The position numbers were made by a program, and so were the translations under genes. The notes beneath the pieces were generated by a model, which worked only from the letters and a program-made list of their open reading frames with translations, was not told the origin of the DNA and did not search any database. A stretch of DNA of 64,000 nt from the NCBI GenBank assembly GCA_907163075.1, contig CAJQTY010000001.1, positions 1,612,001 to 1,676,000 on the forward strand, given 5' to 3'. Shown in pieces: positions 1 to 64,000 of this stretch (positions within the stretch are counted from its first letter, which is position 1; each line of letters starts with the position of its first letter). This stretch comes from an uncultured Rhodocyclaceae bacterium (GTDB lineage Bacteria; Pseudomonadota; Gammaproteobacteria; Burkholderiales; Rhodocyclaceae).

Positions 1-152
1 ACGAAGGGATGCTCAGCGGCGGTCACTGGTCAACAGGCTGTCGATCGCGGTCGCCGCTGAAAGCCGAAAAAGGAAGGGCTGTTATTTGAACTTCATTGGC
101 ATGTCTCGGTGACAACGCCCGTCGAGTGCGAACGCCCTGGCTTACAACGCCT

Positions 153-260
153 TTAGGCCACCTGGAGCTTGAGGACGCGATAGGCGAGTGCAATGCAAGT
201 TGCGCCAACAAGTGCAAGTGCCAGGGCGAGCGCCCAAGCCCCTGCGTGCTGCACAACCAA
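153..260 (-). other. Possible short membrane-peptide ORF, partial
   Basis: On the minus strand one frame ends in TAA at 155..153 and encodes about 35 residues that are almost entirely a hydrophobic helix (runs of Ala-Leu followed by VGATCIALAY) and a basic tail (YRVLKLQVA). The only starts in frame are TTG (260) or GTG (254), and I see no good ribosome binding site, so this may be the end of a decayed gene. The remaining frames in bases 1-373 look like chance ORFs. I recognise nothing else in this stretch. Confidence 0.15.
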
Positions 261-373
261 GGCATGGATGCCCGCCCATCTTGAAGGACCGTGCCCTCAC
301 CTTTCGAACGACATGGGAGCCTGGCCCCTTCCCTCCTCAAGACACTCCCGGTATCTCAGCGCGCGACGCCCAG

Positions 374-691
374 TTATGAAGCCACACTAAAAAACATTCT
401 AAATTTAGCTTTCGTGCCACCCAAGTTTTTAACCTCGTAGTGAATTTCTGTTTCTATGTCTGTATCGCTAAACTGCGAGGTGCTCTTTTCGATGACTTTG
501 AAAACTCGCCACAGTCTGGTGACTTCAAGCTGCGTATTTTGACTGAAGCCGCTGGTAGTGGATCCTGTGGCGAGTGGAACAGCGTTTGCGGACCAGACCG
601 CATCTGCAGGGGTTGCATTGTTCCACCACCAGTGGCCAGTTTGACCAGCGTTGAGTTCCAGCGTATTCGTATGAAATACTTTGAGTCCCAT
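374..691 (-). CDS. Hypothetical small protein, cassette-like
   Basis: This is a 105-residue protein of unknown function. The ATG at 691 is preceded by a strong GGAGG with a 6-base spacer, so it is preferred over the GTG two codons upstream. The sequence is rich in Trp, Asn, Thr and Ser in its first half (a WWW triplet lies near residue 22) and reads as a small all-beta protein. No signal peptide or membrane segment is visible. Base composition is clearly poorer in GC than the eCIS genes that follow. It lies on the minus strand directly downstream, in that orientation, of an attC-like site at 786-854, which is the position expected for the gene of an integron cassette. Cassette origin is inference; the presence of a real gene is well supported by the ribosome binding site. 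Confidence 0.55.
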   Translation of the reverse strand: MGLKVFHTNTLELNAGQTGHWWWNNATPADAVWSANAVPLATGSTTSGFSQNTQLEVTRLWRVFKVIEKSTSQFSDTDIETEIHYEVKNLGGTKAKFRMFFSVAS

Positions 692-785
692 TGTCACCCT
701 CCGTAAAAGGTGCAGTTAGTTAAGCAACTATAAGATGGCACCTGGTTTCACCTTATGCTCCATGCCTGCCGTACTTTGTTTTAAG

Positions 786-854
786 GCCCAACGTAAAGCT
801 CAACCGACGCTTGGAGCGAAGCGGAAAGCGGTCGGTTGGAGCGCAATGTCAGAA
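786..854 (-). other. attC-like integron recombination site
   Basis: Read on the minus strand, the segment ends in GTTGGGC (792..786), a perfect match to the attC core GTTRRRY, and begins with TTCTGAC (854..848), a degenerate RYYYAAC partner. Between them are arms at 842..826 and 812..798 that pair over about 14 bp but leave two unpaired bases in one arm. Such extrahelical bases are a hallmark of folded attC sites. Five-base spacers separate the cores from the arms on each side. The site is imperfect, so it may be an inactive relic. Confidence 0.45.
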
Positions 855-1416
855 CCCGCCCTCGCGTTCAAGCGAGCTTCCTCAGCCGAACACACCTACC
901 CGGGCAGGACCTGCTCAGCCCTTCATCGCGTTCAGCATGTGGTCCATAAGCATAAAAGGGGCCGCACTCACATTCCAAAGGACAACCGCTTCTCCGGCGT
1001 AACCGGTTCATCCGCCACCTTTCAGCAGACACCTTGGGTTTTCCACAAACCATGCGCGCCCAATCCCCGAAATCATGGATCACCACCGCAATCCGCCAGG
1101 CGCGGCGCCTGGGTTGTTAGTGACCCACCAACACATCCTGCCAACAGCCGCTAAGTGATTGTTCGGGCGGAACTTGTAACGCACACACCGCCGCTCCGGG
1201 TGGGTCGCTGCAAACCCTCAGCCGTTCATGATATTCGGCCAATCCATTGTTTTTGTTGAAGCGCCCGGTTGGCATGGTTGCTGCGTGCATCGTCCGGGCC
1301 GGCAGGCTTGCGTCCCGCGCACCGTGGCGCTCAGCGTTCGCCGGTGGCGGGCGGCCGTACCGGCGGTTGCTGATTCATCACGGGCCAGCGCCCGAAAACC
1401 AGTGAGGAGAAAAAGT
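855..1416. other. Non-coding stretch upstream of the eCIS operon
   Basis: No convincing gene is present. The sheath reading frame stays open to the left as far as 1228, but the residues encoded there do not look like protein. The sheath start at 1417 has its own GAGGAGA ribosome binding site. A 7-bp perfect inverted repeat (CCAGGCG/CGCCTGG) lies near 1097-1113. The eCIS promoter must lie somewhere here, but I cannot place it confidently. Confidence 0.35.
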
Positions 1417-3321
1417 ATGCCCAGCTATCTGCACCCAGGCGTCTACGTCGAAGAGATTCCCAGCGGCGCCAAGCCCATCGAAGGCGTCTCCACCTCGGTG
1501 GCCGCGCTGGTCGGCTACACCACTGAAGGCCCCATCGGCGAAGCCACTCTGGTGCATAGCTGGGATGAGTTCAAGGCCCGTTTCGGCGAGATTCATTCGG
1601 CGACCGACCACCTCGGCCTGGCCGCCTTCAACTTCTTCCTGAACGGCGGGCGCGACGCCTACATCGCGCGCCTGGCGCAGAACGCCGCGGCCTCGACCCT
1701 GCCCGCCGCGAGAATGCCCGGCCGCGCCGCCGGCAGCGCCAGCGCGATCAACGTGCTGGCGATCACGGCGAACAGCGCCGGCGCCTGGGGCAACACTCTG
1801 CGCGTACGGGTCACAGCCAACGACGGCTACCGCTTCGCGCTCGAAGTCAGCCAGGCCGAGGGGGCTGATTCGAGCGTCGTCGAGTCGTTCAGCAACCTGT
1901 CGATGGACAGCTCCGACGCCGGCTACGTGCTCACCGTCGTAAACGGCAGCTCGCGCTACATCAAGGCCGATCTTTCCAGCGATCTGAAAGCCACGCCGGC
2001 GACCTTTTTCAAGAATGCCACCAGCGTCAGCGGCGACCTCAGCGCGCTGGTGTTCACCACCGTGCTGGCCGGCATGACGCTGACGCTCAACGTCGACAAC
2101 CTCGGCGCCAAGAGCGTCACCCTCGGCGCGGCGCCGGGCGGCACCTACGACAGCGGCGGCGAGGTGGCGGCCGAAATCCAGGCCCGTGTGCGCGCCCTCG
2201 GCGACGCCTACGGCGCGTTTACCTGCGCTTTCGCCGGCAATCAGCTCACACTCACGTCCGGCAGCGACAGCGCGGCGTCTTCCGTGCTGGTGCGTCCCGG
2301 CGCGCTGGCGACCCTGCTCAAGCTCGGCAAAGGCGCCGGCGGCACGGAAATCCACGGCACCCAGGACGTCGTACCGGCCCTGATGGCTGTTGCCGAAGCC
2401 CTGACCGGCGGCGCCGACGGCGATGCCCCCGGTGTCGACGACTACGCCGACTTCTTCGCCAAACTGAAAAGGGTGCGCGACGTAAACATCGTCCTCCTGC
2501 CCGGCCAGTTCATGCCGGCGGACGGCACCGGTAACCCGGCCATCGACGCCGCCATCGCCCATTGCGAAGCGATGGCCAGCCGCATGCTGCTGGTCGACCC
2601 GCCGCCGGGTCACGAACTCGACCAGTCGGCGACGGTCAGCGCCCTCGGCCTGCCGACCTCGACCTATACGGCGCTCTACTACCCCTGGGTCAAAATGGCC
2701 AACCCCTTCTACAACCGCGATACCAACCCCAACGTGCCGACCACGCTGAGCGTCGCGCCGTCGCCGTTCGCCGCCGGCGTCTGGGCGCGCACCGACGGCA
2801 CGCGCGGCGTCTGGAAGGCCCCGGCCGGGGTCGAGGCCACGGTGCGCGGCATGGCCGGCCTCGAATTCACCGTCGAGGACGGCGACCAGGACCAGTTGAA
2901 CCCGGAAGGCGTCAATTGCCTGCGCAAGCTGCCCAGCTACGGCGCCGTCGTCTGGGGCACGCGCACGCTGTCGACCAAGGCCAACCCGGAATGGCGCTAC
3001 GTGCCGGTGCGGCGCACCGCCATCTACATCGAGAGCAGCATTTACAACGGCATCCAGTGGGCCGTCTTCGAACCCAACGACCATCGCCTGTGGTCGTCGC
3101 TGCGCGCCAACGTCGGCGCCTTCATGGACGGCCTGTTCCGCGCCGGCGCCTTCCAGGGCCAGAAATCGTCGGATGCCTACTTCGTGCGTTGTGGCCTCGG
3201 CGACACCATGACCCAGGACGACATCGACCGCGGCCAGGTCATCGCCATCGTCGGCTTCGCGCCGCTCAAGCCCGCCGAGTTCGTCATCGTGCGGATTCAG
3301 CAAAAAGTCGGCCAGTCATAA
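1417..3321 (+). CDS. eCIS contractile tail sheath protein
   Basis: This is the sheath subunit of a contractile injection system, the outer cylinder that shortens to drive the inner tube into a target. The 634-residue product opens with PSYLHPGVYVEEIPSG, the N-terminal signature of phage and eCIS sheath proteins (GVYVEE/IPSG), followed by the usual GVSTSVAALVG segment. The C-terminal third carries the conserved sheath core (NCLRKLPSYGAVVWGTRTL, then VPVRRTAIYIESSI and a final Q-x-x-I-x-I-V-G-F-x-P-L-K-P-A-E-F strand). The central 200 or so residues are variable and probably form the surface domain. The start is the ATG at 1417 behind GAGGAGA. It is the only sheath gene here, whereas PVC/Afp clusters carry two or three paralogues. 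It is first of a co-directional run ending at 22966. Confidence 0.95.
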   Translation: MPSYLHPGVYVEEIPSGAKPIEGVSTSVAALVGYTTEGPIGEATLVHSWDEFKARFGEIHSATDHLGLAAFNFFLNGGRDAYIARLAQNAAASTLPAARMPGRAAGSASAINVLAITANSAGAWGNTLRVRVTANDGYRFALEVSQAEGADSSVVESFSNLSMDSSDAGYVLTVVNGSSRYIKADLSSDLKATPATFFKNATSVSGDLSALVFTTVLAGMTLTLNVDNLGAKSVTLGAAPGGTYDSGGEVAAEIQARVRALGDAYGAFTCAFAGNQLTLTSGSDSAASSVLVRPGALATLLKLGKGAGGTEIHGTQDVVPALMAVAEALTGGADGDAPGVDDYADFFAKLKRVRDVNIVLLPGQFMPADGTGNPAIDAAIAHCEAMASRMLLVDPPPGHELDQSATVSALGLPTSTYTALYYPWVKMANPFYNRDTNPNVPTTLSVAPSPFAAGVWARTDGTRGVWKAPAGVEATVRGMAGLEFTVEDGDQDQLNPEGVNCLRKLPSYGAVVWGTRTLSTKANPEWRYVPVRRTAIYIESSIYNGIQWAVFEPNDHRLWSSLRANVGAFMDGLFRAGAFQGQKSSDAYFVRCGLGDTMTQDDIDRGQVIAIVGFAPLKPAEFVIVRIQQKVGQS

Positions 3322-3353
3322 AAGACCAAGGCAATCACTGAGGAGATACTGAA

Positions 3354-3863
3354 ATGGCTGCTCCCATGTTCCCGGTCAACGCCCACCGCCACGACCCCTA
3401 CCGCACCTTCAAGTTCCAGATCCTGATCGACGGCAAGCCGGTCGCCGGACTGAAGAAAATGGGTGCCCTCAAGCGCAAGACCGAGGCCATCAAATGGCGC
3501 ACCGCCGGTGATCCGAGCAAGGAGCGCATCCTGCCCGGCGGCACCAGCTACGAGCCGATTTCCCTCGAACAGGGCCTGTCGCACGACCCGGTGTTCGAAA
3601 GCTGGGCGGCGCTGGTCAACAACATCGAAGGCGACGCCGCCATGTCGCTGAAGAACTTCCGCAAGGATATCGTCATTAACGTGCTCAACCTGCAGGGGCA
3701 GGTCGCCATCTCCTACAAGGTGTTCCGTGCCTGGGTCTCGGATTTCCAGGCGCTGCCCGAACTCGACGCCGGCAGCATGAACGCCGTCGGCATCCAGACG
3801 ATCACCCTGCAGCACGAGGGCTGGCAGCGCGATACCGCGGTCAACGAGCCGACGGAAACCTGA
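3354..3863 (+). CDS. eCIS inner tube protein (T4 gp19/Hcp-like)
   Basis: This 169-residue protein matches the tail-tube family of contractile systems. It has the DPYRTFKFQILIDGKPVAGLKKMGAL opening, the LPGGTSYEPISLEQGLSHDPVFESWA motif and a closing beta strand around ITLQHEGWQRD, all typical of T4 gp19-like tubes. Stacked hexamers of it would form the rigid conduit ejected on contraction. A clear GAGGAG ribosome binding site precedes the ATG at 3354, and it follows the sheath gene by 32 bp, as in most eCIS loci. Only one tube gene is found, so tube and tube-initiator roles are probably shared with the CIS_tube-domain protein at 8274. Confidence 0.93.
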   Translation: MAAPMFPVNAHRHDPYRTFKFQILIDGKPVAGLKKMGALKRKTEAIKWRTAGDPSKERILPGGTSYEPISLEQGLSHDPVFESWAALVNNIEGDAAMSLKNFRKDIVINVLNLQGQVAISYKVFRAWVSDFQALPELDAGSMNAVGIQTITLQHEGWQRDTAVNEPTET

Positions 3864-3871
3864 ACGGCATC

Positions 3872-4663
3872 ATGCAACTCCCCGGCGGACTGGTGGAAGA
3901 CGGCGCACGGCGACGCGACTGGGCATTCCGGCCGCTCTCCGGCGCGCTCGAACTGGCCCTGGCCGAAGCTGGCGAGAATGCGGCGAGCACGCCGCAGGCG
4001 GTCACCCGGGCGCTGTCCCTGGCCCTCGACCAGCTGGCTGGCGCGGCGGCCAGCCCGGCGCGCGTCGCCGGCCTGTGCGTCGCCGACCGCCAGTTCCTGA
4101 TGCGCGAGCTGGAGCGCCATCTTGGCCACGCCGGCGGCTGGTTCCAGGCCGACTGCGGGCAGTGCGGCGCGCGTTTCGACTTCCACCTCGACTACGCCGA
4201 TCTGCCGGTGCAGGACGCGGCGGACGGCTACCCGCAGGCGCAGGTCGACATCGACGGCCGGCCACTGCGTTTCCGTCTGCCAACCGGCGCCGACCAGGAA
4301 ATCCTCGCCGGCCTGCCGCCAGCGCAGGCCGGCACCTGGCTGCTGCGCCAACTGGCGAGCGAACCCGAGGCGCTCGGCGGCCTCGACCCGGCGCAGACGG
4401 CCGCCGTCGATGCCGCGCTCGAAGCCATGGCGCCGGCCATCGTCCTCGGCGTGCAGGCCGCCTGCCCGGCGTGCGGCCGCGCCAACGACGTCGAACTCGA
4501 TCCCTACCGCGCGCTGGCGCGGCGCAGCGACGAACTGCTGCACGAGGTGCACCACCTCGCGGCGCACTACCACTGGAGCGAAGCCGAGATCCTCGGCCTG
4601 CCGCGCCAGCGCCGGCAGCGTTACCTGCAAATGATCGACCGCGCGCGCGGTCTGGCCGAGTGA
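3872..4663 (+). CDS. Baseplate/assembly protein with CxxC pairs (T4_baseplate-like)
   Basis: This 263-residue protein contains two CxxC pairs, CGQCG near residue 92 and CPACG near residue 203, that could form a split zinc ribbon. The arrangement, size and position immediately after the tube gene resemble the T4 gp26/gp28-like baseplate proteins found in eCIS and tailed phages. The N-terminal 80 residues are Ala- and Leu-rich and helical; the C terminus is also helical. No signal peptide or membrane span is visible. It starts 9 bp after the tube stop codon, consistent with translational coupling. The family assignment rests on context and the Cys pattern, so an assembly chaperone role is also possible. 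Confidence 0.6.
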   Translation: MQLPGGLVEDGARRRDWAFRPLSGALELALAEAGENAASTPQAVTRALSLALDQLAGAAASPARVAGLCVADRQFLMRELERHLGHAGGWFQADCGQCGARFDFHLDYADLPVQDAADGYPQAQVDIDGRPLRFRLPTGADQEILAGLPPAQAGTWLLRQLASEPEALGGLDPAQTAAVDAALEAMAPAIVLGVQAACPACGRANDVELDPYRALARRSDELLHEVHHLAAHYHWSEAEILGLPRQRRQRYLQMIDRARGLAE

Positions 4664-4676
4664 GCGGATAAGCGCC

Positions 4677-5603
4677 ATGGGCCTTCTAAACGACACCATC
4701 CGCGATGCGCGCCGCCCGCTGGGCGTCCACCGGATCGCCGATACGGCGGAGTCAGTCGAGTTGGCGGACGCATTCGAAGCCGCTACGCCGGTTTCCGAGT
4801 TTTCACCGGAAAGCCCGCCGGGCGGCGCGCACAGCATTTCACGATTTCAGAAGGAGGGGCAGGCTCTGCCCCGAGAGGCGTCATTCCAGTCCGGGGGCGG
4901 GATTATTCGTCTTCCGGCTGGCGACCCTTTGTTAGCGGAGATGGACGTCGAAAGGCCGAAGTCATCCGCCACAAATGTCGGATTCAACGATATTTCCGTC
5001 ATGGGCGATAACCGAGAAAGCGAACTGGAAACAGGACATGAAGAACACAGAAGTCCAGGCAAGGTAGCGGCAGCCAACGTGAAATCCGAGTCGAAAACGC
5101 ATCAGTCAGAAGTTTTGTCTGGGTCAATCGAAACGGAGTCGTATCACGAAACGCATCAGTCCAATACTCCAGAAGGCAGTGAACAACGTGTTAGCAGACA
5201 AGGAGAAACGTTCCTGAGCCGGCTGCCGGGTCGGGGCGCCCCTTCTGAAACCTTCAGCGAAAAAACTGCCGCCGCGTCCTGGCGCCCGGCGCACGACGCC
5301 CCGCATGATGCCCGAGCCGCAGTGCGCCACGATGGCGCGGCCACCACAGCCAGCGCGGTCATTGATCGCACGGCGCCGGAACGCGCGCGCGCCACAGCGA
5401 CGCGCACCAGCGCGCCGCCGCTTCACGCCAGCCGCCCGGCGACGGCATCGGCGCGCGCACCCGAAGCCGAGCCGCCCGGCCTGGTCATCGGCCGCATCGA
5501 CGTGCTGGTCGTCGCCGACGGCGCGCCGGCGCAGCCGCGCCCCGCCGCGCCGGCGCTTGCCGAGCGCGGCTTCCTCAGCCGCAACTACCTGAAACGGCTC
5601 TGA
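4677..5603 (+). CDS. Disordered eCIS-locus protein with AT-rich internal segment
   Basis: This 308-residue protein lies between the CxxC baseplate-like gene and the DUF4255 gene. I do not recognise its family. It is low-complexity: an N-terminal 50 residues of ordinary GC-rich code, a middle of about 120 residues rich in Ser, Glu, His and Thr encoded by clearly AT-richer DNA (about 4830-5230), then an Ala/Pro/Arg-rich linker and a compact C terminus (PGLVIGRIDVLVVAD, ending RGFLSRNYLKRL). The middle contains a short direct repeat, ACGCATCAGTC, at two places 54 bp (18 codons) apart, keeping frame. The conserved-looking C-terminal tail may dock onto a partner. No other candidate tape-measure gene was found, so it could be a short or diverged tape measure, or a cargo adaptor; both are guesses. 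Confidence 0.6.
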   Translation: MGLLNDTIRDARRPLGVHRIADTAESVELADAFEAATPVSEFSPESPPGGAHSISRFQKEGQALPREASFQSGGGIIRLPAGDPLLAEMDVERPKSSATNVGFNDISVMGDNRESELETGHEEHRSPGKVAAANVKSESKTHQSEVLSGSIETESYHETHQSNTPEGSEQRVSRQGETFLSRLPGRGAPSETFSEKTAAASWRPAHDAPHDARAAVRHDGAATTASAVIDRTAPERARATATRTSAPPLHASRPATASARAPEAEPPGLVIGRIDVLVVADGAPAQPRPAAPALAERGFLSRNYLKRL

Positions 5604-5604
5604 C

Positions 5605-6633
5605 ATGGCCCTCGCCCTCTCGCCGCTATCGCAGGTCTGCAAAGGCATCCGCAGCTATCTGGACGGCGTGATCAACGCCCCCGAGCGCAGCAAGGTCAGC
5701 GTGCTGCTGGCCACCCCGGCCGAGACCGCGTCGGCCAGCGCCGGCGACAGCAATCACCGCCTCAATCTCTTTTTCAACCGCTTCGAGCCGTCCGGCCTGT
5801 TTCCCGACACGCTGCCCGGCGAAACCGGCTGGATTCGCACCTACTGCCTGGTCACCCCGTTCGCGGCCGAGGAGGACAGCGTCGGCGCCGGCGAAAACGA
5901 CCTCAAGCTGATCGGCGAAGTGCTGCGCATCTTTCACGAAAAGCCGGTGCTGCAACTGCGTGTCGACGGCGAGGATTACCACTTGCAGATCATCTTCCAG
6001 CCGCTCGGCGTCGAGCAGCTCAACCAGTTGTGGTCCACGCAGGGCGACACCATCTACCGGCCTTCGCTGCTCTACGAAATCTCCCTGGCGCCGGTCGTGC
6101 CGGCGAGAAAGGCCGTCGCCGCACCGCTGGCCGGCGGCTTCGGGCTCGAGGTCCGGGCCACGCTGGAGAGGCAGGACGGGCAGGAGGCGAGCATCGCCGG
6201 CCGCCTGCCGGAAGTGCCGGTGATGGTCCCGGCCATCGCGCGCGAAGACTGGGCGCCGGCCGTCGCCTTCGTGCATGCCGGCGTCTGCGCGTTCAGCTTC
6301 AGCTTCGCGCTCGGTAGCCCGGCGCTGGCCGCCTTCGTGCCGCGCGTGTGGCTCGCCGGCAAGCCCGGTGAAATCCTCTCGCTGCACTGGGAACGCTGGG
6401 ACGCGGCGGCCGGCTGGCAGGCCGTGTTGCCGGACGGCAGCGCCCTGATCACCAGTCGCGCCATCGACCCCGACGCGGTGGCGAGCGCCGTCACCGAGGC
6501 GCTCGTCCTGCCCTTCACCGACCGCGTCGGCCAGATGCTCTTCTACGCCGTGCGCACTTACGCCCGCGCCGGCGACGGCGTCGTCCTCAGCGTGCGCTCC
6601 AACCCGCTGTTGATCAGCCTGTACGCGGGCTAG
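5605..6633 (+). CDS. DUF4255/Pvc16-like tail terminator (cap) protein
   Basis: The first 185 or so residues match the DUF4255 (Pvc16 N-terminal) domain: an opening LSPLSQVCKGIRSYLDG, the VSVLLATP strand, then NLFFNRFEPSG, the GWIRTYCLVTPF strand and a GENDLKLIGEVLRIFHEKPVL helix. In the PVC particle this family caps the distal end of the tube and sheath. The C-terminal 150 residues (about 190-342) form a second beta-rich domain. It starts 1 bp after the previous stop codon and ends just before the AAA+ ATPase gene; cap and ATPase genes are usually adjacent in eCIS loci. No unusual features. Confidence 0.88.
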   Translation: MALALSPLSQVCKGIRSYLDGVINAPERSKVSVLLATPAETASASAGDSNHRLNLFFNRFEPSGLFPDTLPGETGWIRTYCLVTPFAAEEDSVGAGENDLKLIGEVLRIFHEKPVLQLRVDGEDYHLQIIFQPLGVEQLNQLWSTQGDTIYRPSLLYEISLAPVVPARKAVAAPLAGGFGLEVRATLERQDGQEASIAGRLPEVPVMVPAIAREDWAPAVAFVHAGVCAFSFSFALGSPALAAFVPRVWLAGKPGEILSLHWERWDAAAGWQAVLPDGSALITSRAIDPDAVASAVTEALVLPFTDRVGQMLFYAVRTYARAGDGVVLSVRSNPLLISLYAG

Positions 6634-6638
6634 CCCGG

Positions 6639-8018
6639 ATGAACGCGCCGCTCGCCAAGCATGCCGCCCTGCCCGCGCTCGACGCCCTCGGCAGCGAATG
6701 GCAGCGCCTCGACTTCCTGGTCTGGTGCCTGTCGCGCAGCCGTCAGGGCGAAGCCGTCGGCGAGGCCGAGATCACCCGCCTGCGCGAGCTGCAAAATAGC
6801 GTCGATGCCGTGCGCGCCGTTGGCGGCGCCTGGGAAACCCTGCTCGGCTTCCACCTGTCGCCGATCGACTACGACATCCTGGCCTGCGCCCTGGCGCCGG
6901 AACTTGAGCCGCGCCTCGGCTGGGCCTTCCAGAACCTGCAGGCCGGGAGCGCCCAGCCGTGGGCCACGCGCGCGCTGATCCAGGAACTGCTGGCGCTCGA
7001 CGCGACGCAGGCCGAGGACTTGCGGCGCGCCCTCGAACCGGCTGCCGCCCTGTTGCGCCACCGCCTGCTACGCCTCGACCAGGACGGCCCGTACCGGCCG
7101 ATCACCCCGGAACCCTGGCTGCTGGCTCGCTTGACTGGCCGCCCGCTCGATCTGCCGCCGCCGCCCGGCGCCACGCCGGTCGACCTGGCGGCGTCGTGGG
7201 ACGACCTGGTGCTGCCCGCCGGCCGTCTGGCGATGCTGCGCGAGTTCATGCTCTGGATCGACCAGCGCGATACCGTCGTCGGCCGCTGGGGCGGGCAGAA
7301 GGTCGGCGGCCCGGTGGCCCTGTTCTCCGGCCCGTCCGGCACCGGCAAGACCTTCGCCGCCGGGGTCATCGCCCAGGCCCTCGGCTGGCGCCTCTATCGC
7401 GTCGATCTCGGCCGCCTGGTCAGCAAGTACGTCGGCGAGACCGAGGAAAACCTCAATCGTCTGTTCGACGCCGCGCACGGCCAGCCGATGGTCCTCCAGT
7501 TTGACGAAGCCGACGCGCTGTTCGCCAAGCGCGGCGCCGTCAAGGAGGCGCGCGACCGCTACGCCAACATGGAAGTCAGCCACCTGCTGACGCGCATCGA
7601 AATGCACGACGGCCCGTGCATCCTCACCACCAACCTGCGCAAACAGCTCGATTCGGCCTTTACCCGGCGCTTCCAGCTGGTCGTCGAGTTTCCGCGCCCG
7701 GACGCCATGGCCCGCGCCGAACTCTGGCGCCGCCTGCTGCCGCCGCGCGCACCGCTGCACCCGGCAGTGGACATGGGTTTTCTCGGCAACGCCGTGGCCC
7801 TGACCGGCGGCAGCATCCGCAACGCCGCGCTGCACGCCGCCTACCTGGCGGCCGGCGCCGGTGGCGCGGGTGACGCGGCAACACCAACGGCCATCGGCCT
7901 GCCGCATATCGCCCACGCCGTCTGGCGCGAACTGGCCAAGGAAGGGCGCGAACTGGCGGCGCAGGACCTCGGCCTGCTCGCCGCCCACCTGCCGCGCGAG
8001 GTACGCGATGAAGACTGA
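6639..8018 (+). CDS. AAA+ ATPase of the eCIS (Pvc15/Afp15-like)
   Basis: This 459-residue AAA+ protein has an N-terminal helical domain of about 190 residues and one ATPase module. Walker A is GPSGTGKT near residues 231-238 and Walker B is MVLQFDEADALF near 284-295; an arginine-finger-like segment follows (RKQLDSAFTRRFQ, near 340). The family is present in nearly all eCIS loci, where it is thought to act in particle assembly or cargo loading rather than as a structural part. It is cytoplasmic, with no signal peptide. Its 3' end overlaps the next small gene by 11 bp, which suggests coupled translation. Confidence 0.92.
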   Translation: MNAPLAKHAALPALDALGSEWQRLDFLVWCLSRSRQGEAVGEAEITRLRELQNSVDAVRAVGGAWETLLGFHLSPIDYDILACALAPELEPRLGWAFQNLQAGSAQPWATRALIQELLALDATQAEDLRRALEPAAALLRHRLLRLDQDGPYRPITPEPWLLARLTGRPLDLPPPPGATPVDLAASWDDLVLPAGRLAMLREFMLWIDQRDTVVGRWGGQKVGGPVALFSGPSGTGKTFAAGVIAQALGWRLYRVDLGRLVSKYVGETEENLNRLFDAAHGQPMVLQFDEADALFAKRGAVKEARDRYANMEVSHLLTRIEMHDGPCILTTNLRKQLDSAFTRRFQLVVEFPRPDAMARAELWRRLLPPRAPLHPAVDMGFLGNAVALTGGSIRNAALHAAYLAAGAGGAGDAATPTAIGLPHIAHAVWRELAKEGRELAAQDLGLLAAHLPREVRDED

Positions 8019-8271
8019 AATCGGCCAGCTGAAGCTGCGCCTGCCGTCCACCTTCGCCGAGCGCGCGCCGGCCATCGGCCGCCTGGTCGGCGAAGCGCTG
8101 GCGAGGCTGGCGCGCCAGCCGGATCTGCCGCGCGGGCAACTGGCCCGGCTTGGCGTCGGTCCCGTGCAGGTCGATGCGCGCGACTCCGACCGCGTCGTCG
8201 CCGGGCAGATTGCCGGCGCCATCGCACGTTCCATGGCGGCGGCGCTCGCCGCCCCGGCCCGGGAGAACTGA
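8008..8271 (+). CDS. Small hypothetical eCIS-locus protein
   Basis: This is an 87-residue protein starting at ATG 8008 inside the end of the ATPase gene. It is basic and helical (MKTEIGQLKLRLPSTFAERA, then a long Arg/Leu-rich helix and a small C-terminal IAGAIARSMAAAL segment). The pattern resembles the short helical proteins encoded beside baseplate hub genes in other contractile-tail loci. The overlap with the ATPase gene and the 2-bp gap to the next gene argue that it is a genuine operon member. Function unknown. Confidence 0.65.
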   Translation: MKTEIGQLKLRLPSTFAERAPAIGRLVGEALARLARQPDLPRGQLARLGVGPVQVDARDSDRVVAGQIAGAIARSMAAALAAPAREN

Positions 8272-8273
8272 AC

Positions 8274-8921
8274 ATGCTATCGCCGATCAAGGGTTTTCTC
8301 GTCGAATACGCGCTCGCCTTGCCACCGCTGGTGCTCGCTTTCGACTTCAATCCGCAGACGCTGACGCGCAACCGCCGCGTGACGCTGACGCTCGGTTCGA
8401 CGCCGGCGACGCGCGGCGGCTACGATTTCGCGCTGCCCACCGAGACGGCGCGCGTGGCGCAGGGCGTGGCGGTGGAGCCGGAGAGCTTCGACGTCGAAAT
8501 CCTGCTCGACGCCACCGACCGCATGAACGACGGCGACGCGCTGGCGCGTACTTTGGGCATCCAGCCCGAACTCGACACCCTGCGCAGCATGGTCGAGCCG
8601 AAAACGCAGGGGCCGGGCGGCCTGCAGGTGCTGGCCAGCCTCGGCTTTGGCGGCGCGCGCGCCTTCCAGCGTTCGCAGACCGCCTCGGTGCTGCTGCTGG
8701 TCTGGGGGCCGCACGTCCTGCCGGTGTTCCTGAAAGGCATCAACGTCAGCGAATCCGCTCACCTGCCGACGCTGGTGCCGTACCGCGCGACGGTCGGCCT
8801 CAGCCTGCAGGTGATCGAAGGCAACAACCCCTTCTACGCCGTCGAAAAGGTGCGCCAGGTCGTCGGCGCCGCGCTCAACACCGGTCGCACGGCGGTATCG
8901 GCCAGCGGAGGACTGTTCTGA
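8274..8921 (+). CDS. CIS tube-domain hub adaptor (N-terminal half of Pvc7-like)
   Basis: This 215-residue protein matches the CIS_tube N-terminal domain of Pvc7/Afp7 (opening MLSPIKGFLVEYA, then LAFDFNPQTLTRNRR and a long beta-strand series ending ATVGLSLQVIEGNNPFY). In PVC-type particles this domain sits at the interface of tube and central hub and is fused to a LysM domain. Here the LysM-like part is a separate gene whose ATG overlaps this stop codon (TGATG at 8919-8923). The break is clean, with good codon use on both sides, so it reads as a true gene split rather than a frameshift. Confidence 0.78.
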   Translation: MLSPIKGFLVEYALALPPLVLAFDFNPQTLTRNRRVTLTLGSTPATRGGYDFALPTETARVAQGVAVEPESFDVEILLDATDRMNDGDALARTLGIQPELDTLRSMVEPKTQGPGGLQVLASLGFGGARAFQRSQTASVLLLVWGPHVLPVFLKGINVSESAHLPTLVPYRATVGLSLQVIEGNNPFYAVEKVRQVVGAALNTGRTAVSASGGLF

Positions 8922-9211
8922 TGCTGCTCAAGACGTCACGCTACAAGGACGCGCGCCGCTTCGCGCCCGACGCGCAGGGCGTGCTGCGCTGCAAGGGTAC
9001 GCGGCCGCGCACGATCGTCGCCGCCGTTGGCGTCCTCGAACACGTCATCCAGGAAGGCGACCGCCTGGACCTGCTGGCGCACCACTACTACAGCGATGCG
9101 CGCCTGTGGTGGCGCATCCTCGACGCCAACCCCGATCTGCAGAGCGGCGTCGTCTTCTCGCTCAAGGAGCGGGCCGGCGAAGTCATCCTGATTCCCAAGG
9201 CCAAGGAGTAG
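8921..9211 (+). CDS. LysM-like/gpX-type hub protein
   Basis: This 96-residue protein starts at ATG 8921, overlapping the previous stop codon. It carries a LysM-like core (HVIQEGDRLDLLAHHYYSDARLWWRILDAN, then GEVILIPK), as in phage tail X proteins and the C-terminal part of Pvc7. In contractile systems such domains cement the hub to tube and wedge rather than binding peptidoglycan. It is followed 6 bp later by the gpD-like hub gene, matching the usual order LysM, gpD, gpV, gp25. Confidence 0.8.
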   Translation: MLLKTSRYKDARRFAPDAQGVLRCKGTRPRTIVAAVGVLEHVIQEGDRLDLLAHHYYSDARLWWRILDANPDLQSGVVFSLKERAGEVILIPKAKE

Positions 9212-9217
9212 GGCGCC

Positions 9218-10372
9218 ATGGGCATGCTGCTCGATCTCTTCTCGGGAAAGGAACGCGCGCCGGCCGAATGCCTGATCAGCGTGAATGGCGAGGAAATCAG
9301 CGAGCTCTATCCCTTCCTGCTCGAACTGACGGTCGATACCAGCCGTGGCGAGGCGGCGACGGCGTCGCTCAGCTTCGAGACGCGGCGCAACGAGCTCGGC
9401 AAATGGACCGTGCAGGACGCCGAAGTGCTCGTGCCCTGGGCGCGCATCGTCATTTCCGCCGCCTTTGGCAGCCGCGTCGAGGAAATCATGCGCGGCTACA
9501 TCCGCGAAGTGTCGCTCGACACGCCGACCGACGCCGGCCGGGCACAGGTGCGGGTGGCCTGCCAGGACGATTCCATCCGCCTCGACCGCGAGCACCGCCG
9601 CGTGACGTGGGGAACGCAGGACGTGCCGTCAAGCGACCGCCTGCTGCTCGGCGAAATCCTCGCCCCCTACGGGCTGTCCGCCGACCCGGAAAGCGCCGCC
9701 GGCCAGGATCGCCTGGTCGGCATCGCGCAGGACGACACCGACATCAAGTTCCTAAAGTCGCGCGCCGAATTCAACGGCTACGAGCTGATCTTCCGCGCCG
9801 GCCGCGTCTATTTCGGCCCGATGCGCCTGCAGGCCGACCCGCAGGATACGCTGCTCATCTATGCCGGCGACCAGACCAACTGCCTGTCGCTGGCAGTCAG
9901 CGCCGACGGTCACCAGGCCGACGCCGTGGCCTACGACGCGCCGGCCGAGAGCGGCGACGCGAGCACACCGGAAACGGTCTATCCCGATCTGCCGCTGCTC
10001 GGCACCCGCGCCGCCAACAGCCGCAGCGCCGGGCTCGAGGATTTCGTCTGGAGGCTGTCGGCGCAGGCCGGCGCCGACGCCCAGCGCCTGCAGGCGCTGG
10101 CCCGGATGAAAGCCAACGATCTCGACATCCATCGCCTGCAGGGCAGCGGCGAACTCGACGGCACGCTCTACGGCCACGTCCTGCAGGCCGGCCTGCCGGT
10201 GCCGGTGGATGGCCTCGGCGACTGGCTGTCCGGTATCTACTACGTGGACAGCGTCAGCCACAGTTTCACGTCCGCCGGCTATCGGCAGCGCTTCCGTCTG
10301 CTGCGCAACGCCTACGGCGACAACCTCGACAGCGTCTCCGGCCTGGCCGGGGCGCTGGCCGGAGTGCTGTGA
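9218..10372 (+). CDS. Baseplate hub protein, late control gpD/gp27-like
   Basis: This 384-residue protein belongs to the late-control D / VgrG N-terminal (gp27-like) family. Conserved features are ISELYPFLLELTVDTSRGEAATASLSFETRR at the N terminus, the ARIVISAAFG and IMRGYIREVSLDTPTDAGRAQVRVACQD strands, and the C-terminal SGIYYVDSVSHSFTSAGYRQRFRLLRN. Trimers form the baseplate hub above the spike. In PVC and T6SS the hub and the spike base are one polypeptide; here they are two genes joined by a TGATG overlap at 10370-10374, as in Mu- or P2-like phages. Confidence 0.9.
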   Translation: MGMLLDLFSGKERAPAECLISVNGEEISELYPFLLELTVDTSRGEAATASLSFETRRNELGKWTVQDAEVLVPWARIVISAAFGSRVEEIMRGYIREVSLDTPTDAGRAQVRVACQDDSIRLDREHRRVTWGTQDVPSSDRLLLGEILAPYGLSADPESAAGQDRLVGIAQDDTDIKFLKSRAEFNGYELIFRAGRVYFGPMRLQADPQDTLLIYAGDQTNCLSLAVSADGHQADAVAYDAPAESGDASTPETVYPDLPLLGTRAANSRSAGLEDFVWRLSAQAGADAQRLQALARMKANDLDIHRLQGSGELDGTLYGHVLQAGLPVPVDGLGDWLSGIYYVDSVSHSFTSAGYRQRFRLLRNAYGDNLDSVSGLAGALAGVL

Positions 10373-11190
10373 TGTCTGACGAACTGCAGCAGCAACTGGC
10401 GCAGAGCCTCAACCAGCGCCGCGCCTTCGGCAAGCACCGCGGCTTTGTCGTCGACAATGCCGACCCGGAAAAGCTGGCGCGCGTCAGGCTGCGCGTGCCG
10501 GCCCTGCTGGGTGACGCGGAAACCGGCTGGGCCCTGCCCTGCCTGCCCTGCGGCGGCCTCGCCAAGCAGGGCCTGTTCACCGTGCCGGGCGTCGGCGCCC
10601 AGGTGTGGGTCGAGTTCGAGGGCGGTAACCTCGATTTCCCGATCTGGACCGGCACCTTCTGGCAGCAGCCGGGCGATGTCCCGGCCGAAGCGCAGGATCC
10701 GCCAACCACCCTCGTGCTGCGCAGCGGCAAGGGCCATGTCGTCCTGCTCGAAGACAAGGACGACGCCGAGCAGCTTAAGCTGCTGCACTCGGCCGGCGCC
10801 ATGCTGGACATGGACCACGACGGCAACGTCGTGCTCGCCGACAACAACGGCGCCAAACTCACGCTCGATGCCAGCAATAGCAAGGCGGTGCTCGAAGACG
10901 CCAACGGCAACACGCTGACGCTGTCGAGCCAGGGTGCGACGCTGGCCGACAGCAACGGCAACACGATCGAAATGACCGCTTCCGGCGTCAAGGTCAGCGC
11001 CAGCGCCAGCATCACCCTGGAAGGCGCGCAGGTGCAGCTGGGCGGCGCCGGCGGCGAACCGCTGATCAAGGGCATGAGCTTTCTTACGCTGTTCGCCACG
11101 CACGTGCACCCGACCGGCGTCGGACCGTCCGGCCCGCCGATCCCGCAGGGCGAGATGAGCAGCCTGTCGAGCAAGGTCATGAGCGCATGA
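10372..11190 (+). CDS. Spike protein, gpV/gp5-like with HxH tip
   Basis: This 272-residue protein starts at ATG 10372. Residues about 15-105 form the OB-fold of gpV/gp5-type spikes (GFVVDNADPEKLARVRLRVP, then PGVGAQVWVEFEGGNLDFPIWTG). Residues about 140-225 form a repetitive beta-helix (DMDHDGNVVLADNNGAKLTLDASNSK and following). The C terminus contains ATHVHPTGVGPSGPP with His244 and His246. An HxH pair at this place binds the tip metal in P2 gpV-type spikes. That could explain the lack of a separate PAAR/Pvc10 tip gene in the cluster. Role: membrane-piercing tip of the particle. Confidence 0.9.
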   Translation: MSDELQQQLAQSLNQRRAFGKHRGFVVDNADPEKLARVRLRVPALLGDAETGWALPCLPCGGLAKQGLFTVPGVGAQVWVEFEGGNLDFPIWTGTFWQQPGDVPAEAQDPPTTLVLRSGKGHVVLLEDKDDAEQLKLLHSAGAMLDMDHDGNVVLADNNGAKLTLDASNSKAVLEDANGNTLTLSSQGATLADSNGNTIEMTASGVKVSASASITLEGAQVQLGGAGGEPLIKGMSFLTLFATHVHPTGVGPSGPPIPQGEMSSLSSKVMSA

Positions 11191-11226
11191 AGAGCATGAA
11201 GAAAATGATAAAGACAAGGAGCAACG

Positions 11227-11604
11227 ATGGCCCGCCGACTGGTTGATCCTCCCTATCTCGCCTTCCCGCTGCGCATCGACGGCGCCGCGCCGCGCCTGGC
11301 CGGCCGTTCCGAGCACATCCGCGGGCAGATCGAACAGGTGCTGTTCACGCTGCCCGGCGAACGGGTGTTCCGCCCGGACTTCGGCGCCGGGGTCAAGGCG
11401 CTGGTCTTCGAACCCAACGACACGCCGCTGTGGCAGATCACCAAGCGCCGCCTGCTGGCTTCGCTGGCCGAAGCGCTGCAGGGCGAGGTCGATGCGCGCA
11501 GCCTGGAAGTCGAGGTCAGCGGCGACGATGCGACGCTGACCATTTCCATCGCCTACACGCTGGCCGCCATCGGCCATCGTGAAAGCCAGGTCTTCTCGCT
11601 CTAA
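11227..11604 (+). CDS. Baseplate wedge protein gp25-like (Pvc9/GPW family)
   Basis: This 125-residue protein is a GPW/gp25 family member: FPLRIDGAAPRLAGRSEHIRGQIEQVLFTLPGERVFRPDFGAGV contains the family hallmark GER-x-x-x-P-x-F-G. It forms the sheath-initiating part of the wedge and nucleates sheath assembly on the baseplate. An AAGGAG ribosome binding site precedes the ATG at 11227. Length and position, between spike and J-like genes, are as expected. Nothing unusual was seen. Confidence 0.92.
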   Translation: MARRLVDPPYLAFPLRIDGAAPRLAGRSEHIRGQIEQVLFTLPGERVFRPDFGAGVKALVFEPNDTPLWQITKRRLLASLAEALQGEVDARSLEVEVSGDDATLTISIAYTLAAIGHRESQVFSL

Positions 11605-11614
11605 GGATACGGAC

Positions 11615-12811
11615 ATGGCTGCCGATCCCGTCCCTGAACTGCTGTTTGACGGCCAATGCCCGGACTGCGGGCGGCGCCAGGTGGATCTGCCGGACACGCT
11701 GCCCGACGTCGGCGACGACTTCGACTGGGACCTGCGCGACTACGACGGCTTCCGCCTGTTCATGCTGCAGGAGCTGGCGGCGCGCTTCCCGGAACGGCGC
11801 CGGTGGACGCCGGCCGACGTCGAGGTGGCGCTCGTCGAAGTGCTCGCCTTCGCGCTCGACCAGCTTTCCGACAGCCTCGACCGCGCGGCCGCCGAAAGCT
11901 ACCTGGAAAGCGCACGCCGGCCCGAATCGCTGCGCCGCCTGCTGAAACTGATCGGCTACGACGTCGCCGGCCTGGCCAAGCGCCTGCGCGACAAACCGTT
12001 CGACACGCTCGGCGAGGCCGAGTCGAAAGTGGCCCTGTCGGCGACCGACATCACGTATTTCGACAACTGGTGGCTGGATCATCCCGAGAAAATGGACCAG
12101 GCGCGCCTCGACGGGCCGCGCGCCATCCACGACCAGCATCGCATGGTCACGCTCGGCGACTTCGAAGTCCGCCTCGAGGAGCATCCGCTGGTGTTGCGCG
12201 CGCATGCCTGGGAACGCTGGGACGGCGCCTGGTCCACGGTGCACGTGGCGATCATTCCCTGGCAGCGCCTCGGCCTCGATGCCGATGGCGTGTACAGCGA
12301 CGCGGTATGGGCCGAGACCGCCGCCTTTCACGCCGAGCGCGCGCTCTACCTGGCCGCGCGCGCCGACCTGCCGAGCGTGCGCGCCGTGCTTTATCCCTAC
12401 CTTGAAGCCTACCGCATGGTCGGCCAGGAAGTGGTGCTGGAAGCCGCGGTCGAGGTCGGCATCCAGATCATCGTCTCGATCCAGGTCGACGCCGACTACT
12501 TCCAGTCGGAAATCCGCCATGCCGTCGACCGCGCGCTCGGCACCGGGCCCGGCGGCTTCTTCGAACCGGGCCGCCTGCGCTTCGGCGAAGACCTGTGGGC
12601 CAGCGACCTCTACCAGGTGCTGATGGCGCTGGACGGCGTCAATAACGTCTGCCTAAACCGCTTCAAGCGTCTCGGCGACGGTTTCTCCGACCAGTCCGCC
12701 AGTGGCCGCATCGCGCTCGAAGGCCTGGAAGTGGCGATCTGCGACAACGACCCGCTGCGCCCGGCGCGCGGCTACTTCACGCTGGCGCTGCACGGAGGGA
12801 GAAAGGGATGA
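11615..12811 (+). CDS. Baseplate J-like wedge protein 1 (Pvc11-like), CxxC N terminus
   Basis: The start is taken at ATG 11615, giving 398 residues. The N terminus carries a CPDCG pair near residue 16, then a helical domain (FRLFMLQELAARFPERRRWTPADVEVALVEVLAFALDQLSD) typical of eCIS J-like wedge proteins, and a C-terminal segment (IIVSIQVDADYFQSEIRHAVDRALG, then GEDLWASDLYQVLMALDGVNNV) matching the end of the Baseplate_J family. The lone CxxC is unusual for this family and may pair with a partner's cysteines. Its TGA (12809-12811) overlaps the ATG of the first copy of a duplicated gene start (see the REP cluster). Confidence 0.82.
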   Translation: MAADPVPELLFDGQCPDCGRRQVDLPDTLPDVGDDFDWDLRDYDGFRLFMLQELAARFPERRRWTPADVEVALVEVLAFALDQLSDSLDRAAAESYLESARRPESLRRLLKLIGYDVAGLAKRLRDKPFDTLGEAESKVALSATDITYFDNWWLDHPEKMDQARLDGPRAIHDQHRMVTLGDFEVRLEEHPLVLRAHAWERWDGAWSTVHVAIIPWQRLGLDADGVYSDAVWAETAAFHAERALYLAARADLPSVRAVLYPYLEAYRMVGQEVVLEAAVEVGIQIIVSIQVDADYFQSEIRHAVDRALGTGPGGFFEPGRLRFGEDLWASDLYQVLMALDGVNNVCLNRFKRLGDGFSDQSASGRIALEGLEVAICDNDPLRPARGYFTLALHGGRKG

Positions 12812-13029
12812 ACGATCTCGCGCGAGTGAATCCGGCTCTCCGGCCACGGCGGCTTGTCGGAATACGCCTGCGGCTTTTCCGACCTACAACGCTGCGTGGA
12901 ATGAACGAGGTGGCCTGCGGAAATCCCGCCTTTTGTAGGTCGGAAAAGCGCAGCGCCTCCCGACATCAGGGCATGGGCACGCGGCAACGCTTGTTCGTCG
13001 GAATGCGCCTGCGGCTTTTCCGCCCTACG
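12808..13029. repeat. REP palindrome cluster between the two J genes, behind a duplicated gene start
   Basis: Three related extragenic palindromes lie at 12854-12889 (+), 12933-12965 (inverted) and 12996-13029 (+). Each has the form CGTCGGAATGCGCCTGCGG then CTTTTCCGCCCTACG, with complementary ends and a GC-rich inner stem, the layout of proteobacterial REP elements spread by RAYT transposases. They follow a diverged copy (12808-12831) of the first codons of the next gene: ATGAACGATCTC is identical at 12808 and 13065, with partly matching flanks. The 86-codon ORF starting at 12808 therefore reads mostly REP sequence and is unlikely to be a functional protein. Confidence 0.75.
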
Positions 13030-13064
13030 ACGCCGACGACGCGACGTGCGGAAGGGAGAGCGGC

Positions 13065-15977
13065 ATGAACGATCTCACGCGCTGGAATCGGGCCGGGCTG
13101 TCGCGCTTCGACTATGTCGACGGCAACGCGGCGGTCTTCCTGGAACGCCTGCGCGGCGGCCTGGCCGCGCGTTTTCCGGCGTGGAAACAGGTGCTCGCGG
13201 TGTTTCCCGGCGACGAGCCGGAAGAAGCCCGCAAGTCGCGCCTGGAGGCGCTCTACGCCAGCGACCCGGACGACATGCTGTGGCAGCTCACGCGCCAGTT
13301 CGCGCGCGCCTGCCATGTGCTCGGCGCGCACGTCGATGCCTACGCCAACGAGTCGTATATCGGCACCGCCAGTCAGTGGGAAAACCTGCGCCGGCTGGTC
13401 GCGCTGCTCGACTACGCGCCGCTGCCGCCAGCCTCGGCGTTTACGCCGCTGGCGCTGTTCCTCAAGACGGCCAAGGCCGGTACCGTGGCCGCCGGCCTGC
13501 AGCTCAAATACAGCCCGGCGGCCGGCGCGCCGCTGGTTTTCGAAACCCTGGCCGGCCTCGAAGCCGATGCGGCGTACAACACCCTGTATGCCCGCGACCA
13601 TCTGCGCAACCCGCAGGCGCTAAGCGGCACCACGCTGGTCGTCGGCGAAAAGCTCGACAAGCTGAAGAGCGGCGAGCCGCTGGTGCTCGAAGACGAACGC
13701 GACGGGCAACTGTCGGCGCACCTGGTGCAGGGCGTCCTGCTCGCCGATGAACTCACCACCGTCACCATCACGCCGGCGATTCCGGGCGGTTTCGCCAGGG
13801 GCTGGACGCGCGTGCACACCAGCCCGAAGGAGAAGCTGACGCCGCTCGATCCGGCCACGCGCGGCGTCGAAACCGTTGGCCACAGCCTGCAGCTGGCGGT
13901 CCCGTCCACCGATCTGGCGGCGGGCGACATCGTCGTCATCCGCTCGGTCGACGACAAGCCGTATTTCCGCCGCATCAAGACCGTGCATGAAGACCGCCTG
14001 GTCTTCTACCGCGACATCGGCCAGCTCACGCTGGCCGGCGCCACGGTCGCGCGCCCGGTCACGGTGCCGCTTTCCGATCTCGCCAATCCGCCGCTGCGGC
14101 GCGTGATCAATGCCGACGGGACGGTGGTCGACGTGGTCTACGCGGCCGGCGACTGGTCGCGCCTGGCCGGCGAGTGGCTGGCGCATATCCGCAAGCTTGC
14201 CGATCGCGAATACCTGCCGGCGTACTACTGCCTGCATGCCAAGTACGTGCCGGTGACCAAGGATGCGGCGCGCGTCGCCGCCGACGAGCGTCCCGGCTAC
14301 ACCGCCCTGACGCTGACCTGGCACGCGGACACCGACGGCGTGCCGGGTGCCGCCGACTTCAGGCTGAACAATCCGCAGACGCTGCTGGCGCCGCCGCCCA
14401 CCGCCGGACCGTGGACCGTGGACAGCTTCCTCAACAAGAGCGCCGACGGCCACCTGGTCAGGGGGCTGGTCACCGGCCTGTGCAAGCAGGCCGCGGCGGG
14501 CGACCTAGCGGTGGTGGTCAAAGGCGCGCAGATGGCCTGGGCCAGGCTGGCCGCCGTCGAGCTCGACATGGAGCGCGAGGAAGCCACCCTCAGCGCCGAA
14601 AATTACTGGCAGCAGCGCGGCGGCGGCCCCTTCTTTCTCAGCCGCACGCGGGTCTATGGCCATTTCCTGAAAGAGGTGCGCCTGCTCGGCTGGCAGGACA
14701 ACGGCAGCGCCCTGTCCGGCACCCGTGTCGTGCCGGAAAGCCTGCCCGCCGGCTTGAAGACGGGCCGCGCGCTGATCGTCGACAACGGCCGCGCGGTGCT
14801 CGAAACCCGTCTCGCCGATTTCCATCCAGGCGGGGCCTGGCTCGATCTCGCCGATCGCCTGCCGCCGGGAACGACGGCCGGCAATCTGAAAATCTACGCC
14901 AACGTCGTCTATGCCGGCCACGGCGAAACGCGCCCGCAGCGCGTGCTTGGCAGCGGCGACGGTACGCGCAGCAGCCAGCGCTTCACGCTCGAGTCGACCG
15001 GCCTGTCCTTCGTCGCCGACGCGGCGATGAGCGCCGGCGTGCGCGCCGCACTCGACGTCGCGGTGGCCGGCGAAACCTGGGTCCAGGTATCGACGCTCAA
15101 GGATTCGGGGCCGAGCGACGCGCATTACCAGGTGCGCATCGACCAGGACGGCAATGCCGAAATCCAGTTCGGCGACGGCCGCCACGGCCGCCGCCTGCCG
15201 AGCGGCGGCAACAATATCCGGGTCGTTTTCCGCGAGGGCGCCGGGATTGCCGGCAATTTGCCGCCCGGCAACCTGGTCAAGCTGCTCAAGCCGCACTCGC
15301 TGCTTGACTCGGTGGCGCAGCCGATCGAAAGCAGCGGCGGCGCCGACCGCGAAAGCAACGCCGACCTGCGCGAGAACGCACCGGCGACGCTGCTGACGCT
15401 CGATCGCGCGATCTCGCTGGAGGATTTCTCGCAACTGGCGCGCGGCCACGCCAGCGTCTGGCAGGCGCGCGCCTTCCGTCTGGCCCCCGGCCTTGGCCAG
15501 CGCGAACGCCTGGAAGTGGTGGTCATGGCCGCCGGCGGCGGCACGCCCTCGGCGGCGCTCAAGGCCGAATTGCAGGCCTACCTGCTGGCGCGCGCGCAGC
15601 CCGGCGTCGCCCTCGCCATCAGCGATTACCAGCGCCTGAGTTTCAGGCTGAACGTCAGCATCCGCGTGCGCACGGCGGCCTTCGACAAGCAGACGGTCAA
15701 GGACGCCGTGCTGGCCGCGCTGCAGGCGGCGTTCACCGAGCAGGTCCGGCAGCTCGGCCAGGCGCTCTATCGCGGCGAGATCTACAAGGTGGTCGATGCC
15801 GTGGCCGGCGTTGAAAACAGCGACTGCAGCATCGTTCTCGATGCCGCGACGCAGGCGCGCCTGGCGAAAGTGGTCGACAGCGGCGGCAAGCTGCTGCTGG
15901 TGCAGCCGGCCGACAGCCAGTGCCTGGTGTTCGATGGCCGCAGTTTCGCCGCCGCCGTCGAGGAGTACGAGCTATGA
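13065..15977 (+). CDS. Baseplate J-like wedge protein 2 (Pvc12-like)
   Basis: This 970-residue wedge protein is the larger of the two J-like proteins of the eCIS baseplate. The N terminus (FPAWKQVLAVFPGDEPEEARKSRLEALYASDPDDMLWQLTRQFARACHVLG) is the helical connector region; long beta-rich insertions follow. The C-terminal part holds the Baseplate_J core: YQVRIDQDGNAEIQFGDGRHGRRLPSGGNNIRVVFREGAG, then APATLLTLDRAISLEDFSQLARGH and a last domain around YRGEIYKVVDAVAGVENSDC. The ATG at 13065 is used because the equivalent start at 12808 is cut off by REP sequences. It ends with an ATGA overlap into the gpI-like gene. Confidence 0.88.
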   Translation: MNDLTRWNRAGLSRFDYVDGNAAVFLERLRGGLAARFPAWKQVLAVFPGDEPEEARKSRLEALYASDPDDMLWQLTRQFARACHVLGAHVDAYANESYIGTASQWENLRRLVALLDYAPLPPASAFTPLALFLKTAKAGTVAAGLQLKYSPAAGAPLVFETLAGLEADAAYNTLYARDHLRNPQALSGTTLVVGEKLDKLKSGEPLVLEDERDGQLSAHLVQGVLLADELTTVTITPAIPGGFARGWTRVHTSPKEKLTPLDPATRGVETVGHSLQLAVPSTDLAAGDIVVIRSVDDKPYFRRIKTVHEDRLVFYRDIGQLTLAGATVARPVTVPLSDLANPPLRRVINADGTVVDVVYAAGDWSRLAGEWLAHIRKLADREYLPAYYCLHAKYVPVTKDAARVAADERPGYTALTLTWHADTDGVPGAADFRLNNPQTLLAPPPTAGPWTVDSFLNKSADGHLVRGLVTGLCKQAAAGDLAVVVKGAQMAWARLAAVELDMEREEATLSAENYWQQRGGGPFFLSRTRVYGHFLKEVRLLGWQDNGSALSGTRVVPESLPAGLKTGRALIVDNGRAVLETRLADFHPGGAWLDLADRLPPGTTAGNLKIYANVVYAGHGETRPQRVLGSGDGTRSSQRFTLESTGLSFVADAAMSAGVRAALDVAVAGETWVQVSTLKDSGPSDAHYQVRIDQDGNAEIQFGDGRHGRRLPSGGNNIRVVFREGAGIAGNLPPGNLVKLLKPHSLLDSVAQPIESSGGADRESNADLRENAPATLLTLDRAISLEDFSQLARGHASVWQARAFRLAPGLGQRERLEVVVMAAGGGTPSAALKAELQAYLLARAQPGVALAISDYQRLSFRLNVSIRVRTAAFDKQTVKDAVLAALQAAFTEQVRQLGQALYRGEIYKVVDAVAGVENSDCSIVLDAATQARLAKVVDSGGKLLLVQPADSQCLVFDGRSFAAAVEEYEL

Positions 15978-17620
15978 GCCCCAACTATGGCGAACTGCTG
16001 CGCCAATGGCTGCCCGCCGTCTGGCGCGAACGCGACGCCGATGCCGGCAGTGGCGACCTGGGCGATCTGCTGGCGGTTTACGGCGAGCTGCTCGATGCCT
16101 TCCACGGCACCGTCGCGCAGCGCCTTTACGACAGTTTCCCGGATCGTGACGCCGACGGCCGCCATTGCCAGGACTGGCTGTTGCCGTATATCGCGCAGTT
16201 GCTCGACGTGCGTCTGGTGTCGCCGGACGAGGCCGGGCGCCGTGCCGAACTGGCCGACGCCGTCGCCTGGCGCCAGCGCAAGGGAACGCGCGTCAGCATC
16301 GAAGCCATCGCCGAGGCGGTGGGTCAGTTCGAGGTCGAAATCCAGGAAGGCTGGAAGCGCGTGGCGATCACCCCGCGCGTCGATCGTCCACTGTTGCCGG
16401 AAGCCGCCTACGGCGAAGAAGACATCGCGGCGAATGCCGGCCCGGCAGCGCGCGCACGCCACCCCAGCCTGCCCGCCGCGACGCTCGACCTGCGCTATTG
16501 CTCACGCGCCGTGCGCTGCGATCCGGCCAACCCGGCCGCGCACCAGACGACCTTCGCCGGCGAAAGCCTGAGCTGGCGCCAGGTCAACCGGCACGGTCTG
16601 CCCTGTGCGCCGGACAGCTACCAGGATGTTTCGCGGCGTAGCGTCGATCTGCGCACGCCGGACTGGCGGCGCGGACATTTCCATCCGCGCCGCGTGCTGC
16701 TCCATCTGCCGCCGCCCGAAGGCCATTGTTCGGCGCGCGCGCCGGCGCTCAACTGGAGCGAGGTGCTCGCCCTCGGCGGCCACCACGACGGCCCGCACCT
16801 GCGCATCCGCACCACCAGCACGACCTGGAACGGCCTGAGCTTGCCGCTGATCAGCTACACCGGCCTCGGCGCGGTGCCGGTCAAGATGCGCGGCGTGGTG
16901 ACCTTCACCGCGGCCGCCGTTTACCGCTTCGAGAACCTGTGGCTCGATAACCGGCTGCAGATCGATGCCGGCGCCGCCCAGTTGCGCAACTGCGCGGCGC
17001 GCCAGTTGCGCGTGACGACCGCCGAGCGCGACGTTCCGGTGATCGAGGCGCGCGCCTGCCTGTTCAAGAAGGTCGAAGCCGCGCGCGGCCTCGTTCGCCT
17101 GGAATACGCCACGGTCCTCGATACGCTGCTGGCCGAACGCCTGGAAGCCAGCGACAGCATCCTGCTGCCGCCGCTGCGCAAGGACACGGTCGACAACGAC
17201 GTGCCGGCGGCCGGCTGCATCCGCTTCAGCCGCCTCTTCCACCTCCCGGAGAAGCCGGTGCCCAGCGATCCGCCCGACCCCGACGCGCCGCTGCTCGACA
17301 ACGATCCGCTGTGGCGCAGCCAGGGCCGGCGTTCGCCCCTGCGCTGCTTCAACGCCACGTGCACCAGCGCGCTGCCGCTGTTCTGGTCGCTGACCTTCGG
17401 CGAGCCGGGCTGCGGCGTGCTGCACCCGGACAGCGCCGTAGTCTTCCAGTCCGGCGCCGAGGATAACGGCGAACTCGGCGCCTGCCACGACTATCGGCAC
17501 GTGCTGCGTCAGCGCGCGGTGCTAGAAAAGCTCCAGGAATTTTTGCCGGTGGGCATGGAGGCCGTCCTGGTGGCCGATCCCAGCCTCACCTGCGCGCCGC
17601 CGAAAGTCACCAAAACCTGA
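15974..17620 (+). CDS. Phage tail protein I-like wedge/fibre connector
   Basis: The start at ATG 15974 overlaps the previous stop codon. Residues 1-150 match the gpI-type tail proteins (LLRQWLPAVWRERDADAG near the start, LLAVYGELLDAFHGTVAQRLYDSFPDRD, then CQDWLLPYIAQLLDVRLVSPDEAGRRAELADAVAWRQRKGT). The remaining 400 residues are a beta-rich, Cys-containing extension that could reach the cell surface or hold fibres. In eCIS loci this gene usually follows the second J gene, as here. The length of 548 residues is much longer than phage gpI (about 180), in line with other eCIS homologues. Confidence 0.8.
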   Translation: MSPNYGELLRQWLPAVWRERDADAGSGDLGDLLAVYGELLDAFHGTVAQRLYDSFPDRDADGRHCQDWLLPYIAQLLDVRLVSPDEAGRRAELADAVAWRQRKGTRVSIEAIAEAVGQFEVEIQEGWKRVAITPRVDRPLLPEAAYGEEDIAANAGPAARARHPSLPAATLDLRYCSRAVRCDPANPAAHQTTFAGESLSWRQVNRHGLPCAPDSYQDVSRRSVDLRTPDWRRGHFHPRRVLLHLPPPEGHCSARAPALNWSEVLALGGHHDGPHLRIRTTSTTWNGLSLPLISYTGLGAVPVKMRGVVTFTAAAVYRFENLWLDNRLQIDAGAAQLRNCAARQLRVTTAERDVPVIEARACLFKKVEAARGLVRLEYATVLDTLLAERLEASDSILLPPLRKDTVDNDVPAAGCIRFSRLFHLPEKPVPSDPPDPDAPLLDNDPLWRSQGRRSPLRCFNATCTSALPLFWSLTFGEPGCGVLHPDSAVVFQSGAEDNGELGACHDYRHVLRQRAVLEKLQEFLPVGMEAVLVADPSLTCAPPKVTKT

Positions 17621-17632
17621 ACGGGGAATGCC

Positions 17633-20602
17633 ATGAAAACCCAGATATCCCGCGATTCCTTCCAGCCTGGACAACGCTATTCCGGCGTCTATCTGCAACA
17701 GGGGCGCATGATCCTGGATGCCGACTGGAACGAACTCACCGAGATCGACAAGGCGCGCCTGGTCGATGCCCTGCGCGACGCCATCGCCGGCGGCGCGCCG
17801 CGCGTCGGCGGCCTGCGCGTCTACGCGGAGCCGCCGGGCTCGACCAACATCCTCGTCGCACCCGGCGCGCTCTACGTCGACGGCGTTCCGGCGCGGCTCG
17901 ATGCGCCGGCTCCGCTGGCGGTCAACGCCCAGCCCGAGTACCCGATCGCCGCCGACTACAGCGGCCAGAACCTGTTCCTTTACGCCGACGTCTGGGAACG
18001 CAGCGTTTCCGCCCTCGAACAGCCGGCGCTCATGGATGCCGCGCTGCACGGGGCGGATACCGCGACGCGCAGCCAGACCATGCTGCAGGTTAAGTGGTGC
18101 GCCAACGCCACCGACCCGCTCGACGAGAACGCCAACCCGTCGCTCGGCACGGCGCCGCTGCTCCTCAGGCTGCGCCTGATCGCCAGCAGCGGTGACGCCT
18201 GCGACCCCTGCGCCAGCCAGGTGCGCGTCGACGAGCGCATCGGCAACTACCTGTTCCGCGTCGAGGTTCACGACTACGACCCCGGCAGCCAGTGGCTGAC
18301 GCTCAAGTGGTCGCGCGACAACGGCGCCGAGGCCTGCGCGGTGGCTGCCATGCCGGCCGGTTTCAACCACGGCGACTGGGTCTGGGAATATTTCGACAGG
18401 GACACCGAGCGTCTGCTCGGCAACCACTTCGCGCCCAACCCGCTCAAGCTGCGCGGACTGATCAAGGAAAGCTGCGTCACGCCGAGCGGCGCCAGCGAGC
18501 CGAAAACCTGGGTCCGGCAATGGGACGGCTACCTGCGGATCAAGCTCGACAGCGGCGAGCTGAGCGGCCGCGACCGTGGCGTCGCGCTCTTCGCCGGTAC
18601 GCTCGACGACCCGGCGCAGGGCCGCGCCAGCCTCGACGGCGGCGTGCTCAAGCTCAACCTTGAACACCTGGAGCTTGAACTGGCGTGCAGCGGCCAGCGC
18701 TTCGTGCCGGGCGACTACTGGCTGGCCGCCGTGCGCGAGTCGGTCAATGTCGCCGGCCAGTACGTGCTGCCGGCCATGCCGGATCTCTCGGTTCCGGCCC
18801 AGGGAGAAGCGCCGCGCGGTGTGCGCCATCACTACCTGCTGCTCGGCGAACTGCGGGTGGACAGGAGGCTGGCGGCCACCGACGACGCCTTCAACCGGCG
18901 CATGGCCTTCCCGCCGCTGACCGACATTCACGCCACCGACGTCGGTTTTATCGATCGCTGCGCCGGCCTTTTCGCGGGCGCGCAGAACGTGCAGCAGGCG
19001 CTCGACAACCTCTGCGCCATCGGCGCCGAGGACATTGCCTACCTACTGCCCAACTGCGGGGTCTACGAGGGAATCTCGGTCAAGGACCACCTGCAAGCCG
19101 TGCTCGACCCGGACAGCGATGGCCGGCTGACGGTCAAGGCCGCGCTCGACACGCTGCTCTGCCGGCTCGACGCGGCGAGCGTGCCGCTCGACAAGAGCGA
19201 TGCCGCGCTGTGCAGCGACCTGCAGGTGCCCGAGGTGGTCAGCGTGCAGGATGCGCTCGGTATTCTCTGCGCCAGGTCCGGCGGCGGCTGCGCGGTGGCC
19301 GCCAGTTCGCCGGAACACCTCGGCGTCCTGCTCGCGGACTTCGCCAACTCCGCCACCGCCACCGATCTGTGGATCTGCCTCAAGGCCGGCAACTATCCGC
19401 TGGCCGACGTGCCGGTGATCGCCAACAAGCGCAGTCTGCGCATCTGCGGCGAAGGCCCGGAGTCGGTCACCATTCCCTTCAGCGGCAGCACGCTGAGCAT
19501 CGAAGCCGACGAAGTGATCCTGGAGAACCTGGCGCTTAGCTTCGCCAGGAGCGACGGCCAGCTGGCGATCGCGGCCAGTACCGCCGCCGTTCGCGGCTGC
19601 CAGTTCAGCCGCACCACGCGCGCCGCCAACGGGCCGGAAATGATCCGCGTCGGCGGCCCCGGCAACGGCGTTTGCGCCCTGGCCTGGCGCGACAGCACGC
19701 TGTACGCGCAGATCCGCACGGTGTCCGGCACCGGCGATCGCTGGGCCGGCCCGCAGGTGGTCGGCACTGCGGCGGTGAGCGAGGCGCTGCTGGCGCTCGG
19801 GCGCGAGGATGTGCTCGCCGACAAGCTGGCCTACGACGCGGCGCTGAACAGGGCGGTGACGTCGATCCTGGCGATGAACCCGGCACAGCGCACCACGTGG
19901 CGGGTCAACCTGCAGCAGTTGCCGGTGGACATCGTCCGCGCGCCTGGCGCTCGTGCCGCCAAGCCGGGGGTCAATGCCGCCGTCGAAGCGCTCGGCAAGG
20001 AAAGGGTCAGCCGCCGGGAAGTCGCCAGCGCGGTCGAGAGCCTCGTCGCGCAGTGGGTCGTTTACAGCCCGGACTATGCGCTGCGCCTGGTCAACCACAA
20101 AGTCGGCGGCGTCATCGAGGGCTGCCAGGTCGATGGCTGGCTGCTCTTCGGCAATGACATCGACGGCTACAGCCTGCCGCGTTCCGGCGGCCTCGGCGGC
20201 GTCAGCGTTGAGGGCGACGTCATCCGGAGCGGCGGCGAGGATCTGCAGTTGCGCGGCAACTACTTCGCCGCCATCAAGTCCAACCTGCCGCGGGATGCGC
20301 TCAACGCCGACGCGGCGCTGGTCATGCAGGTTGCCGGCCACACCCGGCTGTTCCTGGTAAACAATAGCCTGGGCGACGAGGAGAACTCCTTTACCGCCGC
20401 CAGCTTCGTCGGCCAGGGCAATACCTGGGACTATCGCGCGCAAAGGAATACCTGGCTGGGCTACGTGATCGCCGATCGTGCCAGTTTCACCGGTAATCTG
20501 CTGGGCGATTTCAACGACAATGCCAACATCGCCTGCAGCGCGCGTTCGTTCATGCTCGCCAACGCCGGCAACGTGCTGGTGGAGTTGTTTTCGACACGCT
20601 GA
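17633..20602 (+). CDS. Large DUF6519-type tail protein with beta-helix C terminus
   Basis: This 989-residue protein begins MKTQISRDSFQPGQRYSGVYLQQGRMILDADWNELTEI, a signature of DUF6519 proteins found next to eCIS and phage-like baseplates. Residues 1-480 are a mixed domain region with several Cys residues (CDPCAS near 190). From about 560 to the end, repeated short strands (NKRSLRICGEGPESVTIPFSG, LSIEADEVILENLAL and later VSVEGDVIRSGGEDLQLRGNYF) indicate a right-handed parallel beta-helix, typical of spikes or fibres that contact a surface. It is a good candidate for the target-binding or surface-exposed part of the particle, but no receptor can be inferred. Confidence 0.75.
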   Translation: MKTQISRDSFQPGQRYSGVYLQQGRMILDADWNELTEIDKARLVDALRDAIAGGAPRVGGLRVYAEPPGSTNILVAPGALYVDGVPARLDAPAPLAVNAQPEYPIAADYSGQNLFLYADVWERSVSALEQPALMDAALHGADTATRSQTMLQVKWCANATDPLDENANPSLGTAPLLLRLRLIASSGDACDPCASQVRVDERIGNYLFRVEVHDYDPGSQWLTLKWSRDNGAEACAVAAMPAGFNHGDWVWEYFDRDTERLLGNHFAPNPLKLRGLIKESCVTPSGASEPKTWVRQWDGYLRIKLDSGELSGRDRGVALFAGTLDDPAQGRASLDGGVLKLNLEHLELELACSGQRFVPGDYWLAAVRESVNVAGQYVLPAMPDLSVPAQGEAPRGVRHHYLLLGELRVDRRLAATDDAFNRRMAFPPLTDIHATDVGFIDRCAGLFAGAQNVQQALDNLCAIGAEDIAYLLPNCGVYEGISVKDHLQAVLDPDSDGRLTVKAALDTLLCRLDAASVPLDKSDAALCSDLQVPEVVSVQDALGILCARSGGGCAVAASSPEHLGVLLADFANSATATDLWICLKAGNYPLADVPVIANKRSLRICGEGPESVTIPFSGSTLSIEADEVILENLALSFARSDGQLAIAASTAAVRGCQFSRTTRAANGPEMIRVGGPGNGVCALAWRDSTLYAQIRTVSGTGDRWAGPQVVGTAAVSEALLALGREDVLADKLAYDAALNRAVTSILAMNPAQRTTWRVNLQQLPVDIVRAPGARAAKPGVNAAVEALGKERVSRREVASAVESLVAQWVVYSPDYALRLVNHKVGGVIEGCQVDGWLLFGNDIDGYSLPRSGGLGGVSVEGDVIRSGGEDLQLRGNYFAAIKSNLPRDALNADAALVMQVAGHTRLFLVNNSLGDEENSFTAASFVGQGNTWDYRAQRNTWLGYVIADRASFTGNLLGDFNDNANIACSARSFMLANAGNVLVELFSTR

Positions 20603-20675
20603 ATTTTTGGCAACGAGGGTCGTCGGGCCGGCCACCGCGGTCTGGCGAACCCGAGCCTGGATCAGGAGGTCCGCC

Positions 20676-22403
20676 ATGAAAACCTTCCAGTCGGCCCGCC
20701 CGCAGACGCTGTCGCGGCACAAGCTGGTGACCCGGCCGGCGCCCGCGCTGGCCAACCGGGTGGCGCTGCGCGACGTACTCGGCCATACGCTGCAGACCAA
20801 GCTCAAGGTCGGTGCTCCCGACGACGCCCACGAACGCGAAGCCGATTCGATCGCCGATCAGGTCATGGCCGCGCCGGAAGCGCTGGTGCAGCGCAAATGC
20901 GCGGCCTGCCAGAACGAGGACGACGAAGCGAAGCGCAAGGGCGTCGGCGGCACGGCCTTGCGCATCCAGCGCCTTGCGGCACCGGGCGCCGGGCGGACGC
21001 CGGCGGCGCCGGCCAGTGTCGGCCAGGTGCTCGCCAGTGCGGGCCGGCCGCTCGACGCGCCGCTGCGCGGTGACATGGAGCAGCGCTTCGGCTGCGATTT
21101 TTCACGCGTGCGCGTGCATTCGGGAGGGCTTGCCGAGCAGTCCGCGCACGAACTGAGGGCCAGGGCCTACACCGTCGGGCAGAACATCGTTTTCGGCGCC
21201 AGCGAGTTCGCGCCGGCCACGAGCGCCGGCCGCCGCCTGCTCGCCCATGAACTGGTGCACACCCTGCAACAGTCCGCCGGTGCGGCGACGGGAGTCGTGC
21301 AGCGCACGATCGGCGACGGCCATGACCTGCAGGCGGCGCGCTTTGCCGGCGACGCGGTGCTCGAGGCCTGCTTCGACGACGAGCGCCTGCTGCAGTCCGG
21401 CAACCGCGGCGCGGCCGTCGAGACACTCCAGCAGGCGCTGATCGATGCCGGATTTCCCCTGCCCAGGTTCGGCGTCGACGGCATTTTCGGGTCCGAGACG
21501 AACGGGGCGGTGCAGGATTTTCAGCGCGCGCACGGCCTCGATCCCGATGGGCTGGTCGGCCCCTTGACCATGGGGGCGCTCGATACCCAGTTCGCCGCCG
21601 GGCCGCTGCCGCCGGGTCCGCTTCCGCCAGTGCCGCCGCCGGTTCCGGCCGAAACGATCACCAGCGAGACGGTCGCCACGTCACCGGGAGCGCGCACGCG
21701 CACGACGATCGGCGTCGGCGAACGCGTCGATCTGACCCACGCGCCGGGCAGCGCCGTGTGGTCGACGACCGGCGGGCGACTGAACCGTCAGCGCGGCGAG
21801 ACGGTCCGCCTGACCGCGCCCGACACGACAAGGAGGATCACCGTGACGGCGGGCGGCGCGACGCTTGACTTCGACGTCCAGGCGCCGACCGGCGTACACA
21901 TGGACCGCTTCGCCGGGACCGGGGTCAAGCACACGCTCAACGCCGCCGATTCGGGGATCGAGACCTTGCCCTTCCTGCTGCCGGACACGGTGAATTTTGT
22001 CAACGTCCGCTATCGCGAACTCAACGTCGGCGCCACCGTCAGCAATCCCGGCCCGTATTCGTGCTTCAACAATTTCGGCCATTGCCGCACGGCGGCCGGA
22101 GGCGCCTGCCCCGACCTGGCGCTCACCGACACCGTTGTCGCCGGCAAGGGCACCCAGGCCGTGCTCGGCGACTGCGTCTATTCCGGCGACTGTCAGCAGG
22201 CGACGCCGTTCGTCGCCGGCAACATCACCTTCGCCATCCCCTATGAATACCGGGTCGGTACCGGCGCCTTCCGTAACTTTGCCACCGTCAACCAGGTCAG
22301 CGCGCTGGCCGCCGACCTCACGACGCTGAGCTCGGACAAGGCCGGCGCCCATGGCGATACGACAGTGGCGGCGGCCACCGTCGTCATTGCCGCATGTCCG
22401 TGA
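20676..22403 (+). CDS. DUF4157 metallopeptidase-like eCIS cargo candidate
   Basis: The start is taken at ATG 20676 behind AGGAGG, giving 575 residues. Residues about 45-210 are a DUF4157 (eCIS core) domain: DDAHEREADSIADQVM, the spacer VQRKCAACQ, then LDAPLRGDMEQRFGCDFSRVRVH and an intact zinc-peptidase HELVH at 191-195. Residues about 230-300 are a peptidoglycan-binding-type repeat (GNRGAAVETLQQALIDAGFPLPRFGVDGIFGSET). A Pro-rich linker and a beta-rich, Cys-containing C-terminal domain of unknown role follow (about 325-575). No signal peptide is present, fitting delivery by the particle rather than by Sec. DUF4157 proteins are strongly associated with eCIS loci, but whether they are toxins, processing enzymes or structural is not settled. 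Confidence 0.85.
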   Translation: MKTFQSARPQTLSRHKLVTRPAPALANRVALRDVLGHTLQTKLKVGAPDDAHEREADSIADQVMAAPEALVQRKCAACQNEDDEAKRKGVGGTALRIQRLAAPGAGRTPAAPASVGQVLASAGRPLDAPLRGDMEQRFGCDFSRVRVHSGGLAEQSAHELRARAYTVGQNIVFGASEFAPATSAGRRLLAHELVHTLQQSAGAATGVVQRTIGDGHDLQAARFAGDAVLEACFDDERLLQSGNRGAAVETLQQALIDAGFPLPRFGVDGIFGSETNGAVQDFQRAHGLDPDGLVGPLTMGALDTQFAAGPLPPGPLPPVPPPVPAETITSETVATSPGARTRTTIGVGERVDLTHAPGSAVWSTTGGRLNRQRGETVRLTAPDTTRRITVTAGGATLDFDVQAPTGVHMDRFAGTGVKHTLNAADSGIETLPFLLPDTVNFVNVRYRELNVGATVSNPGPYSCFNNFGHCRTAAGGACPDLALTDTVVAGKGTQAVLGDCVYSGDCQQATPFVAGNITFAIPYEYRVGTGAFRNFATVNQVSALAADLTTLSSDKAGAHGDTTVAAATVVIAACP

Positions 22404-22966
22404 TGGTGATGATGATGGACGCCGTCAGCCAGCGCGTGGCGGAGAAGCTTGCCGCCTTCGATAGCAAACAGGATCCGGCGCTGCTCCACGCGGCGCTGGA
22501 GATGATCGAGGCCGCCGAATGCGCGGCCGCCGACGACGCCTCGGCGCGCCCGGCGATGCTCGGGCGCTGGCTCGGCGTCCTGGCCGCGCTCGAACGGAAT
22601 ATCGACGCGCAGTGGGATGAGCAACAGTTGCCGACGAGCGGAGCGCCGCTGCCGCCGACGCATGGCGTGGTCTACCCGAGCGGCGAGACGGACCCGGAAA
22701 CGATCGCCGACGCGCTCGCGCGGGCGAGCTACGAGCAGGCGCTGCAAGCCAGCCGCGACTACGCCCGGCACTACGGAATCCAGTTCCAGCTCCGGCGCAT
22801 CGACGATGATGCAATGCTCGCCGTGGCACGGCTGCTCGCCGAGAGGTATTCGGCAGCGCCCGCGGATCGGCAGGAATTCGCGGATCTGCTGGCAGCCTCT
22901 GCGCTGAGCGAGCCGCGCCAGGCGCGTCTTCGCGCCTTCCTGCCCGGTGCCGCGCCGGCGCGATGA
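22394..22966 (+). CDS. Hypothetical protein downstream of DUF4157 gene
   Basis: This 190-residue helical, acidic protein is of unknown function. It overlaps the DUF4157 gene by 10 bp; the exact start is unclear because several ATG/GTG codons occur in the first nine (MSVMVMMMDAV). Sequence features are Ala- and Glu-rich helices (LHAALEMIEAAECAAAD) and a RDYARHYGIQFQLRRIDDDAMLAVARLLAERY stretch; no membrane span is visible. The overlap suggests a dedicated partner of the cargo, such as a chaperone, loader or immunity protein. That is inference from position only. Confidence 0.6.
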   Translation: MSVMVMMMDAVSQRVAEKLAAFDSKQDPALLHAALEMIEAAECAAADDASARPAMLGRWLGVLAALERNIDAQWDEQQLPTSGAPLPPTHGVVYPSGETDPETIADALARASYEQALQASRDYARHYGIQFQLRRIDDDAMLAVARLLAERYSAAPADRQEFADLLAASALSEPRQARLRAFLPGAAPAR

Positions 22967-22997
22967 TCGGCCGGCCTGGGCAGCCACCCGGACCAGG

Positions 22998-23234
22998 TCA
23001 TTGCGGTTTGCGCGAATACACGACGTGCCGGTCGGCGTGCGTGCGCCGCTGCACCACGCCCTGCGCCGCGAGGCGGGCGAGGGCGGAATGAATGCTGCGC
23101 ATGTCGCCGCACATTTTCGCCGGCAGCCACCACTTGGCGATGCCTTCGATGGTGTCGGCCGCATCCGGATGGCTATCCAGGTAACTCACGATGGCGTCGG
23201 CGATTGCCGCGAGGTGTTCGTCCCGAGACTGCAT
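22998..23234 (-). CDS. Small winged-helix-like protein
   Basis: This 78-residue protein on the opposite strand faces the end of the eCIS operon. The start at 23234 has an AGGGAGAG ribosome binding site 5 bases upstream. The sequence (DTIEGIAKWWLPAKMCGDMRSIHSALARLAAQGVVQRR, then a short beta hairpin HVVYSRKP) has the helix-turn-helix plus wing pattern of small MarR- or Rrf2-like DNA-binding domains. It could regulate the neighbouring eCIS genes or be an unrelated regulator. Confidence 0.6.
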   Translation of the reverse strand: MQSRDEHLAAIADAIVSYLDSHPDAADTIEGIAKWWLPAKMCGDMRSIHSALARLAAQGVVQRRTHADRHVVYSRKPQ

Positions 23235-23525
23235 GCCGACTCTCCCTGAAGTGTTTTGTAGAGATAAGCAACGAGTAAGCCAAGCGCATTAGGGACCGGT
23301 TTGCCCTTGCTTCCGGGCGGCCGCCGCGCGCGGGTCTGAAGGGGTGGGGCGCCGGCGACCCACCCGCCCAAGCCGCTGGCGAGCGAGCGGGTCGCCATTG
23401 ACCCGGCGCCGCAAAAAGGACGCCGGATGATATCCGCGCTGCTATAGTGATAGCGATTTGGTCGCCTCGCCTGGAGGCCGGCCTGATGCAGCGTGAGCTC
23501 TGCGTAATTCATTGGTGGTTCGTAC
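23235..23525. other. Intergenic region upstream of glycerol-3-phosphate dehydrogenase gene
   Basis: There is no gene here. It contains a long-loop inverted repeat, GGCGACCC (23354-23361) with GGGTCGCC (23389-23396). A promoter for the next gene probably lies between about 23420 and 23500, where the DNA turns AT-richer, but I cannot name precise hexamers. Confidence 0.3.
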
Positions 23526-25142
23526 ATGAAGCTTCGTGACAGCAACATCGAAAAATTGACCCAGGGAAGCTACGATGCCCTCGTGATCGGCGGCGGAATC
23601 AACGGCGCCGTCGCTGCGGCGGCGCTGTCCGGCAAGGGCGCCAGAGTCGCGCTGATCGAACAGCGGGACTTCGCCGGATTCACCAGCCAGCAATCGAGCA
23701 ACCTGGCCTGGGGCGGCATCAAGTACCTGGAAAGCCATGACTACGGGCTGGTCCGGGCGCTTTGCAAGAGCCGCAATCACCTGCTGGAGAACTATCCATC
23801 GCGGGTCGAGGAAATCCGTTTCTATTCCACGATCGAAACAGGCTTCCGCTTCCATCCGGCGTTCATCTGGGCCGGCACCTGGGTGTACTGGCTGTTCGGC
23901 AACTGCTTTACACAAGCCCCGCGCTGGCTGTCGAGAAAGACCGTCAATAGCGAAGAACCGGTGGTCGCCACCGATAATTTCTATGGGGGCTTCGAATACT
24001 CGGATGCCTACCTGCACGACAACGACGCCCGTTTTGTCTTTCAGTTCGTGCGTTCAGCGATGGATCGCGGCTGCATCGCGGCCAACTACGTGGAATCGCT
24101 CGGCGCGAGCCGCCACGACGGCGGCTGGACGACGCGCGCGCGCGACGTCATTTCCGGGCAGCAGTTCGAAATTCGCTCGAAGGTGCTGATCAACGCCGCA
24201 GGGCCTTTCGTGGACGATCACAACCGGATCACCGGCGAGCGGACCGAACATCGCCACATGTTCTCCAAGGGCATTCACCTGATCGTTCCGCGGGTGACGC
24301 CCAACCGCCGGATACTGACCTTCTTTGCCGACGACGGGCGCCTGTTCTTTGTCATTCCGATGGGCGTGAGAACGTGTATCGGGACGACCGACACGCGGAC
24401 CGATTCGCCGTTTTCCGAAGTGAGCGAAGAAGACCGCCAGTTCGTGCTCGACAACATCAACAAGCGCCTGAACCTTTACCAGCCGCTGACGCGCGCCGAC
24501 ATCATCTCCGAACGCTGCGGCGTGCGGCCGCTGGTGGTGAAAACGGGCGGCGCCGGCGGCGGCGAGCGGGACTGGCTGCAGATGTCGCGCAAGCACGAAA
24601 TCGACGTCGGCAAGGAGAGCGCGCATCTGAGCATTTTCGGCGGCAAACTGACCGATTGCGTCAACGTCGGCAACGAAGTCTCCGAAATCGTTGCTGCGCT
24701 CGGCGTCCGGCTGCCCTACCGGGACTACAAGTGGTACGGCGAGCCGCATTCCTCGGTGCGCAAGGAATACATGCATCAGGCCAAACTCATGCATCTCGAC
24801 AGCTACACCTCGCCGGCGTCGATCGAAAGCCTGAGCAGCCGCCTGTGGCGCCGCTACGATCAACAAGCCTTCGAACTGCTCGCCGATATTCGCGAGGATC
24901 CGCGCCAGGCCGAAGTGCTGATCAAGGGAACCGACTACATCCGCTGTGAAATCCGGCTGGCCAAGCAACAGGAGATGATCACCAAGCTCGACGACTTCCT
25001 GCGCCGGCGTTCGAAAATCGCCCTGGTCGTGCGCAAGGAAGATATCCGCCAGGCCGAGGGCCTGATGGAGGCGTGCGAAATTCTCTTCGGCGAACAGGCC
25101 AGGGAGAAATTCGACGAGTATTTCGAGCAAAAGCCGTCCTGA
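23526..25142 (+). CDS. glpD: FAD-dependent glycerol-3-phosphate dehydrogenase
   Basis: This 538-residue flavoprotein oxidises sn-glycerol 3-phosphate to dihydroxyacetone phosphate at the membrane and passes electrons to quinone. Near the N terminus is the dinucleotide-binding motif (ALVIGGGINGAVAAAAL, with the second beta strand VALIEQRDFAGFTSQQSSNLAWGGIKYL), which matches GlpD/GlpA enzymes. Later come FSKGIHLIVPR, LFFVIPMGVRTCIGTTDT and the SIFGGKLTDCVNVG motif, followed by a helical C-terminal domain. Length is usual for GlpD (about 500-560). It stands alone, with no glpF or glpK nearby. The substrate could differ within the family. Confidence 0.85.
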   Translation: MKLRDSNIEKLTQGSYDALVIGGGINGAVAAAALSGKGARVALIEQRDFAGFTSQQSSNLAWGGIKYLESHDYGLVRALCKSRNHLLENYPSRVEEIRFYSTIETGFRFHPAFIWAGTWVYWLFGNCFTQAPRWLSRKTVNSEEPVVATDNFYGGFEYSDAYLHDNDARFVFQFVRSAMDRGCIAANYVESLGASRHDGGWTTRARDVISGQQFEIRSKVLINAAGPFVDDHNRITGERTEHRHMFSKGIHLIVPRVTPNRRILTFFADDGRLFFVIPMGVRTCIGTTDTRTDSPFSEVSEEDRQFVLDNINKRLNLYQPLTRADIISERCGVRPLVVKTGGAGGGERDWLQMSRKHEIDVGKESAHLSIFGGKLTDCVNVGNEVSEIVAALGVRLPYRDYKWYGEPHSSVRKEYMHQAKLMHLDSYTSPASIESLSSRLWRRYDQQAFELLADIREDPRQAEVLIKGTDYIRCEIRLAKQQEMITKLDDFLRRRSKIALVVRKEDIRQAEGLMEACEILFGEQAREKFDEYFEQKPS

Positions 25143-25197
25143 AAGAGATTCTGAGCACGGCCAGGGGCGAGGCCGCTGCGTCGGCGAGCGCCGCATC

Positions 25198-25227
25198 AAA
25201 TTTCGGGTATCCGATTTCCGTGATTGA
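25198..25227 (+). repeat. Inverted repeat, left end of mobile region
   Basis: The 30-base sequence (ending CGATTTCCGTGATTGA) recurs in inverted orientation at 28086-28114 with two substitutions and one base missing. The pair bounds 2.9 kb of cassette, insertion-sequence and toxin-antitoxin debris, so it may mark the ends of a mobile unit or two copies of a small repeated element. Confidence 0.6.
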
Positions 25228-25342
25228 CCAGCACCCGAAGTGCTGCACTGCAGCAAGCAGCGTAACGGGGAATCAAATTGAATTATTTGATCGCCGGCAG
25301 CGGCCGACCCAGTCCGGCCTGTCGAGGTATTGAAAAGCAGCC

Positions 25343-25412
25343 GTTCAACGTCCGAAGGGAGGGAACCCAGAAGCGCAGCTTCTGGGCCGTCCCCTCGACC
25401 GAAGGGTTATGC
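25343..25412 (-). other. attC site of an integron cassette
   Basis: On the minus strand the site runs from GCATAAC (25412..25406, near-match to RYYYAAC) to GTTGAAC (25349..25343, exact GTTRRRY). The centre is a perfect hairpin, CCCAGAAGC-GCA-GCTTCTGGG (25366-25386). Flanking arms pair imperfectly, as expected for attC. It lies 12 bp downstream of the stop codon of the lipoprotein gene and in the same orientation, the standard gene-then-attC layout of a cassette. Confidence 0.7.
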
Positions 25413-25951
25413 CTCTCGGCGCTACTACTTCTCAGGCATTGCTGAGGAATGGTGGCTTGTAATTAGCCACTCTGAACCATTCCAACGATAGGTGAAACTG
25501 TAGCGTCCGCTGACCGACGCCCCGGTCTTGGCAAACGTGAATGTGTAAAGACCCGCATCAACCGCAGTGTTACAACCAAGTTCAACGGTTCGCAAGTCAA
25601 TCTTGCCGGAGGGACGGTTCTCCAAAAAGTGATGGAAGTAATCTTCCTTCTCGGCTGGCAAGAGACGCGGCTTGTTTGAAACAGTGGGCAGGAGGATTGA
25701 CCGCTCGGCGTAATTGGCAACCACTTTATGCGGATCCCCTGTTTGCAACGACTGATTCCAGCGATCAAACAGTGACGCAATTTCCCCTTCGGAAACTGCC
25801 TTGCAGCTCTCTGTGCGTGCATCTTGTGCACTGGTCTGCGCGACTTGGTTTGAGGCACAACCGGCAAGGGCTGTAACAGTAAAAAGCAAACTCAACGAAT
25901 TTATCTTCATAAAACGCTCCTATTAGAGTGCGGGGGGAATTTGAAGCCTAA
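25349..25951 (-). mobile_element. Solitary integron gene cassette
   Basis: The minus strand has a GTTAGGC core (25952..25946) 35 bp before the ATG of the lipoprotein gene and the GTTGAAC core of attC after its stop codon. Recombination between G and TT at both cores would release a 603-bp circle with one gene and one attC, which is the definition of a cassette. No integrase gene is seen in the window, so this would be an orphan cassette. Confidence 0.65.
25425..25910 (-). CDS. DUF4440/SnoaL-like lipoprotein, cassette gene
   Basis: This 161-residue predicted lipoprotein has a lipobox LAGC (Cys18) after a short hydrophobic signal, so it should be anchored to a membrane on the periplasmic side. 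The mature part has the NTF2-like fold pattern of SgcJ/EcaC or DUF4440 proteins: GEIASLFDRWNQSLQTGDPHKVVANYAERSILLPT, then VELGCNTAVDAGLYTFTF and a final SGRYSFTYRWNGSEWLITSHHSS. Such domains bind small ligands or act as enzymes, so function is open. DNA is AT-richer than the chromosome. It is carried as an integron cassette. Confidence 0.82.
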   Translation of the reverse strand: MKINSLSLLFTVTALAGCASNQVAQTSAQDARTESCKAVSEGEIASLFDRWNQSLQTGDPHKVVANYAERSILLPTVSNKPRLLPAEKEDYFHHFLENRPSGKIDLRTVELGCNTAVDAGLYTFTFAKTGASVSGRYSFTYRWNGSEWLITSHHSSAMPEK

Positions 25952-25952
25952 C

Positions 25953-26228
25953 GAATGAAAGGGACTTCCCCGTCCCGAGCTTGCGGCGGAAGCCGCGATC
26001 GGCATCAAGTGCCATGATGGAGTTTCCGAACCTCATCAAAACCACGCAAGGGGAAGTCCATGAGCATTATCGCCGTCGGCATTGATCTGGCCAAGAATGT
26101 GTTTGCCGTGCACGGCGTGGATGAAGGCGGCATTGGTCAAGCCCAAAGTGGCCCGCGAGCAACGGCTACCGCTGATCGCGCGACGGCCGCCGTGCCGGAT
26201 CGGCATGGAAGCCTGCTCGGGTGCGCAC
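25953..26228 (+). pseudogene. IS110/IS1111 transposase 5' fragment, copy 1
   Basis: The first 25 codons from ATG 26060 (MSIIAVGIDLAKNVFAVHGVDE) are the DEDD-transposase N terminus of IS110/IS1111 elements. A frameshift after GVDEGG moves the continuation (KAALVKPKVAREQRLPLIAR, then GMEACSGAH) into another frame, and homology stops at about 26228. The upstream 105 bp repeat almost exactly before copy 2 at 27513. The left end abuts CCTAAC, an attC core, as in IS1111 members that target attC. It is dead: truncated and frameshifted. Confidence 0.75.
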
Positions 26229-26935
26229 AGTGTTTGCTCCCCGGCTCTCGGGCTTCGGTTTCCCTCGGCCTCGCCTTGGCCCGCGTCGCGGCCTTGCGGT
26301 ACTACGCAGGCTCTGACTCCTGCCGCCTTCACCTCGGCGACAGGTCTCCCCGCTTATCTCGCACAAACTTCCCGACATTCCGCCGCCAACCACGAAGGTG
26401 ACCCGGACATCGCTTTTACCGCCATTCCAGCATGCCCGATGGGTTTCAGGCTTCACCATGGTATCGCTGGCTCGCCGTCACTCCCCGCCGAATCGAGTTC
26501 GTCATTCCCGGATCAAGTCCGGGACAGGCTCCGCGGACTGCCAGTTCGCTTCCGCTTGCTCCCCACCCAGCCTCGCAACGACGCAGTTACCTTCAGCTTC
26601 GGGGTCATGGCTTGCCCCGGAACGGACTTACACCAAGCTGTTTGCGCGCATTCACGGGCGCACGGCACCCAAAAGCGCCGCTTTTGGGCAGTCCGGTTGA
26701 TCGATTGGTTGGCCCGCATTTTCAGATTGATTTCGCAAACCCAACGGCGCTGGTAATGGCTGTCAGCACCAATAGGCCTACCCACGCTTCTCTTGTGACC
26801 TGGGTTCGTTTGCCCGCTGCGGCGTGGCCGCAGCCTGATGGCTCAGGTGGTCAGACGCGTTCCCGTCTCTCTTCGTCACGGTCCTTTGTCTTTCATCGTT
26901 CGGGCCTTCGGCGGGGGGGCCGGTTGGGCTTCATG
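26229..26935. other. Unidentified intercalated DNA between IS fragment and toxin gene
   Basis: ORFs in this stretch are low-information and look like non-coding shadows. Two perfect hairpins occur: CCCAAAAGC-GCC-GCTTTTGGG at 26668-26688, a sister of the attC hairpin at 25366, and GCTGCGGC-GTG-GCCGCAGC at 26816-26834. The first, with the neighbouring sequence ATCAACCGGACTG on the minus strand, looks like half of an attC site. I cannot assign the rest. Confidence 0.35.
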
Positions 26936-27202
26936 TCACTCATAGTGGGTCCACATACGCAAGACGCGAACCGTTTTCTCTTTGGTAAAAACTTCATAGA
27001 CCATGCGGTGCTGAATATTGATGCGTCGCGAGTAGGCGCCAGCAAGATCACCAACCAACTTTTCGAAGGGCGGAGGATTTTGAAACGGATCATGGGCAAG
27101 AACCGCCAGCAGTTCTAGTGTCTTTGGCTTAAGACCATTTGCGGCAAGTTTATTTGCATCCTTCATTGCTTGCTTCGCATAAACAATCTCCCAACTCACC
27201 AC
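26936..27202 (-). CDS. yoeB: YoeB-family toxin, ribosome-dependent mRNA interferase
   Basis: This 88-residue protein of the YoeB/Txe type is a RelE-fold endoribonuclease that cleaves mRNA on the ribosome. It has the family opening (VSWEIVYAKQAMKDANKL), a central KTLELLAVLAHDPFQNPPPFEKLVGDLAGAYSRRINIQHRMVYEV, and a C terminus RVLRMWTHYE, close to the YoeB ending SHY in which His and Tyr are catalytic. Its start overlaps the antitoxin stop codon by 7 bp, the usual antitoxin-toxin order. Nothing suggests inactivation. Confidence 0.9.
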   Translation of the reverse strand: MVSWEIVYAKQAMKDANKLAANGLKPKTLELLAVLAHDPFQNPPPFEKLVGDLAGAYSRRINIQHRMVYEVFTKEKTVRVLRMWTHYE

Positions 27203-27438
27203 TTAAGCGCCTTCGAGCTTTTTGCGAGGGGCTCGGCCATGCCCGCTTTGATGGACTCCCGCATGCCAGGTACGGCCAGCAGGTACAGGGTTTCTTGAAT
27301 TGCGCTCCAATCTTCCGCGGAGAGCAGCACGGCACTGTTGCGTCTTCCGGAAATGATGATGGGCTCATGAGACTCAACTGTTTGGTCAATGAGTCGGTAT
27401 AGGTTTGCGCGAGCTTCGCTGGCCGTAAGCGTGTTCAT
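27196..27438 (-). CDS. yefM: YefM/Phd antitoxin
   Basis: This 80-residue antitoxin begins MNTLTASEARANLYRLIDQT, nearly the textbook YefM N terminus, which forms the DNA-binding Phd fold. The C-terminal half binds and masks YoeB. The start is ATG 27438, preceded by AAGGAG with a 7-base spacer; the upstream TTG would bury that ribosome binding site. The pair is expected to repress its own promoter. A GTTAGGG core-like sequence lies upstream at about 27519..27513 on the same strand, so the pair may have been a cassette. Confidence 0.9.
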   Translation of the reverse strand: MNTLTASEARANLYRLIDQTVESHEPIIISGRRNSAVLLSAEDWSAIQETLYLLAVPGMRESIKAGMAEPLAKSSKALKW

Positions 27439-27512
27439 TTCGTGCTCCTTCAAGGAAGCTGTGATGGTACGCTAATGCGTACGCAAGTCAATCGGGCGCT
27501 ATTTGTGATCCC

Positions 27513-27710
27513 TAACGAATGAAGGGGACTTCCCCGTCCCGATGTTGCGGCGGAAGCCGCGATCGGCATCGAGCGCCATGATGGAGTTTCCGACGCTCAT
27601 CAAAACCAGGAAAGGTGAAGTTCATGAGCATTATCACCGTCGGCATTGATCTGGCCAAGAATGGGTTCGCCGTGCATGGCGTGGATGAAGACGGCGAGGC
27701 GGCACTGGTC
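27513..27710 (+). pseudogene. IS110/IS1111 transposase 5' fragment, copy 2
   Basis: This is a near-copy of the element end at 25953: the same 100-bp leader (AATGAAGGGGACTTCCCC and following) and the same first codons from ATG 27624 (MSIITVGIDLAKNGFAVHG). It lacks the frameshift seen in copy 1 and stops at Ala-Leu-Val, where it runs in frame into a vapC remnant. Like copy 1 it starts directly after CCTAAC. Confidence 0.75.
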
Positions 27711-27926
27711 TGGATTGATTACTTCCTGGGCACACAAACCACTGAAGCGAAAAAGCTTGATTGTTTGTTGAGCAGCGAACCGATTGCTATAGGTGACCTC
27801 ATTCTGACTGAAGTTCTTCAGGGATTTGGAAGTGAGCGCAATTTTAACGAAGCCAAGAGGTTGCTGACATCTTTGCTTATGGTTGAGCTTGGTGGTCAGG
27901 ACGTTGCTATTCAACCCGTTCCGTGA
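27711..27926 (+). pseudogene. vapC-like PIN-domain remnant fused to transposase codons
   Basis: The codons following the transposase fragment read WIDYFLGTQTTEAKKLDCL, then AIGDLILTEVLQGFGSERNFNEAKRLLTSLLM. This is the body of a VapC PIN-domain ribonuclease, including the conserved ExLxG segment. The first residues (normally M-x-x-D-T-S-V with a catalytic Asp) are missing, replaced by transposase codons, and the C-terminal 50 or so residues carrying the other catalytic acids are absent. It is surely inactive. A vapB partner was not found. Confidence 0.7.
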
Positions 27927-28085
27927 CGAGTCTGTTCGATACGCTTTGACCCGTGGAATGAAATTACAACGGCACGAAGGGCCGCTTTGGAGGCGATTCC
28001 TCTACGGTGGCTTGCGGCCGTACCCGGACGAATCATAGCGCAGCAGCATGAATCCAGAATGCATGTTGCGGTGCGCAGTCAAAAA

Positions 28086-28114
28086 TCAATCACGGAAATC
28101 AGATTCCCAAATTT
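28086..28114 (-). repeat. Inverted repeat, right end of mobile region
   Basis: Reverse-complement partner of the repeat at 25198-25227. Nothing coding is seen between the vapC remnant and the dehydrogenase gene (27927-28214). Confidence 0.6.
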
Positions 28115-28214
28115 CCGGATGCCGGCGCGGCCGCGATCGCCATCATCTGCGCGCGCCTGCTGCACGGCGCGGCCTGATTCCGATTGGCAACAAAATGGCC
28201 ACAAGCCTGATTTT

Positions 28215-29180
28215 CTAGAACGCGTTGGCCTGGATGAAGTCCTTGCCGCCCGTGAGAAACTGGACAAGATTGGTCACCGCGCGCACGGCCTGGCGTTCGA
28301 CGCTTTCATAGGTGCGGCTGCTGATGTGCGGCGTGACCAGGATCGAGTCGATGCTCTGAAAGGGATGGCCGGGCTGCATCGGCTCCTCGTCCACCACGTC
28401 GGTGCCGTAGCCGGCGAGATGGCCGCCGCGGCACGCCTCGGCAACGTCGGCCTCGACCACCAGGCCGCCGCGGGCGGTATTGACCAGGTAAGCGCCTTTC
28501 TTCATCGTCAGCAGCGTACGGGCGTTGATCAGCCCGCGATTGGCCTCGCCAAGGCTCATGTGCAGCGACACCACGTCGGCGATCGGCAGCAGCGCTTCGG
28601 CGCTGTCAATGCGTTCGACCCGGTATTCCCGGGCGAAGGCATCCGGCCAGTGCACGTCGAAGGCGACGCAGCGCATGCCGAAAGCGTCGGCACGCTTGAC
28701 CACCTCCTGTCCGATGCGGCCGAGGCCGAGCACGCCGAGGGTCTTGCCCATCAGTTCATGGCCAGTGCGGCGCGTCCAGTTGCCGCCCTTCACGGCGCTG
28801 GCGTGAATCCAGAACTCCTTGACCAGGGCGATCATCAGGCCGAAGGTGTGTTCGGCGACGGTGGTGTGGTTGACGCCGGGCGTGAACAGCACCGGGATGC
28901 GCTTCGCCGTGGCGTGGGCGACGTCGATGGAATCGAGGCCGATCCCGTATTTGGCGATGACCCTGAGACGGGCCGCCGCCGCGTCGATCACCCTGGCGGT
29001 GATCCGGTCGTCGCCGTTCAGGAAGGCATCGAAGCCCTGGTTTTGCTCGATCAGGTCGAGCATCTGCTGTTCGCTCAGCGGACCGCGGGCGCGAATGACT
29101 TCAAAACCGCTCGCTTCGAGCAGGGCGTGGTGGGCACCGGGGGTGTCCTGGAAGCTTGTGGTGCTGAGCAGAATCTTCAT
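28215..29180 (-). CDS. D-isomer-specific 2-hydroxyacid dehydrogenase
   Basis: This 321-residue NAD(P)-dependent enzyme is of the phosphoglycerate dehydrogenase/glyoxylate reductase superfamily. The Rossmann motif is GKTLGVLGLGRIGQEV and the substrate-binding loop is KYGIGLDSIDV. Active-site residues are an Arg in VNTARGGLV, the Glu in DVVDEEPM and the His in VTPHISS. The start is ATG 29180; an upstream open frame has no family similarity. It lies 40 bp after gnd on the same strand and ends the sugar-acid operon, suggesting reduction or oxidation of a 2-keto or 2-hydroxy sugar acid; the exact substrate cannot be read from sequence. Confidence 0.85.
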   Translation of the reverse strand: MKILLSTTSFQDTPGAHHALLEASGFEVIRARGPLSEQQMLDLIEQNQGFDAFLNGDDRITARVIDAAAARLRVIAKYGIGLDSIDVAHATAKRIPVLFTPGVNHTTVAEHTFGLMIALVKEFWIHASAVKGGNWTRRTGHELMGKTLGVLGLGRIGQEVVKRADAFGMRCVAFDVHWPDAFAREYRVERIDSAEALLPIADVVSLHMSLGEANRGLINARTLLTMKKGAYLVNTARGGLVVEADVAEACRGGHLAGYGTDVVDEEPMQPGHPFQSIDSILVTPHISSRTYESVERQAVRAVTNLVQFLTGGKDFIQANAF

Positions 29181-29220
29181 GACGTCAATGAGGTTTCGGT
29201 GGTTGGCGAGCGCCTGACGC

Positions 29221-30693
<1,473 letters not shown>

Positions 30694-30852
30694 TTCGATT
30701 CCCTCTTTCTCAATAGTCGGGCGCGTGCCCGCGGTGCTTATCGTGCTACGGTTGTACGGTGCCTGCCTGGATGACAAACGCGACTTGGCGGGCAGCGCTC
30801 AGCGGATCACCCGCGCCCCCTTGCCCTTCATCGCCGCCTGCGGGCCCTTGTG

Positions 30853-31125
30853 TTATTTGGCGGCGCATCCGGCCAACTCGGCCTTGATGCGCTTGACAAG
30901 CTGGGGGATGCTGCGCACCTTGTCTTCGATCCCTTTGTAGTCTTTGGCGTCGAGCAGTTTCTTGGTGATCATGTTGGAGCCGATGCCCATGATGACGCTC
31001 GGGTCGGCCTTGGCGCAGGCCCGGATGACACCGGTGCAGAGCTCGACATCCGGGTGGTAAAACACCGGGATCACGCTCTGCTCCATCATGGCGTTCAGTA
31101 CACTCAGGCGGTCTTGGGATGGCAT
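30853..31125 (-). pseudogene. KDPG-aldolase-like gene with large internal in-frame deletion
   Basis: The 90-codon frame begins LSVLNAMMEQSVIPVFYHPDVELCTGVIRACA, the N terminus of an Eda-type 2-keto-3-deoxy-6-phosphogluconate aldolase. It then jumps at about residue 41 to SVIMGIGSNMITKKLLDAKDYKGIEDKVR, the family's C-terminal segment. About 120 residues between, including the Schiff-base Lys and substrate pocket, are missing, but the frame is kept. A good ribosome binding site (AAAGGAG) is retained. The product cannot be an active aldolase. Assignment is from recalled family sequences and needs alignment. Confidence 0.65.
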
Positions 31126-31175
31126 GGGATACTCCTTTGAACGATTTCAGAAACCGGAAACAAACCCGCCGGCGC

Positions 31176-32453
31176 TCAGAGGAACCAGCGCATCGGCACC
31201 AGGACGAGCGCTGGAAAGGCTACCAGCAAGGCCAGCACGATCAGCTCGGCAATCATGAACGGCATCACGCCAACGATCACTTCGTCCATCTTGACCTTGG
31301 CGACGCCGCAAATCACGTTGAGCGTGGTGCCCACCGGCGGGGTGATCAGGCCGATGGCGTTGTTGATGACGAATACCACGCCGAAATAGACCGGGTCGAT
31401 GCCCGCCTGCTTGATCACTGGGATCAATACCGGCGTCAGGATCAGGATGGTCGGCGTCATGTCCATCGCCGTCCCGACTATCACCACCACGATCATGATG
31501 ATCGTCATCAACAGTATGCGGTTGTCCATGAACGGCGACAGCATCTCGGCCAGTTGGCCGGGCAGGTCGGCGACCGTGATCAGCCATGAGGAAACCATGG
31601 CGGCCCCGGCCAGCAGCATGACGACGGAGGTAATCTTGCCGGCGTTCAGCAACAGCCCGTAGAGATGGGAAACCTTGATTTCCCGATAGACCACCATGCC
31701 GACGAAGAGCGCATACACGGCGGCGACGACGGCGGCTTCGGTCGGCGTGAAGATGCCCATCTTCAGTCCGACGATGATGATCAGCGGCATGATCAGCGCC
31801 CAGATGCCGTCGACGGCGGCGTGCCGGATTTCGGCAAGACTCTTGCGCGGGCTGGCTTGCAGTTTGTCCTTGCGGATCACCCACATCCAGGCGAGCAGGA
31901 TGCTGATGCCCATCATGATGCCGGGAACGATGCCGGCCATGAACAGCTTGGTGATCGAGACCTGAGCGACGACGCCGAACATGACGAAGGCGATGCTCGG
32001 CGGAATGACCGGGGCGATGATGCCGCCGGCGGCGATCAGGCCGGCCGAGCGAGGTACGCTGTAGCCCGCCTCCTTCATCATCGGGATCAGCAGGACGCCG
32101 ATGGCGGCGGTATCGGCAGCGGCAGACCCGGACAGGCTGGCCATGATGATGGCCGCGAACACCGCGACGAAACCCAGGCCGCCGCGAATATGGCCGACCA
32201 GCGCCATGGCCAGATTGACGATCCGGCGCGACAGGCCGCCGGCGTTCATGAATTCGCCGGCCAGCATGAAGAAGGGCACGGCCATCAGCACAAAGTTGTC
32301 GGCGCCATCGATGGTGTTCTGCGCGATCAGCTGGGCATCGAACATGTTCATCTGCATCATCAGCGCGATGCCGCACACCATCAGCGCGAAGGCAATCGGC
32401 ATACCCAGCGCCATGGCGCCCAGAAGGGACGCCAGAAAAACGGTTACGACCAT
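31176..32453 (-). CDS. dctM: TRAP transporter large permease
   Basis: This 425-residue integral membrane protein is of the DctM type, with a series of about 12 hydrophobic spans. Family signatures include MPIAFALMVCGIALMMQM near the N terminus, MLAGEFMNAGGLSRRIVNLA, GGLGFVAVFAAIIMASLSGSAAADTAAIGVLLIPMM and the C-terminal FGVVFVINNAIGLITPPVGTTLNV. With DctQ and DctP it forms a Na+-driven TRAP importer of an organic acid. It starts 1 bp after dctQ stop, the standard P-Q-M order. The substrate is likely a sugar acid from the lactonase and gnd context, an inference. Confidence 0.93.
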   Translation of the reverse strand: MVVTVFLASLLGAMALGMPIAFALMVCGIALMMQMNMFDAQLIAQNTIDGADNFVLMAVPFFMLAGEFMNAGGLSRRIVNLAMALVGHIRGGLGFVAVFAAIIMASLSGSAAADTAAIGVLLIPMMKEAGYSVPRSAGLIAAGGIIAPVIPPSIAFVMFGVVAQVSITKLFMAGIVPGIMMGISILLAWMWVIRKDKLQASPRKSLAEIRHAAVDGIWALIMPLIIIVGLKMGIFTPTEAAVVAAVYALFVGMVVYREIKVSHLYGLLLNAGKITSVVMLLAGAAMVSSWLITVADLPGQLAEMLSPFMDNRILLMTIIMIVVVIVGTAMDMTPTILILTPVLIPVIKQAGIDPVYFGVVFVINNAIGLITPPVGTTLNVICGVAKVKMDEVIVGVMPFMIAELIVLALLVAFPALVLVPMRWFL

Positions 32454-32454
32454 G

Positions 32455-33051
32455 TTACTTACCTCCCAATCGATTTTTCGTGGCGTTCGCCTTGCTCGCC
32501 GTGGCTTCGTGCGCCAGTTCCTCCACCGCCTCGTCGCCGGTCTCGACTTCTTCGGATTCGGTGATCTGGATCAGTTCCGCATCCGTCGCCTTGCCGCTCA
32601 GGACACGCCAGGTATTGCGTATCAGGATGATGCCGATGCCAACGCTCATGACCAGACCGGTGGCATAGTGGAAGGCCATCGAGATGCCGGTGGCGGGCAT
32701 GTCGGTACCCATGCCAAGCACGGTTTGCCGCCAGCTGCCGACAAAGAACAGGTAGCAGACCCACAGCATCAGCGCGTTGCTGGCGAGGACGCAGGCCACC
32801 TTGCCGGCCCGTGGCAAGCGCGTGATCAGGGTGTCGACGCCGAGGTGTGCGCTCTCCTTCATGGCGACGATGGCGCCGATGAAGATCAGCCACAGGAACA
32901 GGAAGCGCGACAGCTCTTCCGTAACGGTGATGCCGGAATTGAACGCGTAGCGCAGGACGACGTTGCTGAAGACCATGATCACCATCAGCGCCAGCGAGAC
33001 GACGATGACGGTGTTCATGGCGTGCATCAGATATTTTTCAATGGCTTTCAT
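32455..33051 (-). CDS. dctQ: TRAP transporter small permease
   Basis: This is the small membrane subunit with four spans (VIVVSLALMVIMVFSNVVL, FLFLWLIFIGAIVAM, a third around ASNALMLWVCYLFFV and a fourth LVMSVGIGIILIRNT) and the family motif NVVLRYAFNSGI-x-x-x-EELSRFLF. I chose ATG 33051, which begins just before the first helix (MKAIEKYLMHAMN), giving 198 residues; an in-frame ATG at 33129 would add 26 residues but has no ribosome binding site. The acidic C-terminal tail (ESEEVETGDEAVEEL) is longer than usual. Confidence 0.87.
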   Translation of the reverse strand: MKAIEKYLMHAMNTVIVVSLALMVIMVFSNVVLRYAFNSGITVTEELSRFLFLWLIFIGAIVAMKESAHLGVDTLITRLPRAGKVACVLASNALMLWVCYLFFVGSWRQTVLGMGTDMPATGISMAFHYATGLVMSVGIGIILIRNTWRVLSGKATDAELIQITESEEVETGDEAVEELAHEATASKANATKNRLGGK

Positions 33052-33169
33052 TTCTTCACTCGGCAAATTCAGGTCTGGAGGCAATTCGGCAAAGCCGTGG
33101 TCGAGTCGGGAATCGACACTCCGGTCCATCAATCATGAACCGGAGCCATCCATTCACTTTGCTGCGTCC

Positions 33170-34198
33170 TTACTTCAGGTTTTTGGTCTTTTCCAGTTCG
33201 GCGTAGAACGCCTTGACCAGTGCCGGATCGAGCTGGGCCGCATACTTGTCGGTGACCGGTTTGACCGTCTCCTTCATGCGGGCGAGTTCGGCCGGTTCGA
33301 TTTCGTTGAGCAGCATGCCGTGATCGGTGAGCACCTTGCGCGACTTGGCGGTCATCGCGCGCGCCGCTTTGCGCTGAACATCACGGGCTTCGACCAGGGC
33401 TTCCTCGAAGATCTTCTTTTCGTCGACCGACAGGGTGTCCCAGAACTTCTTGCTGACCATCAACATCTGCGGGTTGTAGATGTGGCGATCGGCGCTGAAG
33501 TATTTCTGCACTTCGTAGAACTTGCTGGAATCGACCGAGGTTTCCGGGTTTTCCTGGCCGTCGACGGTCTTCATTTCGAGCGCGGTGTAGAGTTCCGGGA
33601 AGGGCATCGGTACCGCGTTGGCGCCCAGCGCGTTGAGCATGTCGACATACAGCGGGTTGAGGATGGTGCGGATCTTCAGGCCCTTGATGTCTTCCAGCTT
33701 GTTGATCGGGCGCTTGCTGTTGCTGATGCTGCGGTAGCCCTGCTCCATGAAGCCGAGACCGACCCAGCCCTTGGCCGGCATGTAGTCCATCAGCTTCTGG
33801 CCGAACGGGCCGTCGAGAACGGCGTCGGCCTGCGCCACGTTGGCGAAGGAGAACGGGAAGTCGAGCACGACGAATTCCTTGATCGTGCCAACGAGTTGGG
33901 CCGGCGACATCATCGAGATTTCGACGGTTCCACCCTGCATGGCCGCTGCAACCTGCTGCTCGCCACCGAGCGTTCCATTCGGGAAAACCTTGATCTTGAT
34001 CTTGCCGCCACTCTTCTTGTCGACGACGTCGACAAACTTCAACGCACCCAGCCCCTGCGGATGGTCGATGGCATTGACGATCGGGAACTTGGCCGTGCGC
34101 TCCTTGATGTCGGCCGCGTGGCCGGTGCCGGCAGCAAAAATGATCGCTGTCGCGAGGGCGATCGGGGTGAGTATCCTTCTGATGAATCTTGTCTGCAT
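33170..34198 (-). CDS. dctP: TRAP transporter periplasmic substrate-binding protein
   Basis: This 342-residue protein has a Sec signal (IRRILTPIALATAIIFAAGTGHA, cut after AHA-like GHA) and a DctP-family body: FVDVVDKKSGGKIKIKVFPNGTLGGEQQ, GTVEISMMSP, LEDIKGLKIRT and MPFPELYTALEMKTVDGQENP, in which the Arg of the RT pair and the Gln-Glu-Asn are typical carboxylate contacts. It collects substrate in the periplasm for DctQM. It is the first intact transport gene behind the lactonase-like gene and so is probably controlled by the LacI regulator. Confidence 0.92.
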   Translation of the reverse strand: MQTRFIRRILTPIALATAIIFAAGTGHAADIKERTAKFPIVNAIDHPQGLGALKFVDVVDKKSGGKIKIKVFPNGTLGGEQQVAAAMQGGTVEISMMSPAQLVGTIKEFVVLDFPFSFANVAQADAVLDGPFGQKLMDYMPAKGWVGLGFMEQGYRSISNSKRPINKLEDIKGLKIRTILNPLYVDMLNALGANAVPMPFPELYTALEMKTVDGQENPETSVDSSKFYEVQKYFSADRHIYNPQMLMVSKKFWDTLSVDEKKIFEEALVEARDVQRKAARAMTAKSRKVLTDHGMLLNEIEPAELARMKETVKPVTDKYAAQLDPALVKAFYAELEKTKNLK

Positions 34199-34279
34199 TT
34201 TCTCTTCCTTTCAGGTGGTTGATTGATTACTTTAGTTCGTGCGAAGCCGCTTTGCTACAAGCCATTCCGCCGGATGCCG

Positions 34280-34396
34280 TCAACGGTGCGTGTAGTCCGG
34301 TCGCAGCGCCGCACACGCCGCATTGTGCATCTTCACAGCGAGCGAAAACGGCTCGCCGGTGATGGAACCACAGAGAACGGGAATCGACTTGGGCAT
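34280..34396 (-). pseudogene. Shikimate-dehydrogenase-like N-terminal fragment
   Basis: A 38-codon frame from ATG 34396, with an AAGGAAG ribosome binding site, reads PKSIPVLCGSITGEPFSLAVKMHNAACAALRPDYTHR and stops. This is the beginning of an AroE-type (shikimate/quinate dehydrogenase superfamily) protein: the S-x-x-x-MHNAA segment binds substrate. Nothing of the remaining 230 or so residues can be found downstream. It is the second gene of this operon reduced to a fragment. A genuine short peptide cannot be excluded. Confidence 0.5.
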
Positions 34397-34563
34397 GCGT
34401 GTTCTTCCTTGCGGATTGTTGAGTTTGGGTCCGGACCGGTGCAAATCTGCCTTAGCGCGGAAGCGGCGCCGGCAACCGTCTGGCCATAGGGCCGCTGACC
34501 TGCTCAAGTGATGTGGCAGGCGGTTTCATCGGACCAGCTTCCTGGCCGGGGAGCACTTCGCGC

Positions 34564-35709
34564 TCATCGCGGCCGGGCGCGGATCGACGACGGCCCGCCC
34601 GAAACGGGGAGCCGGGTAGCGGTATCTTGCAGCGCGCCCTGATTGACGGCGTAGACGGCGATCTGCCTTTCCACGTTGAACTGGGCCAGGATGTACCGGC
34701 TGTCGGCGCTGAAGATCACGCCTTGCGCCGCTTCACCGGCGGGCAGGCGCGCGCTTTCGGCGGCGCCGTTCTCGCCGAGTGAAAACAGCAGCAGCTGGCC
34801 GTGCGGCTGGCGACCGGGATTGCTGGCAGGCAGGTTCGATCCATCCATGGCGAGCACGGCAATCCAGCGACTGTCGGGTGAAATGGCCACGCCTTCCGGG
34901 ATCGACGGCACGGTGAGATGCTGTACGGCACGGAAAGGGCGCTGCCCCAGGGAAATCAAGGTAGCGCTATCTGCGTCGCCGCAAAGGGAGCCAGGCGCCG
35001 GCGGCAGACCGCCCAGTCCGACATTGCCGACGATCGCCCATCGACCGTCACCGGAAATCTCGATCGAGTAGGGCGCCACGCCGGTGCTGATGCGCTGGAC
35101 GGGTACTTCGGCCACCTTGCCATCGGCGATATCGAGAACGGCCACTCCGTGGTCGTCGCGTAGCGTGACGAGGGCCGCCGTGCCGTCGGGGGTAATGGCG
35201 ACGCTGGCCAGGCGTTTTTCGGAAAGCTTGATTTCCTGCCGCACAGTCACGGTTTTGCGGCAGATATCCAGTACCACCAGCGTGCCGTCGGTGCACGCCA
35301 CCAGCAGCAGGTTGCCGGCGCGGTTGATGCTCAGGCCGTGCGGGTGGTGACCGATTTCCACCCTGCCGATCAGGCGCGGTGGCTGTGCTTCCAGATCAAC
35401 GACCTGGATCGTGTTTTCGAGTGCAACTCGCCGGTTGGCACGGTCGTACCGGCTGGTGGCGCCAACGATGGCCAGTCGATTGTCCGGCGTTATCATAACG
35501 GCCTGCGGCGGGCCGACAATGGAGGTGTCGACAACAACCGAGGCAACGATGCGCGGCGGGTAGTCGGTCGCGTCGATGATATCCAGCATATCCGGGGCGG
35601 CATTTTCCGGATAGGTATCGCAACCCGCCACGCGCTGATATTTCGCGTCGTTGGTCGAGGCAATCAGATCTCGTTCGTGCAGCACGTTCGTTGCCAATTC
35701 GTTCCCCAT
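34564..35709 (-). CDS. Beta-propeller YncE/lactonase-like protein
   Basis: This 381-residue protein is made of repeated beta blades with the spacing of seven-bladed lactonase-like or YncE propellers: AVMITPDNRLAIVGATS, HGLSINRAGNLLLVACTDG, SVAITPDGTAALVTLRDD, SIEISGDGRWAIVGN, GVAISPDSRWIAVLAMDG and GVIFSADSRYILAQFN. There is no signal peptide, so a cytoplasmic sugar-lactone hydrolase fits the operon with gnd and an aldolase remnant. The start at 35709 has no clear ribosome binding site. The gene contains an internal operator-like sequence at 34959-34972. Enzymatic activity is not proven by sequence. Confidence 0.75.
   Translation of the reverse strand: MGNELATNVLHERDLIASTNDAKYQRVAGCDTYPENAAPDMLDIIDATDYPPRIVASVVVDTSIVGPPQAVMITPDNRLAIVGATSRYDRANRRVALENTIQVVDLEAQPPRLIGRVEIGHHPHGLSINRAGNLLLVACTDGTLVVLDICRKTVTVRQEIKLSEKRLASVAITPDGTAALVTLRDDHGVAVLDIADGKVAEVPVQRISTGVAPYSIEISGDGRWAIVGNVGLGGLPPAPGSLCGDADSATLISLGQRPFRAVQHLTVPSIPEGVAISPDSRWIAVLAMDGSNLPASNPGRQPHGQLLLFSLGENGAAESARLPAGEAAQGVIFSADSRYILAQFNVERQIAVYAVNQGALQDTATRLPVSGGPSSIRARPR
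34959..34972. promoter_or_regulatory. Intragenic operator-like site
   Basis: AGGTAGCGCTATCT differs from the two perfect upstream operators in one base. It lies inside the lactonase-like gene, about 790 bp from the nearest operator. It may be an auxiliary site for DNA looping, or chance. Confidence 0.35.
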
Positions 35710-35750
35710 CCTGTCAATGCATGTTGCGCCTTGAGCAAACTCGTCAAGAA

Positions 35751-35764
35751 AGATAGCGCTATCT
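35751..35764. promoter_or_regulatory. LacI-type operator O1
   Basis: This is a perfect 14-bp palindrome, AGATAGCGCTATCT, with the central CG step typical of LacI-family operators, 42 bp before the lactonase-like start on the divergent side. Its twin lies exactly 90 bp away, centre to centre. Confidence 0.8.
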
Positions 35765-35782
35765 GATACTTCTTATAGATAT

Positions 35783-35810
35783 TTACGAGAAAATCATTAC
35801 CTGCTATGAT
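35783..35810 (+). promoter_or_regulatory. Putative promoter of the lacI-type gene
   Basis: TTACGA (35783-35788), a 16-base spacer and TATGAT (35805-35810) form a plausible sigma-70 promoter reading toward the regulator. Operator O2 lies about 25 bp downstream of the expected start point, so the regulator would block its own transcription. Confidence 0.4.
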
Positions 35811-35840
35811 GTTTCGAGTTGTGTTTATGTCTGCCTTACG

Positions 35841-35854
35841 GGATAGCGCTATCT
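35841..35854. promoter_or_regulatory. LacI-type operator O2
   Basis: GGATAGCGCTATCT shares the 12-bp palindrome GATAGCGCTATC with O1. The 90-bp distance (about 8.5 helical turns) between centres could allow looping across the divergent promoters. Confidence 0.78.
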
Positions 35855-35920
35855 TTACACCACGACAATTTAATTGCAAGCCCTTGTGCAAGAAAATTTG
35901 AAAAAGAATTGCAGAACCTT

Positions 35921-36943
35921 ATGCAGCGAAACGGGAAGACAGGACGCGCCACCGGCCGGCTGACGCTGAAAGACGTTGCCGCCCGCGCCGAAGTGAGTGT
36001 GATCACGGCCTCGCGCGCTTTACGCGGCGTCGGCCGCGTGGCGCCGGAGCTGGTCGCGCGCGTCAAGGACGCGGCCGCCGAATTGAACTATGTTCCCGAT
36101 CCAGCGGCGCGCGCCCTCGCCTCGTCGCACAGTTCGGCGGTCACCGTGCTGGTGCCGACGCTGAACAATCCGGCGACCGGTGATTTGCTCGAAGCCATAC
36201 ATGCCGTCCTGCTCACCGAAGGATTCCAGGTGCTGATCGGGGATACTCACTATTCCCGCGAACAGGAAGAGTATCTGCTGCGCAACTATCTTTCTTACCG
36301 GCCGCGCGGGCTGATCGTTACCGGTTTCGACCGCAACGAAGAGGCGCGAGGGCTGATCGCCAGCAGCGGCGTGCCCTGCGTGCATGTCCTGGAGCTCGCT
36401 AACACGCCCGGTGTTTACTGCGTCGGCTTGAACCAGTCCGAAGCGGGCCGCACCATGGTCAATTACCTGCTGTCGAAGGGACGCCGGCGCATTGCCTTTG
36501 TCGCCGCCGTCGATCCGCGCGCGATGCTGCGCGCCGAGGGCTACCGGCGCGCTCTGAAGGAAGCCGGCTTGTACGATCCGACGCGGGAACTCCTGAGCGC
36601 GGCGCCGGCCTCGATCCAGCTGGGGGCGAGTCTGTTCAGCGAGTTGCTGGTACGCCACCCGGACCTCGACGCCATCTTCTTTTCCAACGACGACCTGGCG
36701 CATGGCGCATTGTTCACCGCCCTGAAAATGGGAATCCGCGTTCCGGAACAGATCTCGATTGCCGGCTTCAACAACCTCCAGGAAGGCGCTTTCACCATAC
36801 CACCGCTGACCACGATCCACACCTCGCGCGCCGAGATCGGACGGCGGGCGGCCCAGATGCTCCTGGCCCTGATGCGCGGCGAGAAGGTCGACGAACCGGT
36901 GGTGGATGTCGGCTACGAACTGATCATCCGCGAAAGTGCCTGA
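35921..36943 (+). CDS. LacI-family transcriptional regulator, GntR-like
   Basis: The start is taken at ATG 35921, giving 340 residues. The N-terminal helix-turn-helix is TLKDVAARAEVSVITASRALRGVGRVAPELVARVKDAAAELNYVPDPAARALAS, with the hinge helix right after; the periplasmic-binding-protein-like effector domain follows (VTVLVPTLNNPATGDLLEAIHAVL, then DAIFFSNDDLAHGALFTALKMGIRVPEQISIAGFNN). It most resembles gluconate-type LacI repressors. It faces the TRAP/lactonase operon across two operators, so it very likely represses that operon and itself, with a sugar acid or phosphorylated product as inducer. Confidence 0.9.
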   Translation: MQRNGKTGRATGRLTLKDVAARAEVSVITASRALRGVGRVAPELVARVKDAAAELNYVPDPAARALASSHSSAVTVLVPTLNNPATGDLLEAIHAVLLTEGFQVLIGDTHYSREQEEYLLRNYLSYRPRGLIVTGFDRNEEARGLIASSGVPCVHVLELANTPGVYCVGLNQSEAGRTMVNYLLSKGRRRIAFVAAVDPRAMLRAEGYRRALKEAGLYDPTRELLSAAPASIQLGASLFSELLVRHPDLDAIFFSNDDLAHGALFTALKMGIRVPEQISIAGFNNLQEGAFTIPPLTTIHTSRAEIGRRAAQMLLALMRGEKVDEPVVDVGYELIIRESA

Positions 36944-37403
36944 GCGGGAGGCAGGATGCGTAAGCCTATTAGCCGCGCGGTAAAACCGACCCACACCATC
37001 AACCGCGGTTTGCCCCATGAAGCTTGGCATTGTCGGTACCCGACCGAGCCGGAATGAAAACCGAAGTTTGCCTGATTGCAGGGGTCTACCATTCACGGCA
37101 CCAAACAAATCGAATACAGCGCGTCCTGCGGAGCCGTATCTTATTGCCATTGTCTTGACTCGGTCTTTTCACACAGCCGTGACCCGCTCCGGCCAGTAGC
37201 GCCGACGCTGCTCAAGCAGCTAGCGGCGTGAGGCTAGCCAAGCCTTCCGAATCGCGGATTCCAAGCAAGCGCGTTAGCGCGACAGTTGAGTACGGGCCAC
37301 ACGTTCCAACCTTGGTGGAGCTTGCTGAGTCAGGCAGTCTGGACTGAGAAATCAGGACTTTCCAACCTCAGAATGCAACTAGCCGATTTTATTTGTCCGG
37401 GGA
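36944..37403. other. Intergenic region with stem-loops
   Basis: There is no supported gene. A hairpin-prone segment at about 37199-37231 (GCGCCGACGCTGCTCAAGC with its complement) follows the regulator at a distance and is not tRNA-like. The region lies between the lacI-type gene and the convergent cca gene and may hold terminators. Confidence 0.3.
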
Positions 37404-38624
37404 TCAGTCCGGAAGCGACAAGACCTGCCGAACGGCAGCCACCCGGGCTTCGTGCAGGCGCTCGGGAATCTGCGCCGGGTCGCGGCAACTGCGGGCAATC
37501 GCCGCCGCATCCATGGCCCGGATCGCCGCCAGCGCCTTCAGGAAGAGATCAGGCGATGGAATCGGCTTTTCTGCCCACCCCAGGCGACCATGGTAGTCGC
37601 TGTCGCATGCCGCCAGGAGTTGTTCGAAGCGTTGCGGGCGACGCAGCGCATCGGTGCGCTCGAGCAGCTTGACGACCGTTGCCGCGCGCAGATCGGGCCC
37701 GCGGCGAATGTCGCCGTGATAACGAGCCACCAGCAGCGCCAGGTCGCGGCAATCGGCCGGGGCTTTGAGTTGTGCGCATACGGCGTCAACCAGCCTGACG
37801 CTGCGTGCCTCGTGCCCCGGATGACGCGGCAGGTCGGTCGCCGGCGTCAGCCCCTTGCCGAGGTCGTGCAGCAGCACGGCGAAGCGCACCGGCAAGGCGT
37901 ATCCGCGCTGCGCCGAGTGATCGAGCGCCATCATGACATGCACGCCAGTGTCGACTTCCGGGTGGTAGTCGGCGCGCTGCGGCACGCCGAACAGGCGATC
38001 GACATCGGGCAGCAGGCGCGCCAGGGCGCCGCATTCGCGCAACACTTCGATCATGCGCGACGGCCGGGCTTCCATCAAACCCCTGGCCAGTTCCTGCCAG
38101 ACCCGCTCTGCCACCAGGTGATCGACTTCGCCGCTGTCCACCATCTGGCGCATCAGTTCGACGGTTTCCGGGGCGACGGAAAAATCGGTAAAACGCGCGG
38201 CAAAACGGGCGACGCGCAGAATGCGCACCGGATCCTCAACGAAGGCCGGGCCCACGTGGCGGAGCAGACGCGCCTCGATGTCACCGCGGCCGTTGAACGG
38301 ATCGGTCAACGTACCGTCGTCGGCGCGCGCGATGGCGTTGATGGTCAGGTCGCGCCGCGCCAGATCCTCGACGAGGCCGACTTCGCGTGCGGAATTAAAG
38401 GAAAACCCCTTGTACCCGCGCCCCGCCTTGCGCTCCGTTCGTGCCAGAGCGTACTCCTCGTGCGTTATCGGATGCAGGAAAACCGGGAAGTCCTTGCCGA
38501 CCGGCTTGAAGCCCCTGGCCAGCATTTCCTCGGGTGAGGCGCCGACGACGACGTAGTCGCGATCCTGCACCGGCAAGCCAAGCAACTCGTCGCGGACAGC
38601 GCCGCCGACCATGAAGATCTGCAT
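37404..38624 (-). CDS. cca: CCA-adding tRNA nucleotidyltransferase with HD domain
   Basis: This 406-residue enzyme adds or repairs the CCA end of tRNAs. The N-terminal nucleotidyltransferase motif is MVGGAVRDELLG with the metal-binding DRDYVVVG; then come RRDLTINAIA, the RNA-recognition VRILRVARFAARF and an HD-type phosphohydrolase domain (GVHVMMALDHSAQ, then VLLHDLGKGLTP). This is the gammaproteobacterial/betaproteobacterial type with phosphatase activity. The start is ATG 38624; the longer open frame upstream lacks similarity. It overlaps nothing and is followed by GST in the upstream direction. Confidence 0.95.
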   Translation of the reverse strand: MQIFMVGGAVRDELLGLPVQDRDYVVVGASPEEMLARGFKPVGKDFPVFLHPITHEEYALARTERKAGRGYKGFSFNSAREVGLVEDLARRDLTINAIARADDGTLTDPFNGRGDIEARLLRHVGPAFVEDPVRILRVARFAARFTDFSVAPETVELMRQMVDSGEVDHLVAERVWQELARGLMEARPSRMIEVLRECGALARLLPDVDRLFGVPQRADYHPEVDTGVHVMMALDHSAQRGYALPVRFAVLLHDLGKGLTPATDLPRHPGHEARSVRLVDAVCAQLKAPADCRDLALLVARYHGDIRRGPDLRAATVVKLLERTDALRRPQRFEQLLAACDSDYHGRLGWAEKPIPSPDLFLKALAAIRAMDAAAIARSCRDPAQIPERLHEARVAAVRQVLSLPD

Positions 38625-38644
38625 GGTGCGCGGAAGATGAAGGG

Positions 38645-39268
38645 CTACTTGGCTTTTTCGGCCAGGGCTACGGCGCGCCATTCCTGCATGGCGGGCAGGG
38701 CAACCATGGTTTCGACCCAGGCGCGCGATGCCGGCGGCAAATCCACCGCATAAGTCAGGAAACGCCAGGCAAGAGGAGCGAACATTGCGTCGGCAACCGA
38801 AAACGTACCGAACAGAAAGGGGCCAGCGGCCGCGAAACGGCTGCGGCAGCTTTCCCAGATGTCCACGACGCGGGCAACATCGGCCATCACCTCGGCACCG
38901 CGCCCATCGAAAGGCTTCGACGCGCTGATTTCCATCGGCATCGCTCGGCGCAGGGCGCTGAACCCGGAATGCATCTCGGCACTTATCGAGCGCGCCTCGG
39001 CACGCACCTTTCGCTGCGCCGGCCACAGGGAGGGCGACTTTTCGGCAATGTACTCGCAGATGGCCAGCGAATCCCAGACCACCGTAGCGCCGTCAATCAG
39101 GCAAGGCACCTTGCCCGAGGGCGAATACTTGAATATCTCGGCCTTGGTCCCTGGTTCGCTCAGCCGGACGTTGACTTCCTCGAACGGCAATCCGACCTGC
39201 TTCATCGCCAGCCAGGGACGCAGGCTCCAGGATGAATAATTACGGTCACCGATGACCAGTTTCAACAT
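38645..39268 (-). CDS. Glutathione S-transferase family protein
   Basis: This 207-residue protein has an N-terminal thioredoxin-like GST domain (LVIGDRNYSSWSLRPWLAMKQVGLPFEE, then SPSGKVPCLIDGATVVWDSLAICEYIAE, with the cis-Pro of VPCL and the glutathione-binding DS) and an all-helical C-terminal domain ending at residue 207. The SSWS segment carries the catalytic Ser. ATG 39268 is preceded by GAGGA with a 7-base spacer and replaces the longer start. It lies next to cca and the NDUFA9-like gene. Substrate unknown. Confidence 0.9.
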   Translation of the reverse strand: MLKLVIGDRNYSSWSLRPWLAMKQVGLPFEEVNVRLSEPGTKAEIFKYSPSGKVPCLIDGATVVWDSLAICEYIAEKSPSLWPAQRKVRAEARSISAEMHSGFSALRRAMPMEISASKPFDGRGAEVMADVARVVDIWESCRSRFAAAGPFLFGTFSVADAMFAPLAWRFLTYAVDLPPASRAWVETMVALPAMQEWRAVALAEKAK

Positions 39269-39327
39269 GACGCGATCCTCGCCTTTTATTATTCGTGATT
39301 TCAACAACATTCAGGACACGGTCCTGC

Positions 39328-40287
39328 TCAACGACTCGCGCGGCAACGATAGCCATCCAGGCGACGCTTCAGCGTGAACGCGGCGAGATAACCGGGCGCC
39401 ACGGCTTCCAGCGACTGGGGATGCCAGCCTGGAAAATTGCGGCGGCCATCGGTAACGCTATCAACCTGCATTGAGCGCAGGTTGTCCGGCGACATCGGAG
39501 GATTGGGCAGCAAACTCAGCACACGCGCCTGCAGATAGGCCAGGGCATCCGGCAACTCGATCACCGGACGCTGTCGACCGATAAGTTCGCCGGTGTAATC
39601 GACCAGTTGGCGCAGGGTGTAGACCGCCGGACCGCATAACTCGTAGGTCTGGCCGAAAGTGGCACGGTCGCTCAGGCAGGCGACGAAGGCATCGGCCACA
39701 TCACCGACATGGACCGGCTGAAAGCGTGCCGAAGCACCGCCCAGCGGCAGGACGGGAAAGAACCGGAGCAGGGAGGCAAAGGTGTTCAGGAAGGAATCGT
39801 CGGGCCCGAAGATGACCGAGGGGCGGAACAGGGTGACATCCAGTTCGTTTGCCGCGCCAAGCACCGCCGCTTCGCCCGCCGCCTTCGACCGCAGGTAGGC
39901 CGATGGCGCATCGACCGCCGCCTTGAGCGCACTCATATGTACCAGGCGGCGCACGCCGGACTGTTTCATGCAGGCGACGATCTTCTTCGGCAACTCGGCA
40001 TGCGCCGCGGCAAAGCGCTTGCCGTAGGGCTTGCTGGAGTCGCCGTCGTGCAGGATACCGACCAGATTGATCACCGCATCGACGCCGTCCATCAGTGAAG
40101 TCAGCACCTGCGTGTCGTGAATATCGGCCTCGACCGTATAGACCGTCGGCAGCAGAATCAGCTTCTTGCAGTGGTCGCGATGGCGCGTCGGGATGGTGAC
40201 GCGCATGCCAAGCTCGGAAAGCCGGTTGGCAATCCAGCCACCCACGAAACCACTTCCCCCGATCAACAGTACTTTCTTGATGTCCAT
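39328..40287 (-). CDS. Complex I NDUFA9-like NAD(P)-binding protein
   Basis: This 319-residue extended SDR protein has VLLIGGSGFVGGWIANRLSELG at the N terminus (Gly-rich NAD(P) motif) and later VINLVGILHDG, VRRLVHMSALKA, the active-site-like YLRSKAAGE and DVTLFRPSVIFGP. This matches the complex I NDUFA9 subunit family widely kept in betaproteobacteria, and it is probably a quinone- or lipid-related reductase rather than a respiratory subunit. The start is ATG 40287. It is followed by GST and cca on the same strand and preceded by slt. Confidence 0.88.
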   Translation of the reverse strand: MDIKKVLLIGGSGFVGGWIANRLSELGMRVTIPTRHRDHCKKLILLPTVYTVEADIHDTQVLTSLMDGVDAVINLVGILHDGDSSKPYGKRFAAAHAELPKKIVACMKQSGVRRLVHMSALKAAVDAPSAYLRSKAAGEAAVLGAANELDVTLFRPSVIFGPDDSFLNTFASLLRFFPVLPLGGASARFQPVHVGDVADAFVACLSDRATFGQTYELCGPAVYTLRQLVDYTGELIGRQRPVIELPDALAYLQARVLSLLPNPPMSPDNLRSMQVDSVTDGRRNFPGWHPQSLEAVAPGYLAAFTLKRRLDGYRCRASR

Positions 40288-40324
40288 GGCGCCCTGACGA
40301 TGAATTAGTATCGAAAGAGCGATT

Positions 40325-42268
40325 TTACGGCAATTCCTCAGCCTTTGGATCAAGACTCGTACGCGGCCCGATGATGCCAAGCCGATTCTTGATCGACTGC
40401 GGTTTTCCGTCGAACAGCGCCGAATAATAGACCGAGTTGCTCATCACTTTCTTGACGTAGTCGCGCGTTTCGCTGAACGGAATGGTCTCGGCATAGACCG
40501 CTCCTTCCAGCGCCAGATCGCCGCGCCACTTGCGAGCGCGGCCGGGGCCGGCGTTGTACGCCGCCGAGGCCAGCACCGGGTGATTGTCGAGGCTCTCCAT
40601 CACCAGCCGCATGTAGGTGGTGCCCAGCAGCACGTTGATGTCGGTGTCGTTCACCTGCCCCTGGTGAAAATCCTTGAGGCCGATCTTCCTGGCCACCCAC
40701 TTCGCTGTTGCCGGCATCAACTGCATCAGGCCGGACGCACCGACTGTCGACTTGGCGTTGGTCACGAAACGGCTCTCCTGGCGCATCAGGCCGTAGACCC
40801 AGGCATCATCCAACGCCTGGCTCTTGGCGACCGGACGCACCTGGTCGCTGTACGGCGAGAGGTAGCGCAGCGAATAGTCGTGCTCGTTCTTGGTACGGTC
40901 TGCCGCGGCGATGGCGCGATCGTAGATGCCGGCGCGCTGGGCAATATCCGACGCCGCCAGCAACTCGCGATCGCTCATACCGCGCAGCGCCCAGTTCCAT
41001 TCCTTGACGCCTTCGCTGCGCAGGTCGACGCGAAACAGCGCGAGCGAGCGCTGCACGCCTGGATTGGCGGCGACGCGGGCTTTTTCCTCGGGCGTCGGCG
41101 AAACCGCCCGCGGCGGCGGCGTTATCGGCCGGTCGAGTTCGTCGTCGGCGAGATTGCCATAGAAATTCGGCTGACCGGCAATTTTGGCGAACAGCGCATC
41201 GGCGTCTCCGAGCCGGCCGCCAGCCCGGTAGGCACGCCCCAGCCAGTATACCCAGGCCGGCTGCTCGGCGAGCGCCGGCGACATCCGTTCGATCGTCGTG
41301 CGCACGGCACCCCAGTCCTGCGCGCGCAGGGCGGCACGCACCTTCCACTGCGCCACCTCGTCGGACAGCGGCGCGTTGCCGGCATGGCGATACCACTCCA
41401 GCGCTTCGGGCATGTGCCGCTGTGCCGCCTGCCAGCCGATCTGCCCCCAGGCCCAGGCTTTTTCGCCGTTCTGCAATTGGCTTTCGATACGGCCCAGCTG
41501 TTCCGCCGCCATGCGCGGATCGTTACGCGCGACGCGGCTGATGGCCAGCGCCGCCAGTTCGCGCTGCATGCGGCTGAGGCCGGCAGCGCTGGGCAGCTTG
41601 ACCAGCCACGGCAGCGGCGTATCGCTGACCGCCTGCGCGAGGCGGGCATCCGGCGTCTGGCTGGGCGGCAGATAGTTCATGCTGTAGCGCCCGGCCGCCG
41701 TGCGGTTGGCCTCGAACTGGGCACGGATGCGCGCCCAGACCTGGTCGCCGAGCACGCGCTTTTCGAGGATCAGTGCTTCGAGCACCGGATAGCAGGAAAC
41801 GGGAGGTTCGATCAGACTCAGCCAGAGCGGCAAGGCCTCGGCCAGCATGCTCGCGTCGCCGCGCAGTCGTCGGCTTTGCAAGGCATAGCATGACAATTCC
41901 TGGTCCGGTTGCACGAGTTGCGGGTACTCGGCGTCGAACTCGGCCCACTGCTGTTTCTTGCCCAACTGCCTGAGCCAGTCGCCACGCAGCTTCTCGGCGA
42001 TGTAGCTTTTCTCGTGACGGGCCAGGAAAGCCCTGATCGTCGCCGGATCGGTGATGTTCAGATCGAGCAGCAGTCCCCAGTATTCGACATAGGCTTCAAG
42101 TTCGTAGCCCTGCAAATCGGGAGCGACGCGCTCAAGCTTGGCGCGATCGCCTGCGCGGGCCGCATCGCGCGCCGCCAGAAACCGCTCGTCGGCCACTGTC
42201 GCCGCAGCCGCCAGATGCCCCGCCAAGAGCGACAGCGCGAGCAGAAAAACTCTGAAACAAAACTTCAT
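40325..42268 (-). CDS. slt: Soluble lytic murein transglycosylase
   Basis: This 647-residue exported enzyme cleaves the MurNAc-GlcNAc bond in peptidoglycan. A signal peptide (FRVFLLALSLLAGHLAAAA) is followed by a long superhelical region of TPR-like helices (about residues 40-470) and a C-terminal SLT domain: VYGLMRQESRFVTNAKSTVGASGLMQLMPATA, whose Glu is catalytic, then LGTTYMR and SAAYNAGPGRARKWR. The start is ATG 42268. It is divergent from the 5-formyl-THF cyclo-ligase gene with 43 bp between. Length matches the family (about 620-650). Confidence 0.93.
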   Translation of the reverse strand: MKFCFRVFLLALSLLAGHLAAAATVADERFLAARDAARAGDRAKLERVAPDLQGYELEAYVEYWGLLLDLNITDPATIRAFLARHEKSYIAEKLRGDWLRQLGKKQQWAEFDAEYPQLVQPDQELSCYALQSRRLRGDASMLAEALPLWLSLIEPPVSCYPVLEALILEKRVLGDQVWARIRAQFEANRTAAGRYSMNYLPPSQTPDARLAQAVSDTPLPWLVKLPSAAGLSRMQRELAALAISRVARNDPRMAAEQLGRIESQLQNGEKAWAWGQIGWQAAQRHMPEALEWYRHAGNAPLSDEVAQWKVRAALRAQDWGAVRTTIERMSPALAEQPAWVYWLGRAYRAGGRLGDADALFAKIAGQPNFYGNLADDELDRPITPPPRAVSPTPEEKARVAANPGVQRSLALFRVDLRSEGVKEWNWALRGMSDRELLAASDIAQRAGIYDRAIAAADRTKNEHDYSLRYLSPYSDQVRPVAKSQALDDAWVYGLMRQESRFVTNAKSTVGASGLMQLMPATAKWVARKIGLKDFHQGQVNDTDINVLLGTTYMRLVMESLDNHPVLASAAYNAGPGRARKWRGDLALEGAVYAETIPFSETRDYVKKVMSNSVYYSALFDGKPQSIKNRLGIIGPRTSLDPKAEELP

Positions 42269-42311
42269 GATAAGCTGGAATCCCTGTAAACACAGCCTTT
42301 CAGCATACCAC

Positions 42312-42938
42312 ATGAGCGACGGCCCGATGCCGGAAACAATTCCCGAAAAGCGTGCCGGGGCGCGCGCGCGCGATCGGCAGCTACTGCGCCGGCAGTCTAT
42401 CGAGCGTCGTCTGGCCCTGTCGGCCGAGGATTGGGCAAGGCTTTCGCAGAAGGTCTGCGAACACCTGCGCCGCAACTTTCCGCAGCTGGCAGGAATGCGC
42501 GTCGGTTTCTGCTGGCCGGTCAAGAACGAAGCGGACCTGCGCCCGCTGATGCGCTCGTGGATTGAATCCGGCAACCCTGGGTTCACGGCCCTGCTGCCGG
42601 TTGTCGTGAGCACCGACGAAGCCCTCGCTTTCCGCGCGTGGACGCCGGAGAGCCCGATGGTGAACGACCGCTATGGCATCCCGACGCCGGCCAGTGGCGA
42701 ATTTCTGGTTCCGCAAGCCCTGTTGCTCCCGGTCAACGCCTTCGACGCCGCCGGCTACCGCATCGGTTACGGCGGCGGCTTCTTCGACCGCACCCTGGCC
42801 GCGCTCAAGCCGGCGCCACTGTGCATCGGCGTCGGCTATGAACTGGCTCGTGTCGATTCAATCCACCCGCAAGCGCACGATGTCCGGCTCGACGCCGTGG
42901 TCAGCGAAGCCGGCGTTTTCCGGCCCACCCGCGGCTGA
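42312..42938 (+). CDS. ygfA: 5-formyltetrahydrofolate cyclo-ligase
   Basis: This 208-residue enzyme turns 5-formyl-THF into 5,10-methenyl-THF using ATP. The N terminus has the basic RARDRQLLRRQSIERRLAL, followed by VGFCWPVKNEADLRPLM and RYGIPTP. The family signature is ALLLPVNAFDAAGYRIGYGGGFFDRTLA, including the ATP-binding YRIGYGGG. The start is ATG 42312; the open frame further upstream is the shadow of slt. The C terminus LDAVVSEAGVFRP is typical. Confidence 0.93.
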   Translation: MSDGPMPETIPEKRAGARARDRQLLRRQSIERRLALSAEDWARLSQKVCEHLRRNFPQLAGMRVGFCWPVKNEADLRPLMRSWIESGNPGFTALLPVVVSTDEALAFRAWTPESPMVNDRYGIPTPASGEFLVPQALLLPVNAFDAAGYRIGYGGGFFDRTLAALKPAPLCIGVGYELARVDSIHPQAHDVRLDAVVSEAGVFRPTRG

Positions 42939-42954
42939 GCGCGCGTTGGCCGCG

Positions 42955-42974
42955 GCGCTGGCCACCGCCAGCGC
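42955..42974. terminator. Hairpin between convergent genes
   Basis: This is a perfect 8-bp stem GCGCTGGC/GCCAGCGC with a 4-base loop, placed between the 3' ends of the cyclo-ligase and oadG genes. It has no T-tract, so it may be a bidirectional Rho-independent-like pause or simply an mRNA stabiliser. Confidence 0.4.
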
Positions 42975-42984
42975 TCGCCGGGAG

Positions 42985-43353
42985 TTAACGCGTGGTGTGC
43001 GAACCGTGCTGGGCAATCCGTCCTTCCGCGACCCAGGACGAGCGGCTCGACGAAGGCTGGATGTTGATGATGCGATGCGGTGCACCGTCCATGACGGCAA
43101 AAACCGCAGCAGCAATCGCCGCGATCTCGTCAGGAGGATTGTTGGCCGCCACCGGGGCCGATGGGTCGTGGGCGGCGTGTTTGCCGCCTTGAGCGCCTGC
43201 CGCCGTGGCCTTGAACAATAGCGCCACCCGGTTGAGCAGGGGAAACATCGAGAGCACGACCCCAATGCCGCTGATGATCAAAAAGCTGAGAAAGAAGTCA
43301 ATGACGCTGACGATCAGAGCGCCTTGGAGCGTATCGGGAACTATCGCGGTCAT
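42985..43353 (-). CDS. oadG: Decarboxylase sodium pump gamma subunit
   Basis: This is a 122-residue small membrane subunit. One N-terminal helix (VSVIDFFLSFLIISGIGVVL, then SMFPLLNRVALLF) is followed by a flexible Ala/Pro linker and a C-terminal segment (APHRIINIQ, then SSWVAEGRIAQHGSH), the layout of OadG/MmdC-type subunits that stabilise the membrane complex. It lies 91 bp downstream of the beta subunit. The order beta then gamma with no adjacent alpha subunit is unusual; the alpha (carboxyltransferase/biotin) gene must lie elsewhere or be borrowed. Confidence 0.8.
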   Translation of the reverse strand: MTAIVPDTLQGALIVSVIDFFLSFLIISGIGVVLSMFPLLNRVALLFKATAAGAQGGKHAAHDPSAPVAANNPPDEIAAIAAAVFAVMDGAPHRIINIQPSSSRSSWVAEGRIAQHGSHTTR

Positions 43354-43444
43354 GGCTGCCTCGCCTCAACGGTTAGGGTAAACGCCCGGACATCGGGAGA
43401 TGCGGTGGCGGCTGAAATAATGGTGGAAATCACGCATTTCATGC

Positions 43445-44614
43445 TCAGCTCACTCCCAGCAAAGCCAGCAGGATACCGCCCGAGATGGCGGTGCCGAAAA
43501 CGCCGGCCAGATTCGGGCCCATGGCGTGGTAGATCAGCAGGTTTTTCGGATTCTCCTTGTACGCCACGATGTGCGCAACGCGCGCCGCGATCGGAACGGA
43601 CGCGATGCCGGCCGACCCGATCAGCGGATTGATCTTCGTCTTCAGGAACAGATTCATGATCTTTGCCGTCACAACCCCGGACCCGGTGCCGAAAAGGAAG
43701 GCGATCAGGCCGAGCACGACGATTTCGAGCGTCTGCACGGTGAGGAACTTGTCGGCTGCCATCGTCGAACCGATGGCCACCGTCAGGATGATGATGATGA
43801 CGTTCATCAGGCCGCCGGCGGCGGTCTTCGACAGACGATCGGTGACGCCGACCTCCTTGAGCAGATTGCCGAGCATGAGCATGGTAATGAGTGGCGCCAC
43901 CGGCGGGAAAAACAGGTTGACGATGATGGCGATGACGATCGGGAAGGCGATCTTCTCCAGCTTGGTCACCTTGCGCGATTCGGCCATGCTGATCTGGCGT
44001 TCGGCCTTGGTCGTCAGCAGTTTCATCACCGGCGGCTGGATCATCGGCATCAGCGCCATGTAGGAATAGGCCGCCACCGAGATCGGCCCGAGCAGGTGCG
44101 GCGCCAGCTTGACGGCGACGAAGATCGCCATCGGGCCGTCGGCGCCGCCGATGAGGCCGATGGCGCCTGCTTCACTGAGCGTGAAGCCCATCAGCTTGGC
44201 CAGGATCAGGGCCACGAAAATGCCCAGGTGCGCCCCGGCGCCAAGGATCACCAGCTTGGGGTTGGCGATCATCGGTCCAAAATTGGTCATCGCCCCGACA
44301 CCGAGGAAAATCAGCGGCGGGATGATCAGCTTTTCCACGCCCATGTAGGCGTAGTGGAACAGGCCGCCGTCCTTCACCGCGTAGAGCAGCGCCGAGATGG
44401 CCGGACCGCCGGGCACGTCCGGGGGCCCGGGAACGTTGGCGACGATACACGAAAAACCGATGCCGATGAGCAGCAGCGGCTCGTAGTGCTTGCTGATCGC
44501 CAGATAGATCATGATGATCCCGATGATGATCATGATCAGGTTGCCGAGAGAGAAATTGACCGCCCCGGTCTGGTCGAGCAGAGCCTGCAAAAACATGAGT
44601 ATCTGATCCAGCAA
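43445..44614 (-). CDS. oadB: Na+-translocating decarboxylase beta subunit
   Basis: This 389-residue polytopic protein couples decarboxylation of a carboxybiotin to Na+ export. The family motifs are HYEPLLLIGIGFSCIVANVP, IPPLIFLGVGAMTNFGPMIANP, the conserved GFTLSEAGAIGLIGGADGP (with the Asp of the ion path) and NPLIGSAGIASVPIAARV followed by NLLIYHAMGPNLAGVFGTAISGG. The substrate could be oxaloacetate, methylmalonyl-CoA or another acyl. It is divergent from a FixJ-like two-component system; an 18-bp palindrome lies between them. Confidence 0.92.
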   Translation of the reverse strand: MLDQILMFLQALLDQTGAVNFSLGNLIMIIIGIIMIYLAISKHYEPLLLIGIGFSCIVANVPGPPDVPGGPAISALLYAVKDGGLFHYAYMGVEKLIIPPLIFLGVGAMTNFGPMIANPKLVILGAGAHLGIFVALILAKLMGFTLSEAGAIGLIGGADGPMAIFVAVKLAPHLLGPISVAAYSYMALMPMIQPPVMKLLTTKAERQISMAESRKVTKLEKIAFPIVIAIIVNLFFPPVAPLITMLMLGNLLKEVGVTDRLSKTAAGGLMNVIIIILTVAIGSTMAADKFLTVQTLEIVVLGLIAFLFGTGSGVVTAKIMNLFLKTKINPLIGSAGIASVPIAARVAHIVAYKENPKNLLIYHAMGPNLAGVFGTAISGGILLALLGVS

Positions 44615-44746
44615 GTCACACCTTCCTTTGCCGAAGACTGCCAGGACAGCAGGCTATCGAAAATTGAAATGTCATTGACGACGGCGAAATGCCGTTTCAA
44701 TCTTTTTGTTACGGCCGAAGAATACGTGACCCAGCCGGCTACGAGC

Positions 44747-44764
44747 ACTAGGGTTGCCCCTAGT
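44747..44764. promoter_or_regulatory. Palindromic regulator site between oadB and the two-component genes
   Basis: ACTAGGG-TTGC-CCCTAGT is a perfect 7-bp inverted repeat with a 4-base spacer. It lies in the 282-bp divergent gap, 133 bp from the oadB start and 133 bp from the kinase start, nearly the centre. A response regulator of the LuxR/FixJ type, as encoded next door, would bind such a site as a dimer. Confidence 0.6.
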
Positions 44765-44896
44765 TTTGCGGGAAGCGGGTGTGGACATGCTAAAGTACGA
44801 TTTTCTTGCATCGATCCATAGTGACATTGACAGGAACAGGCCTTTGACCGGCGCACCCTCTGCACCCTTCGCGCGCTACCGGAAGTGCACGCGGTG

Positions 44897-46369
44897 ATGC
44901 GGGAGAGCACGCCGCCGCAGTCGTTGCCGTGGACCGCCGCGCTCGTTCGGCGCCTCGGCGACAGTCCGGGCGCCGCCCTCGGACTGGCCTTGATACTCGT
45001 GGCGCTGGTTGCGACGGTGGACTACGCCACCGGCTACGAACTCCGCTTCGCCGTTCTCTACCTCGCCCCGATTGCGCTCGCCACGTGGACCGGCGGCCGG
45101 TCGGCGGGAATCCTGATCGTCGTCATCGCCAGCCTTTTCTGGCTGCTCAGCTTTGGCTCCGCGCACCCCTACTCGGGCGATTTCTTCTTCTACTGGGAAG
45201 GTATCGCGATGCTCGCCGTGTACCTCGCTTTCGTTTTGCTGCTTGAGCGACTGCGGCTTAGCCTGACCCGAGCCGACCAGCGCTTCTCGCAAGTGTTGGA
45301 GGAACTGGATTCCGCCGTCTTTGTCGTCGACGAGGACAGCCGGCAAATCCTCTATGCCAACCAGAGCCTGGCGCGCTTGATCGGCGCCGATCCGCTGACA
45401 CTGGGCGCCGGAGAACTGGACCGGCGGCTCGGCCTCGGCACGGACGACGGCGACGGCTCGCCAGGCGTCGGTGGGGATGCGATCGGTGCCGGCCCGGAGT
45501 CAGGTTTCACCTCGCGCGAAGCGCGCAATGCGGAGAGTGGTCGCTGGTACCTGGTCAGAACAGGGCTGATTCCCTGGAAATCGAACCGGCATGTCAAGCT
45601 CCAGATGATTACCGATATTTCGGTACAGAAACGTGCCCAGGCGCTGAAACAGCAACACCGGGACATGCTGCACCAGACGGATCGTCTGGCCTCGCTGGCC
45701 GAGATCGCCTCAACCCTCGCCCACGAAGTCAATCAGCCGCTGATGGCCATTGCCGGCTACAACGATGCCTGCCTGCGCATGCTGGCGGCGACTTCCTGCG
45801 ACCGGAATGACGTCGTCACCGCGTTGCAGCGCTGCCGTGAGCAGGCTCTGCGCGCCGGGCGGATAATCAGTCGCGTGCGCGAATTCATTCGCAGCAAGCG
45901 CCCGAGCCCGGCCCTTTGCGATATCAACGCGCTGGTTAAGGAATCACTGGCGCTCCTGGAAACTCAACTGGAGGACAACGCGATCGCCGTCCAGGTGTCC
46001 TTGTCGCCTTCGCCTCTGTTGACGCATGCCGATCAGACGCTCCTCGTCCAGGTGATCGTCAATCTGCTGCAAAACGCCATCGATGCCATGGACAAATCCG
46101 TACCGGCGCGGCGAAAATTATCGGTGCTGACAGACAAGCCTGCCGATGCCTTGATCGTCGTCTCGGTCTCCGATCAGGGCGCCGGCATCCCGGCGGGTGT
46201 TGATGAGCAACTGTTCACTCCGCTGTTTACCACCAAACCGCAGGGCATGGGTCTTGGCCTGTCGATCTGCCGTTCGGTTGTCGAAGCGCACGGTGGCCGC
46301 ATCGCGCATCGCGCGAACCCGGAAGGCGGTTGCACCTTTCACTTTACCCTGCCGGCGGACGCCAATTGA
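44897..46369 (+). CDS. Sensor histidine kinase with membrane N terminus and PAS domain
   Basis: This kinase of about 490 residues has four hydrophobic N-terminal spans (about 30-120), a PAS-like domain (RFSQVLEELDSAVFVVDEDSRQILYANQSLARLIGA, about 130-240) and a HisKA/HATPase_c core. The H-box is LAEIASTLAHEVNQPLMAIAGY, the N-box NLLQNAIDAM, and the G-boxes DQGAGIP and GMGLGLSICRS. It resembles FixL/DctB-type kinases. The start is uncertain: GTG at 44885, GTG 44894 or ATG 44897. Its stop overlaps the response-regulator start. It may control the neighbouring sodium-pump genes. Confidence 0.88.
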   Translation: MRESTPPQSLPWTAALVRRLGDSPGAALGLALILVALVATVDYATGYELRFAVLYLAPIALATWTGGRSAGILIVVIASLFWLLSFGSAHPYSGDFFFYWEGIAMLAVYLAFVLLLERLRLSLTRADQRFSQVLEELDSAVFVVDEDSRQILYANQSLARLIGADPLTLGAGELDRRLGLGTDDGDGSPGVGGDAIGAGPESGFTSREARNAESGRWYLVRTGLIPWKSNRHVKLQMITDISVQKRAQALKQQHRDMLHQTDRLASLAEIASTLAHEVNQPLMAIAGYNDACLRMLAATSCDRNDVVTALQRCREQALRAGRIISRVREFIRSKRPSPALCDINALVKESLALLETQLEDNAIAVQVSLSPSPLLTHADQTLLVQVIVNLLQNAIDAMDKSVPARRKLSVLTDKPADALIVVSVSDQGAGIPAGVDEQLFTPLFTTKPQGMGLGLSICRSVVEAHGGRIAHRANPEGGCTFHFTLPADAN

Positions 46370-47004
46370 TGACTGCGCACGCCGACGCCCGCACGGTTTT
46401 TGTCGTCGACAACGACGAGGCGGTTTGTGATGCACTGGGCATGCTGCTGCGCGCGGCCGGCATGAACGTCGAAACCTTCCGTTCCGCCGCGACGTTTCTG
46501 AACGAGTATCGCTTGGGCCGCGGCGGCTGCCTGGTGCTCGACATCCGCATGCCCGGCATGAGCGGACTGGAACTGCAGGACGAATTGCACAAGCGCAGGA
46601 TTCCAATTCCCATCGTCTTTCTAACCGGGCACGGTGATGTTCCGATGGCAGTGCGCGCGCTGAAGAAGGGTGCCGTCGACTTCATCGAAAAACCGCATGA
46701 GGCCGAGCGCCTGGTCCTGGCCGTGCTCAACGCGCTGCGCCTGGACGACGATCGACGCCGGCTGGCGAACCGGCACGACGAAATCTCGGACGACCTGGCG
46801 ACCCGGCTGGCGGCGCTTTCCGAGCGCGAACGCGAGGTGCTCGACCGGATCCTCGAAGGCAAGCCGACGCGCCAGATTTCCGATAACCTGCACATCAGCG
46901 TCAAGACCGTGGAATTTCACCGCGCGCGCATCCGGGAGAAACTTGGCGTGGCGACGCAGGCTCAACTGTTCAGCCTTTTCATCGCCTCGGAAAACGATTC
47001 CTGA
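46369..47004 (+). CDS. FixJ/LuxR-type response regulator
   Basis: This 211-residue regulator has a receiver domain with the phospho-acceptor Asp58 (CLVLDIRMPGMSG), the Thr in FLTGHGDVPMAVRALK and the Lys of FIEKP. A LuxR-type helix-turn-helix follows (LSEREREVLDRILEGKPTRQISDNLHISVKTVEFHRARIREKLGV). Its ATG at 46369 overlaps the kinase stop codon (TGATG), so the two are co-translated. The palindrome in the oadB intergenic region is a likely target. Confidence 0.92.
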   Translation: MTAHADARTVFVVDNDEAVCDALGMLLRAAGMNVETFRSAATFLNEYRLGRGGCLVLDIRMPGMSGLELQDELHKRRIPIPIVFLTGHGDVPMAVRALKKGAVDFIEKPHEAERLVLAVLNALRLDDDRRRLANRHDEISDDLATRLAALSEREREVLDRILEGKPTRQISDNLHISVKTVEFHRARIREKLGVATQAQLFSLFIASENDS

Positions 47005-47029
47005 CACCGCCTGGCCGCGCGTATCGCGG

Positions 47030-50000
47030 TCAATGCAGCCGGCCCGTCAGAAAATCGGAAGCCTGATGCGAACGCACGAAAGCTTCCATCTCATCGGCCG
47101 GCATCGGTCGCGCCAGCCAGTAGCCCTGAATCTCGTCGCAGTGAAAGAGGCGCAGCAGGTTCGCCAGTTCCTCGTTTTCCACGCCTTCGGCGATCGTCCT
47201 GAGCTTCAGGCTGCGCGCCATCTGGATGATGGCGCGAACAATCGCCGCATCGTCCGGGTCGTCCAGCAGGTCGCGGACGAAGGACTGGTCGATCTTGAGC
47301 TTATCGACGGCAAAACGCTTGAGATAGGCCAGGCTTGAGTAACCGGTACCGAAATCATCCACCGACAGCTTGACGCCCAGCGCTTTTAGCCGATGCACCG
47401 AATCCAGCGTCGCTTCGGCGTCCTGGATCAGGATCGATTCGGTCAGCTCCAGTTCGAGCCATTGCGAGTCGAGATCGGAAAGCACCAGGGCGTTGATCAC
47501 GGTATTGACCAGATCCATGCGCTTGAACTGGACAGCCGAGAGATTGACAGCGACGACGAACGGCGGCAAGCCCGCATCCTGCCAGGCACGCGCCTGGCGA
47601 CACGCCTCGCCCAGCACCCAGGCGCCGATTGGCACGATCAGGCCGGAATCCTCGGCCACCGCTATGAAACGGGCCGGCGACACCAGGCCGTGATCCGGAC
47701 TGTTCCAGCGGATCAGCGCTTCGACGCCGACGATCACCCCCGCGTGCACATCGATCTGCGGCTGGTAGTACAGCACGAATTCCTGGTTTTCCAGCGCACC
47801 GCGCAGTTGCGTTTCCATCGTCATGTGCTCGACGACCCTGATATTCATCTGCTCGGTGAAGAAGCGATGCCCGTTGCGGCCCGCGTCCTTGGAGTGATAC
47901 ATCGCCGTGTCGGCCTTCTGCAGCAGACTGTCGAAATCGTCGCCGTCATCGGGATAAAGCGCAATCCCGATCGAGAACGACGTATTCAGGGAATGATTCC
48001 CGAGCACGATGGGTTCGCCCATGCTCTGATGAATCTTGTCGGCGACGCGCGAGACCGCATCGCTGTCACGTATGTCGTTGAGCAGGATGATGAACTCATC
48101 GCCACCCTGCCGGCTGATGGTATCGGACTCACGAACGCAACTCTTGAGCCGGTCGACCACCGCCTTGAGCAAGGCATCACCGACCGGATGCCCGAGCGAA
48201 TCGTTGATCGTCTTGAAACGGTCAAGATCGAGGTACATCAGGGCCACCCGACTTTGCGTGCGCGACGCCTGTGCCTGTGCATGTTCCAGGCGGTCGCGCA
48301 GGAGCAGGCGGTTGGGCAGGCCGGTGAGCGGGTCGTGATGGGCCAGGAACTCGATGCGTTCCTGCGCCTCCTTGCGCTCGGTCATGTCCGAGTAGATATA
48401 GACATAGTATTTCGGGCTCCCGCTGCTCTCGCGGACCACCGAAACGCCGAGCCAGTTTGGATAGCTTTCGCCATTCTTGCGCCGGTTCCAGACTTCGCCC
48501 TGCCAATACCCGGCGCTCTCGAGCATTTCATGCATCGCCGCGTAGAAGAGCTGATCGTGCCGGCCCGAGGCCACCATCTCCGGCGTTTTGCCGATGACCT
48601 CTTCCGCCCCGTAACCCGTCGCCGCTTCAAAGGCGGGGTTGACCGAAATGACGCGCCGTTCCGTGTCCGTTACCAGAATGCCTTCGCCACTGCACCGGAT
48701 GGCCTCGAAGGCCAGTTTCACCTGCTCTTCGGCACGGCGCCGTTCGGTGATGTCGGAAAACGTACTGACCACCCCGAACTCTTGTCCTTCGCCGATGCGC
48801 AGTGGCGTCGTGTTCATCTGCACCCAGCGGACTTTGCCACCAGGCGAACGATAACCGATAACGACATCGCGCACTTCGCAACCCTCGCGCAGGGTAATGC
48901 TTGTCGGGTAGTTCTCGGGCAGGCAGGGCGTGCCGTCCGCATTTAGCCGATCCAGATCTATATCCTGCGGCGTGTGCCCTTGCAGGTCCTCGTCGGCAAA
49001 GCCAAAAAACGCCTCGGCCGCCCGGTTCGCAAAAATGAAACGGCCCTCGGGGGAAAGAATCACCAGGCCCTCGACCATCACCGACACGGCCCCGCGAAAA
49101 CGGCTTTCGCTTTCCTGAAGGCGGGTCATTACCGCGCGCAACTCGGAAATGTCTTCCTTGATCGCTACGTAGTTCGTGATCGTGCCGTTCCGATCCCTGA
49201 TCGTCGACACCAGCACGCGTTCCCAGCAGAGCGTTCCGTCGCGTCGCCTGGCCTGCAGTTCACCCTGCCAGTTCCGTCCGGCCATGAGGGTTTTCAGCAG
49301 TTGCCGGAAAACCGGATCATCGGTCTTCTCCGGGCTGAGGATGCTCACATTCTGACCAATCGCCTCGGCACGCGAGTAGCCGGTCGTTTCGACGAATTTG
49401 TCGTTCACATACTCGATGCCACCCTTCGGGTCGGTAATGACAATCGTCGCCGGATTCTGTTCGACCACCATCGAGAGCTTGTTGGTCCAGGCTTCGGCGG
49501 CGTGCCACTGCTCCTCGTCAAGCGCATGGGAGTGTTCTAGCGAATCGGCCAGCGCGCTGCGCACCAGGAGTCTATGCAGGAAAACGAGCAGCAACAGGGT
49601 CAGCAGCACGCCGGTCACGGAAATATAAGCGCCGCTGTTCGATCCGTCGGGCCCCAGCCACCCCGGACCTGCCGCGATACTCACGGTCAATGTGCGGCTG
49701 GCCAGTTCGAAATTCCGGGAATACGCCAGCGCATTGGCGGCAAGCGCCTGGCTCTCGTCGCTTTCCTTCGGAAGCCAGCGATGAATGGTCAGCGACGGGT
49801 CGGCAAGATCAGAAAGTCTGGCGTGCAAGCCGGACTGTTGCGCGTTTTCATTGGCCGCATCAAACAGCTTGCCAATATCCAGCGCCGCGATCAGCACGCC
49901 GCGGACTGCAGCACGTCGTTCTGCGGAGCCGGTCTGCGACGGGCTGACGCCGCGATAGACCGGCGCCACCAATACCGCGAGCTTCTCGCTCGAATTGCGG

Positions 50001-50614
50001 GTGAGAAGCATGCGAGTGCCCACTTCGCTGACCGTCACCCGATTTTCCTCCGCCGCCCGGTCGATGAGAGAACGGCGACTGGCCGAAGCATAGAGATCCA
50101 GGCCGATGAACTGCGGGCTGTCTTCAATCGACAGCGTGTAAAACACGGGAAAATAGCGCTCGCGCGACGTCGCGGGAACGACATGCCCCGCGGGGTCGAT
50201 TTCCGTGATGGAAAAACTCTTGCCCCATAACTGCCGCCCGCTGCGTTCAAACTTCGCCCGCCCGGCCGCGCCGACTACCGGGGCCCAGCCGAAGCCATGC
50301 GCGCCGGACTGACCAACCATCGGTTTGGCGAATTTCTCGAAGAGCGGCCAGTCGACCGCATCGACGCTATGAAACAGGCGCTGCAGGATGGAGAACTGCC
50401 GCAGCGGTTCGTCAAAGGCGCTGATGATCAGATCGGCGCGTTCCCTGGCGTCGAGCTTGAAATGCTGCTGCAACCGGTCATTGGCACTGACGCTAGCTTC
50501 GCGCGCCACCCAGGACGTGAACAGCAGACCGAGCAGGCCAACGACGCCCAGAATGAGCCACCTGAGATACGGGCGACGACGGGAACGAAGGCGAGACTCG
50601 TGCGCGAATGTCAT
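47030..50614 (-). CDS. CHASE1-PAS-GGDEF-EAL c-di-GMP enzyme
   Basis: The start is taken at ATG 50614, giving 1194 residues. The order is: membrane helix (LRWLILGVVGLLGLLFTSW), periplasmic CHASE1 domain (about 50-290; SGAHGFGWAPVV, ISVTGVLLTLLLLVFLHRLL closing), about three PAS/PAC units (about 360-740; VEYVNDKFVETTGYSR, IRDRNGTITNYVAIKED and others), GGDEF (RQGGDEFIILL near 835) and EAL (VEALIRW near 963). Both catalytic motifs are intact, so it may make or destroy c-di-GMP or both. It lies convergent with the response-regulator gene. It is a possible input to the Lap system in this window. Confidence 0.92.
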   Translation of the reverse strand: MTFAHESRLRSRRRPYLRWLILGVVGLLGLLFTSWVAREASVSANDRLQQHFKLDARERADLIISAFDEPLRQFSILQRLFHSVDAVDWPLFEKFAKPMVGQSGAHGFGWAPVVGAAGRAKFERSGRQLWGKSFSITEIDPAGHVVPATSRERYFPVFYTLSIEDSPQFIGLDLYASASRRSLIDRAAEENRVTVSEVGTRMLLTRNSSEKLAVLVAPVYRGVSPSQTGSAERRAAVRGVLIAALDIGKLFDAANENAQQSGLHARLSDLADPSLTIHRWLPKESDESQALAANALAYSRNFELASRTLTVSIAAGPGWLGPDGSNSGAYISVTGVLLTLLLLVFLHRLLVRSALADSLEHSHALDEEQWHAAEAWTNKLSMVVEQNPATIVITDPKGGIEYVNDKFVETTGYSRAEAIGQNVSILSPEKTDDPVFRQLLKTLMAGRNWQGELQARRRDGTLCWERVLVSTIRDRNGTITNYVAIKEDISELRAVMTRLQESESRFRGAVSVMVEGLVILSPEGRFIFANRAAEAFFGFADEDLQGHTPQDIDLDRLNADGTPCLPENYPTSITLREGCEVRDVVIGYRSPGGKVRWVQMNTTPLRIGEGQEFGVVSTFSDITERRRAEEQVKLAFEAIRCSGEGILVTDTERRVISVNPAFEAATGYGAEEVIGKTPEMVASGRHDQLFYAAMHEMLESAGYWQGEVWNRRKNGESYPNWLGVSVVRESSGSPKYYVYIYSDMTERKEAQERIEFLAHHDPLTGLPNRLLLRDRLEHAQAQASRTQSRVALMYLDLDRFKTINDSLGHPVGDALLKAVVDRLKSCVRESDTISRQGGDEFIILLNDIRDSDAVSRVADKIHQSMGEPIVLGNHSLNTSFSIGIALYPDDGDDFDSLLQKADTAMYHSKDAGRNGHRFFTEQMNIRVVEHMTMETQLRGALENQEFVLYYQPQIDVHAGVIVGVEALIRWNSPDHGLVSPARFIAVAEDSGLIVPIGAWVLGEACRQARAWQDAGLPPFVVAVNLSAVQFKRMDLVNTVINALVLSDLDSQWLELELTESILIQDAEATLDSVHRLKALGVKLSVDDFGTGYSSLAYLKRFAVDKLKIDQSFVRDLLDDPDDAAIVRAIIQMARSLKLRTIAEGVENEELANLLRLFHCDEIQGYWLARPMPADEMEAFVRSHQASDFLTGRLH

Positions 50615-50651
50615 CCGCGCTGACGCATGAAGACTAATGAGCAATGGTTCG

Positions 50652-51821
50652 TCATGATCTCGCCATGGACTTTGACGACTGGGAGCAACAGGCCGAGCTC
50701 ATTCGTTCGAGCGCGGAATCAAGCGTCGAAAGCGCGCAGCCGAAATTGAGCCGCACCCAGCCCGGCAGGCCGAAGTCGGCGCCATTCGAGAGACCGACGC
50801 CAGCGTCCTCGAAGAAGCGCACGGGATCGGGTACGCCCAGCCCGCGCGCGTCGATCCATGCCAGATAGGTGGCTTCGACCGGCGTCATGCTCAAACCCGG
50901 CATCGCGGCGACCGCCGACTCGACGCGCGCCCGATTGCGTCGCAGGATCTCGATCAGGGCCAGGCGCCAGTCCTCACCGTCGCGATAGGCGGCCTCAGCC
51001 GCCGCCAGGCCGAGAACATTCACATCGGGCACAATGCCGCGCATCGTCCGGGCAAATAGGCGCCGTAGCGCCGCATCGGGAATCACCGCGAAGGAACAGC
51101 CCAGCCCGGGAATGTTGTAGGTTTTGGATGGCGCCATCAGCGTGATGCTGTGCTGTGCAATGGCCGGGTCGATGGCGGCCAGGGGCGTATGCCTGCGGCC
51201 TTCGTCGAGAATCAGCCCGCAATGGATTTCATCGGAGCAGACGAGCAGATCGTGGCGTTGGCAAAAGCTGGCCAGCTGGGCCAATTCGTCGCTATCCCAG
51301 GCGCGTCCGACCGGGTTGTGCGGATGGCAGAGCAACAGGAGGCGGGTCTCGGGAGCAAGCGCCGCTTCCATTGCAGCGAAATCCCATCGCCAGCGCGTCG
51401 CCTCCAGGCACAAGGGTACCGCCGCGAGTTTCTTGCCGGCGAAGCCGGGCGCGGAAAGGAAGGGAGGATAGACCGGCGTAGCCGTCATCACGTCGCCGGC
51501 CACCGCGCGGCAGGCGACGTTGATTCCGGTCACCAGCCCGGGTAGCCAAACCAGCCACTCGGGTTCGACACGCCAGGCATATTCACGCTGCAAATGGCCG
51601 ACCACGACATCCACCAGCGCAGGCCATGGCGCCGCGTAACCAAGACAGCCGTGCGCAATGCGTTTTTCGAGCGCGGCCAGAACGGCCGGTGGCGCCGCAA
51701 AGTCCATATCCGCCACCCACAGCGGCAGGATGTCGCGCCCGGCATACCTGTTCCATTTGATCGAATCGCCGTTGCGGCGGTCGGGCGCGTTGTCAAAGAC
51801 AAAGGAGGACGGAATATTCAT
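50652..51821 (-). CDS. patB: PatB/MalY-type PLP-dependent C-S lyase/aminotransferase
   Basis: This 389-residue fold-type I PLP enzyme is of the MalY/PatB group, which includes cystathionine beta-lyase activity. It has the opening KWNRYAGRDILPLWVADMDFAAPPAVLAAL, a PLP-phosphate contact region, CHPHNPVGRAW, SDEIHCGLIL and the PLP-Lys near residue 231 in LMAPSKTYNIPGLG, followed by the C-terminal Arg in WVRLNFGC that binds the substrate carboxylate. It is near cysteine synthase on the same strand, which suggests sulfur amino-acid metabolism. Confidence 0.9.
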   Translation of the reverse strand: MNIPSSFVFDNAPDRRNGDSIKWNRYAGRDILPLWVADMDFAAPPAVLAALEKRIAHGCLGYAAPWPALVDVVVGHLQREYAWRVEPEWLVWLPGLVTGINVACRAVAGDVMTATPVYPPFLSAPGFAGKKLAAVPLCLEATRWRWDFAAMEAALAPETRLLLLCHPHNPVGRAWDSDELAQLASFCQRHDLLVCSDEIHCGLILDEGRRHTPLAAIDPAIAQHSITLMAPSKTYNIPGLGCSFAVIPDAALRRLFARTMRGIVPDVNVLGLAAAEAAYRDGEDWRLALIEILRRNRARVESAVAAMPGLSMTPVEATYLAWIDARGLGVPDPVRFFEDAGVGLSNGADFGLPGWVRLNFGCALSTLDSALERMSSACCSQSSKSMARS

Positions 51822-51948
51822 GAGCAGGAAACCGCTTTAAACACAGAAATGATGAGACACGGACGTTACGGCAAACACCGGGAGTCGCCCTGCAATAGAG
51901 AGGCGCACGGCCGTCTTCGACGCGGTGTCGAAAGAATTTTCGGGCAAC

Positions 51949-52881
51949 TTAGACACTCAGATGCGCGTACAGCGCCGTCGACAGGTAGCGCTCGCCGAAC
52001 GAGGGAATGATCACCACCGTCAGCTTGCCCGCATTCTGCGGCCGTCTGGCCACCTGCAGCGCCGCCCAGACGGCGGCGCCGGAGGAAATGCCGACCAGCA
52101 GCCCTTCCTCGGTCGCCATGCGCCGGGCGATGTCCAGGGCATCGTCGGCCGTGACACGCACGACTTCATCGTAAACCGTCGTATTGAGCACCTTCGGCAC
52201 GAAACCGGCACCGATGCCCTGGATCGGGTGCGGCCCCTTTTCGCAGCCGGAGAGCACCGGCGACGCGTCGGGTTCGACGGCGACAATCCGGACGCCGGGC
52301 TTCCTGGCTTTCAGGACCTCGCCGACACCGGTGATCGTGCCACCGGTTCCAATGCCGGAGACGAAGATATCGACCTCGCCGTCGGTGTCGTTCCACACCT
52401 CCTCAGCCGTCGTCCTGCGGTGTATTTCCGGATTGGCGGGATTTTCAAACTGCTGCGGAATGAAGTAGCGCACGTCGGCGGCGGCCATCGCCTCGGCGCA
52501 GCGGATGGCGCCGCCCATGCCCTCGGGGCCCGGTGTCAGTACCAGTTCGGCGCCGTAGGCCTTGAGCAGCAGGCGGCGCTCGCGGCTCATCGTTTCCGGC
52601 ATGACAAAGCAGCACTTGATGCCGCGCGCCGCGCAGACCATGGCCAGGCCGATGCCGGTGTTGCCCGAGGTCGGCTCCAGCACGATCGTATCCTTGCGTA
52701 TCCTGCCCGCGGCCTGGGCGGCATCGATCATGGCCGCGGCAATCCGATCCTTGACGCTGTGCGCCGGATTGTAGAACTCGAGCTTGACCACCACGCGACC
52801 GTCGATACCGGCGGTCAGGCGATTGAGCTGAACCAGCGGTGTATGGCCGATCAGCTCAGTAACGTTGCTGGCGATTTTCAT
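51949..52881 (-). CDS. cysK: Cysteine synthase (O-acetylserine sulfhydrylase)
   Basis: This 310-residue PLP enzyme makes L-cysteine from O-acetylserine and sulfide. The N terminus [15 protein letters not shown] is followed by the PLP-binding Lys44 in [14 protein letters not shown], the asparagine loop [13 protein letters not shown] and the phosphate loop [12 protein letters not shown]. The C terminus contains [12 protein letters not shown]. It is 18 bp downstream of ilvA on the same strand. The length is typical for CysK or the short CysM-like type, so the paralogue choice is not certain. Confidence 0.9.
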
Positions 52882-52899
52882 GATGACTCCCCGATGGGC

Positions 52900-54411
52900 T
52901 TAGGCAAGAAAAAGCTTGTAGGCCGGATTGTCGGTCTCGTTCCAGTGAGCGTAGCCCAGATTCTTCAGGAACTCCTTGAACTGCCGCATTTCGGCTGGCG
53001 GCACCTGCATGCCGACCAGCACGCGGCCGTAGTCGGCGCCGTGGTTGCGGTAATGGAACAGGCTGATGTTCCAGCTGGCGCTCATCTGGCTGAGGAAATT
53101 CATCAGTGCGCCAGGGCGTTCGGGGAACTCGAAGCGATAGATGATCTCATTGTCGACCTGCGGCGAGTGCCCGCCAACCATGTGACGGATGTGCAGCTTG
53201 GCCATTTCGTCGTCGGTCAGGTCGAGCGTGGCGTAGCCGTGCTTGCGCAGTTGCTCGACGAGCTTGAGCGATTCGGCCCGCGAGGTGACCTGGACCCCGA
53301 CAAAAACGTGGGCCTCCTGTTCGTCCTTGAAGCGGTAGTTGAACTCGGTCACATTGCGCACGCCGATCAGCGACAGGAATTTCTTGTACGCGCCAGGTTT
53401 CTCGGGCAGTGTCACGGCGAGTACGGCCTCGCGCTGCTCGCCTACTTCGGCGCGCTCGGCGACGAAACGCAGGCGATCGAAGTTCATGTTGGCGCCCGAG
53501 GCGATGGCCACCAGCGTCTTGTCCCGCAGCCGGTGGCGCGCGGCATAGGCCTTGGCGCCCGCCACCGCCAGGGCACCGGCCGGTTCGAGCACGGCGCGGG
53601 TATCTTCGAACACGTCCTTGATCGCCGCGCAGATGGCGTCGGTGTCCACGCAGACCATCTCATCGACGTACTGCTGGCACAGGCGAAAGGTTTCCTCACC
53701 GACGTATTTGACGGCCGCCCCGTCGGCAAACAACCCGACCTGTTTCAGGCGCACCCGCTTGCCGGCCTGTAGCGACTGCGTCATGGCATCGGCGTCGATA
53801 GCCTCGACACCGATGATCTTCGTCTCCGGCCGCAAGCGCTTGATATACGCCGCGACACCGGAAATCAGGCCGCCGCCGCCGACACAGCAAAATACCGCGT
53901 GGATCGGCCGCGGATGCTGGCGCAGGATTTCCATGCCGATCGTTCCCTGGCCGGCGATCACTTCCGGATCGTCGAACGGGTGGACGAAGGTAAGCTTCTC
54001 GGCCTTCTCGAGTTCCAGCGCGTGGGCGTAGGCCTCGTCGTAGGACTCGCCGGCGAGAACCACCTCGCCGCCGCGGTTGCGCACCGCCTGCACCTTGATC
54101 TGCGGTGTCGACGTCGGCATCACGATTACCGCGCGGCAACCGATCTTTGCCGCCGCCAGCGCCACGCCTTGCGCATGGTTGCCGGCCGAAGCGCAAATCA
54201 CGCCGCGCTTGAGCTTCTCCGGCGAAAGCTGGGCGATCTTGTTGTAAGCCCCGCGCAGCTTGAAGGAAAACACCGGCTGCATGTCTTCGCGCTTGAACAG
54301 GACAGGGTTGCCGATACGCGCCGAAAGATTGGGCGCGGGATCAAGTGGCGTCTCGATGGCAACGTCGTAGACCTGGGCATTGAGAATTTTTTCGAGGTAG
54401 TCCGGGTGCAT
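52900..54411 (-). CDS. ilvA: Biosynthetic threonine deaminase
   Basis: This 503-residue PLP enzyme converts threonine to 2-oxobutanoate, the first step to isoleucine. The catalytic domain (about 1-320) has PLP-Lys51 in PVFSFKLRGAYNKI, SAGNHAQGVALAA and the phosphate loop CCVGGGGLISG. Two ACT-like regulatory domains follow (about 330-420 and 425-503; EKPGAYKKFLSLIG and FPERPGALMNFLSQM), which allow isoleucine inhibition. The start ATG 54411 begins MHPDYLEKIL. The length equals E. coli IlvA (514). An upstream hairpin ends the neighbouring gene rather than acting on this one. Confidence 0.94.
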   Translation of the reverse strand: MHPDYLEKILNAQVYDVAIETPLDPAPNLSARIGNPVLFKREDMQPVFSFKLRGAYNKIAQLSPEKLKRGVICASAGNHAQGVALAAAKIGCRAVIVMPTSTPQIKVQAVRNRGGEVVLAGESYDEAYAHALELEKAEKLTFVHPFDDPEVIAGQGTIGMEILRQHPRPIHAVFCCVGGGGLISGVAAYIKRLRPETKIIGVEAIDADAMTQSLQAGKRVRLKQVGLFADGAAVKYVGEETFRLCQQYVDEMVCVDTDAICAAIKDVFEDTRAVLEPAGALAVAGAKAYAARHRLRDKTLVAIASGANMNFDRLRFVAERAEVGEQREAVLAVTLPEKPGAYKKFLSLIGVRNVTEFNYRFKDEQEAHVFVGVQVTSRAESLKLVEQLRKHGYATLDLTDDEMAKLHIRHMVGGHSPQVDNEIIYRFEFPERPGALMNFLSQMSASWNISLFHYRNHGADYGRVLVGMQVPPAEMRQFKEFLKNLGYAHWNETDNPAYKLFLA

Positions 54412-54736
54412 GGCCGCTCAAAGTCTACTGGGAAAGCAACGATTCTAGCAGCCTGTCGGGTTTGATGGGTCGAAGTGAAAGAAGTGGGAGACGAGCGCAG
54501 TTTTTCACGTATTTAAAGCGAATAGTCGTTCTATTCGCGCCGAAATACGGGGAAAAATGAGCCGTCTTCCCGCTTTTTGCAGCCGGCTTGGTCAAGCCCG
54601 ACAGGCTGCCAGCAGCACCGACCTTGGCATGTTCCGCGTCCGCACTCCTGACCCGGATTGCATTGAGGGCCGCACGGTCGTCTTCAGCGCATCTGCCGTG
54701 GCGACCGCTAGTTACGCGGTCGCCGCGGCCAAGTCT
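54412..54736. other. Intergenic stretch between tolC-like gene and ilvA
   Basis: There is no supported gene in these 325 bases. It holds the hairpin at 54518-54538 and otherwise no recognisable signal; an ORF running rightward from 54557 is a shadow of the outer-membrane protein gene. Confidence 0.4.
54518..54538 (-). terminator. Putative terminator downstream of the tolC-like gene
   Basis: A perfect 8-bp stem GCGAATAG/CTATTCGC has a 5-base loop. On the minus strand it is followed by TTTAAAT, giving a weak Rho-independent terminator. It lies about 200 bp after the stop codon of the tolC-like gene, so a role in ending that transcript is plausible but unproven. Confidence 0.4.
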
Positions 54737-56632
54737 TCACTGTACCTTGGCGGCAGGGCGGGCGCTTTCGCGGACAATCAGCCACTGGCCGCCTTGCTTG
54801 CGCCATTCGAGCGTCTTTTCCGTGGTATCGGCATAGGTTCCGGCCACGTAAACCTGTCGGAACGTAGCCAGCGCTGTCTCGGGGTTGACCATACGCACGC
54901 TCAGATTCTGTATCTCGATGCGGTTGCCGTTGACTTTGGCGAATCGCTGCTGGCGCTGTTGCACCCATTCATCGCGGCTCAATCCGCCCTCCGGCTTGAA
55001 ATCTGGCGCATAGAAAGCGAGATAGTTCCTGACGTCACGCGCCACCCAGGCATCGCTCCAGGCCGTTGTACGAGCGGAAATCACTGACTCCACGTTACCG
55101 GGCGAAAGAGTTATGGCGGCGCCATCGGTGTCCGGAACGCCCGTCGTCAGGGTCGTGCCGACTGGCTGCGGACGACTGCCGATAAAGTTTCCGGTCGGAG
55201 CGTCCAGCATTTCCTTGACCTTTCGCCCTAGCGCTTCACGGTCGAGCGTGGTTTCCAGCGGCGCGGCCACCGGACACAGTTGCGCCAGATCAACCGGCGT
55301 CAGGTCGTTTTCGTCTGGGGAATTGTCGGCATCGACCCGCTTCAGGCCGAGCGTTTCGAGCAGGCGCCCCATGCCGGCGTAGCTGCGCAGGTAGGCGATG
55401 CCAAGATCGGCGTCGGCATTGACCTGCGACCGGCGGGCGTCGAAGAACTCGTTTTGCGTATTGAGCAGATCAAGTAGGGTACGCTGGCCGATATTGAACT
55501 GGTCGCGATACGCCGTACGCGTTTTCTCGACCAGGCTGACCTGTGTGGCGATATAGGAAATCTGGTCGGTCAGGCGCAAGGTATCGTTATAGGCGATGGA
55601 CAGCGTCTGGCGCACGTCGCGGCAGGCTTTTTCGCGCTGGTCGAGCGCGGTATTCTTGCGTTCGCGGAACTGGCGGCTACGCGCTGCGTCGGAACCGCCG
55701 TTGAATAGATTGTAGTTCAGGCGCAGTTCGACCCGGTTGTCGTCACGCCGGCCCTCATCCTGATAGTTGCTAAAGGCGTCGCGGCGTGCAACGAGGTCGA
55801 GCCGGGGCATGAAAGCCGAACGGCGCACATCGAGGTCGTACTGCGCGGCCTCGATGTTCTCGATGCTCGCGCGCAAGGCCGGGTTGTGCTTCAGGGCATC
55901 GCCCAGAACGGCATCGGCGGAGCCGGGAAGCGCCTTGCCCATCGCTTCGGGGGATGGCATCTCCTTGGCCGGCTGCTCGCCGACAATACGCAGGTAGCGC
56001 GCCGAAACATCGTGCAGATTGGCATAGGTGGTGGTCAGGTTGACGTCGGCCAGCGCCAGACGGCTGGCCGCCTGATCGACGTCCACCCGTTTGCCGACGC
56101 CCGATTCAGCACGCTTCCTCAGCTGCTCGTAAGCCGCCTGATGCTGGAGGTAATTTTCTTCCGCAAGCACGACCTGGTAACGATAACGAAGCACGTCAAA
56201 GTAGGCCCGGCCGGCCTCGAGCGCGGTATTCTCCGAAGCGTCGAGCAACTCGAAATAACGCACCAGCTTGGCTTTGCCCAGCCGTTTGACCTCGTTGGAC
56301 GCGGCAAAACCGTCAAAAAGCATCTGTCTGAGACTTAACGCGCCTTCATGGCCGTTATACGTCGCGTCCAGCCCGACGCTCTTCTGCACCGTTTTTTGAC
56401 GCCCGGTACCCATTGTCAGATCGACCTTGGGCAGAAATTCACCTTGCGCAACGCCGACTTCCTCGGCCGCCTCGCGGAAGATATGCCAGCGCGCCTGAAC
56501 TTCCGGGCTATTGAGCACGGCCGCTTGCGCCGCTTCCTTCAGGGTAACGTGTTGTGCGACCTGGGCACCAACCGGAGCCGTAAACAGCGCCCCGACAAGC
56601 AGAACGATTTGTGTATTGACAAAGTTTTTCAT
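54737..56632 (-). CDS. lapE: TolC-family outer-membrane protein with NTF2-like C-terminal domain
   Basis: This 631-residue protein combines an export signal (NTQIVLLVGALFTAPVGA) and a TolC-type outer-membrane efflux domain (about 30-460: VTLKEAAQAAVLNSPEVQAR, then GHEGALSLRQMLFDGFAA and FNIGQRTLLDLLNTQNEFFDARRS). Residues about 515-631 are a separate NTF2/SnoaL-like domain (VESVISARTTAWSDAWVARDVRNYLAFYAPDF, then LEWRKQGGQWLIVRES), unusual for TolC. It is divergent from lapG and next to lapD and a LapA-like adhesin, so it is probably the LapE channel of the adhesin's type I secretion system; lapB and lapC are not in the window. Confidence 0.85.
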   Translation of the reverse strand: MKNFVNTQIVLLVGALFTAPVGAQVAQHVTLKEAAQAAVLNSPEVQARWHIFREAAEEVGVAQGEFLPKVDLTMGTGRQKTVQKSVGLDATYNGHEGALSLRQMLFDGFAASNEVKRLGKAKLVRYFELLDASENTALEAGRAYFDVLRYRYQVVLAEENYLQHQAAYEQLRKRAESGVGKRVDVDQAASRLALADVNLTTTYANLHDVSARYLRIVGEQPAKEMPSPEAMGKALPGSADAVLGDALKHNPALRASIENIEAAQYDLDVRRSAFMPRLDLVARRDAFSNYQDEGRRDDNRVELRLNYNLFNGGSDAARSRQFRERKNTALDQREKACRDVRQTLSIAYNDTLRLTDQISYIATQVSLVEKTRTAYRDQFNIGQRTLLDLLNTQNEFFDARRSQVNADADLGIAYLRSYAGMGRLLETLGLKRVDADNSPDENDLTPVDLAQLCPVAAPLETTLDREALGRKVKEMLDAPTGNFIGSRPQPVGTTLTTGVPDTDGAAITLSPGNVESVISARTTAWSDAWVARDVRNYLAFYAPDFKPEGGLSRDEWVQQRQQRFAKVNGNRIEIQNLSVRMVNPETALATFRQVYVAGTYADTTEKTLEWRKQGGQWLIVRESARPAAKVQ

Positions 56633-56779
56633 CTTTTCTTCCGCGAGCAATATACTTGGTTAGCCGTTACATGTGCCCAAATTATACGGAGCGCCCCCGC
56701 ATATTCTGAGCACTTCTGCACATGCGGTAAGCACTTCGCGTTTGTTTACAATTCAACGGATAAGCTCCTGACCTTGCCG

Positions 56780-57493
56780 ATGCGCCCCGAAACTCGATCG
56801 ACGCCCAGGTCGCGCGCCGCGCCGGAGATCTTCCTGCGTCGTCTGGCCATGGCGCTACTGCTCGCGCTGGCCACCCTCTACGCGGTCGCGGCGCTCGACG
56901 CGGCGGCGCTGCAACAGCAATTGATCGCCCGCTTCGGGCCGGCCCGCGTGCCCCTGCTCAAGGACTGGCTGCAACTGGTCAGATCGGCACGAGCGCAAGG
57001 CGACGAAGCCAAGCTCAAACGCATCAACGACTTCATCAACAGGACCCTCGCCTTTGAAAATGACATCAGCGTCTGGAAGAAAAGCGACTACTGGGCGACG
57101 CCGCTGGAAATGATCGGACAGGGACGCGGCGACTGCGAAGATTTCGCCATCATCAAATACGTTTCGTTACGCATGGCCGGCGTCCCGGACAGCAAGTTGC
57201 GCCTGATCTATGTCAAGGCCCGGCTCGACACGCCAGACGGCCCGATACAACTGGCGCACATGGTGCTTGCCTATTACGCCGCGCCAAATTCCGAACCACA
57301 GGTTCTCGACAACCTGGACGCGAACATCCGCGCCGCCTCAAAGCGTGCGGACCTGCGACCGATTTTCAGCTTTAACAGCGAAGCGATTTTCGCCGGTGTT
57401 TCCGGCGAGGAAAAGGCCTCGGCCGGCGGCATCGGCCGCCTGTCCCGCTGGGAGGATGCCTTGCAGCGCATCCGCGCCGAGGGCTACGAATAG
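56780..57493 (+). CDS. lapG: LapG-type periplasmic cysteine protease
   Basis: This 237-residue transglutaminase-like Cys protease cuts the N terminus of a LapA-type adhesin and so frees cells from a biofilm. A single N-terminal hydrophobic helix (about 22-40, AMALLLALATLYAVAAL) sends it to the periplasm. The catalytic triad is visible: Cys119 in GRGDCEDFAIIKY, His160 in LAHMVLAYY and Asp177 in LDNLD. The start is ATG 56780, as the open frame further left belongs to the divergent gene's 5' region. It is 25 bp upstream of lapD, its inhibitor. Confidence 0.93.
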   Translation: MRPETRSTPRSRAAPEIFLRRLAMALLLALATLYAVAALDAAALQQQLIARFGPARVPLLKDWLQLVRSARAQGDEAKLKRINDFINRTLAFENDISVWKKSDYWATPLEMIGQGRGDCEDFAIIKYVSLRMAGVPDSKLRLIYVKARLDTPDGPIQLAHMVLAYYAAPNSEPQVLDNLDANIRAASKRADLRPIFSFNSEAIFAGVSGEEKASAGGIGRLSRWEDALQRIRAEGYE

Positions 57494-57518
57494 ATGTGTC
57501 CGACCTAGGAAACTGATC

Positions 57519-59444
57519 ATGTCCATGTATCGCCAACTCTGGCTTGCCATCATCATCAGCATGCTGCTCGCGCTCGGCGGAAGTTTGCTCGCTTCGATGC
57601 TCAGCGCACGCGGCTATCTGCAATCGCAGCTTTCGATCAAGAACACGGACAACGCCCTGGCACTGGCGCTCTCGCTCAGCCAGAACAACCCCGATCCGGT
57701 GTCCGTCGAACTGGTCGTCAGCGCACTGTTCGACAGCGGCCACTACGAGTTGATTCGCGTCGTCGATCCGCTCGGAAAAACCATCGTCGAACGTAGTGCG
57801 GCGCTCGGGGAACTGGGGGCTCCGGCGTGGTTCGTCAGCCGCCTGCCGATTCAAGCAACGCCTGGACAGGCGCAGATCAGCAGCGGCTGGCAGCAGTTCG
57901 GCACGGTCACCCTGATCAGCCACAGCCGTTTTGCCTACGGCGCGCTGTGGGACAGCGTGCTCAAGATGATAGGCGCGCTGGCCGTCGCCGGCCTCATCGG
58001 CGGCTACCTTGGATCGTTGATCCTGCGCCGGCTCAAGGTGCCGCTACGCGCCGTCATCGACCAGGCCACGGCGATCACCGAGCGACGCTTCATTACGATC
58101 GACGAGCCCGACGTTCCTGAACTCAAACAGTTGGCGATTGCCATGAATACCACCGTCGGTCGCCTGAAATCGATGTTCGATGACGAAGCCGCGCGGCTCG
58201 AAGAGGTCCGCCGCGAGGCCAATTTCGACCCGCTGACCGGCCTGGCCAACCGCGCCCACTTCATGGCTCGTCTACGCCAGTCGCTCGATGCCGAGGATGC
58301 CGTCGGCGGCTCGCTGCTGATGATCCGCCTGACCGATCTGACGGGTATCAACCGGCGCCTTGGCCGCGCCACCACCGACCATTTTCTGAAGGAGGCCGGC
58401 ACCGCCATTGGCCAGTACGCCGAACATCGCAATCATGGCTTTGCGGCGCGCCTCAACGGGGCCGACTTCGCCGTCATGCTGCCCGGCGAAACGAATCCCC
58501 GCGTCGCCGCCGACGCGTTATTGAATAGCCTGGCCGAAATGGCAACGCCGTACGTCGACACCGGCGCCGCGGCCTCGATCGGTGTCGGAAAATTCGGCCA
58601 CGGCATGGAGATCGGCGCGCTCCTTTCCCGCATCGACAGCGCCCTGGCCGCCGCCGAAGCCGAGGGCAGCGACACGGTTCGCGAAGCACCGTCCGATGAC
58701 GATGAGGTCCAGCCGCACACGGCCGAGCAGTGGTCGAAGATGATCCGCAGGGCGCTCGACAAGCAATGGGTAAAGCTGATTTCCTTCCCCGTCATCGAAT
58801 TGTCCGGGGCGCATTCACACCGGGAGTGCCCGCTTCGCCTGCGTTTCGACGAAAGCGGCGACTGGCTCCCGGCCGGCCGCTTCCTGCCCATCGCGGAGCG
58901 ACTCCGGATGACGCCCGAAGTTGACCTGATGGCGGTCAACCTCGGCCTGCGCGAACTGCAGGCGCAGCCCGGGCTGCGCGGACTGGCGATCAATCTCTCG
59001 GCCAGTTCGGTCGCCGATGTTGACTTCCGGAAAAAGCTGCTGGCTCTGCTCGCTGCCCATCGGGTGAATACGCCAAGGCTCTGGCTGGAGGTAGCCGAAA
59101 ACGGCGCCCTGAAGCATCTGGCCATGTTCCGCGAGTTGTGCCATGCCTTGAAAGCCGCCAACTGTCGCGTTGGCCTCGAACACTTCGGCCATCAATTCAG
59201 CCAGATCGGCCTGCTGCACGACCTCGGGCTGGATTTCCTGAAAGTCGATGCAAGCTTCGTTCGGGGGCTCGACAGCAACCCGGGAAACGCCGCCTTTCTC
59301 AAAGGGCTTGCCGGTATCGCGCACGGTATCGGACTGCAGGTGTTGGCCGAAGGCGTTACGACCAAGGAGGAACTCAAGGCGCTCGCAGCGCTCGGTTTCG
59401 ACGGCGCCACAGGGCCGGCGATTGGCGAGCCGGAAAGCCAATGA
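57519..59444 (+). CDS. lapD: LapD c-di-GMP receptor with degenerate GGDEF and EAL
   Basis: This 641-residue inner-membrane receptor has an N-terminal helix, a periplasmic LapD/MoxY domain (about 25-150: YLQSQLSIKNTDNALALALSLSQNNPDPVSVEL), a second helix, HAMP (about 170-220), GGDEF and EAL domains. The GGDEF site reads LNGADF instead of GGDEF and the EAL site reads REC in place of EAL, so it should bind rather than make or break c-di-GMP. In known systems the bound form holds LapG and keeps the adhesin on the surface. It is the direct partner of lapG upstream and of the LapA-like gene, which faces it at 63899..59496. Confidence 0.93.
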   Translation: MSMYRQLWLAIIISMLLALGGSLLASMLSARGYLQSQLSIKNTDNALALALSLSQNNPDPVSVELVVSALFDSGHYELIRVVDPLGKTIVERSAALGELGAPAWFVSRLPIQATPGQAQISSGWQQFGTVTLISHSRFAYGALWDSVLKMIGALAVAGLIGGYLGSLILRRLKVPLRAVIDQATAITERRFITIDEPDVPELKQLAIAMNTTVGRLKSMFDDEAARLEEVRREANFDPLTGLANRAHFMARLRQSLDAEDAVGGSLLMIRLTDLTGINRRLGRATTDHFLKEAGTAIGQYAEHRNHGFAARLNGADFAVMLPGETNPRVAADALLNSLAEMATPYVDTGAAASIGVGKFGHGMEIGALLSRIDSALAAAEAEGSDTVREAPSDDDEVQPHTAEQWSKMIRRALDKQWVKLISFPVIELSGAHSHRECPLRLRFDESGDWLPAGRFLPIAERLRMTPEVDLMAVNLGLRELQAQPGLRGLAINLSASSVADVDFRKKLLALLAAHRVNTPRLWLEVAENGALKHLAMFRELCHALKAANCRVGLEHFGHQFSQIGLLHDLGLDFLKVDASFVRGLDSNPGNAAFLKGLAGIAHGIGLQVLAEGVTTKEELKALAALGFDGATGPAIGEPESQ

Positions 59445-59495
59445 AAAGGGCCGGCCTGGCGACCCGCCCTCCTCTGCCTCGACCTGCTCTCGCGC

Positions 59496-62400
59496 TCAGT
59501 CGGTATGCAGTTTGCCCTTGGTCAGCAGGTCCTGGATGATCTGCTGATCGCTACCGGCCACCGTCAGATCAACCGCTTGCATAATGATCGTCTGATCCTC
59601 GTAGCTGGCTATGGTGGCCGGCGAGTCACCGCTGTCAAAAGCACCGGCCGAGCTGACATGGACGATCGTATTGGTCCCGGATTTTTCAAAATGCAGGTAG
59701 TTCTCCAGGTTGCCGACATTCGTGCCACTGTGGCTCTCACCCTGCAGCAAATCACGCAGATCCAGTCTGTCGCCGGCGGCGAGCGTGTCAAAATCGGTCA
59801 CCGTATCGACCGCCGGCGAGCCGGCTGACCCGCGGTCGGCAAGCGACCAGGCAAACACATCGGCGCCCGCGCCACCGGTCAGTTGATCCCCGCCGGCACC
59901 GCCAACCAGGATATCCTTGCCGTCACCACCGTTCAGCGTGTCATTCCCACGACTGCCGATCAGTATTTCATCGGCACTCCCGCCTGTGATCGACGAACCG
60001 GATACCGTCGTCACGGCAACGTGGCCGATGTCGCTGGCCGTCCCGTCGCTCACAGTGTAGTCAAAGGATGACAAATGCGGTGTGGCCGTGGGTTGAATTG
60101 AAACCCACAGCTGATAATTTCCGTCATCCTGAACAATTCCATTGACGTTATTGTTGAATGCCGTCACGTCAATGTAATAGTAACCGTCGGACGCCACGCT
60201 GTACTCCACGTAGGAATCCAGGGAATTGCCGTGATAGCCGCTTTTTACCGAACCCAGGCCGCCGACGTTTGGCGACGCATCATCGTTCTGGGCGAGCAGA
60301 GTTCCGTTCGCATCGTAGAATCTGAGCTCTGTATCAACGGCATTGGGGTCAGGACCGATGTTTGTCTTGCCGCCGTCCGCGCCGTCGATATCCAAAATGA
60401 TCTTTTCACCGGCATAGAGATAGACCTTGAGAAAATCCTGGTCCGTTGCCAGGGGCGTGCCCATTGTGTCGTCGATGCGGCCGGTCCACTTGAAGCTCGC
60501 AAGAGCCGAATTACCCACGTAAGCCGCGTCGGCTGGACTGACCTGGCCGAATTGGCTACGCGCAATCTCGTAGGCCCGGGCTTGCGTGTTATTGAGCCCG
60601 TTGATTTCCGAATCTCCCGGATAGCGGATCGATTCGGCCACAAGCCGTGCGCTTGCGCCGAACGAGGCATTGTCCTTGAATACGACGGGGCTGGTTCCGG
60701 TAAGCGATCCATTCTGGGCGTTGTAGGCCGACGCAAGGTTCAGATTCGCTCCGTCATCAGGATCGGAATCGTTGAGCGTTAGGACATGCGATGGAATGAG
60801 AATATCTTGCCCTGGAATAACGTTCGTAAGCACGATGTCGTCAACCGCCAGCGGTGCGTCGTTGGTCCCGAGGATGTTGACAGTAATCGTGCTCGTTGTC
60901 CCGTCGGCACTGGTCACCGTGAGTGTGTCGGTATAGGTCGAACCCGGCGCGAACTCGTTGTGTGCGGTAGTCGTCGTGTACGTCCACGCACCGGCAGCGG
61001 TGAGTGTGAAATTGCCATAAGCATTGCTGCCGGCGACGTTGGTCTGCGGCACGAAGGTGGCCGGGCTGTCGATATCGGTGATGGTCAGGGTGCCACTTGT
61101 GCTTAGAACGGCATTGGTTTCAGTCAGATCAACGGTCGGCGCCGAGATTGCGGCGATATCATTGACCGGGTTCACCACCACGCTGACCGTCGCCGTCTCG
61201 TCGACACCGCCGCTGCTCACCGTGTAGCTGAAGGTCGTCGGGTTCGCCGGCGTGTTGTTGTAGTCGGCCGCCGGAATGAAGTCGAGCGTTCCGTCGGCCT
61301 TCAGCGTCACACTGCCGTTCGCTACCGCGACCGTGCCGCCGGTGGCTATCGCCGTACCGTTGATCGCCGTAATGGTGTGCGCCGCATTTTCGAAGCTGTC
61401 GTTGTCATTGACCCTGATATTGAGCAACGTGTCTTCCATGGTCGTCACGCTTTCGCCGCCAATGTCGGCAACCGGCGTAACCGTCACGTTCAGCGAACTG
61501 ATCACCGCCGGGGCAATACCATCGCTGGTGCTCACGGTGAGCGTTGCGGCCCCGTTGAAATCCGCTGTCGGGGTATACGTCAGCCCGTTGAGAGCCGCAT
61601 TGATCTGCGCCGCGGTCCCGGTCAGGATGAGTGAACCGGTGCTGTTCCCGGACACCGTGGCCCCGACCCCACCGCCGGCGACGACCGTTAGCGTGCCGTT
61701 CAGGATGGACAGCGTGGTGGATAGCGTACCGCCATCCTCATCCGAGACCGTGATGGCATTGCCATTGGCCGCGCTGAACACCGTAGACCCGTCTTCGTCC
61801 GCGACCAGGGCCGCCGGCAGCGAATTGGTCGGGGCGTCGTTGACGTCGACGGTGGTCGGTACGGCGACGCTGCCGCTGACCGGGGTGGTGCCGTCGCTGA
61901 CGGTGACGTCGACCGCCGGCAGGTCGCCGCCGCTGTTGACCAGGGCGGCGCCGGCCGGCGTCAGGGTGACGACGCCGGTGAGCGGGTCGATCGTGAAGTA
62001 GCCGTCGGTATTGTTCAGGCTGTAGCTCAGCGGGTCGCCGTCTTCGTCGGTGGCGCTGGCCGTGGTGATCGTCTGCCCGGCCGTGGCGCTGCCTTCCGTG
62101 AGCGTCGGCGGGGTGGTGAGGCTGAGTACCGGGGCGTCGTTAATGTCGACGGTGGTCGGCACGGTAACGCTGCCGCTGACCGGGGTGGTGCCGTCGCTGA
62201 CGGTGACGTCGACCGCTGGCAGGTCGCCGCCGGCGTTGACCAGGGCGGCGCCGGCGGGCGTCAGGGTGACGACGCCGGTGAGCGGGTCGATCGTGTAGTA
62301 GCCGTCGGTATTGTTCAGGCTGTAGGTCAGCGGGTCGCCGTCCTGGTCGGTGGCGCTGGCCGTGGTGATCGTCTGCCCGGCCGTGGCGCTGCCTTCCGTG

Positions 62401-63899
62401 AGCGTCGGCGGGGTGGTGAGGCTGAGTACCGGGGCGTCGTTAATGTCGACGGTGGTCGGCACGGTAACGCTGCCGCTGACCGGGGTGGTGCCGTCGCTGA
62501 CGGTGACGTCGACCGCTGGCAGGTCGCCGCCGGCGTTGACCAGGGCGGCGCCGGCCGGCGTCAGGGTGACGACGCCGGTGAGCGGGTCGATGGCGTACAC
62601 GTTGCCCGGGTTGGTGGTCAGGCTGTAGGTCAGCGGGTCGCCGTCCTGGTCGGTGGCGCTGGCCGTGGTAATCGTCTGCCCGGCGCTGGCGCTGCCTTCG
62701 ATGAGTGTCGCCGACGGGCTCAGGCTGAGCACCGGGGCATCGTTGACGTCGAGGGTGGTCGGCACGTTGACGCTGCCCGTGACCGGGGTGGTGCCGTCGC
62801 TGACGGTGACGTCGACCGCTGGCAGGTCGCCGCCGGCGTTGACCAGGGCGGCGCCGGCCGGCGTCAGGGTGACGACGCCGGTGAGCGGGTCGATGGCGTA
62901 CACGTTGCCCGGGTTGGTGGTCAGGCTGTAGGTCAGCGGGTCGCCGTCCTGGTCGGTGGCGCTGGCGGTGGTGATCGTCTGCCCCGCGCTGGCGCTGCCT
63001 TCGGTGAGTGTCGCCGACGGGCTCAGGCTGAGCACCGGGGCGTCGTTGACGTCGAGGGTGGCCGGTACGGGTACGCTGCCCGTGACCGGGGTGGTGCCGT
63101 CGCTGACGGTGACGTCGACCGCCGGCAGGTCGCCGCCGCTGTTGACCAGGGCGGCGCCGGCCGGCGTCAGGGTGACGACGCCGGTGAGCGGGTCGATGGC
63201 GTACACGTTGCCCGGGTTGGTGGTCAGGCTGTAGGTCAGCGGGTCGCCGTCCTGGTCGGTGGCGCTGGCCGTGGTAATCGTCTGCCCGGCGCTGGCGCTG
63301 CCTTCGGTGAGCGCCGTCGGCGTGGTAAGGCTGAGTACCACCGGCGGGCTCAGGCTGAGCGCCGGGGCGTTATTGACGTCGGTAGCCGCTGGCGTGTCAA
63401 GGTCTTGCGCGGCGCCCAGGACACCTTCGTCGATCGGGACTGCCGTCGCCTGCGTCGTACCAAACTCGAAAGCGAGCGGATCCACGCCTTCGGTAATGCG
63501 CAGCAGGCGGACGAACGAGGGGCCGCCGCCGGCCCCGCCACCGGCGGCGGCACCGGCAGCCGTCTCCTCAAGCAGGGCATCCAGACTGCCGCCCTGGTTG
63601 ATGGCCTGGATCACCGTGTCGGCATCGTTTCCCGCCGCCAGCAGGGCTGAATCGGCAGCGTCCGGCTTGACCGCGCTGGCAACTTCGGCGTCAATCGTCA
63701 TGACTTCATTGGCCGACATATTCAGTTTTTGGCCATCGGCGGTGACCAGATCAACGCGAGCACCCGCGGCGGTGACCAGTACGTCGCCCTCGAATATCGG
63801 ATCGCCGACCTGCAGTGGGCGCATACCGCCGTTTTCATCCCGAGCGAAAGCTTTGCCCTGGACAGCGGAAACACGCGCGACGGGTGGGGTGGTAGCCAT
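59496..63899 (-). CDS. lapA: LapA-like giant RTX adhesin, type I secreted
   Basis: This 1467-residue adhesin has no Sec signal. The N terminus is a retention module ending in TAAG at residues 113-116, the LapG cut-site type, followed by a Gly/Ala-rich linker. Next come five near-identical 100/101-residue repeats (about 180-690) with the core [30 protein letters not shown] and [17 protein letters not shown], then VCBS/cadherin-like domains, then RTX nonapeptides ([35 protein letters not shown]) and a C-terminal type I secretion signal. The start at 63899 has a GAGGA ribosome binding site. It is short for the family, which often exceeds 3000 residues. Confidence 0.92.
   Translation of the reverse strand: [1467 protein letters not shown]
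61831..63363 (-). repeat. Five tandem adhesin repeats, 300/303 bp
   Basis: The unit opening ACCGGGGCGTCGTT recurs at 61831, 62131, 62431, 62734 and 63037, and once more at 63364 at the boundary. Periods are 300, 300, 303, 303 and 327. The first two periods code the 100-residue variant ([16 protein letters not shown]), the next two the 101-residue variant ([15 protein letters not shown]). The adjacent units at 62131 and 62431 are almost identical over their whole length, indicating recent duplication or conversion. Confidence 0.9.
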
Positions 63900-63953
63900 G
63901 ATTTGTCCTCGTTACGGAGTTGTTGATGGCGCAACGATAGCCGGATGGACAAT

Positions 63954-63987
63954 GGCCGCCTACTGTACTGAAGTACGATAGGCGGCC
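63954..63987. promoter_or_regulatory. Palindrome upstream of the LapA-like gene
   Basis: GGCCGCCTA (63954-63962) and TAGGCGGCC (63979-63987) form a perfect 9-bp inverted repeat. An inner GTACT/AGTAC repeat nested inside brings the dyad to nearly full length. It lies about 55 bp upstream of the adhesin ATG, within the expected promoter or leader, and could be a binding site or an mRNA hairpin. Confidence 0.5.
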
Positions 63988-64000
63988 AATCTTGGCCGGT

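What the first reader, a model, noticed from the sequence alone, without database searches (positions are those of the whole stretch)
1417..22966. A compact eCIS with single sheath/tube, split hub and spike, and no recognised tape measure
Seen directly: one sheath, one tube, cap, ATPase, hub, spike, gp25, two J proteins, gpI and DUF4157, but no head or lysis genes. Known: PVC/Afp particles usually carry two or more sheath paralogues, a fused hub-spike (Pvc8), a PAAR tip (Pvc10) and a long tape measure (Pvc14). Here the Pvc7 and Pvc8 equivalents are each split in two, no PAAR gene is seen, and no long helical tape-measure candidate was recognised. This layout could represent a distinct subtype with a different way of setting particle length and of anchoring.
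Basis: partly seen in the sequence, partly recalled or inferred. Interest (0 to 1): 0.8.

Follow-up and report, generated by a model that had tools for sequence, protein, structure and literature searches.

The report
Common phage-tail-like protein injector cluster
This is a complete gene cluster for a phage-tail-like protein injector of a widespread type; its supposedly missing tip and tail fibre are present in other forms, and an unannotated, apparently floppy protein sits where a length-setting protein could be expected.

Summary
In detail: window 1417-22966 is a headless contractile injection (eCIS) cluster with one sheath, one tube, split Pvc7 and hub/spike, no PAAR gene and no recognised tape measure. 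The layout is not unusual. In a tree of 112 sheath C-termini the window sits in a 46-row clade (97/98); across 94 annotated loci, hub and spike are separate in 53 of the 55 where both were found. The 'missing' parts have substitutes. The spike gpV ends in a P2-type HxH apex; of 50 loci, 40 have HxH without a PAAR-like gene beside gpV, 9 the reverse, none both, one neither. DUF6519 is a published tail-fibre anchor (eBAP5). A missing tape measure is already noted for Streptomyces CIS. New here: the 308-aa ORF 4677-5603 belongs to an unannotated family filling the slot between a gp26-like chaperone and the cap in 75 of 76 loci, with conserved ends and a disordered middle (224-796 aa in all). It is my best candidate for a hub-cap tether or length control, but indels between sister species argue against an exact ruler. 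Identity of the system is strong; the ruler role is a guess (about 0.2).

The parts
1417..3321 (+). contractile sheath (single)
   Evidence: PF17482 3e-14, PF04984 7e-14; only sheath in genome; PDB sheath 8bky 1e-88
3354..3863 (+). inner tube (single)
   Evidence: PF06841 6e-36; only one in genome
3872..4663 (+). T4 gp26-like hub-assembly chaperone with two CxxC pairs and DUF6760-like C-terminus
   Evidence: PF12322 5e-4 and PF20546 3e-4, both under their cut-offs; AF2 pLDDT 96.9; BFVD phage baseplate hub assembly protein 1.7e-13, TM about 0.7; no PDB match at E 0.001
4677..5603 (+). disordered two-ended protein (308 aa), conserved unannotated family; candidate tether or length-control protein
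   Evidence: no Pfam, NCBIfam, PHROG, PADLOC or PDB match; same slot in 75 of 76 loci; C-terminal motif 66 of 74 vs 1.2% in shuffles; AF2 ends ordered, middle not
5605..6633 (+). cap / tail terminator (Pvc16, DUF4255)
   Evidence: PF14065 3e-17
6639..8018 (+). AAA+ ATPase (Pvc15-type)
   Evidence: PF00004 2e-24, WHD 6e-10
8008..8271 (+). small 87-aa protein directly upstream of the tube initiator; positional candidate for the spike plug (Pvc6/Alg6)
   Evidence: nothing above cut-off in Pfam, NCBIfam, PHROGs or PADLOC; no convincing PDB match; profile found in 26 of 37 loci of the clade, the other 11 have a 69-88 aa ORF in the slot
8274..8921 (+). tube initiator (N-terminal half of Pvc7)
   Evidence: CIS_tube PF19266 E 0.0037, under cut-off; position
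8921..9211 (+). LysM / gpX protein (C-terminal half of Pvc7)
   Evidence: PF05489 1.7e-4, just under cut-off; phrog_7145 7e-13
9218..10372 (+). baseplate hub (gpD; N-terminal half of Pvc8)
   Evidence: VgrG_rel positions 4-346, 1e-7, under cut-off
10372..11190 (+). central spike (gpV; C-terminal half of Pvc8) with HxH apex
   Evidence: PF04717 3e-22; apex aligned with phage P2 gpV
11227..11604 (+). gp25/gpW wedge protein
   Evidence: PF04965 2e-13
11615..12811 (+). first J-type wedge protein (398 aa)
   Evidence: TIGR02243 3e-19, under cut-off; no Pfam match
13065..15977 (+). second J-type wedge protein (970 aa)
   Evidence: PF04865 5e-15; TIGR02243 2e-47
15974..17620 (+). gpI wedge protein
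   Evidence: PF09684 2e-8
17633..20602 (+). DUF6519 (eBAP5) tail fibre
   Evidence: PF20129 2e-20; eBAP5 definition PMC12923769
20676..22403 (+). DUF4157 (eCIS core) candidate cargo with peptidoglycan-binding domain
   Evidence: PF13699 1e-29, PF01471 1e-15; only one in genome
22394..22966 (+). 190-aa protein of unknown role, overlaps the end of the DUF4157 gene
   Evidence: only DUF6207 at E 0.14 in Pfam, nothing in PADLOC; no match in G280 at E 0.01

Best explanation
A complete, horizontally acquired eCIS cluster of the lineage-II kind. Shown by sequence: one sheath and tube, a cap, an AAA+ ATPase, a P2-like baseplate (separate hub gpD and spike gpV, gp25, two J proteins, gpI), a DUF6519 tail fibre and one DUF4157 candidate cargo gene. 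Inferred working: the gp26-like chaperone helps build the hub; tube and sheath grow from the baseplate and are closed by the cap; the AAA+ protein helps load the DUF4157 cargo; the fibre binds the target; the sheath contracts and drives in the tube behind a spike whose three HxH motifs hold a metal ion and so replace a PAAR tip. The 308-aa disordered protein with two conserved ends most likely links two parts of the particle, perhaps hub and cap inside the growing tube, and so may take part in length control (this last step is the weakest).
For: Family matches for the parts; single sheath, tube and DUF4157 protein in the genome; same gene order in relatives, including same-family G280 and same-order L023; sheath tree; tip swap 40/0/9/1 of 50 loci, with DUF4280 in 7 and PAAR in 5 of the 9 alternative tip proteins and a PDB PAAR spike tip at 6e-5; P2 gpV ends in a similar HxH motif, and apex iron in the P2, phi92 and R2-pyocin spikes is stated in PMC10715212 (passages); eBAP5 paper. 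For the disordered protein: slot filled in 75 of 76 loci, conserved ends, dN/dS 0.23-0.61 in 10 pairs, position next to a gp26-like protein; T4 gp29 is thought to enter the baseplate unfolded (PMC3004832, passages).
Against: Nothing shows that the particle is made. Assembly, metal, cargo loading and target are inferred from families. Against a ruler role: the disordered protein is not predicted helical, has no detected tape-measure homologue, and its length differs by 7-18 aa between close relatives with nearly identical tubes; the solved diffocin tape measure is a helical trimer (PMC11329794, passages). In each locus it was taken as the longest frame of the gap, so occupancy alone is weak and the motif (66 of 74) is the real test. 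Hub, initiator, first J, LysM and gp26-like assignments rest on sub-threshold family scores plus position, fold or conservation; the gp26-like fold has no PDB match.
Confidence: 0.85

Rival explanations
1. The 308-aa protein is not a ruler but a cargo or loading adaptor: one end binds the AAA+ ATPase or cap, the other cargo, and particle length is set by something else.
For: It lies directly upstream of the cap and AAA+ genes; close relatives show length indels, which suits a flexible tether better than a ruler; Streptomyces CIS particles are uniform in length without an Afp14-type gene.
Against: Its slot is filled in 75 of 76 loci, whereas DUF4157 genes move about (between AAA+ and tube initiator in 0 of 37 loci of the window's clade and 8 of 23 others).
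Confidence: 0.35
2. The particle length is set by a DUF4157, Tme- or Sle1-like effector acting as tape measure.
For: Tme of S. davawensis and Sle1 of S. lividans are described as related to phage tape-measure proteins (PMC11126660; PMC13277306; passages of both).
Against: No DUF4157 gene stands between AAA+ and tube initiator in any of 37 loci of the window's clade; the window has no long unassigned gene; in AlgoCIS a mutant lacking both cargoes still made particles (PMC8894135, passages). The helical content of the window's 575-aa DUF4157 protein was not tested.
Confidence: 0.12
3. A defective prophage tail or an R-type bacteriocin rather than an eCIS.
For: The baseplate half has the P2 gene order V-W-J-I-fibre and a P2-type spike apex.
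Against: Cap Pvc16_N, Pvc15-type AAA+, DUF4157 and DUF6519 are eCIS marks; no head or lysis family among the cluster's matches; the set is conserved across phyla.
Confidence: 0.03
4. A genuinely new eCIS subtype with its own anchoring and length control.
For: It differs from PVC/Afp in the listed points and I know of no characterised member of its 46-row clade.
Against: The clade has tens of members with the same genes in the same order where contigs are long enough, lies beside a sister clade sharing the core, and its fibre class is published.
Confidence: 0.15

Closest known systems
Streptomyces davawensis CIS group (Tme-type; PMC11126660)
   Same: Sheath clade spread over Proteobacteria, Chloroflexota and Actinobacteria; spike, tube initiator, receptor-binding-like and peptidoglycan-binding proteins named (section 6 and passages)
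   Different: It has a Tme effector upstream of the baseplate genes and a PAAR-like tip; the window has neither, and has an HxH spike and an 87-aa gene there. I did not fetch S. davawensis itself, so common clade membership is untested
Streptomyces coelicolor CIS (CISSc, subtype IId; PMC10066040, PMC12237407)
   Same: Single sheath, no Afp14-type tape measure, no PAAR in S. coelicolor
   Different: CISSc has two tube homologues and no tail fibre; loci L044 and L047, taken as IId-type, fall outside the window's clade and have gpD and gpV in one frame
AlgoCIS and tCIS (PMC8894135, PMC8894136)
   Same: Single sheath; the LysM part of Alg7 was found cleaved from its barrel in the particle, which the split Pvc7 resembles
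   Different: VgrG-like Cis8/Alg8 spike, PAAR-like tip, resolved plug; AlgoCIS is subtype Ib
PVC / Afp
   Same: Same functional parts: cap, AAA+, initiator, hub-spike, gp25, J
   Different: Several sheaths and tubes, fused Pvc8, PAAR Pvc10, Pvc14 (from the finding and recall)
Phage P2 tail
   Same: Separate spike gpV with HxH apex; order V-W-J-I-fibre
   Different: Phage with head; AAA+ and DUF4157 not part of it (recalled)
Phage T4 gp26/gp29
   Same: gp26-like fold of 3872-4663; gp29 tape measure thought to enter unfolded
   Different: No homologue of the 308-aa protein was found among phage families

Membership tests
eCIS (headless contractile injection system with cargo) | sheath, tube, baseplate, cap DUF4255 and AAA+ in one cluster | tested here: met
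eCIS (headless contractile injection system with cargo) | eCIS core domain DUF4157 | tested here: met
   PF13699 1e-29
eCIS (headless contractile injection system with cargo) | assembled contractile particle | not testable with these tools
   needs electron microscopy
PVC/Afp-type eCIS | two or more sheath paralogues | tested here: not met
   one sheath in genome
PVC/Afp-type eCIS | fused hub-spike Pvc8 | tested here: not met
   separate gpD and gpV
PVC/Afp-type eCIS | PAAR tip Pvc10 | tested here: not met
   PF05488 not found in genome
PVC/Afp-type eCIS | Pvc14/Afp14 tape measure | tested here: inconclusive
   no tape-measure family matched, but no Pvc14 profile was run
Subtype IId (CISSc-type) | sheath groups with IId loci | tested here: not met
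   L044 and L047 lie outside the 92-row clade; they were labelled IId from taxonomy and layout, not by a published tree
Tme-type group of S. davawensis | large DUF4157 gene upstream of baseplate genes | tested here: not met
   AAA+ to initiator gap 271 bp, holding only the 87-aa ORF
eBAP5 fibre class | N-terminal DUF6519 | tested here: met
   PF20129 2e-20, residues 1-158
P2 gpV-type spike apex | HxH motif near the C-terminal apex | tested here: met
P2 gpV-type spike apex | iron held by six histidines of the trimer | not testable with these tools
   needs protein
Phage tape-measure protein (for the 308-aa protein) | long helical coiled coil | tested here: not met
   AF2 middle pLDDT about 48, only two short helices at the ends
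Phage tape-measure protein (for the 308-aa protein) | protein length proportional to tube length | not testable with these tools
   I found no particle lengths for loci that carry it
T4 gp26 hub chaperone (3872-4663) | same fold | tested here: met
   BFVD 1.7e-13, TM about 0.7; PF12322 under cut-off
Alg6/Pvc6 plug (8008-8271) | sequence or profile match to plug | tested here: inconclusive
   profile search of PDB sequences found none; position fits

The most novel reading that the evidence does not exclude
Lineage-II eCIS set their length with a disordered, extended ruler rather than a helical tape measure: a protein anchored by a short N-terminal helix and by a C-terminal strand-helix motif, encoded between a gp26-like hub chaperone and the cap. 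It would work like the disordered rulers of flagella and injectisomes (recalled analogy). 308 aa fully extended is 105-111 nm, close to the 110-120 nm given for eCIS (PMC8213781, passage). The cyanobacterial homologue of 796 aa, which holds near-identical repeats at an offset of 53 aa, then predicts far longer particles.
Probability: 0.2. Interest if true: 0.8.

Novelty: new member of a known kind. Interest (0 to 1): 0.48.

Why it matters
How contractile injection systems without an Afp14-type gene reach a uniform length is unexplained; the gap is noted in print for Streptomyces (PMC12237407, section 6). An unannotated protein family that fills the slot next to a gp26-like hub chaperone in 75 of 76 loci gives that question a single gene to test in environmental bacteria. 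The HxH and PAAR-like tips, never found together in 50 loci, also show that 'no PAAR' does not mean 'no tip', which helps to recognise complete clusters.

Tried and rejected
Tape measure by homology: Pfam, NCBIfam, PHROGs, PADLOC and PDB searches of the 308-aa protein found nothing; scanning 34 family members one by one gave only single weak hits. The profile of the 87-aa family gave only designed proteins and ribosomal protein eS19 at E 0.05-1 in the PDB. The gp26-like model found no PDB fold at E 0.001. A repeat search in the window's 308-aa protein and six long homologues found repeats above shuffles only in L124. In the same call the spread of lengths (CV) was 0.24 for the disordered family, 0.02 tube, 0.05 initiator, 0.12 chaperone, 0.15 gpV, but 0.49 for gp25, probably because stop-to-stop frames run on in some loci; I therefore do not use that comparison. 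Relating protein length to particle length failed: the lengths I found (Streptomyces, Roseiflexus, Calidithermus/Deinococcus) are of IId systems, and the IId-type loci read here (L043, L044, L047) gave no hit in the motif scan; that scan also missed five homologues found later by position (L023, L024, L045, L046, L048), so absence from IId is not firmly shown. AF2 of complexes could not be run.

Choices and dropped rows: of 20 stretches fetched (L023-L030) went into the annotation; L031-L042 were left out, though L031-L040 entered the tree. Of 6 plasmid loci, L043 was left out. In the tree, sheath matches under 150 profile positions were dropped, so L060, L086 and L111 are not in it; the 47 'other' loci are by exclusion and include these three. 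Profiles were grown from window proteins, so distant parts may be undercounted. L106 was left out of the 74-sequence statistics because of N runs. Alignment A4 used 34 of 75 sequences. The HxH pattern was stricter and missed five spikes (L054, L056, L067, L070, L094); one search uses HxH in the last 70 residues. PAAR-like genes were looked for only between gpV and gp25, except in the window's genome.
Full report
What is there. The region 1417-22966 is a + strand run of 18 open frames. In order: sheath, tube, gp26-like chaperone, a 308-aa disordered protein, cap, AAA+ ATPase, an 87-aa protein, tube initiator, LysM/gpX, hub gpD, spike gpV, gp25, two J-type wedge proteins, gpI, DUF6519 fibre, DUF4157 candidate cargo and a 190-aa protein. 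The largest gap inside the run, 12812-13064, carries two copies of a repeat with inverted arms. The genome has one sheath, one PF06841 tube, one DUF4157 protein and no PAAR-motif match.

Is the layout unusual? No. I annotated 94 loci with profiles grown from the window's own proteins. Hub and spike are separate frames in 53 of 55 loci where both were found; the two exceptions, L044 (Streptomyces clavuligerus) and L047 (Deinococcus actinosclerus), look like the CISSc/IId kind. Tube initiator and LysM are separate in 61 of 62. In the window's clade 44 of 45 loci have one sheath frame and 45 of 45 one tube; among 47 other loci 44 have one sheath, two none in the stretch held and one three, and 47 have one tube. 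Many contigs end early, so these are counts of what is held. In a tree of 112 sheath C-termini the window lies in a 46-row clade (97/98), mostly Pseudomonadota, sister to a second 46-row clade with cyanobacteria, Chloroflexota, Bacteroidota and a Streptomyces plasmid locus; 20 of 109 inner branches are weak and the second sheaths of the two-sheath clusters have long branches.

How it came here. Of 28 genomes searched in the genus, only the window's own has a close hub; one other has two matches of 24-25% identity. Of 150 family genomes 16 match the tube, the own one included; one, G280, is 90% identical and its cluster is syntenic, with a 318-aa frame in the disordered protein's slot and two DUF4157 frames. 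The cluster has 68.9% G+C against 61.9% in the rest of the window. Horizontal gain is the simplest reading.

The missing tip. In the window's clade 35 of 35 loci with both gpV and gp25 have an HxH near the spike's end, followed by a Gly/Pro-rich stretch, as in phage P2 gpV, which I read for comparison. Of 53 loci with a detected gpV, 42 have HxH in the last 70 residues. Nine of the other 11 have a short gene between gpV and gp25; of these nine, 7 match DUF4280 and 5 match PAAR in Pfam at E up to 1, best 1e-5 and 2e-4, and as a profile they match a phage PAAR spike tip in the PDB at 6e-5. Among the 50 loci with both gpV and gp25 the counts are HxH only 40, PAAR-like only 9, both 0, neither 1 (L102). 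Fisher's test gives 4e-9 overall and 0.002 among the 15 loci outside the window's clade; neither corrects for kinship. In print, the apex iron of the P2, phi92 and R2-pyocin spikes is set beside PAAR metal as a way of sharpening the tip (PMC10715212, passages).

The missing anchor. DUF6519 was defined in 2026 as eBAP5, one of five baseplate-anchoring domains of eCIS tail fibres (PMC12923769, passages and section 7). The window's 989-aa protein has it at residues 1-158. Its C-terminal half reads like a beta-helix by eye; I did not test that.

The missing tape measure. No family search found one, and the literature already notes this for the Streptomyces CIS, whose particles are nevertheless uniform (PMC10066040 passages; PMC12237407 section 6). 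Between the gp26-like protein and the cap, 75 of 76 loci that hold both have a long frame in the slot; the exception, L104, has its cap on the other strand. I took the longest frame of each gap, so the motif is the better test: I[GDE]x[ILV]x[VIL] ending 8-75 residues before the stop is found in 66 of 74, against 1.2% of shuffled sequences; the eight that lack it are L046, L096, L097, L101, L102, L108, L110 and L114. The family runs from 224 to 796 aa, median 320 (74 sequences). The alignment of 34 members shows a conserved start and end and little between. AF2 with these 34 gives a mean pLDDT of 54.8: residues 1-20 and 261-290 and a helix 302-307 stand out, the middle is unordered. dN/dS is 0.23-0.61 in ten pairs, so it is under selection, though weaker than on the neighbouring structural genes in most pairs. 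The neighbouring 263-aa protein folds confidently (pLDDT 96.9) and matches predicted phage baseplate hub assembly proteins of the T4 gp26 kind; T4 gp26 is listed as a hub assembly chaperone and gp29, the T4 tape measure, is thought to enter unfolded (PMC3004832, passages).

How it most likely works. Shown: the parts list and its conservation. Inferred from families: chaperoned hub assembly, tube and sheath growth, capping, cargo loading with the AAA+ protein, fibre binding, contraction, metal-tipped penetration. Guess: the disordered protein spans from hub to cap and limits growth. 308 aa extended is 105-111 nm, near the 110-120 nm given for eCIS (PMC8213781, passage), but length changes of 7-18 aa between near-identical relatives (Litoreibacter 328/313, Halomonas 297/279/286) argue against a precise ruler, and an adaptor or tether role is at least as likely.

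Novelty. The system is a new member of a known kind. I found no description of the disordered family, or of the tip swap within eCIS, in the listings of ten searches of the paper library or in the passages I read; that library lacks most subscription journals, so this is weak evidence. The subtype-naming paper (Chen et al. 2019) was not read; subtype labels here come from citing papers, and the label 'lineage II' for the window itself is my inference.

Noticed in passing
window 12841-13033: Two 52-nt repeat copies (83% alike) with inverted arms between the two J genes; the core pattern occurs 4 times in the genome and the reversed control 0 times. Looks like a REP-type element in the operon.
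   Followed up: partly
L124 (Hormoscilla sp.), about 11361-13748: Longest homologue of the disordered protein (796 aa) with near-identical repeats at an offset of 53 aa, in a locus with three sheath frames.
   Followed up: partly
window 4677-5603: Third-position G+C is 0.69 in this gene against 0.84-0.92 in the other in-frame cluster genes (the DUF4157 row there was out of frame).
   Followed up: no
L069 (SAR324 bacterium): The only locus of the window's clade with two sheath frames, which pair with each other in the tree: a local duplication.
   Followed up: no
window 22394-22966: 190-aa gene overlapping the end of the DUF4157 gene, without a convincing match; could be a partner of the cargo.
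   Followed up: partly
window 59496-63899: 1467-aa protein with cadherin-like, bacterial Ig and RTX repeats, with an outer-membrane efflux protein at 54737-56650: looks like an RTX adhesin with a type I secretion part.
   Followed up: no
window 47030-50644: 1204-aa CHASE/PAS/GGDEF/EAL protein.
   Followed up: no
window 26060-26401: Frame starting like an IS110-type transposase (recalled likeness, untested), shortly downstream of the cluster.
   Followed up: no
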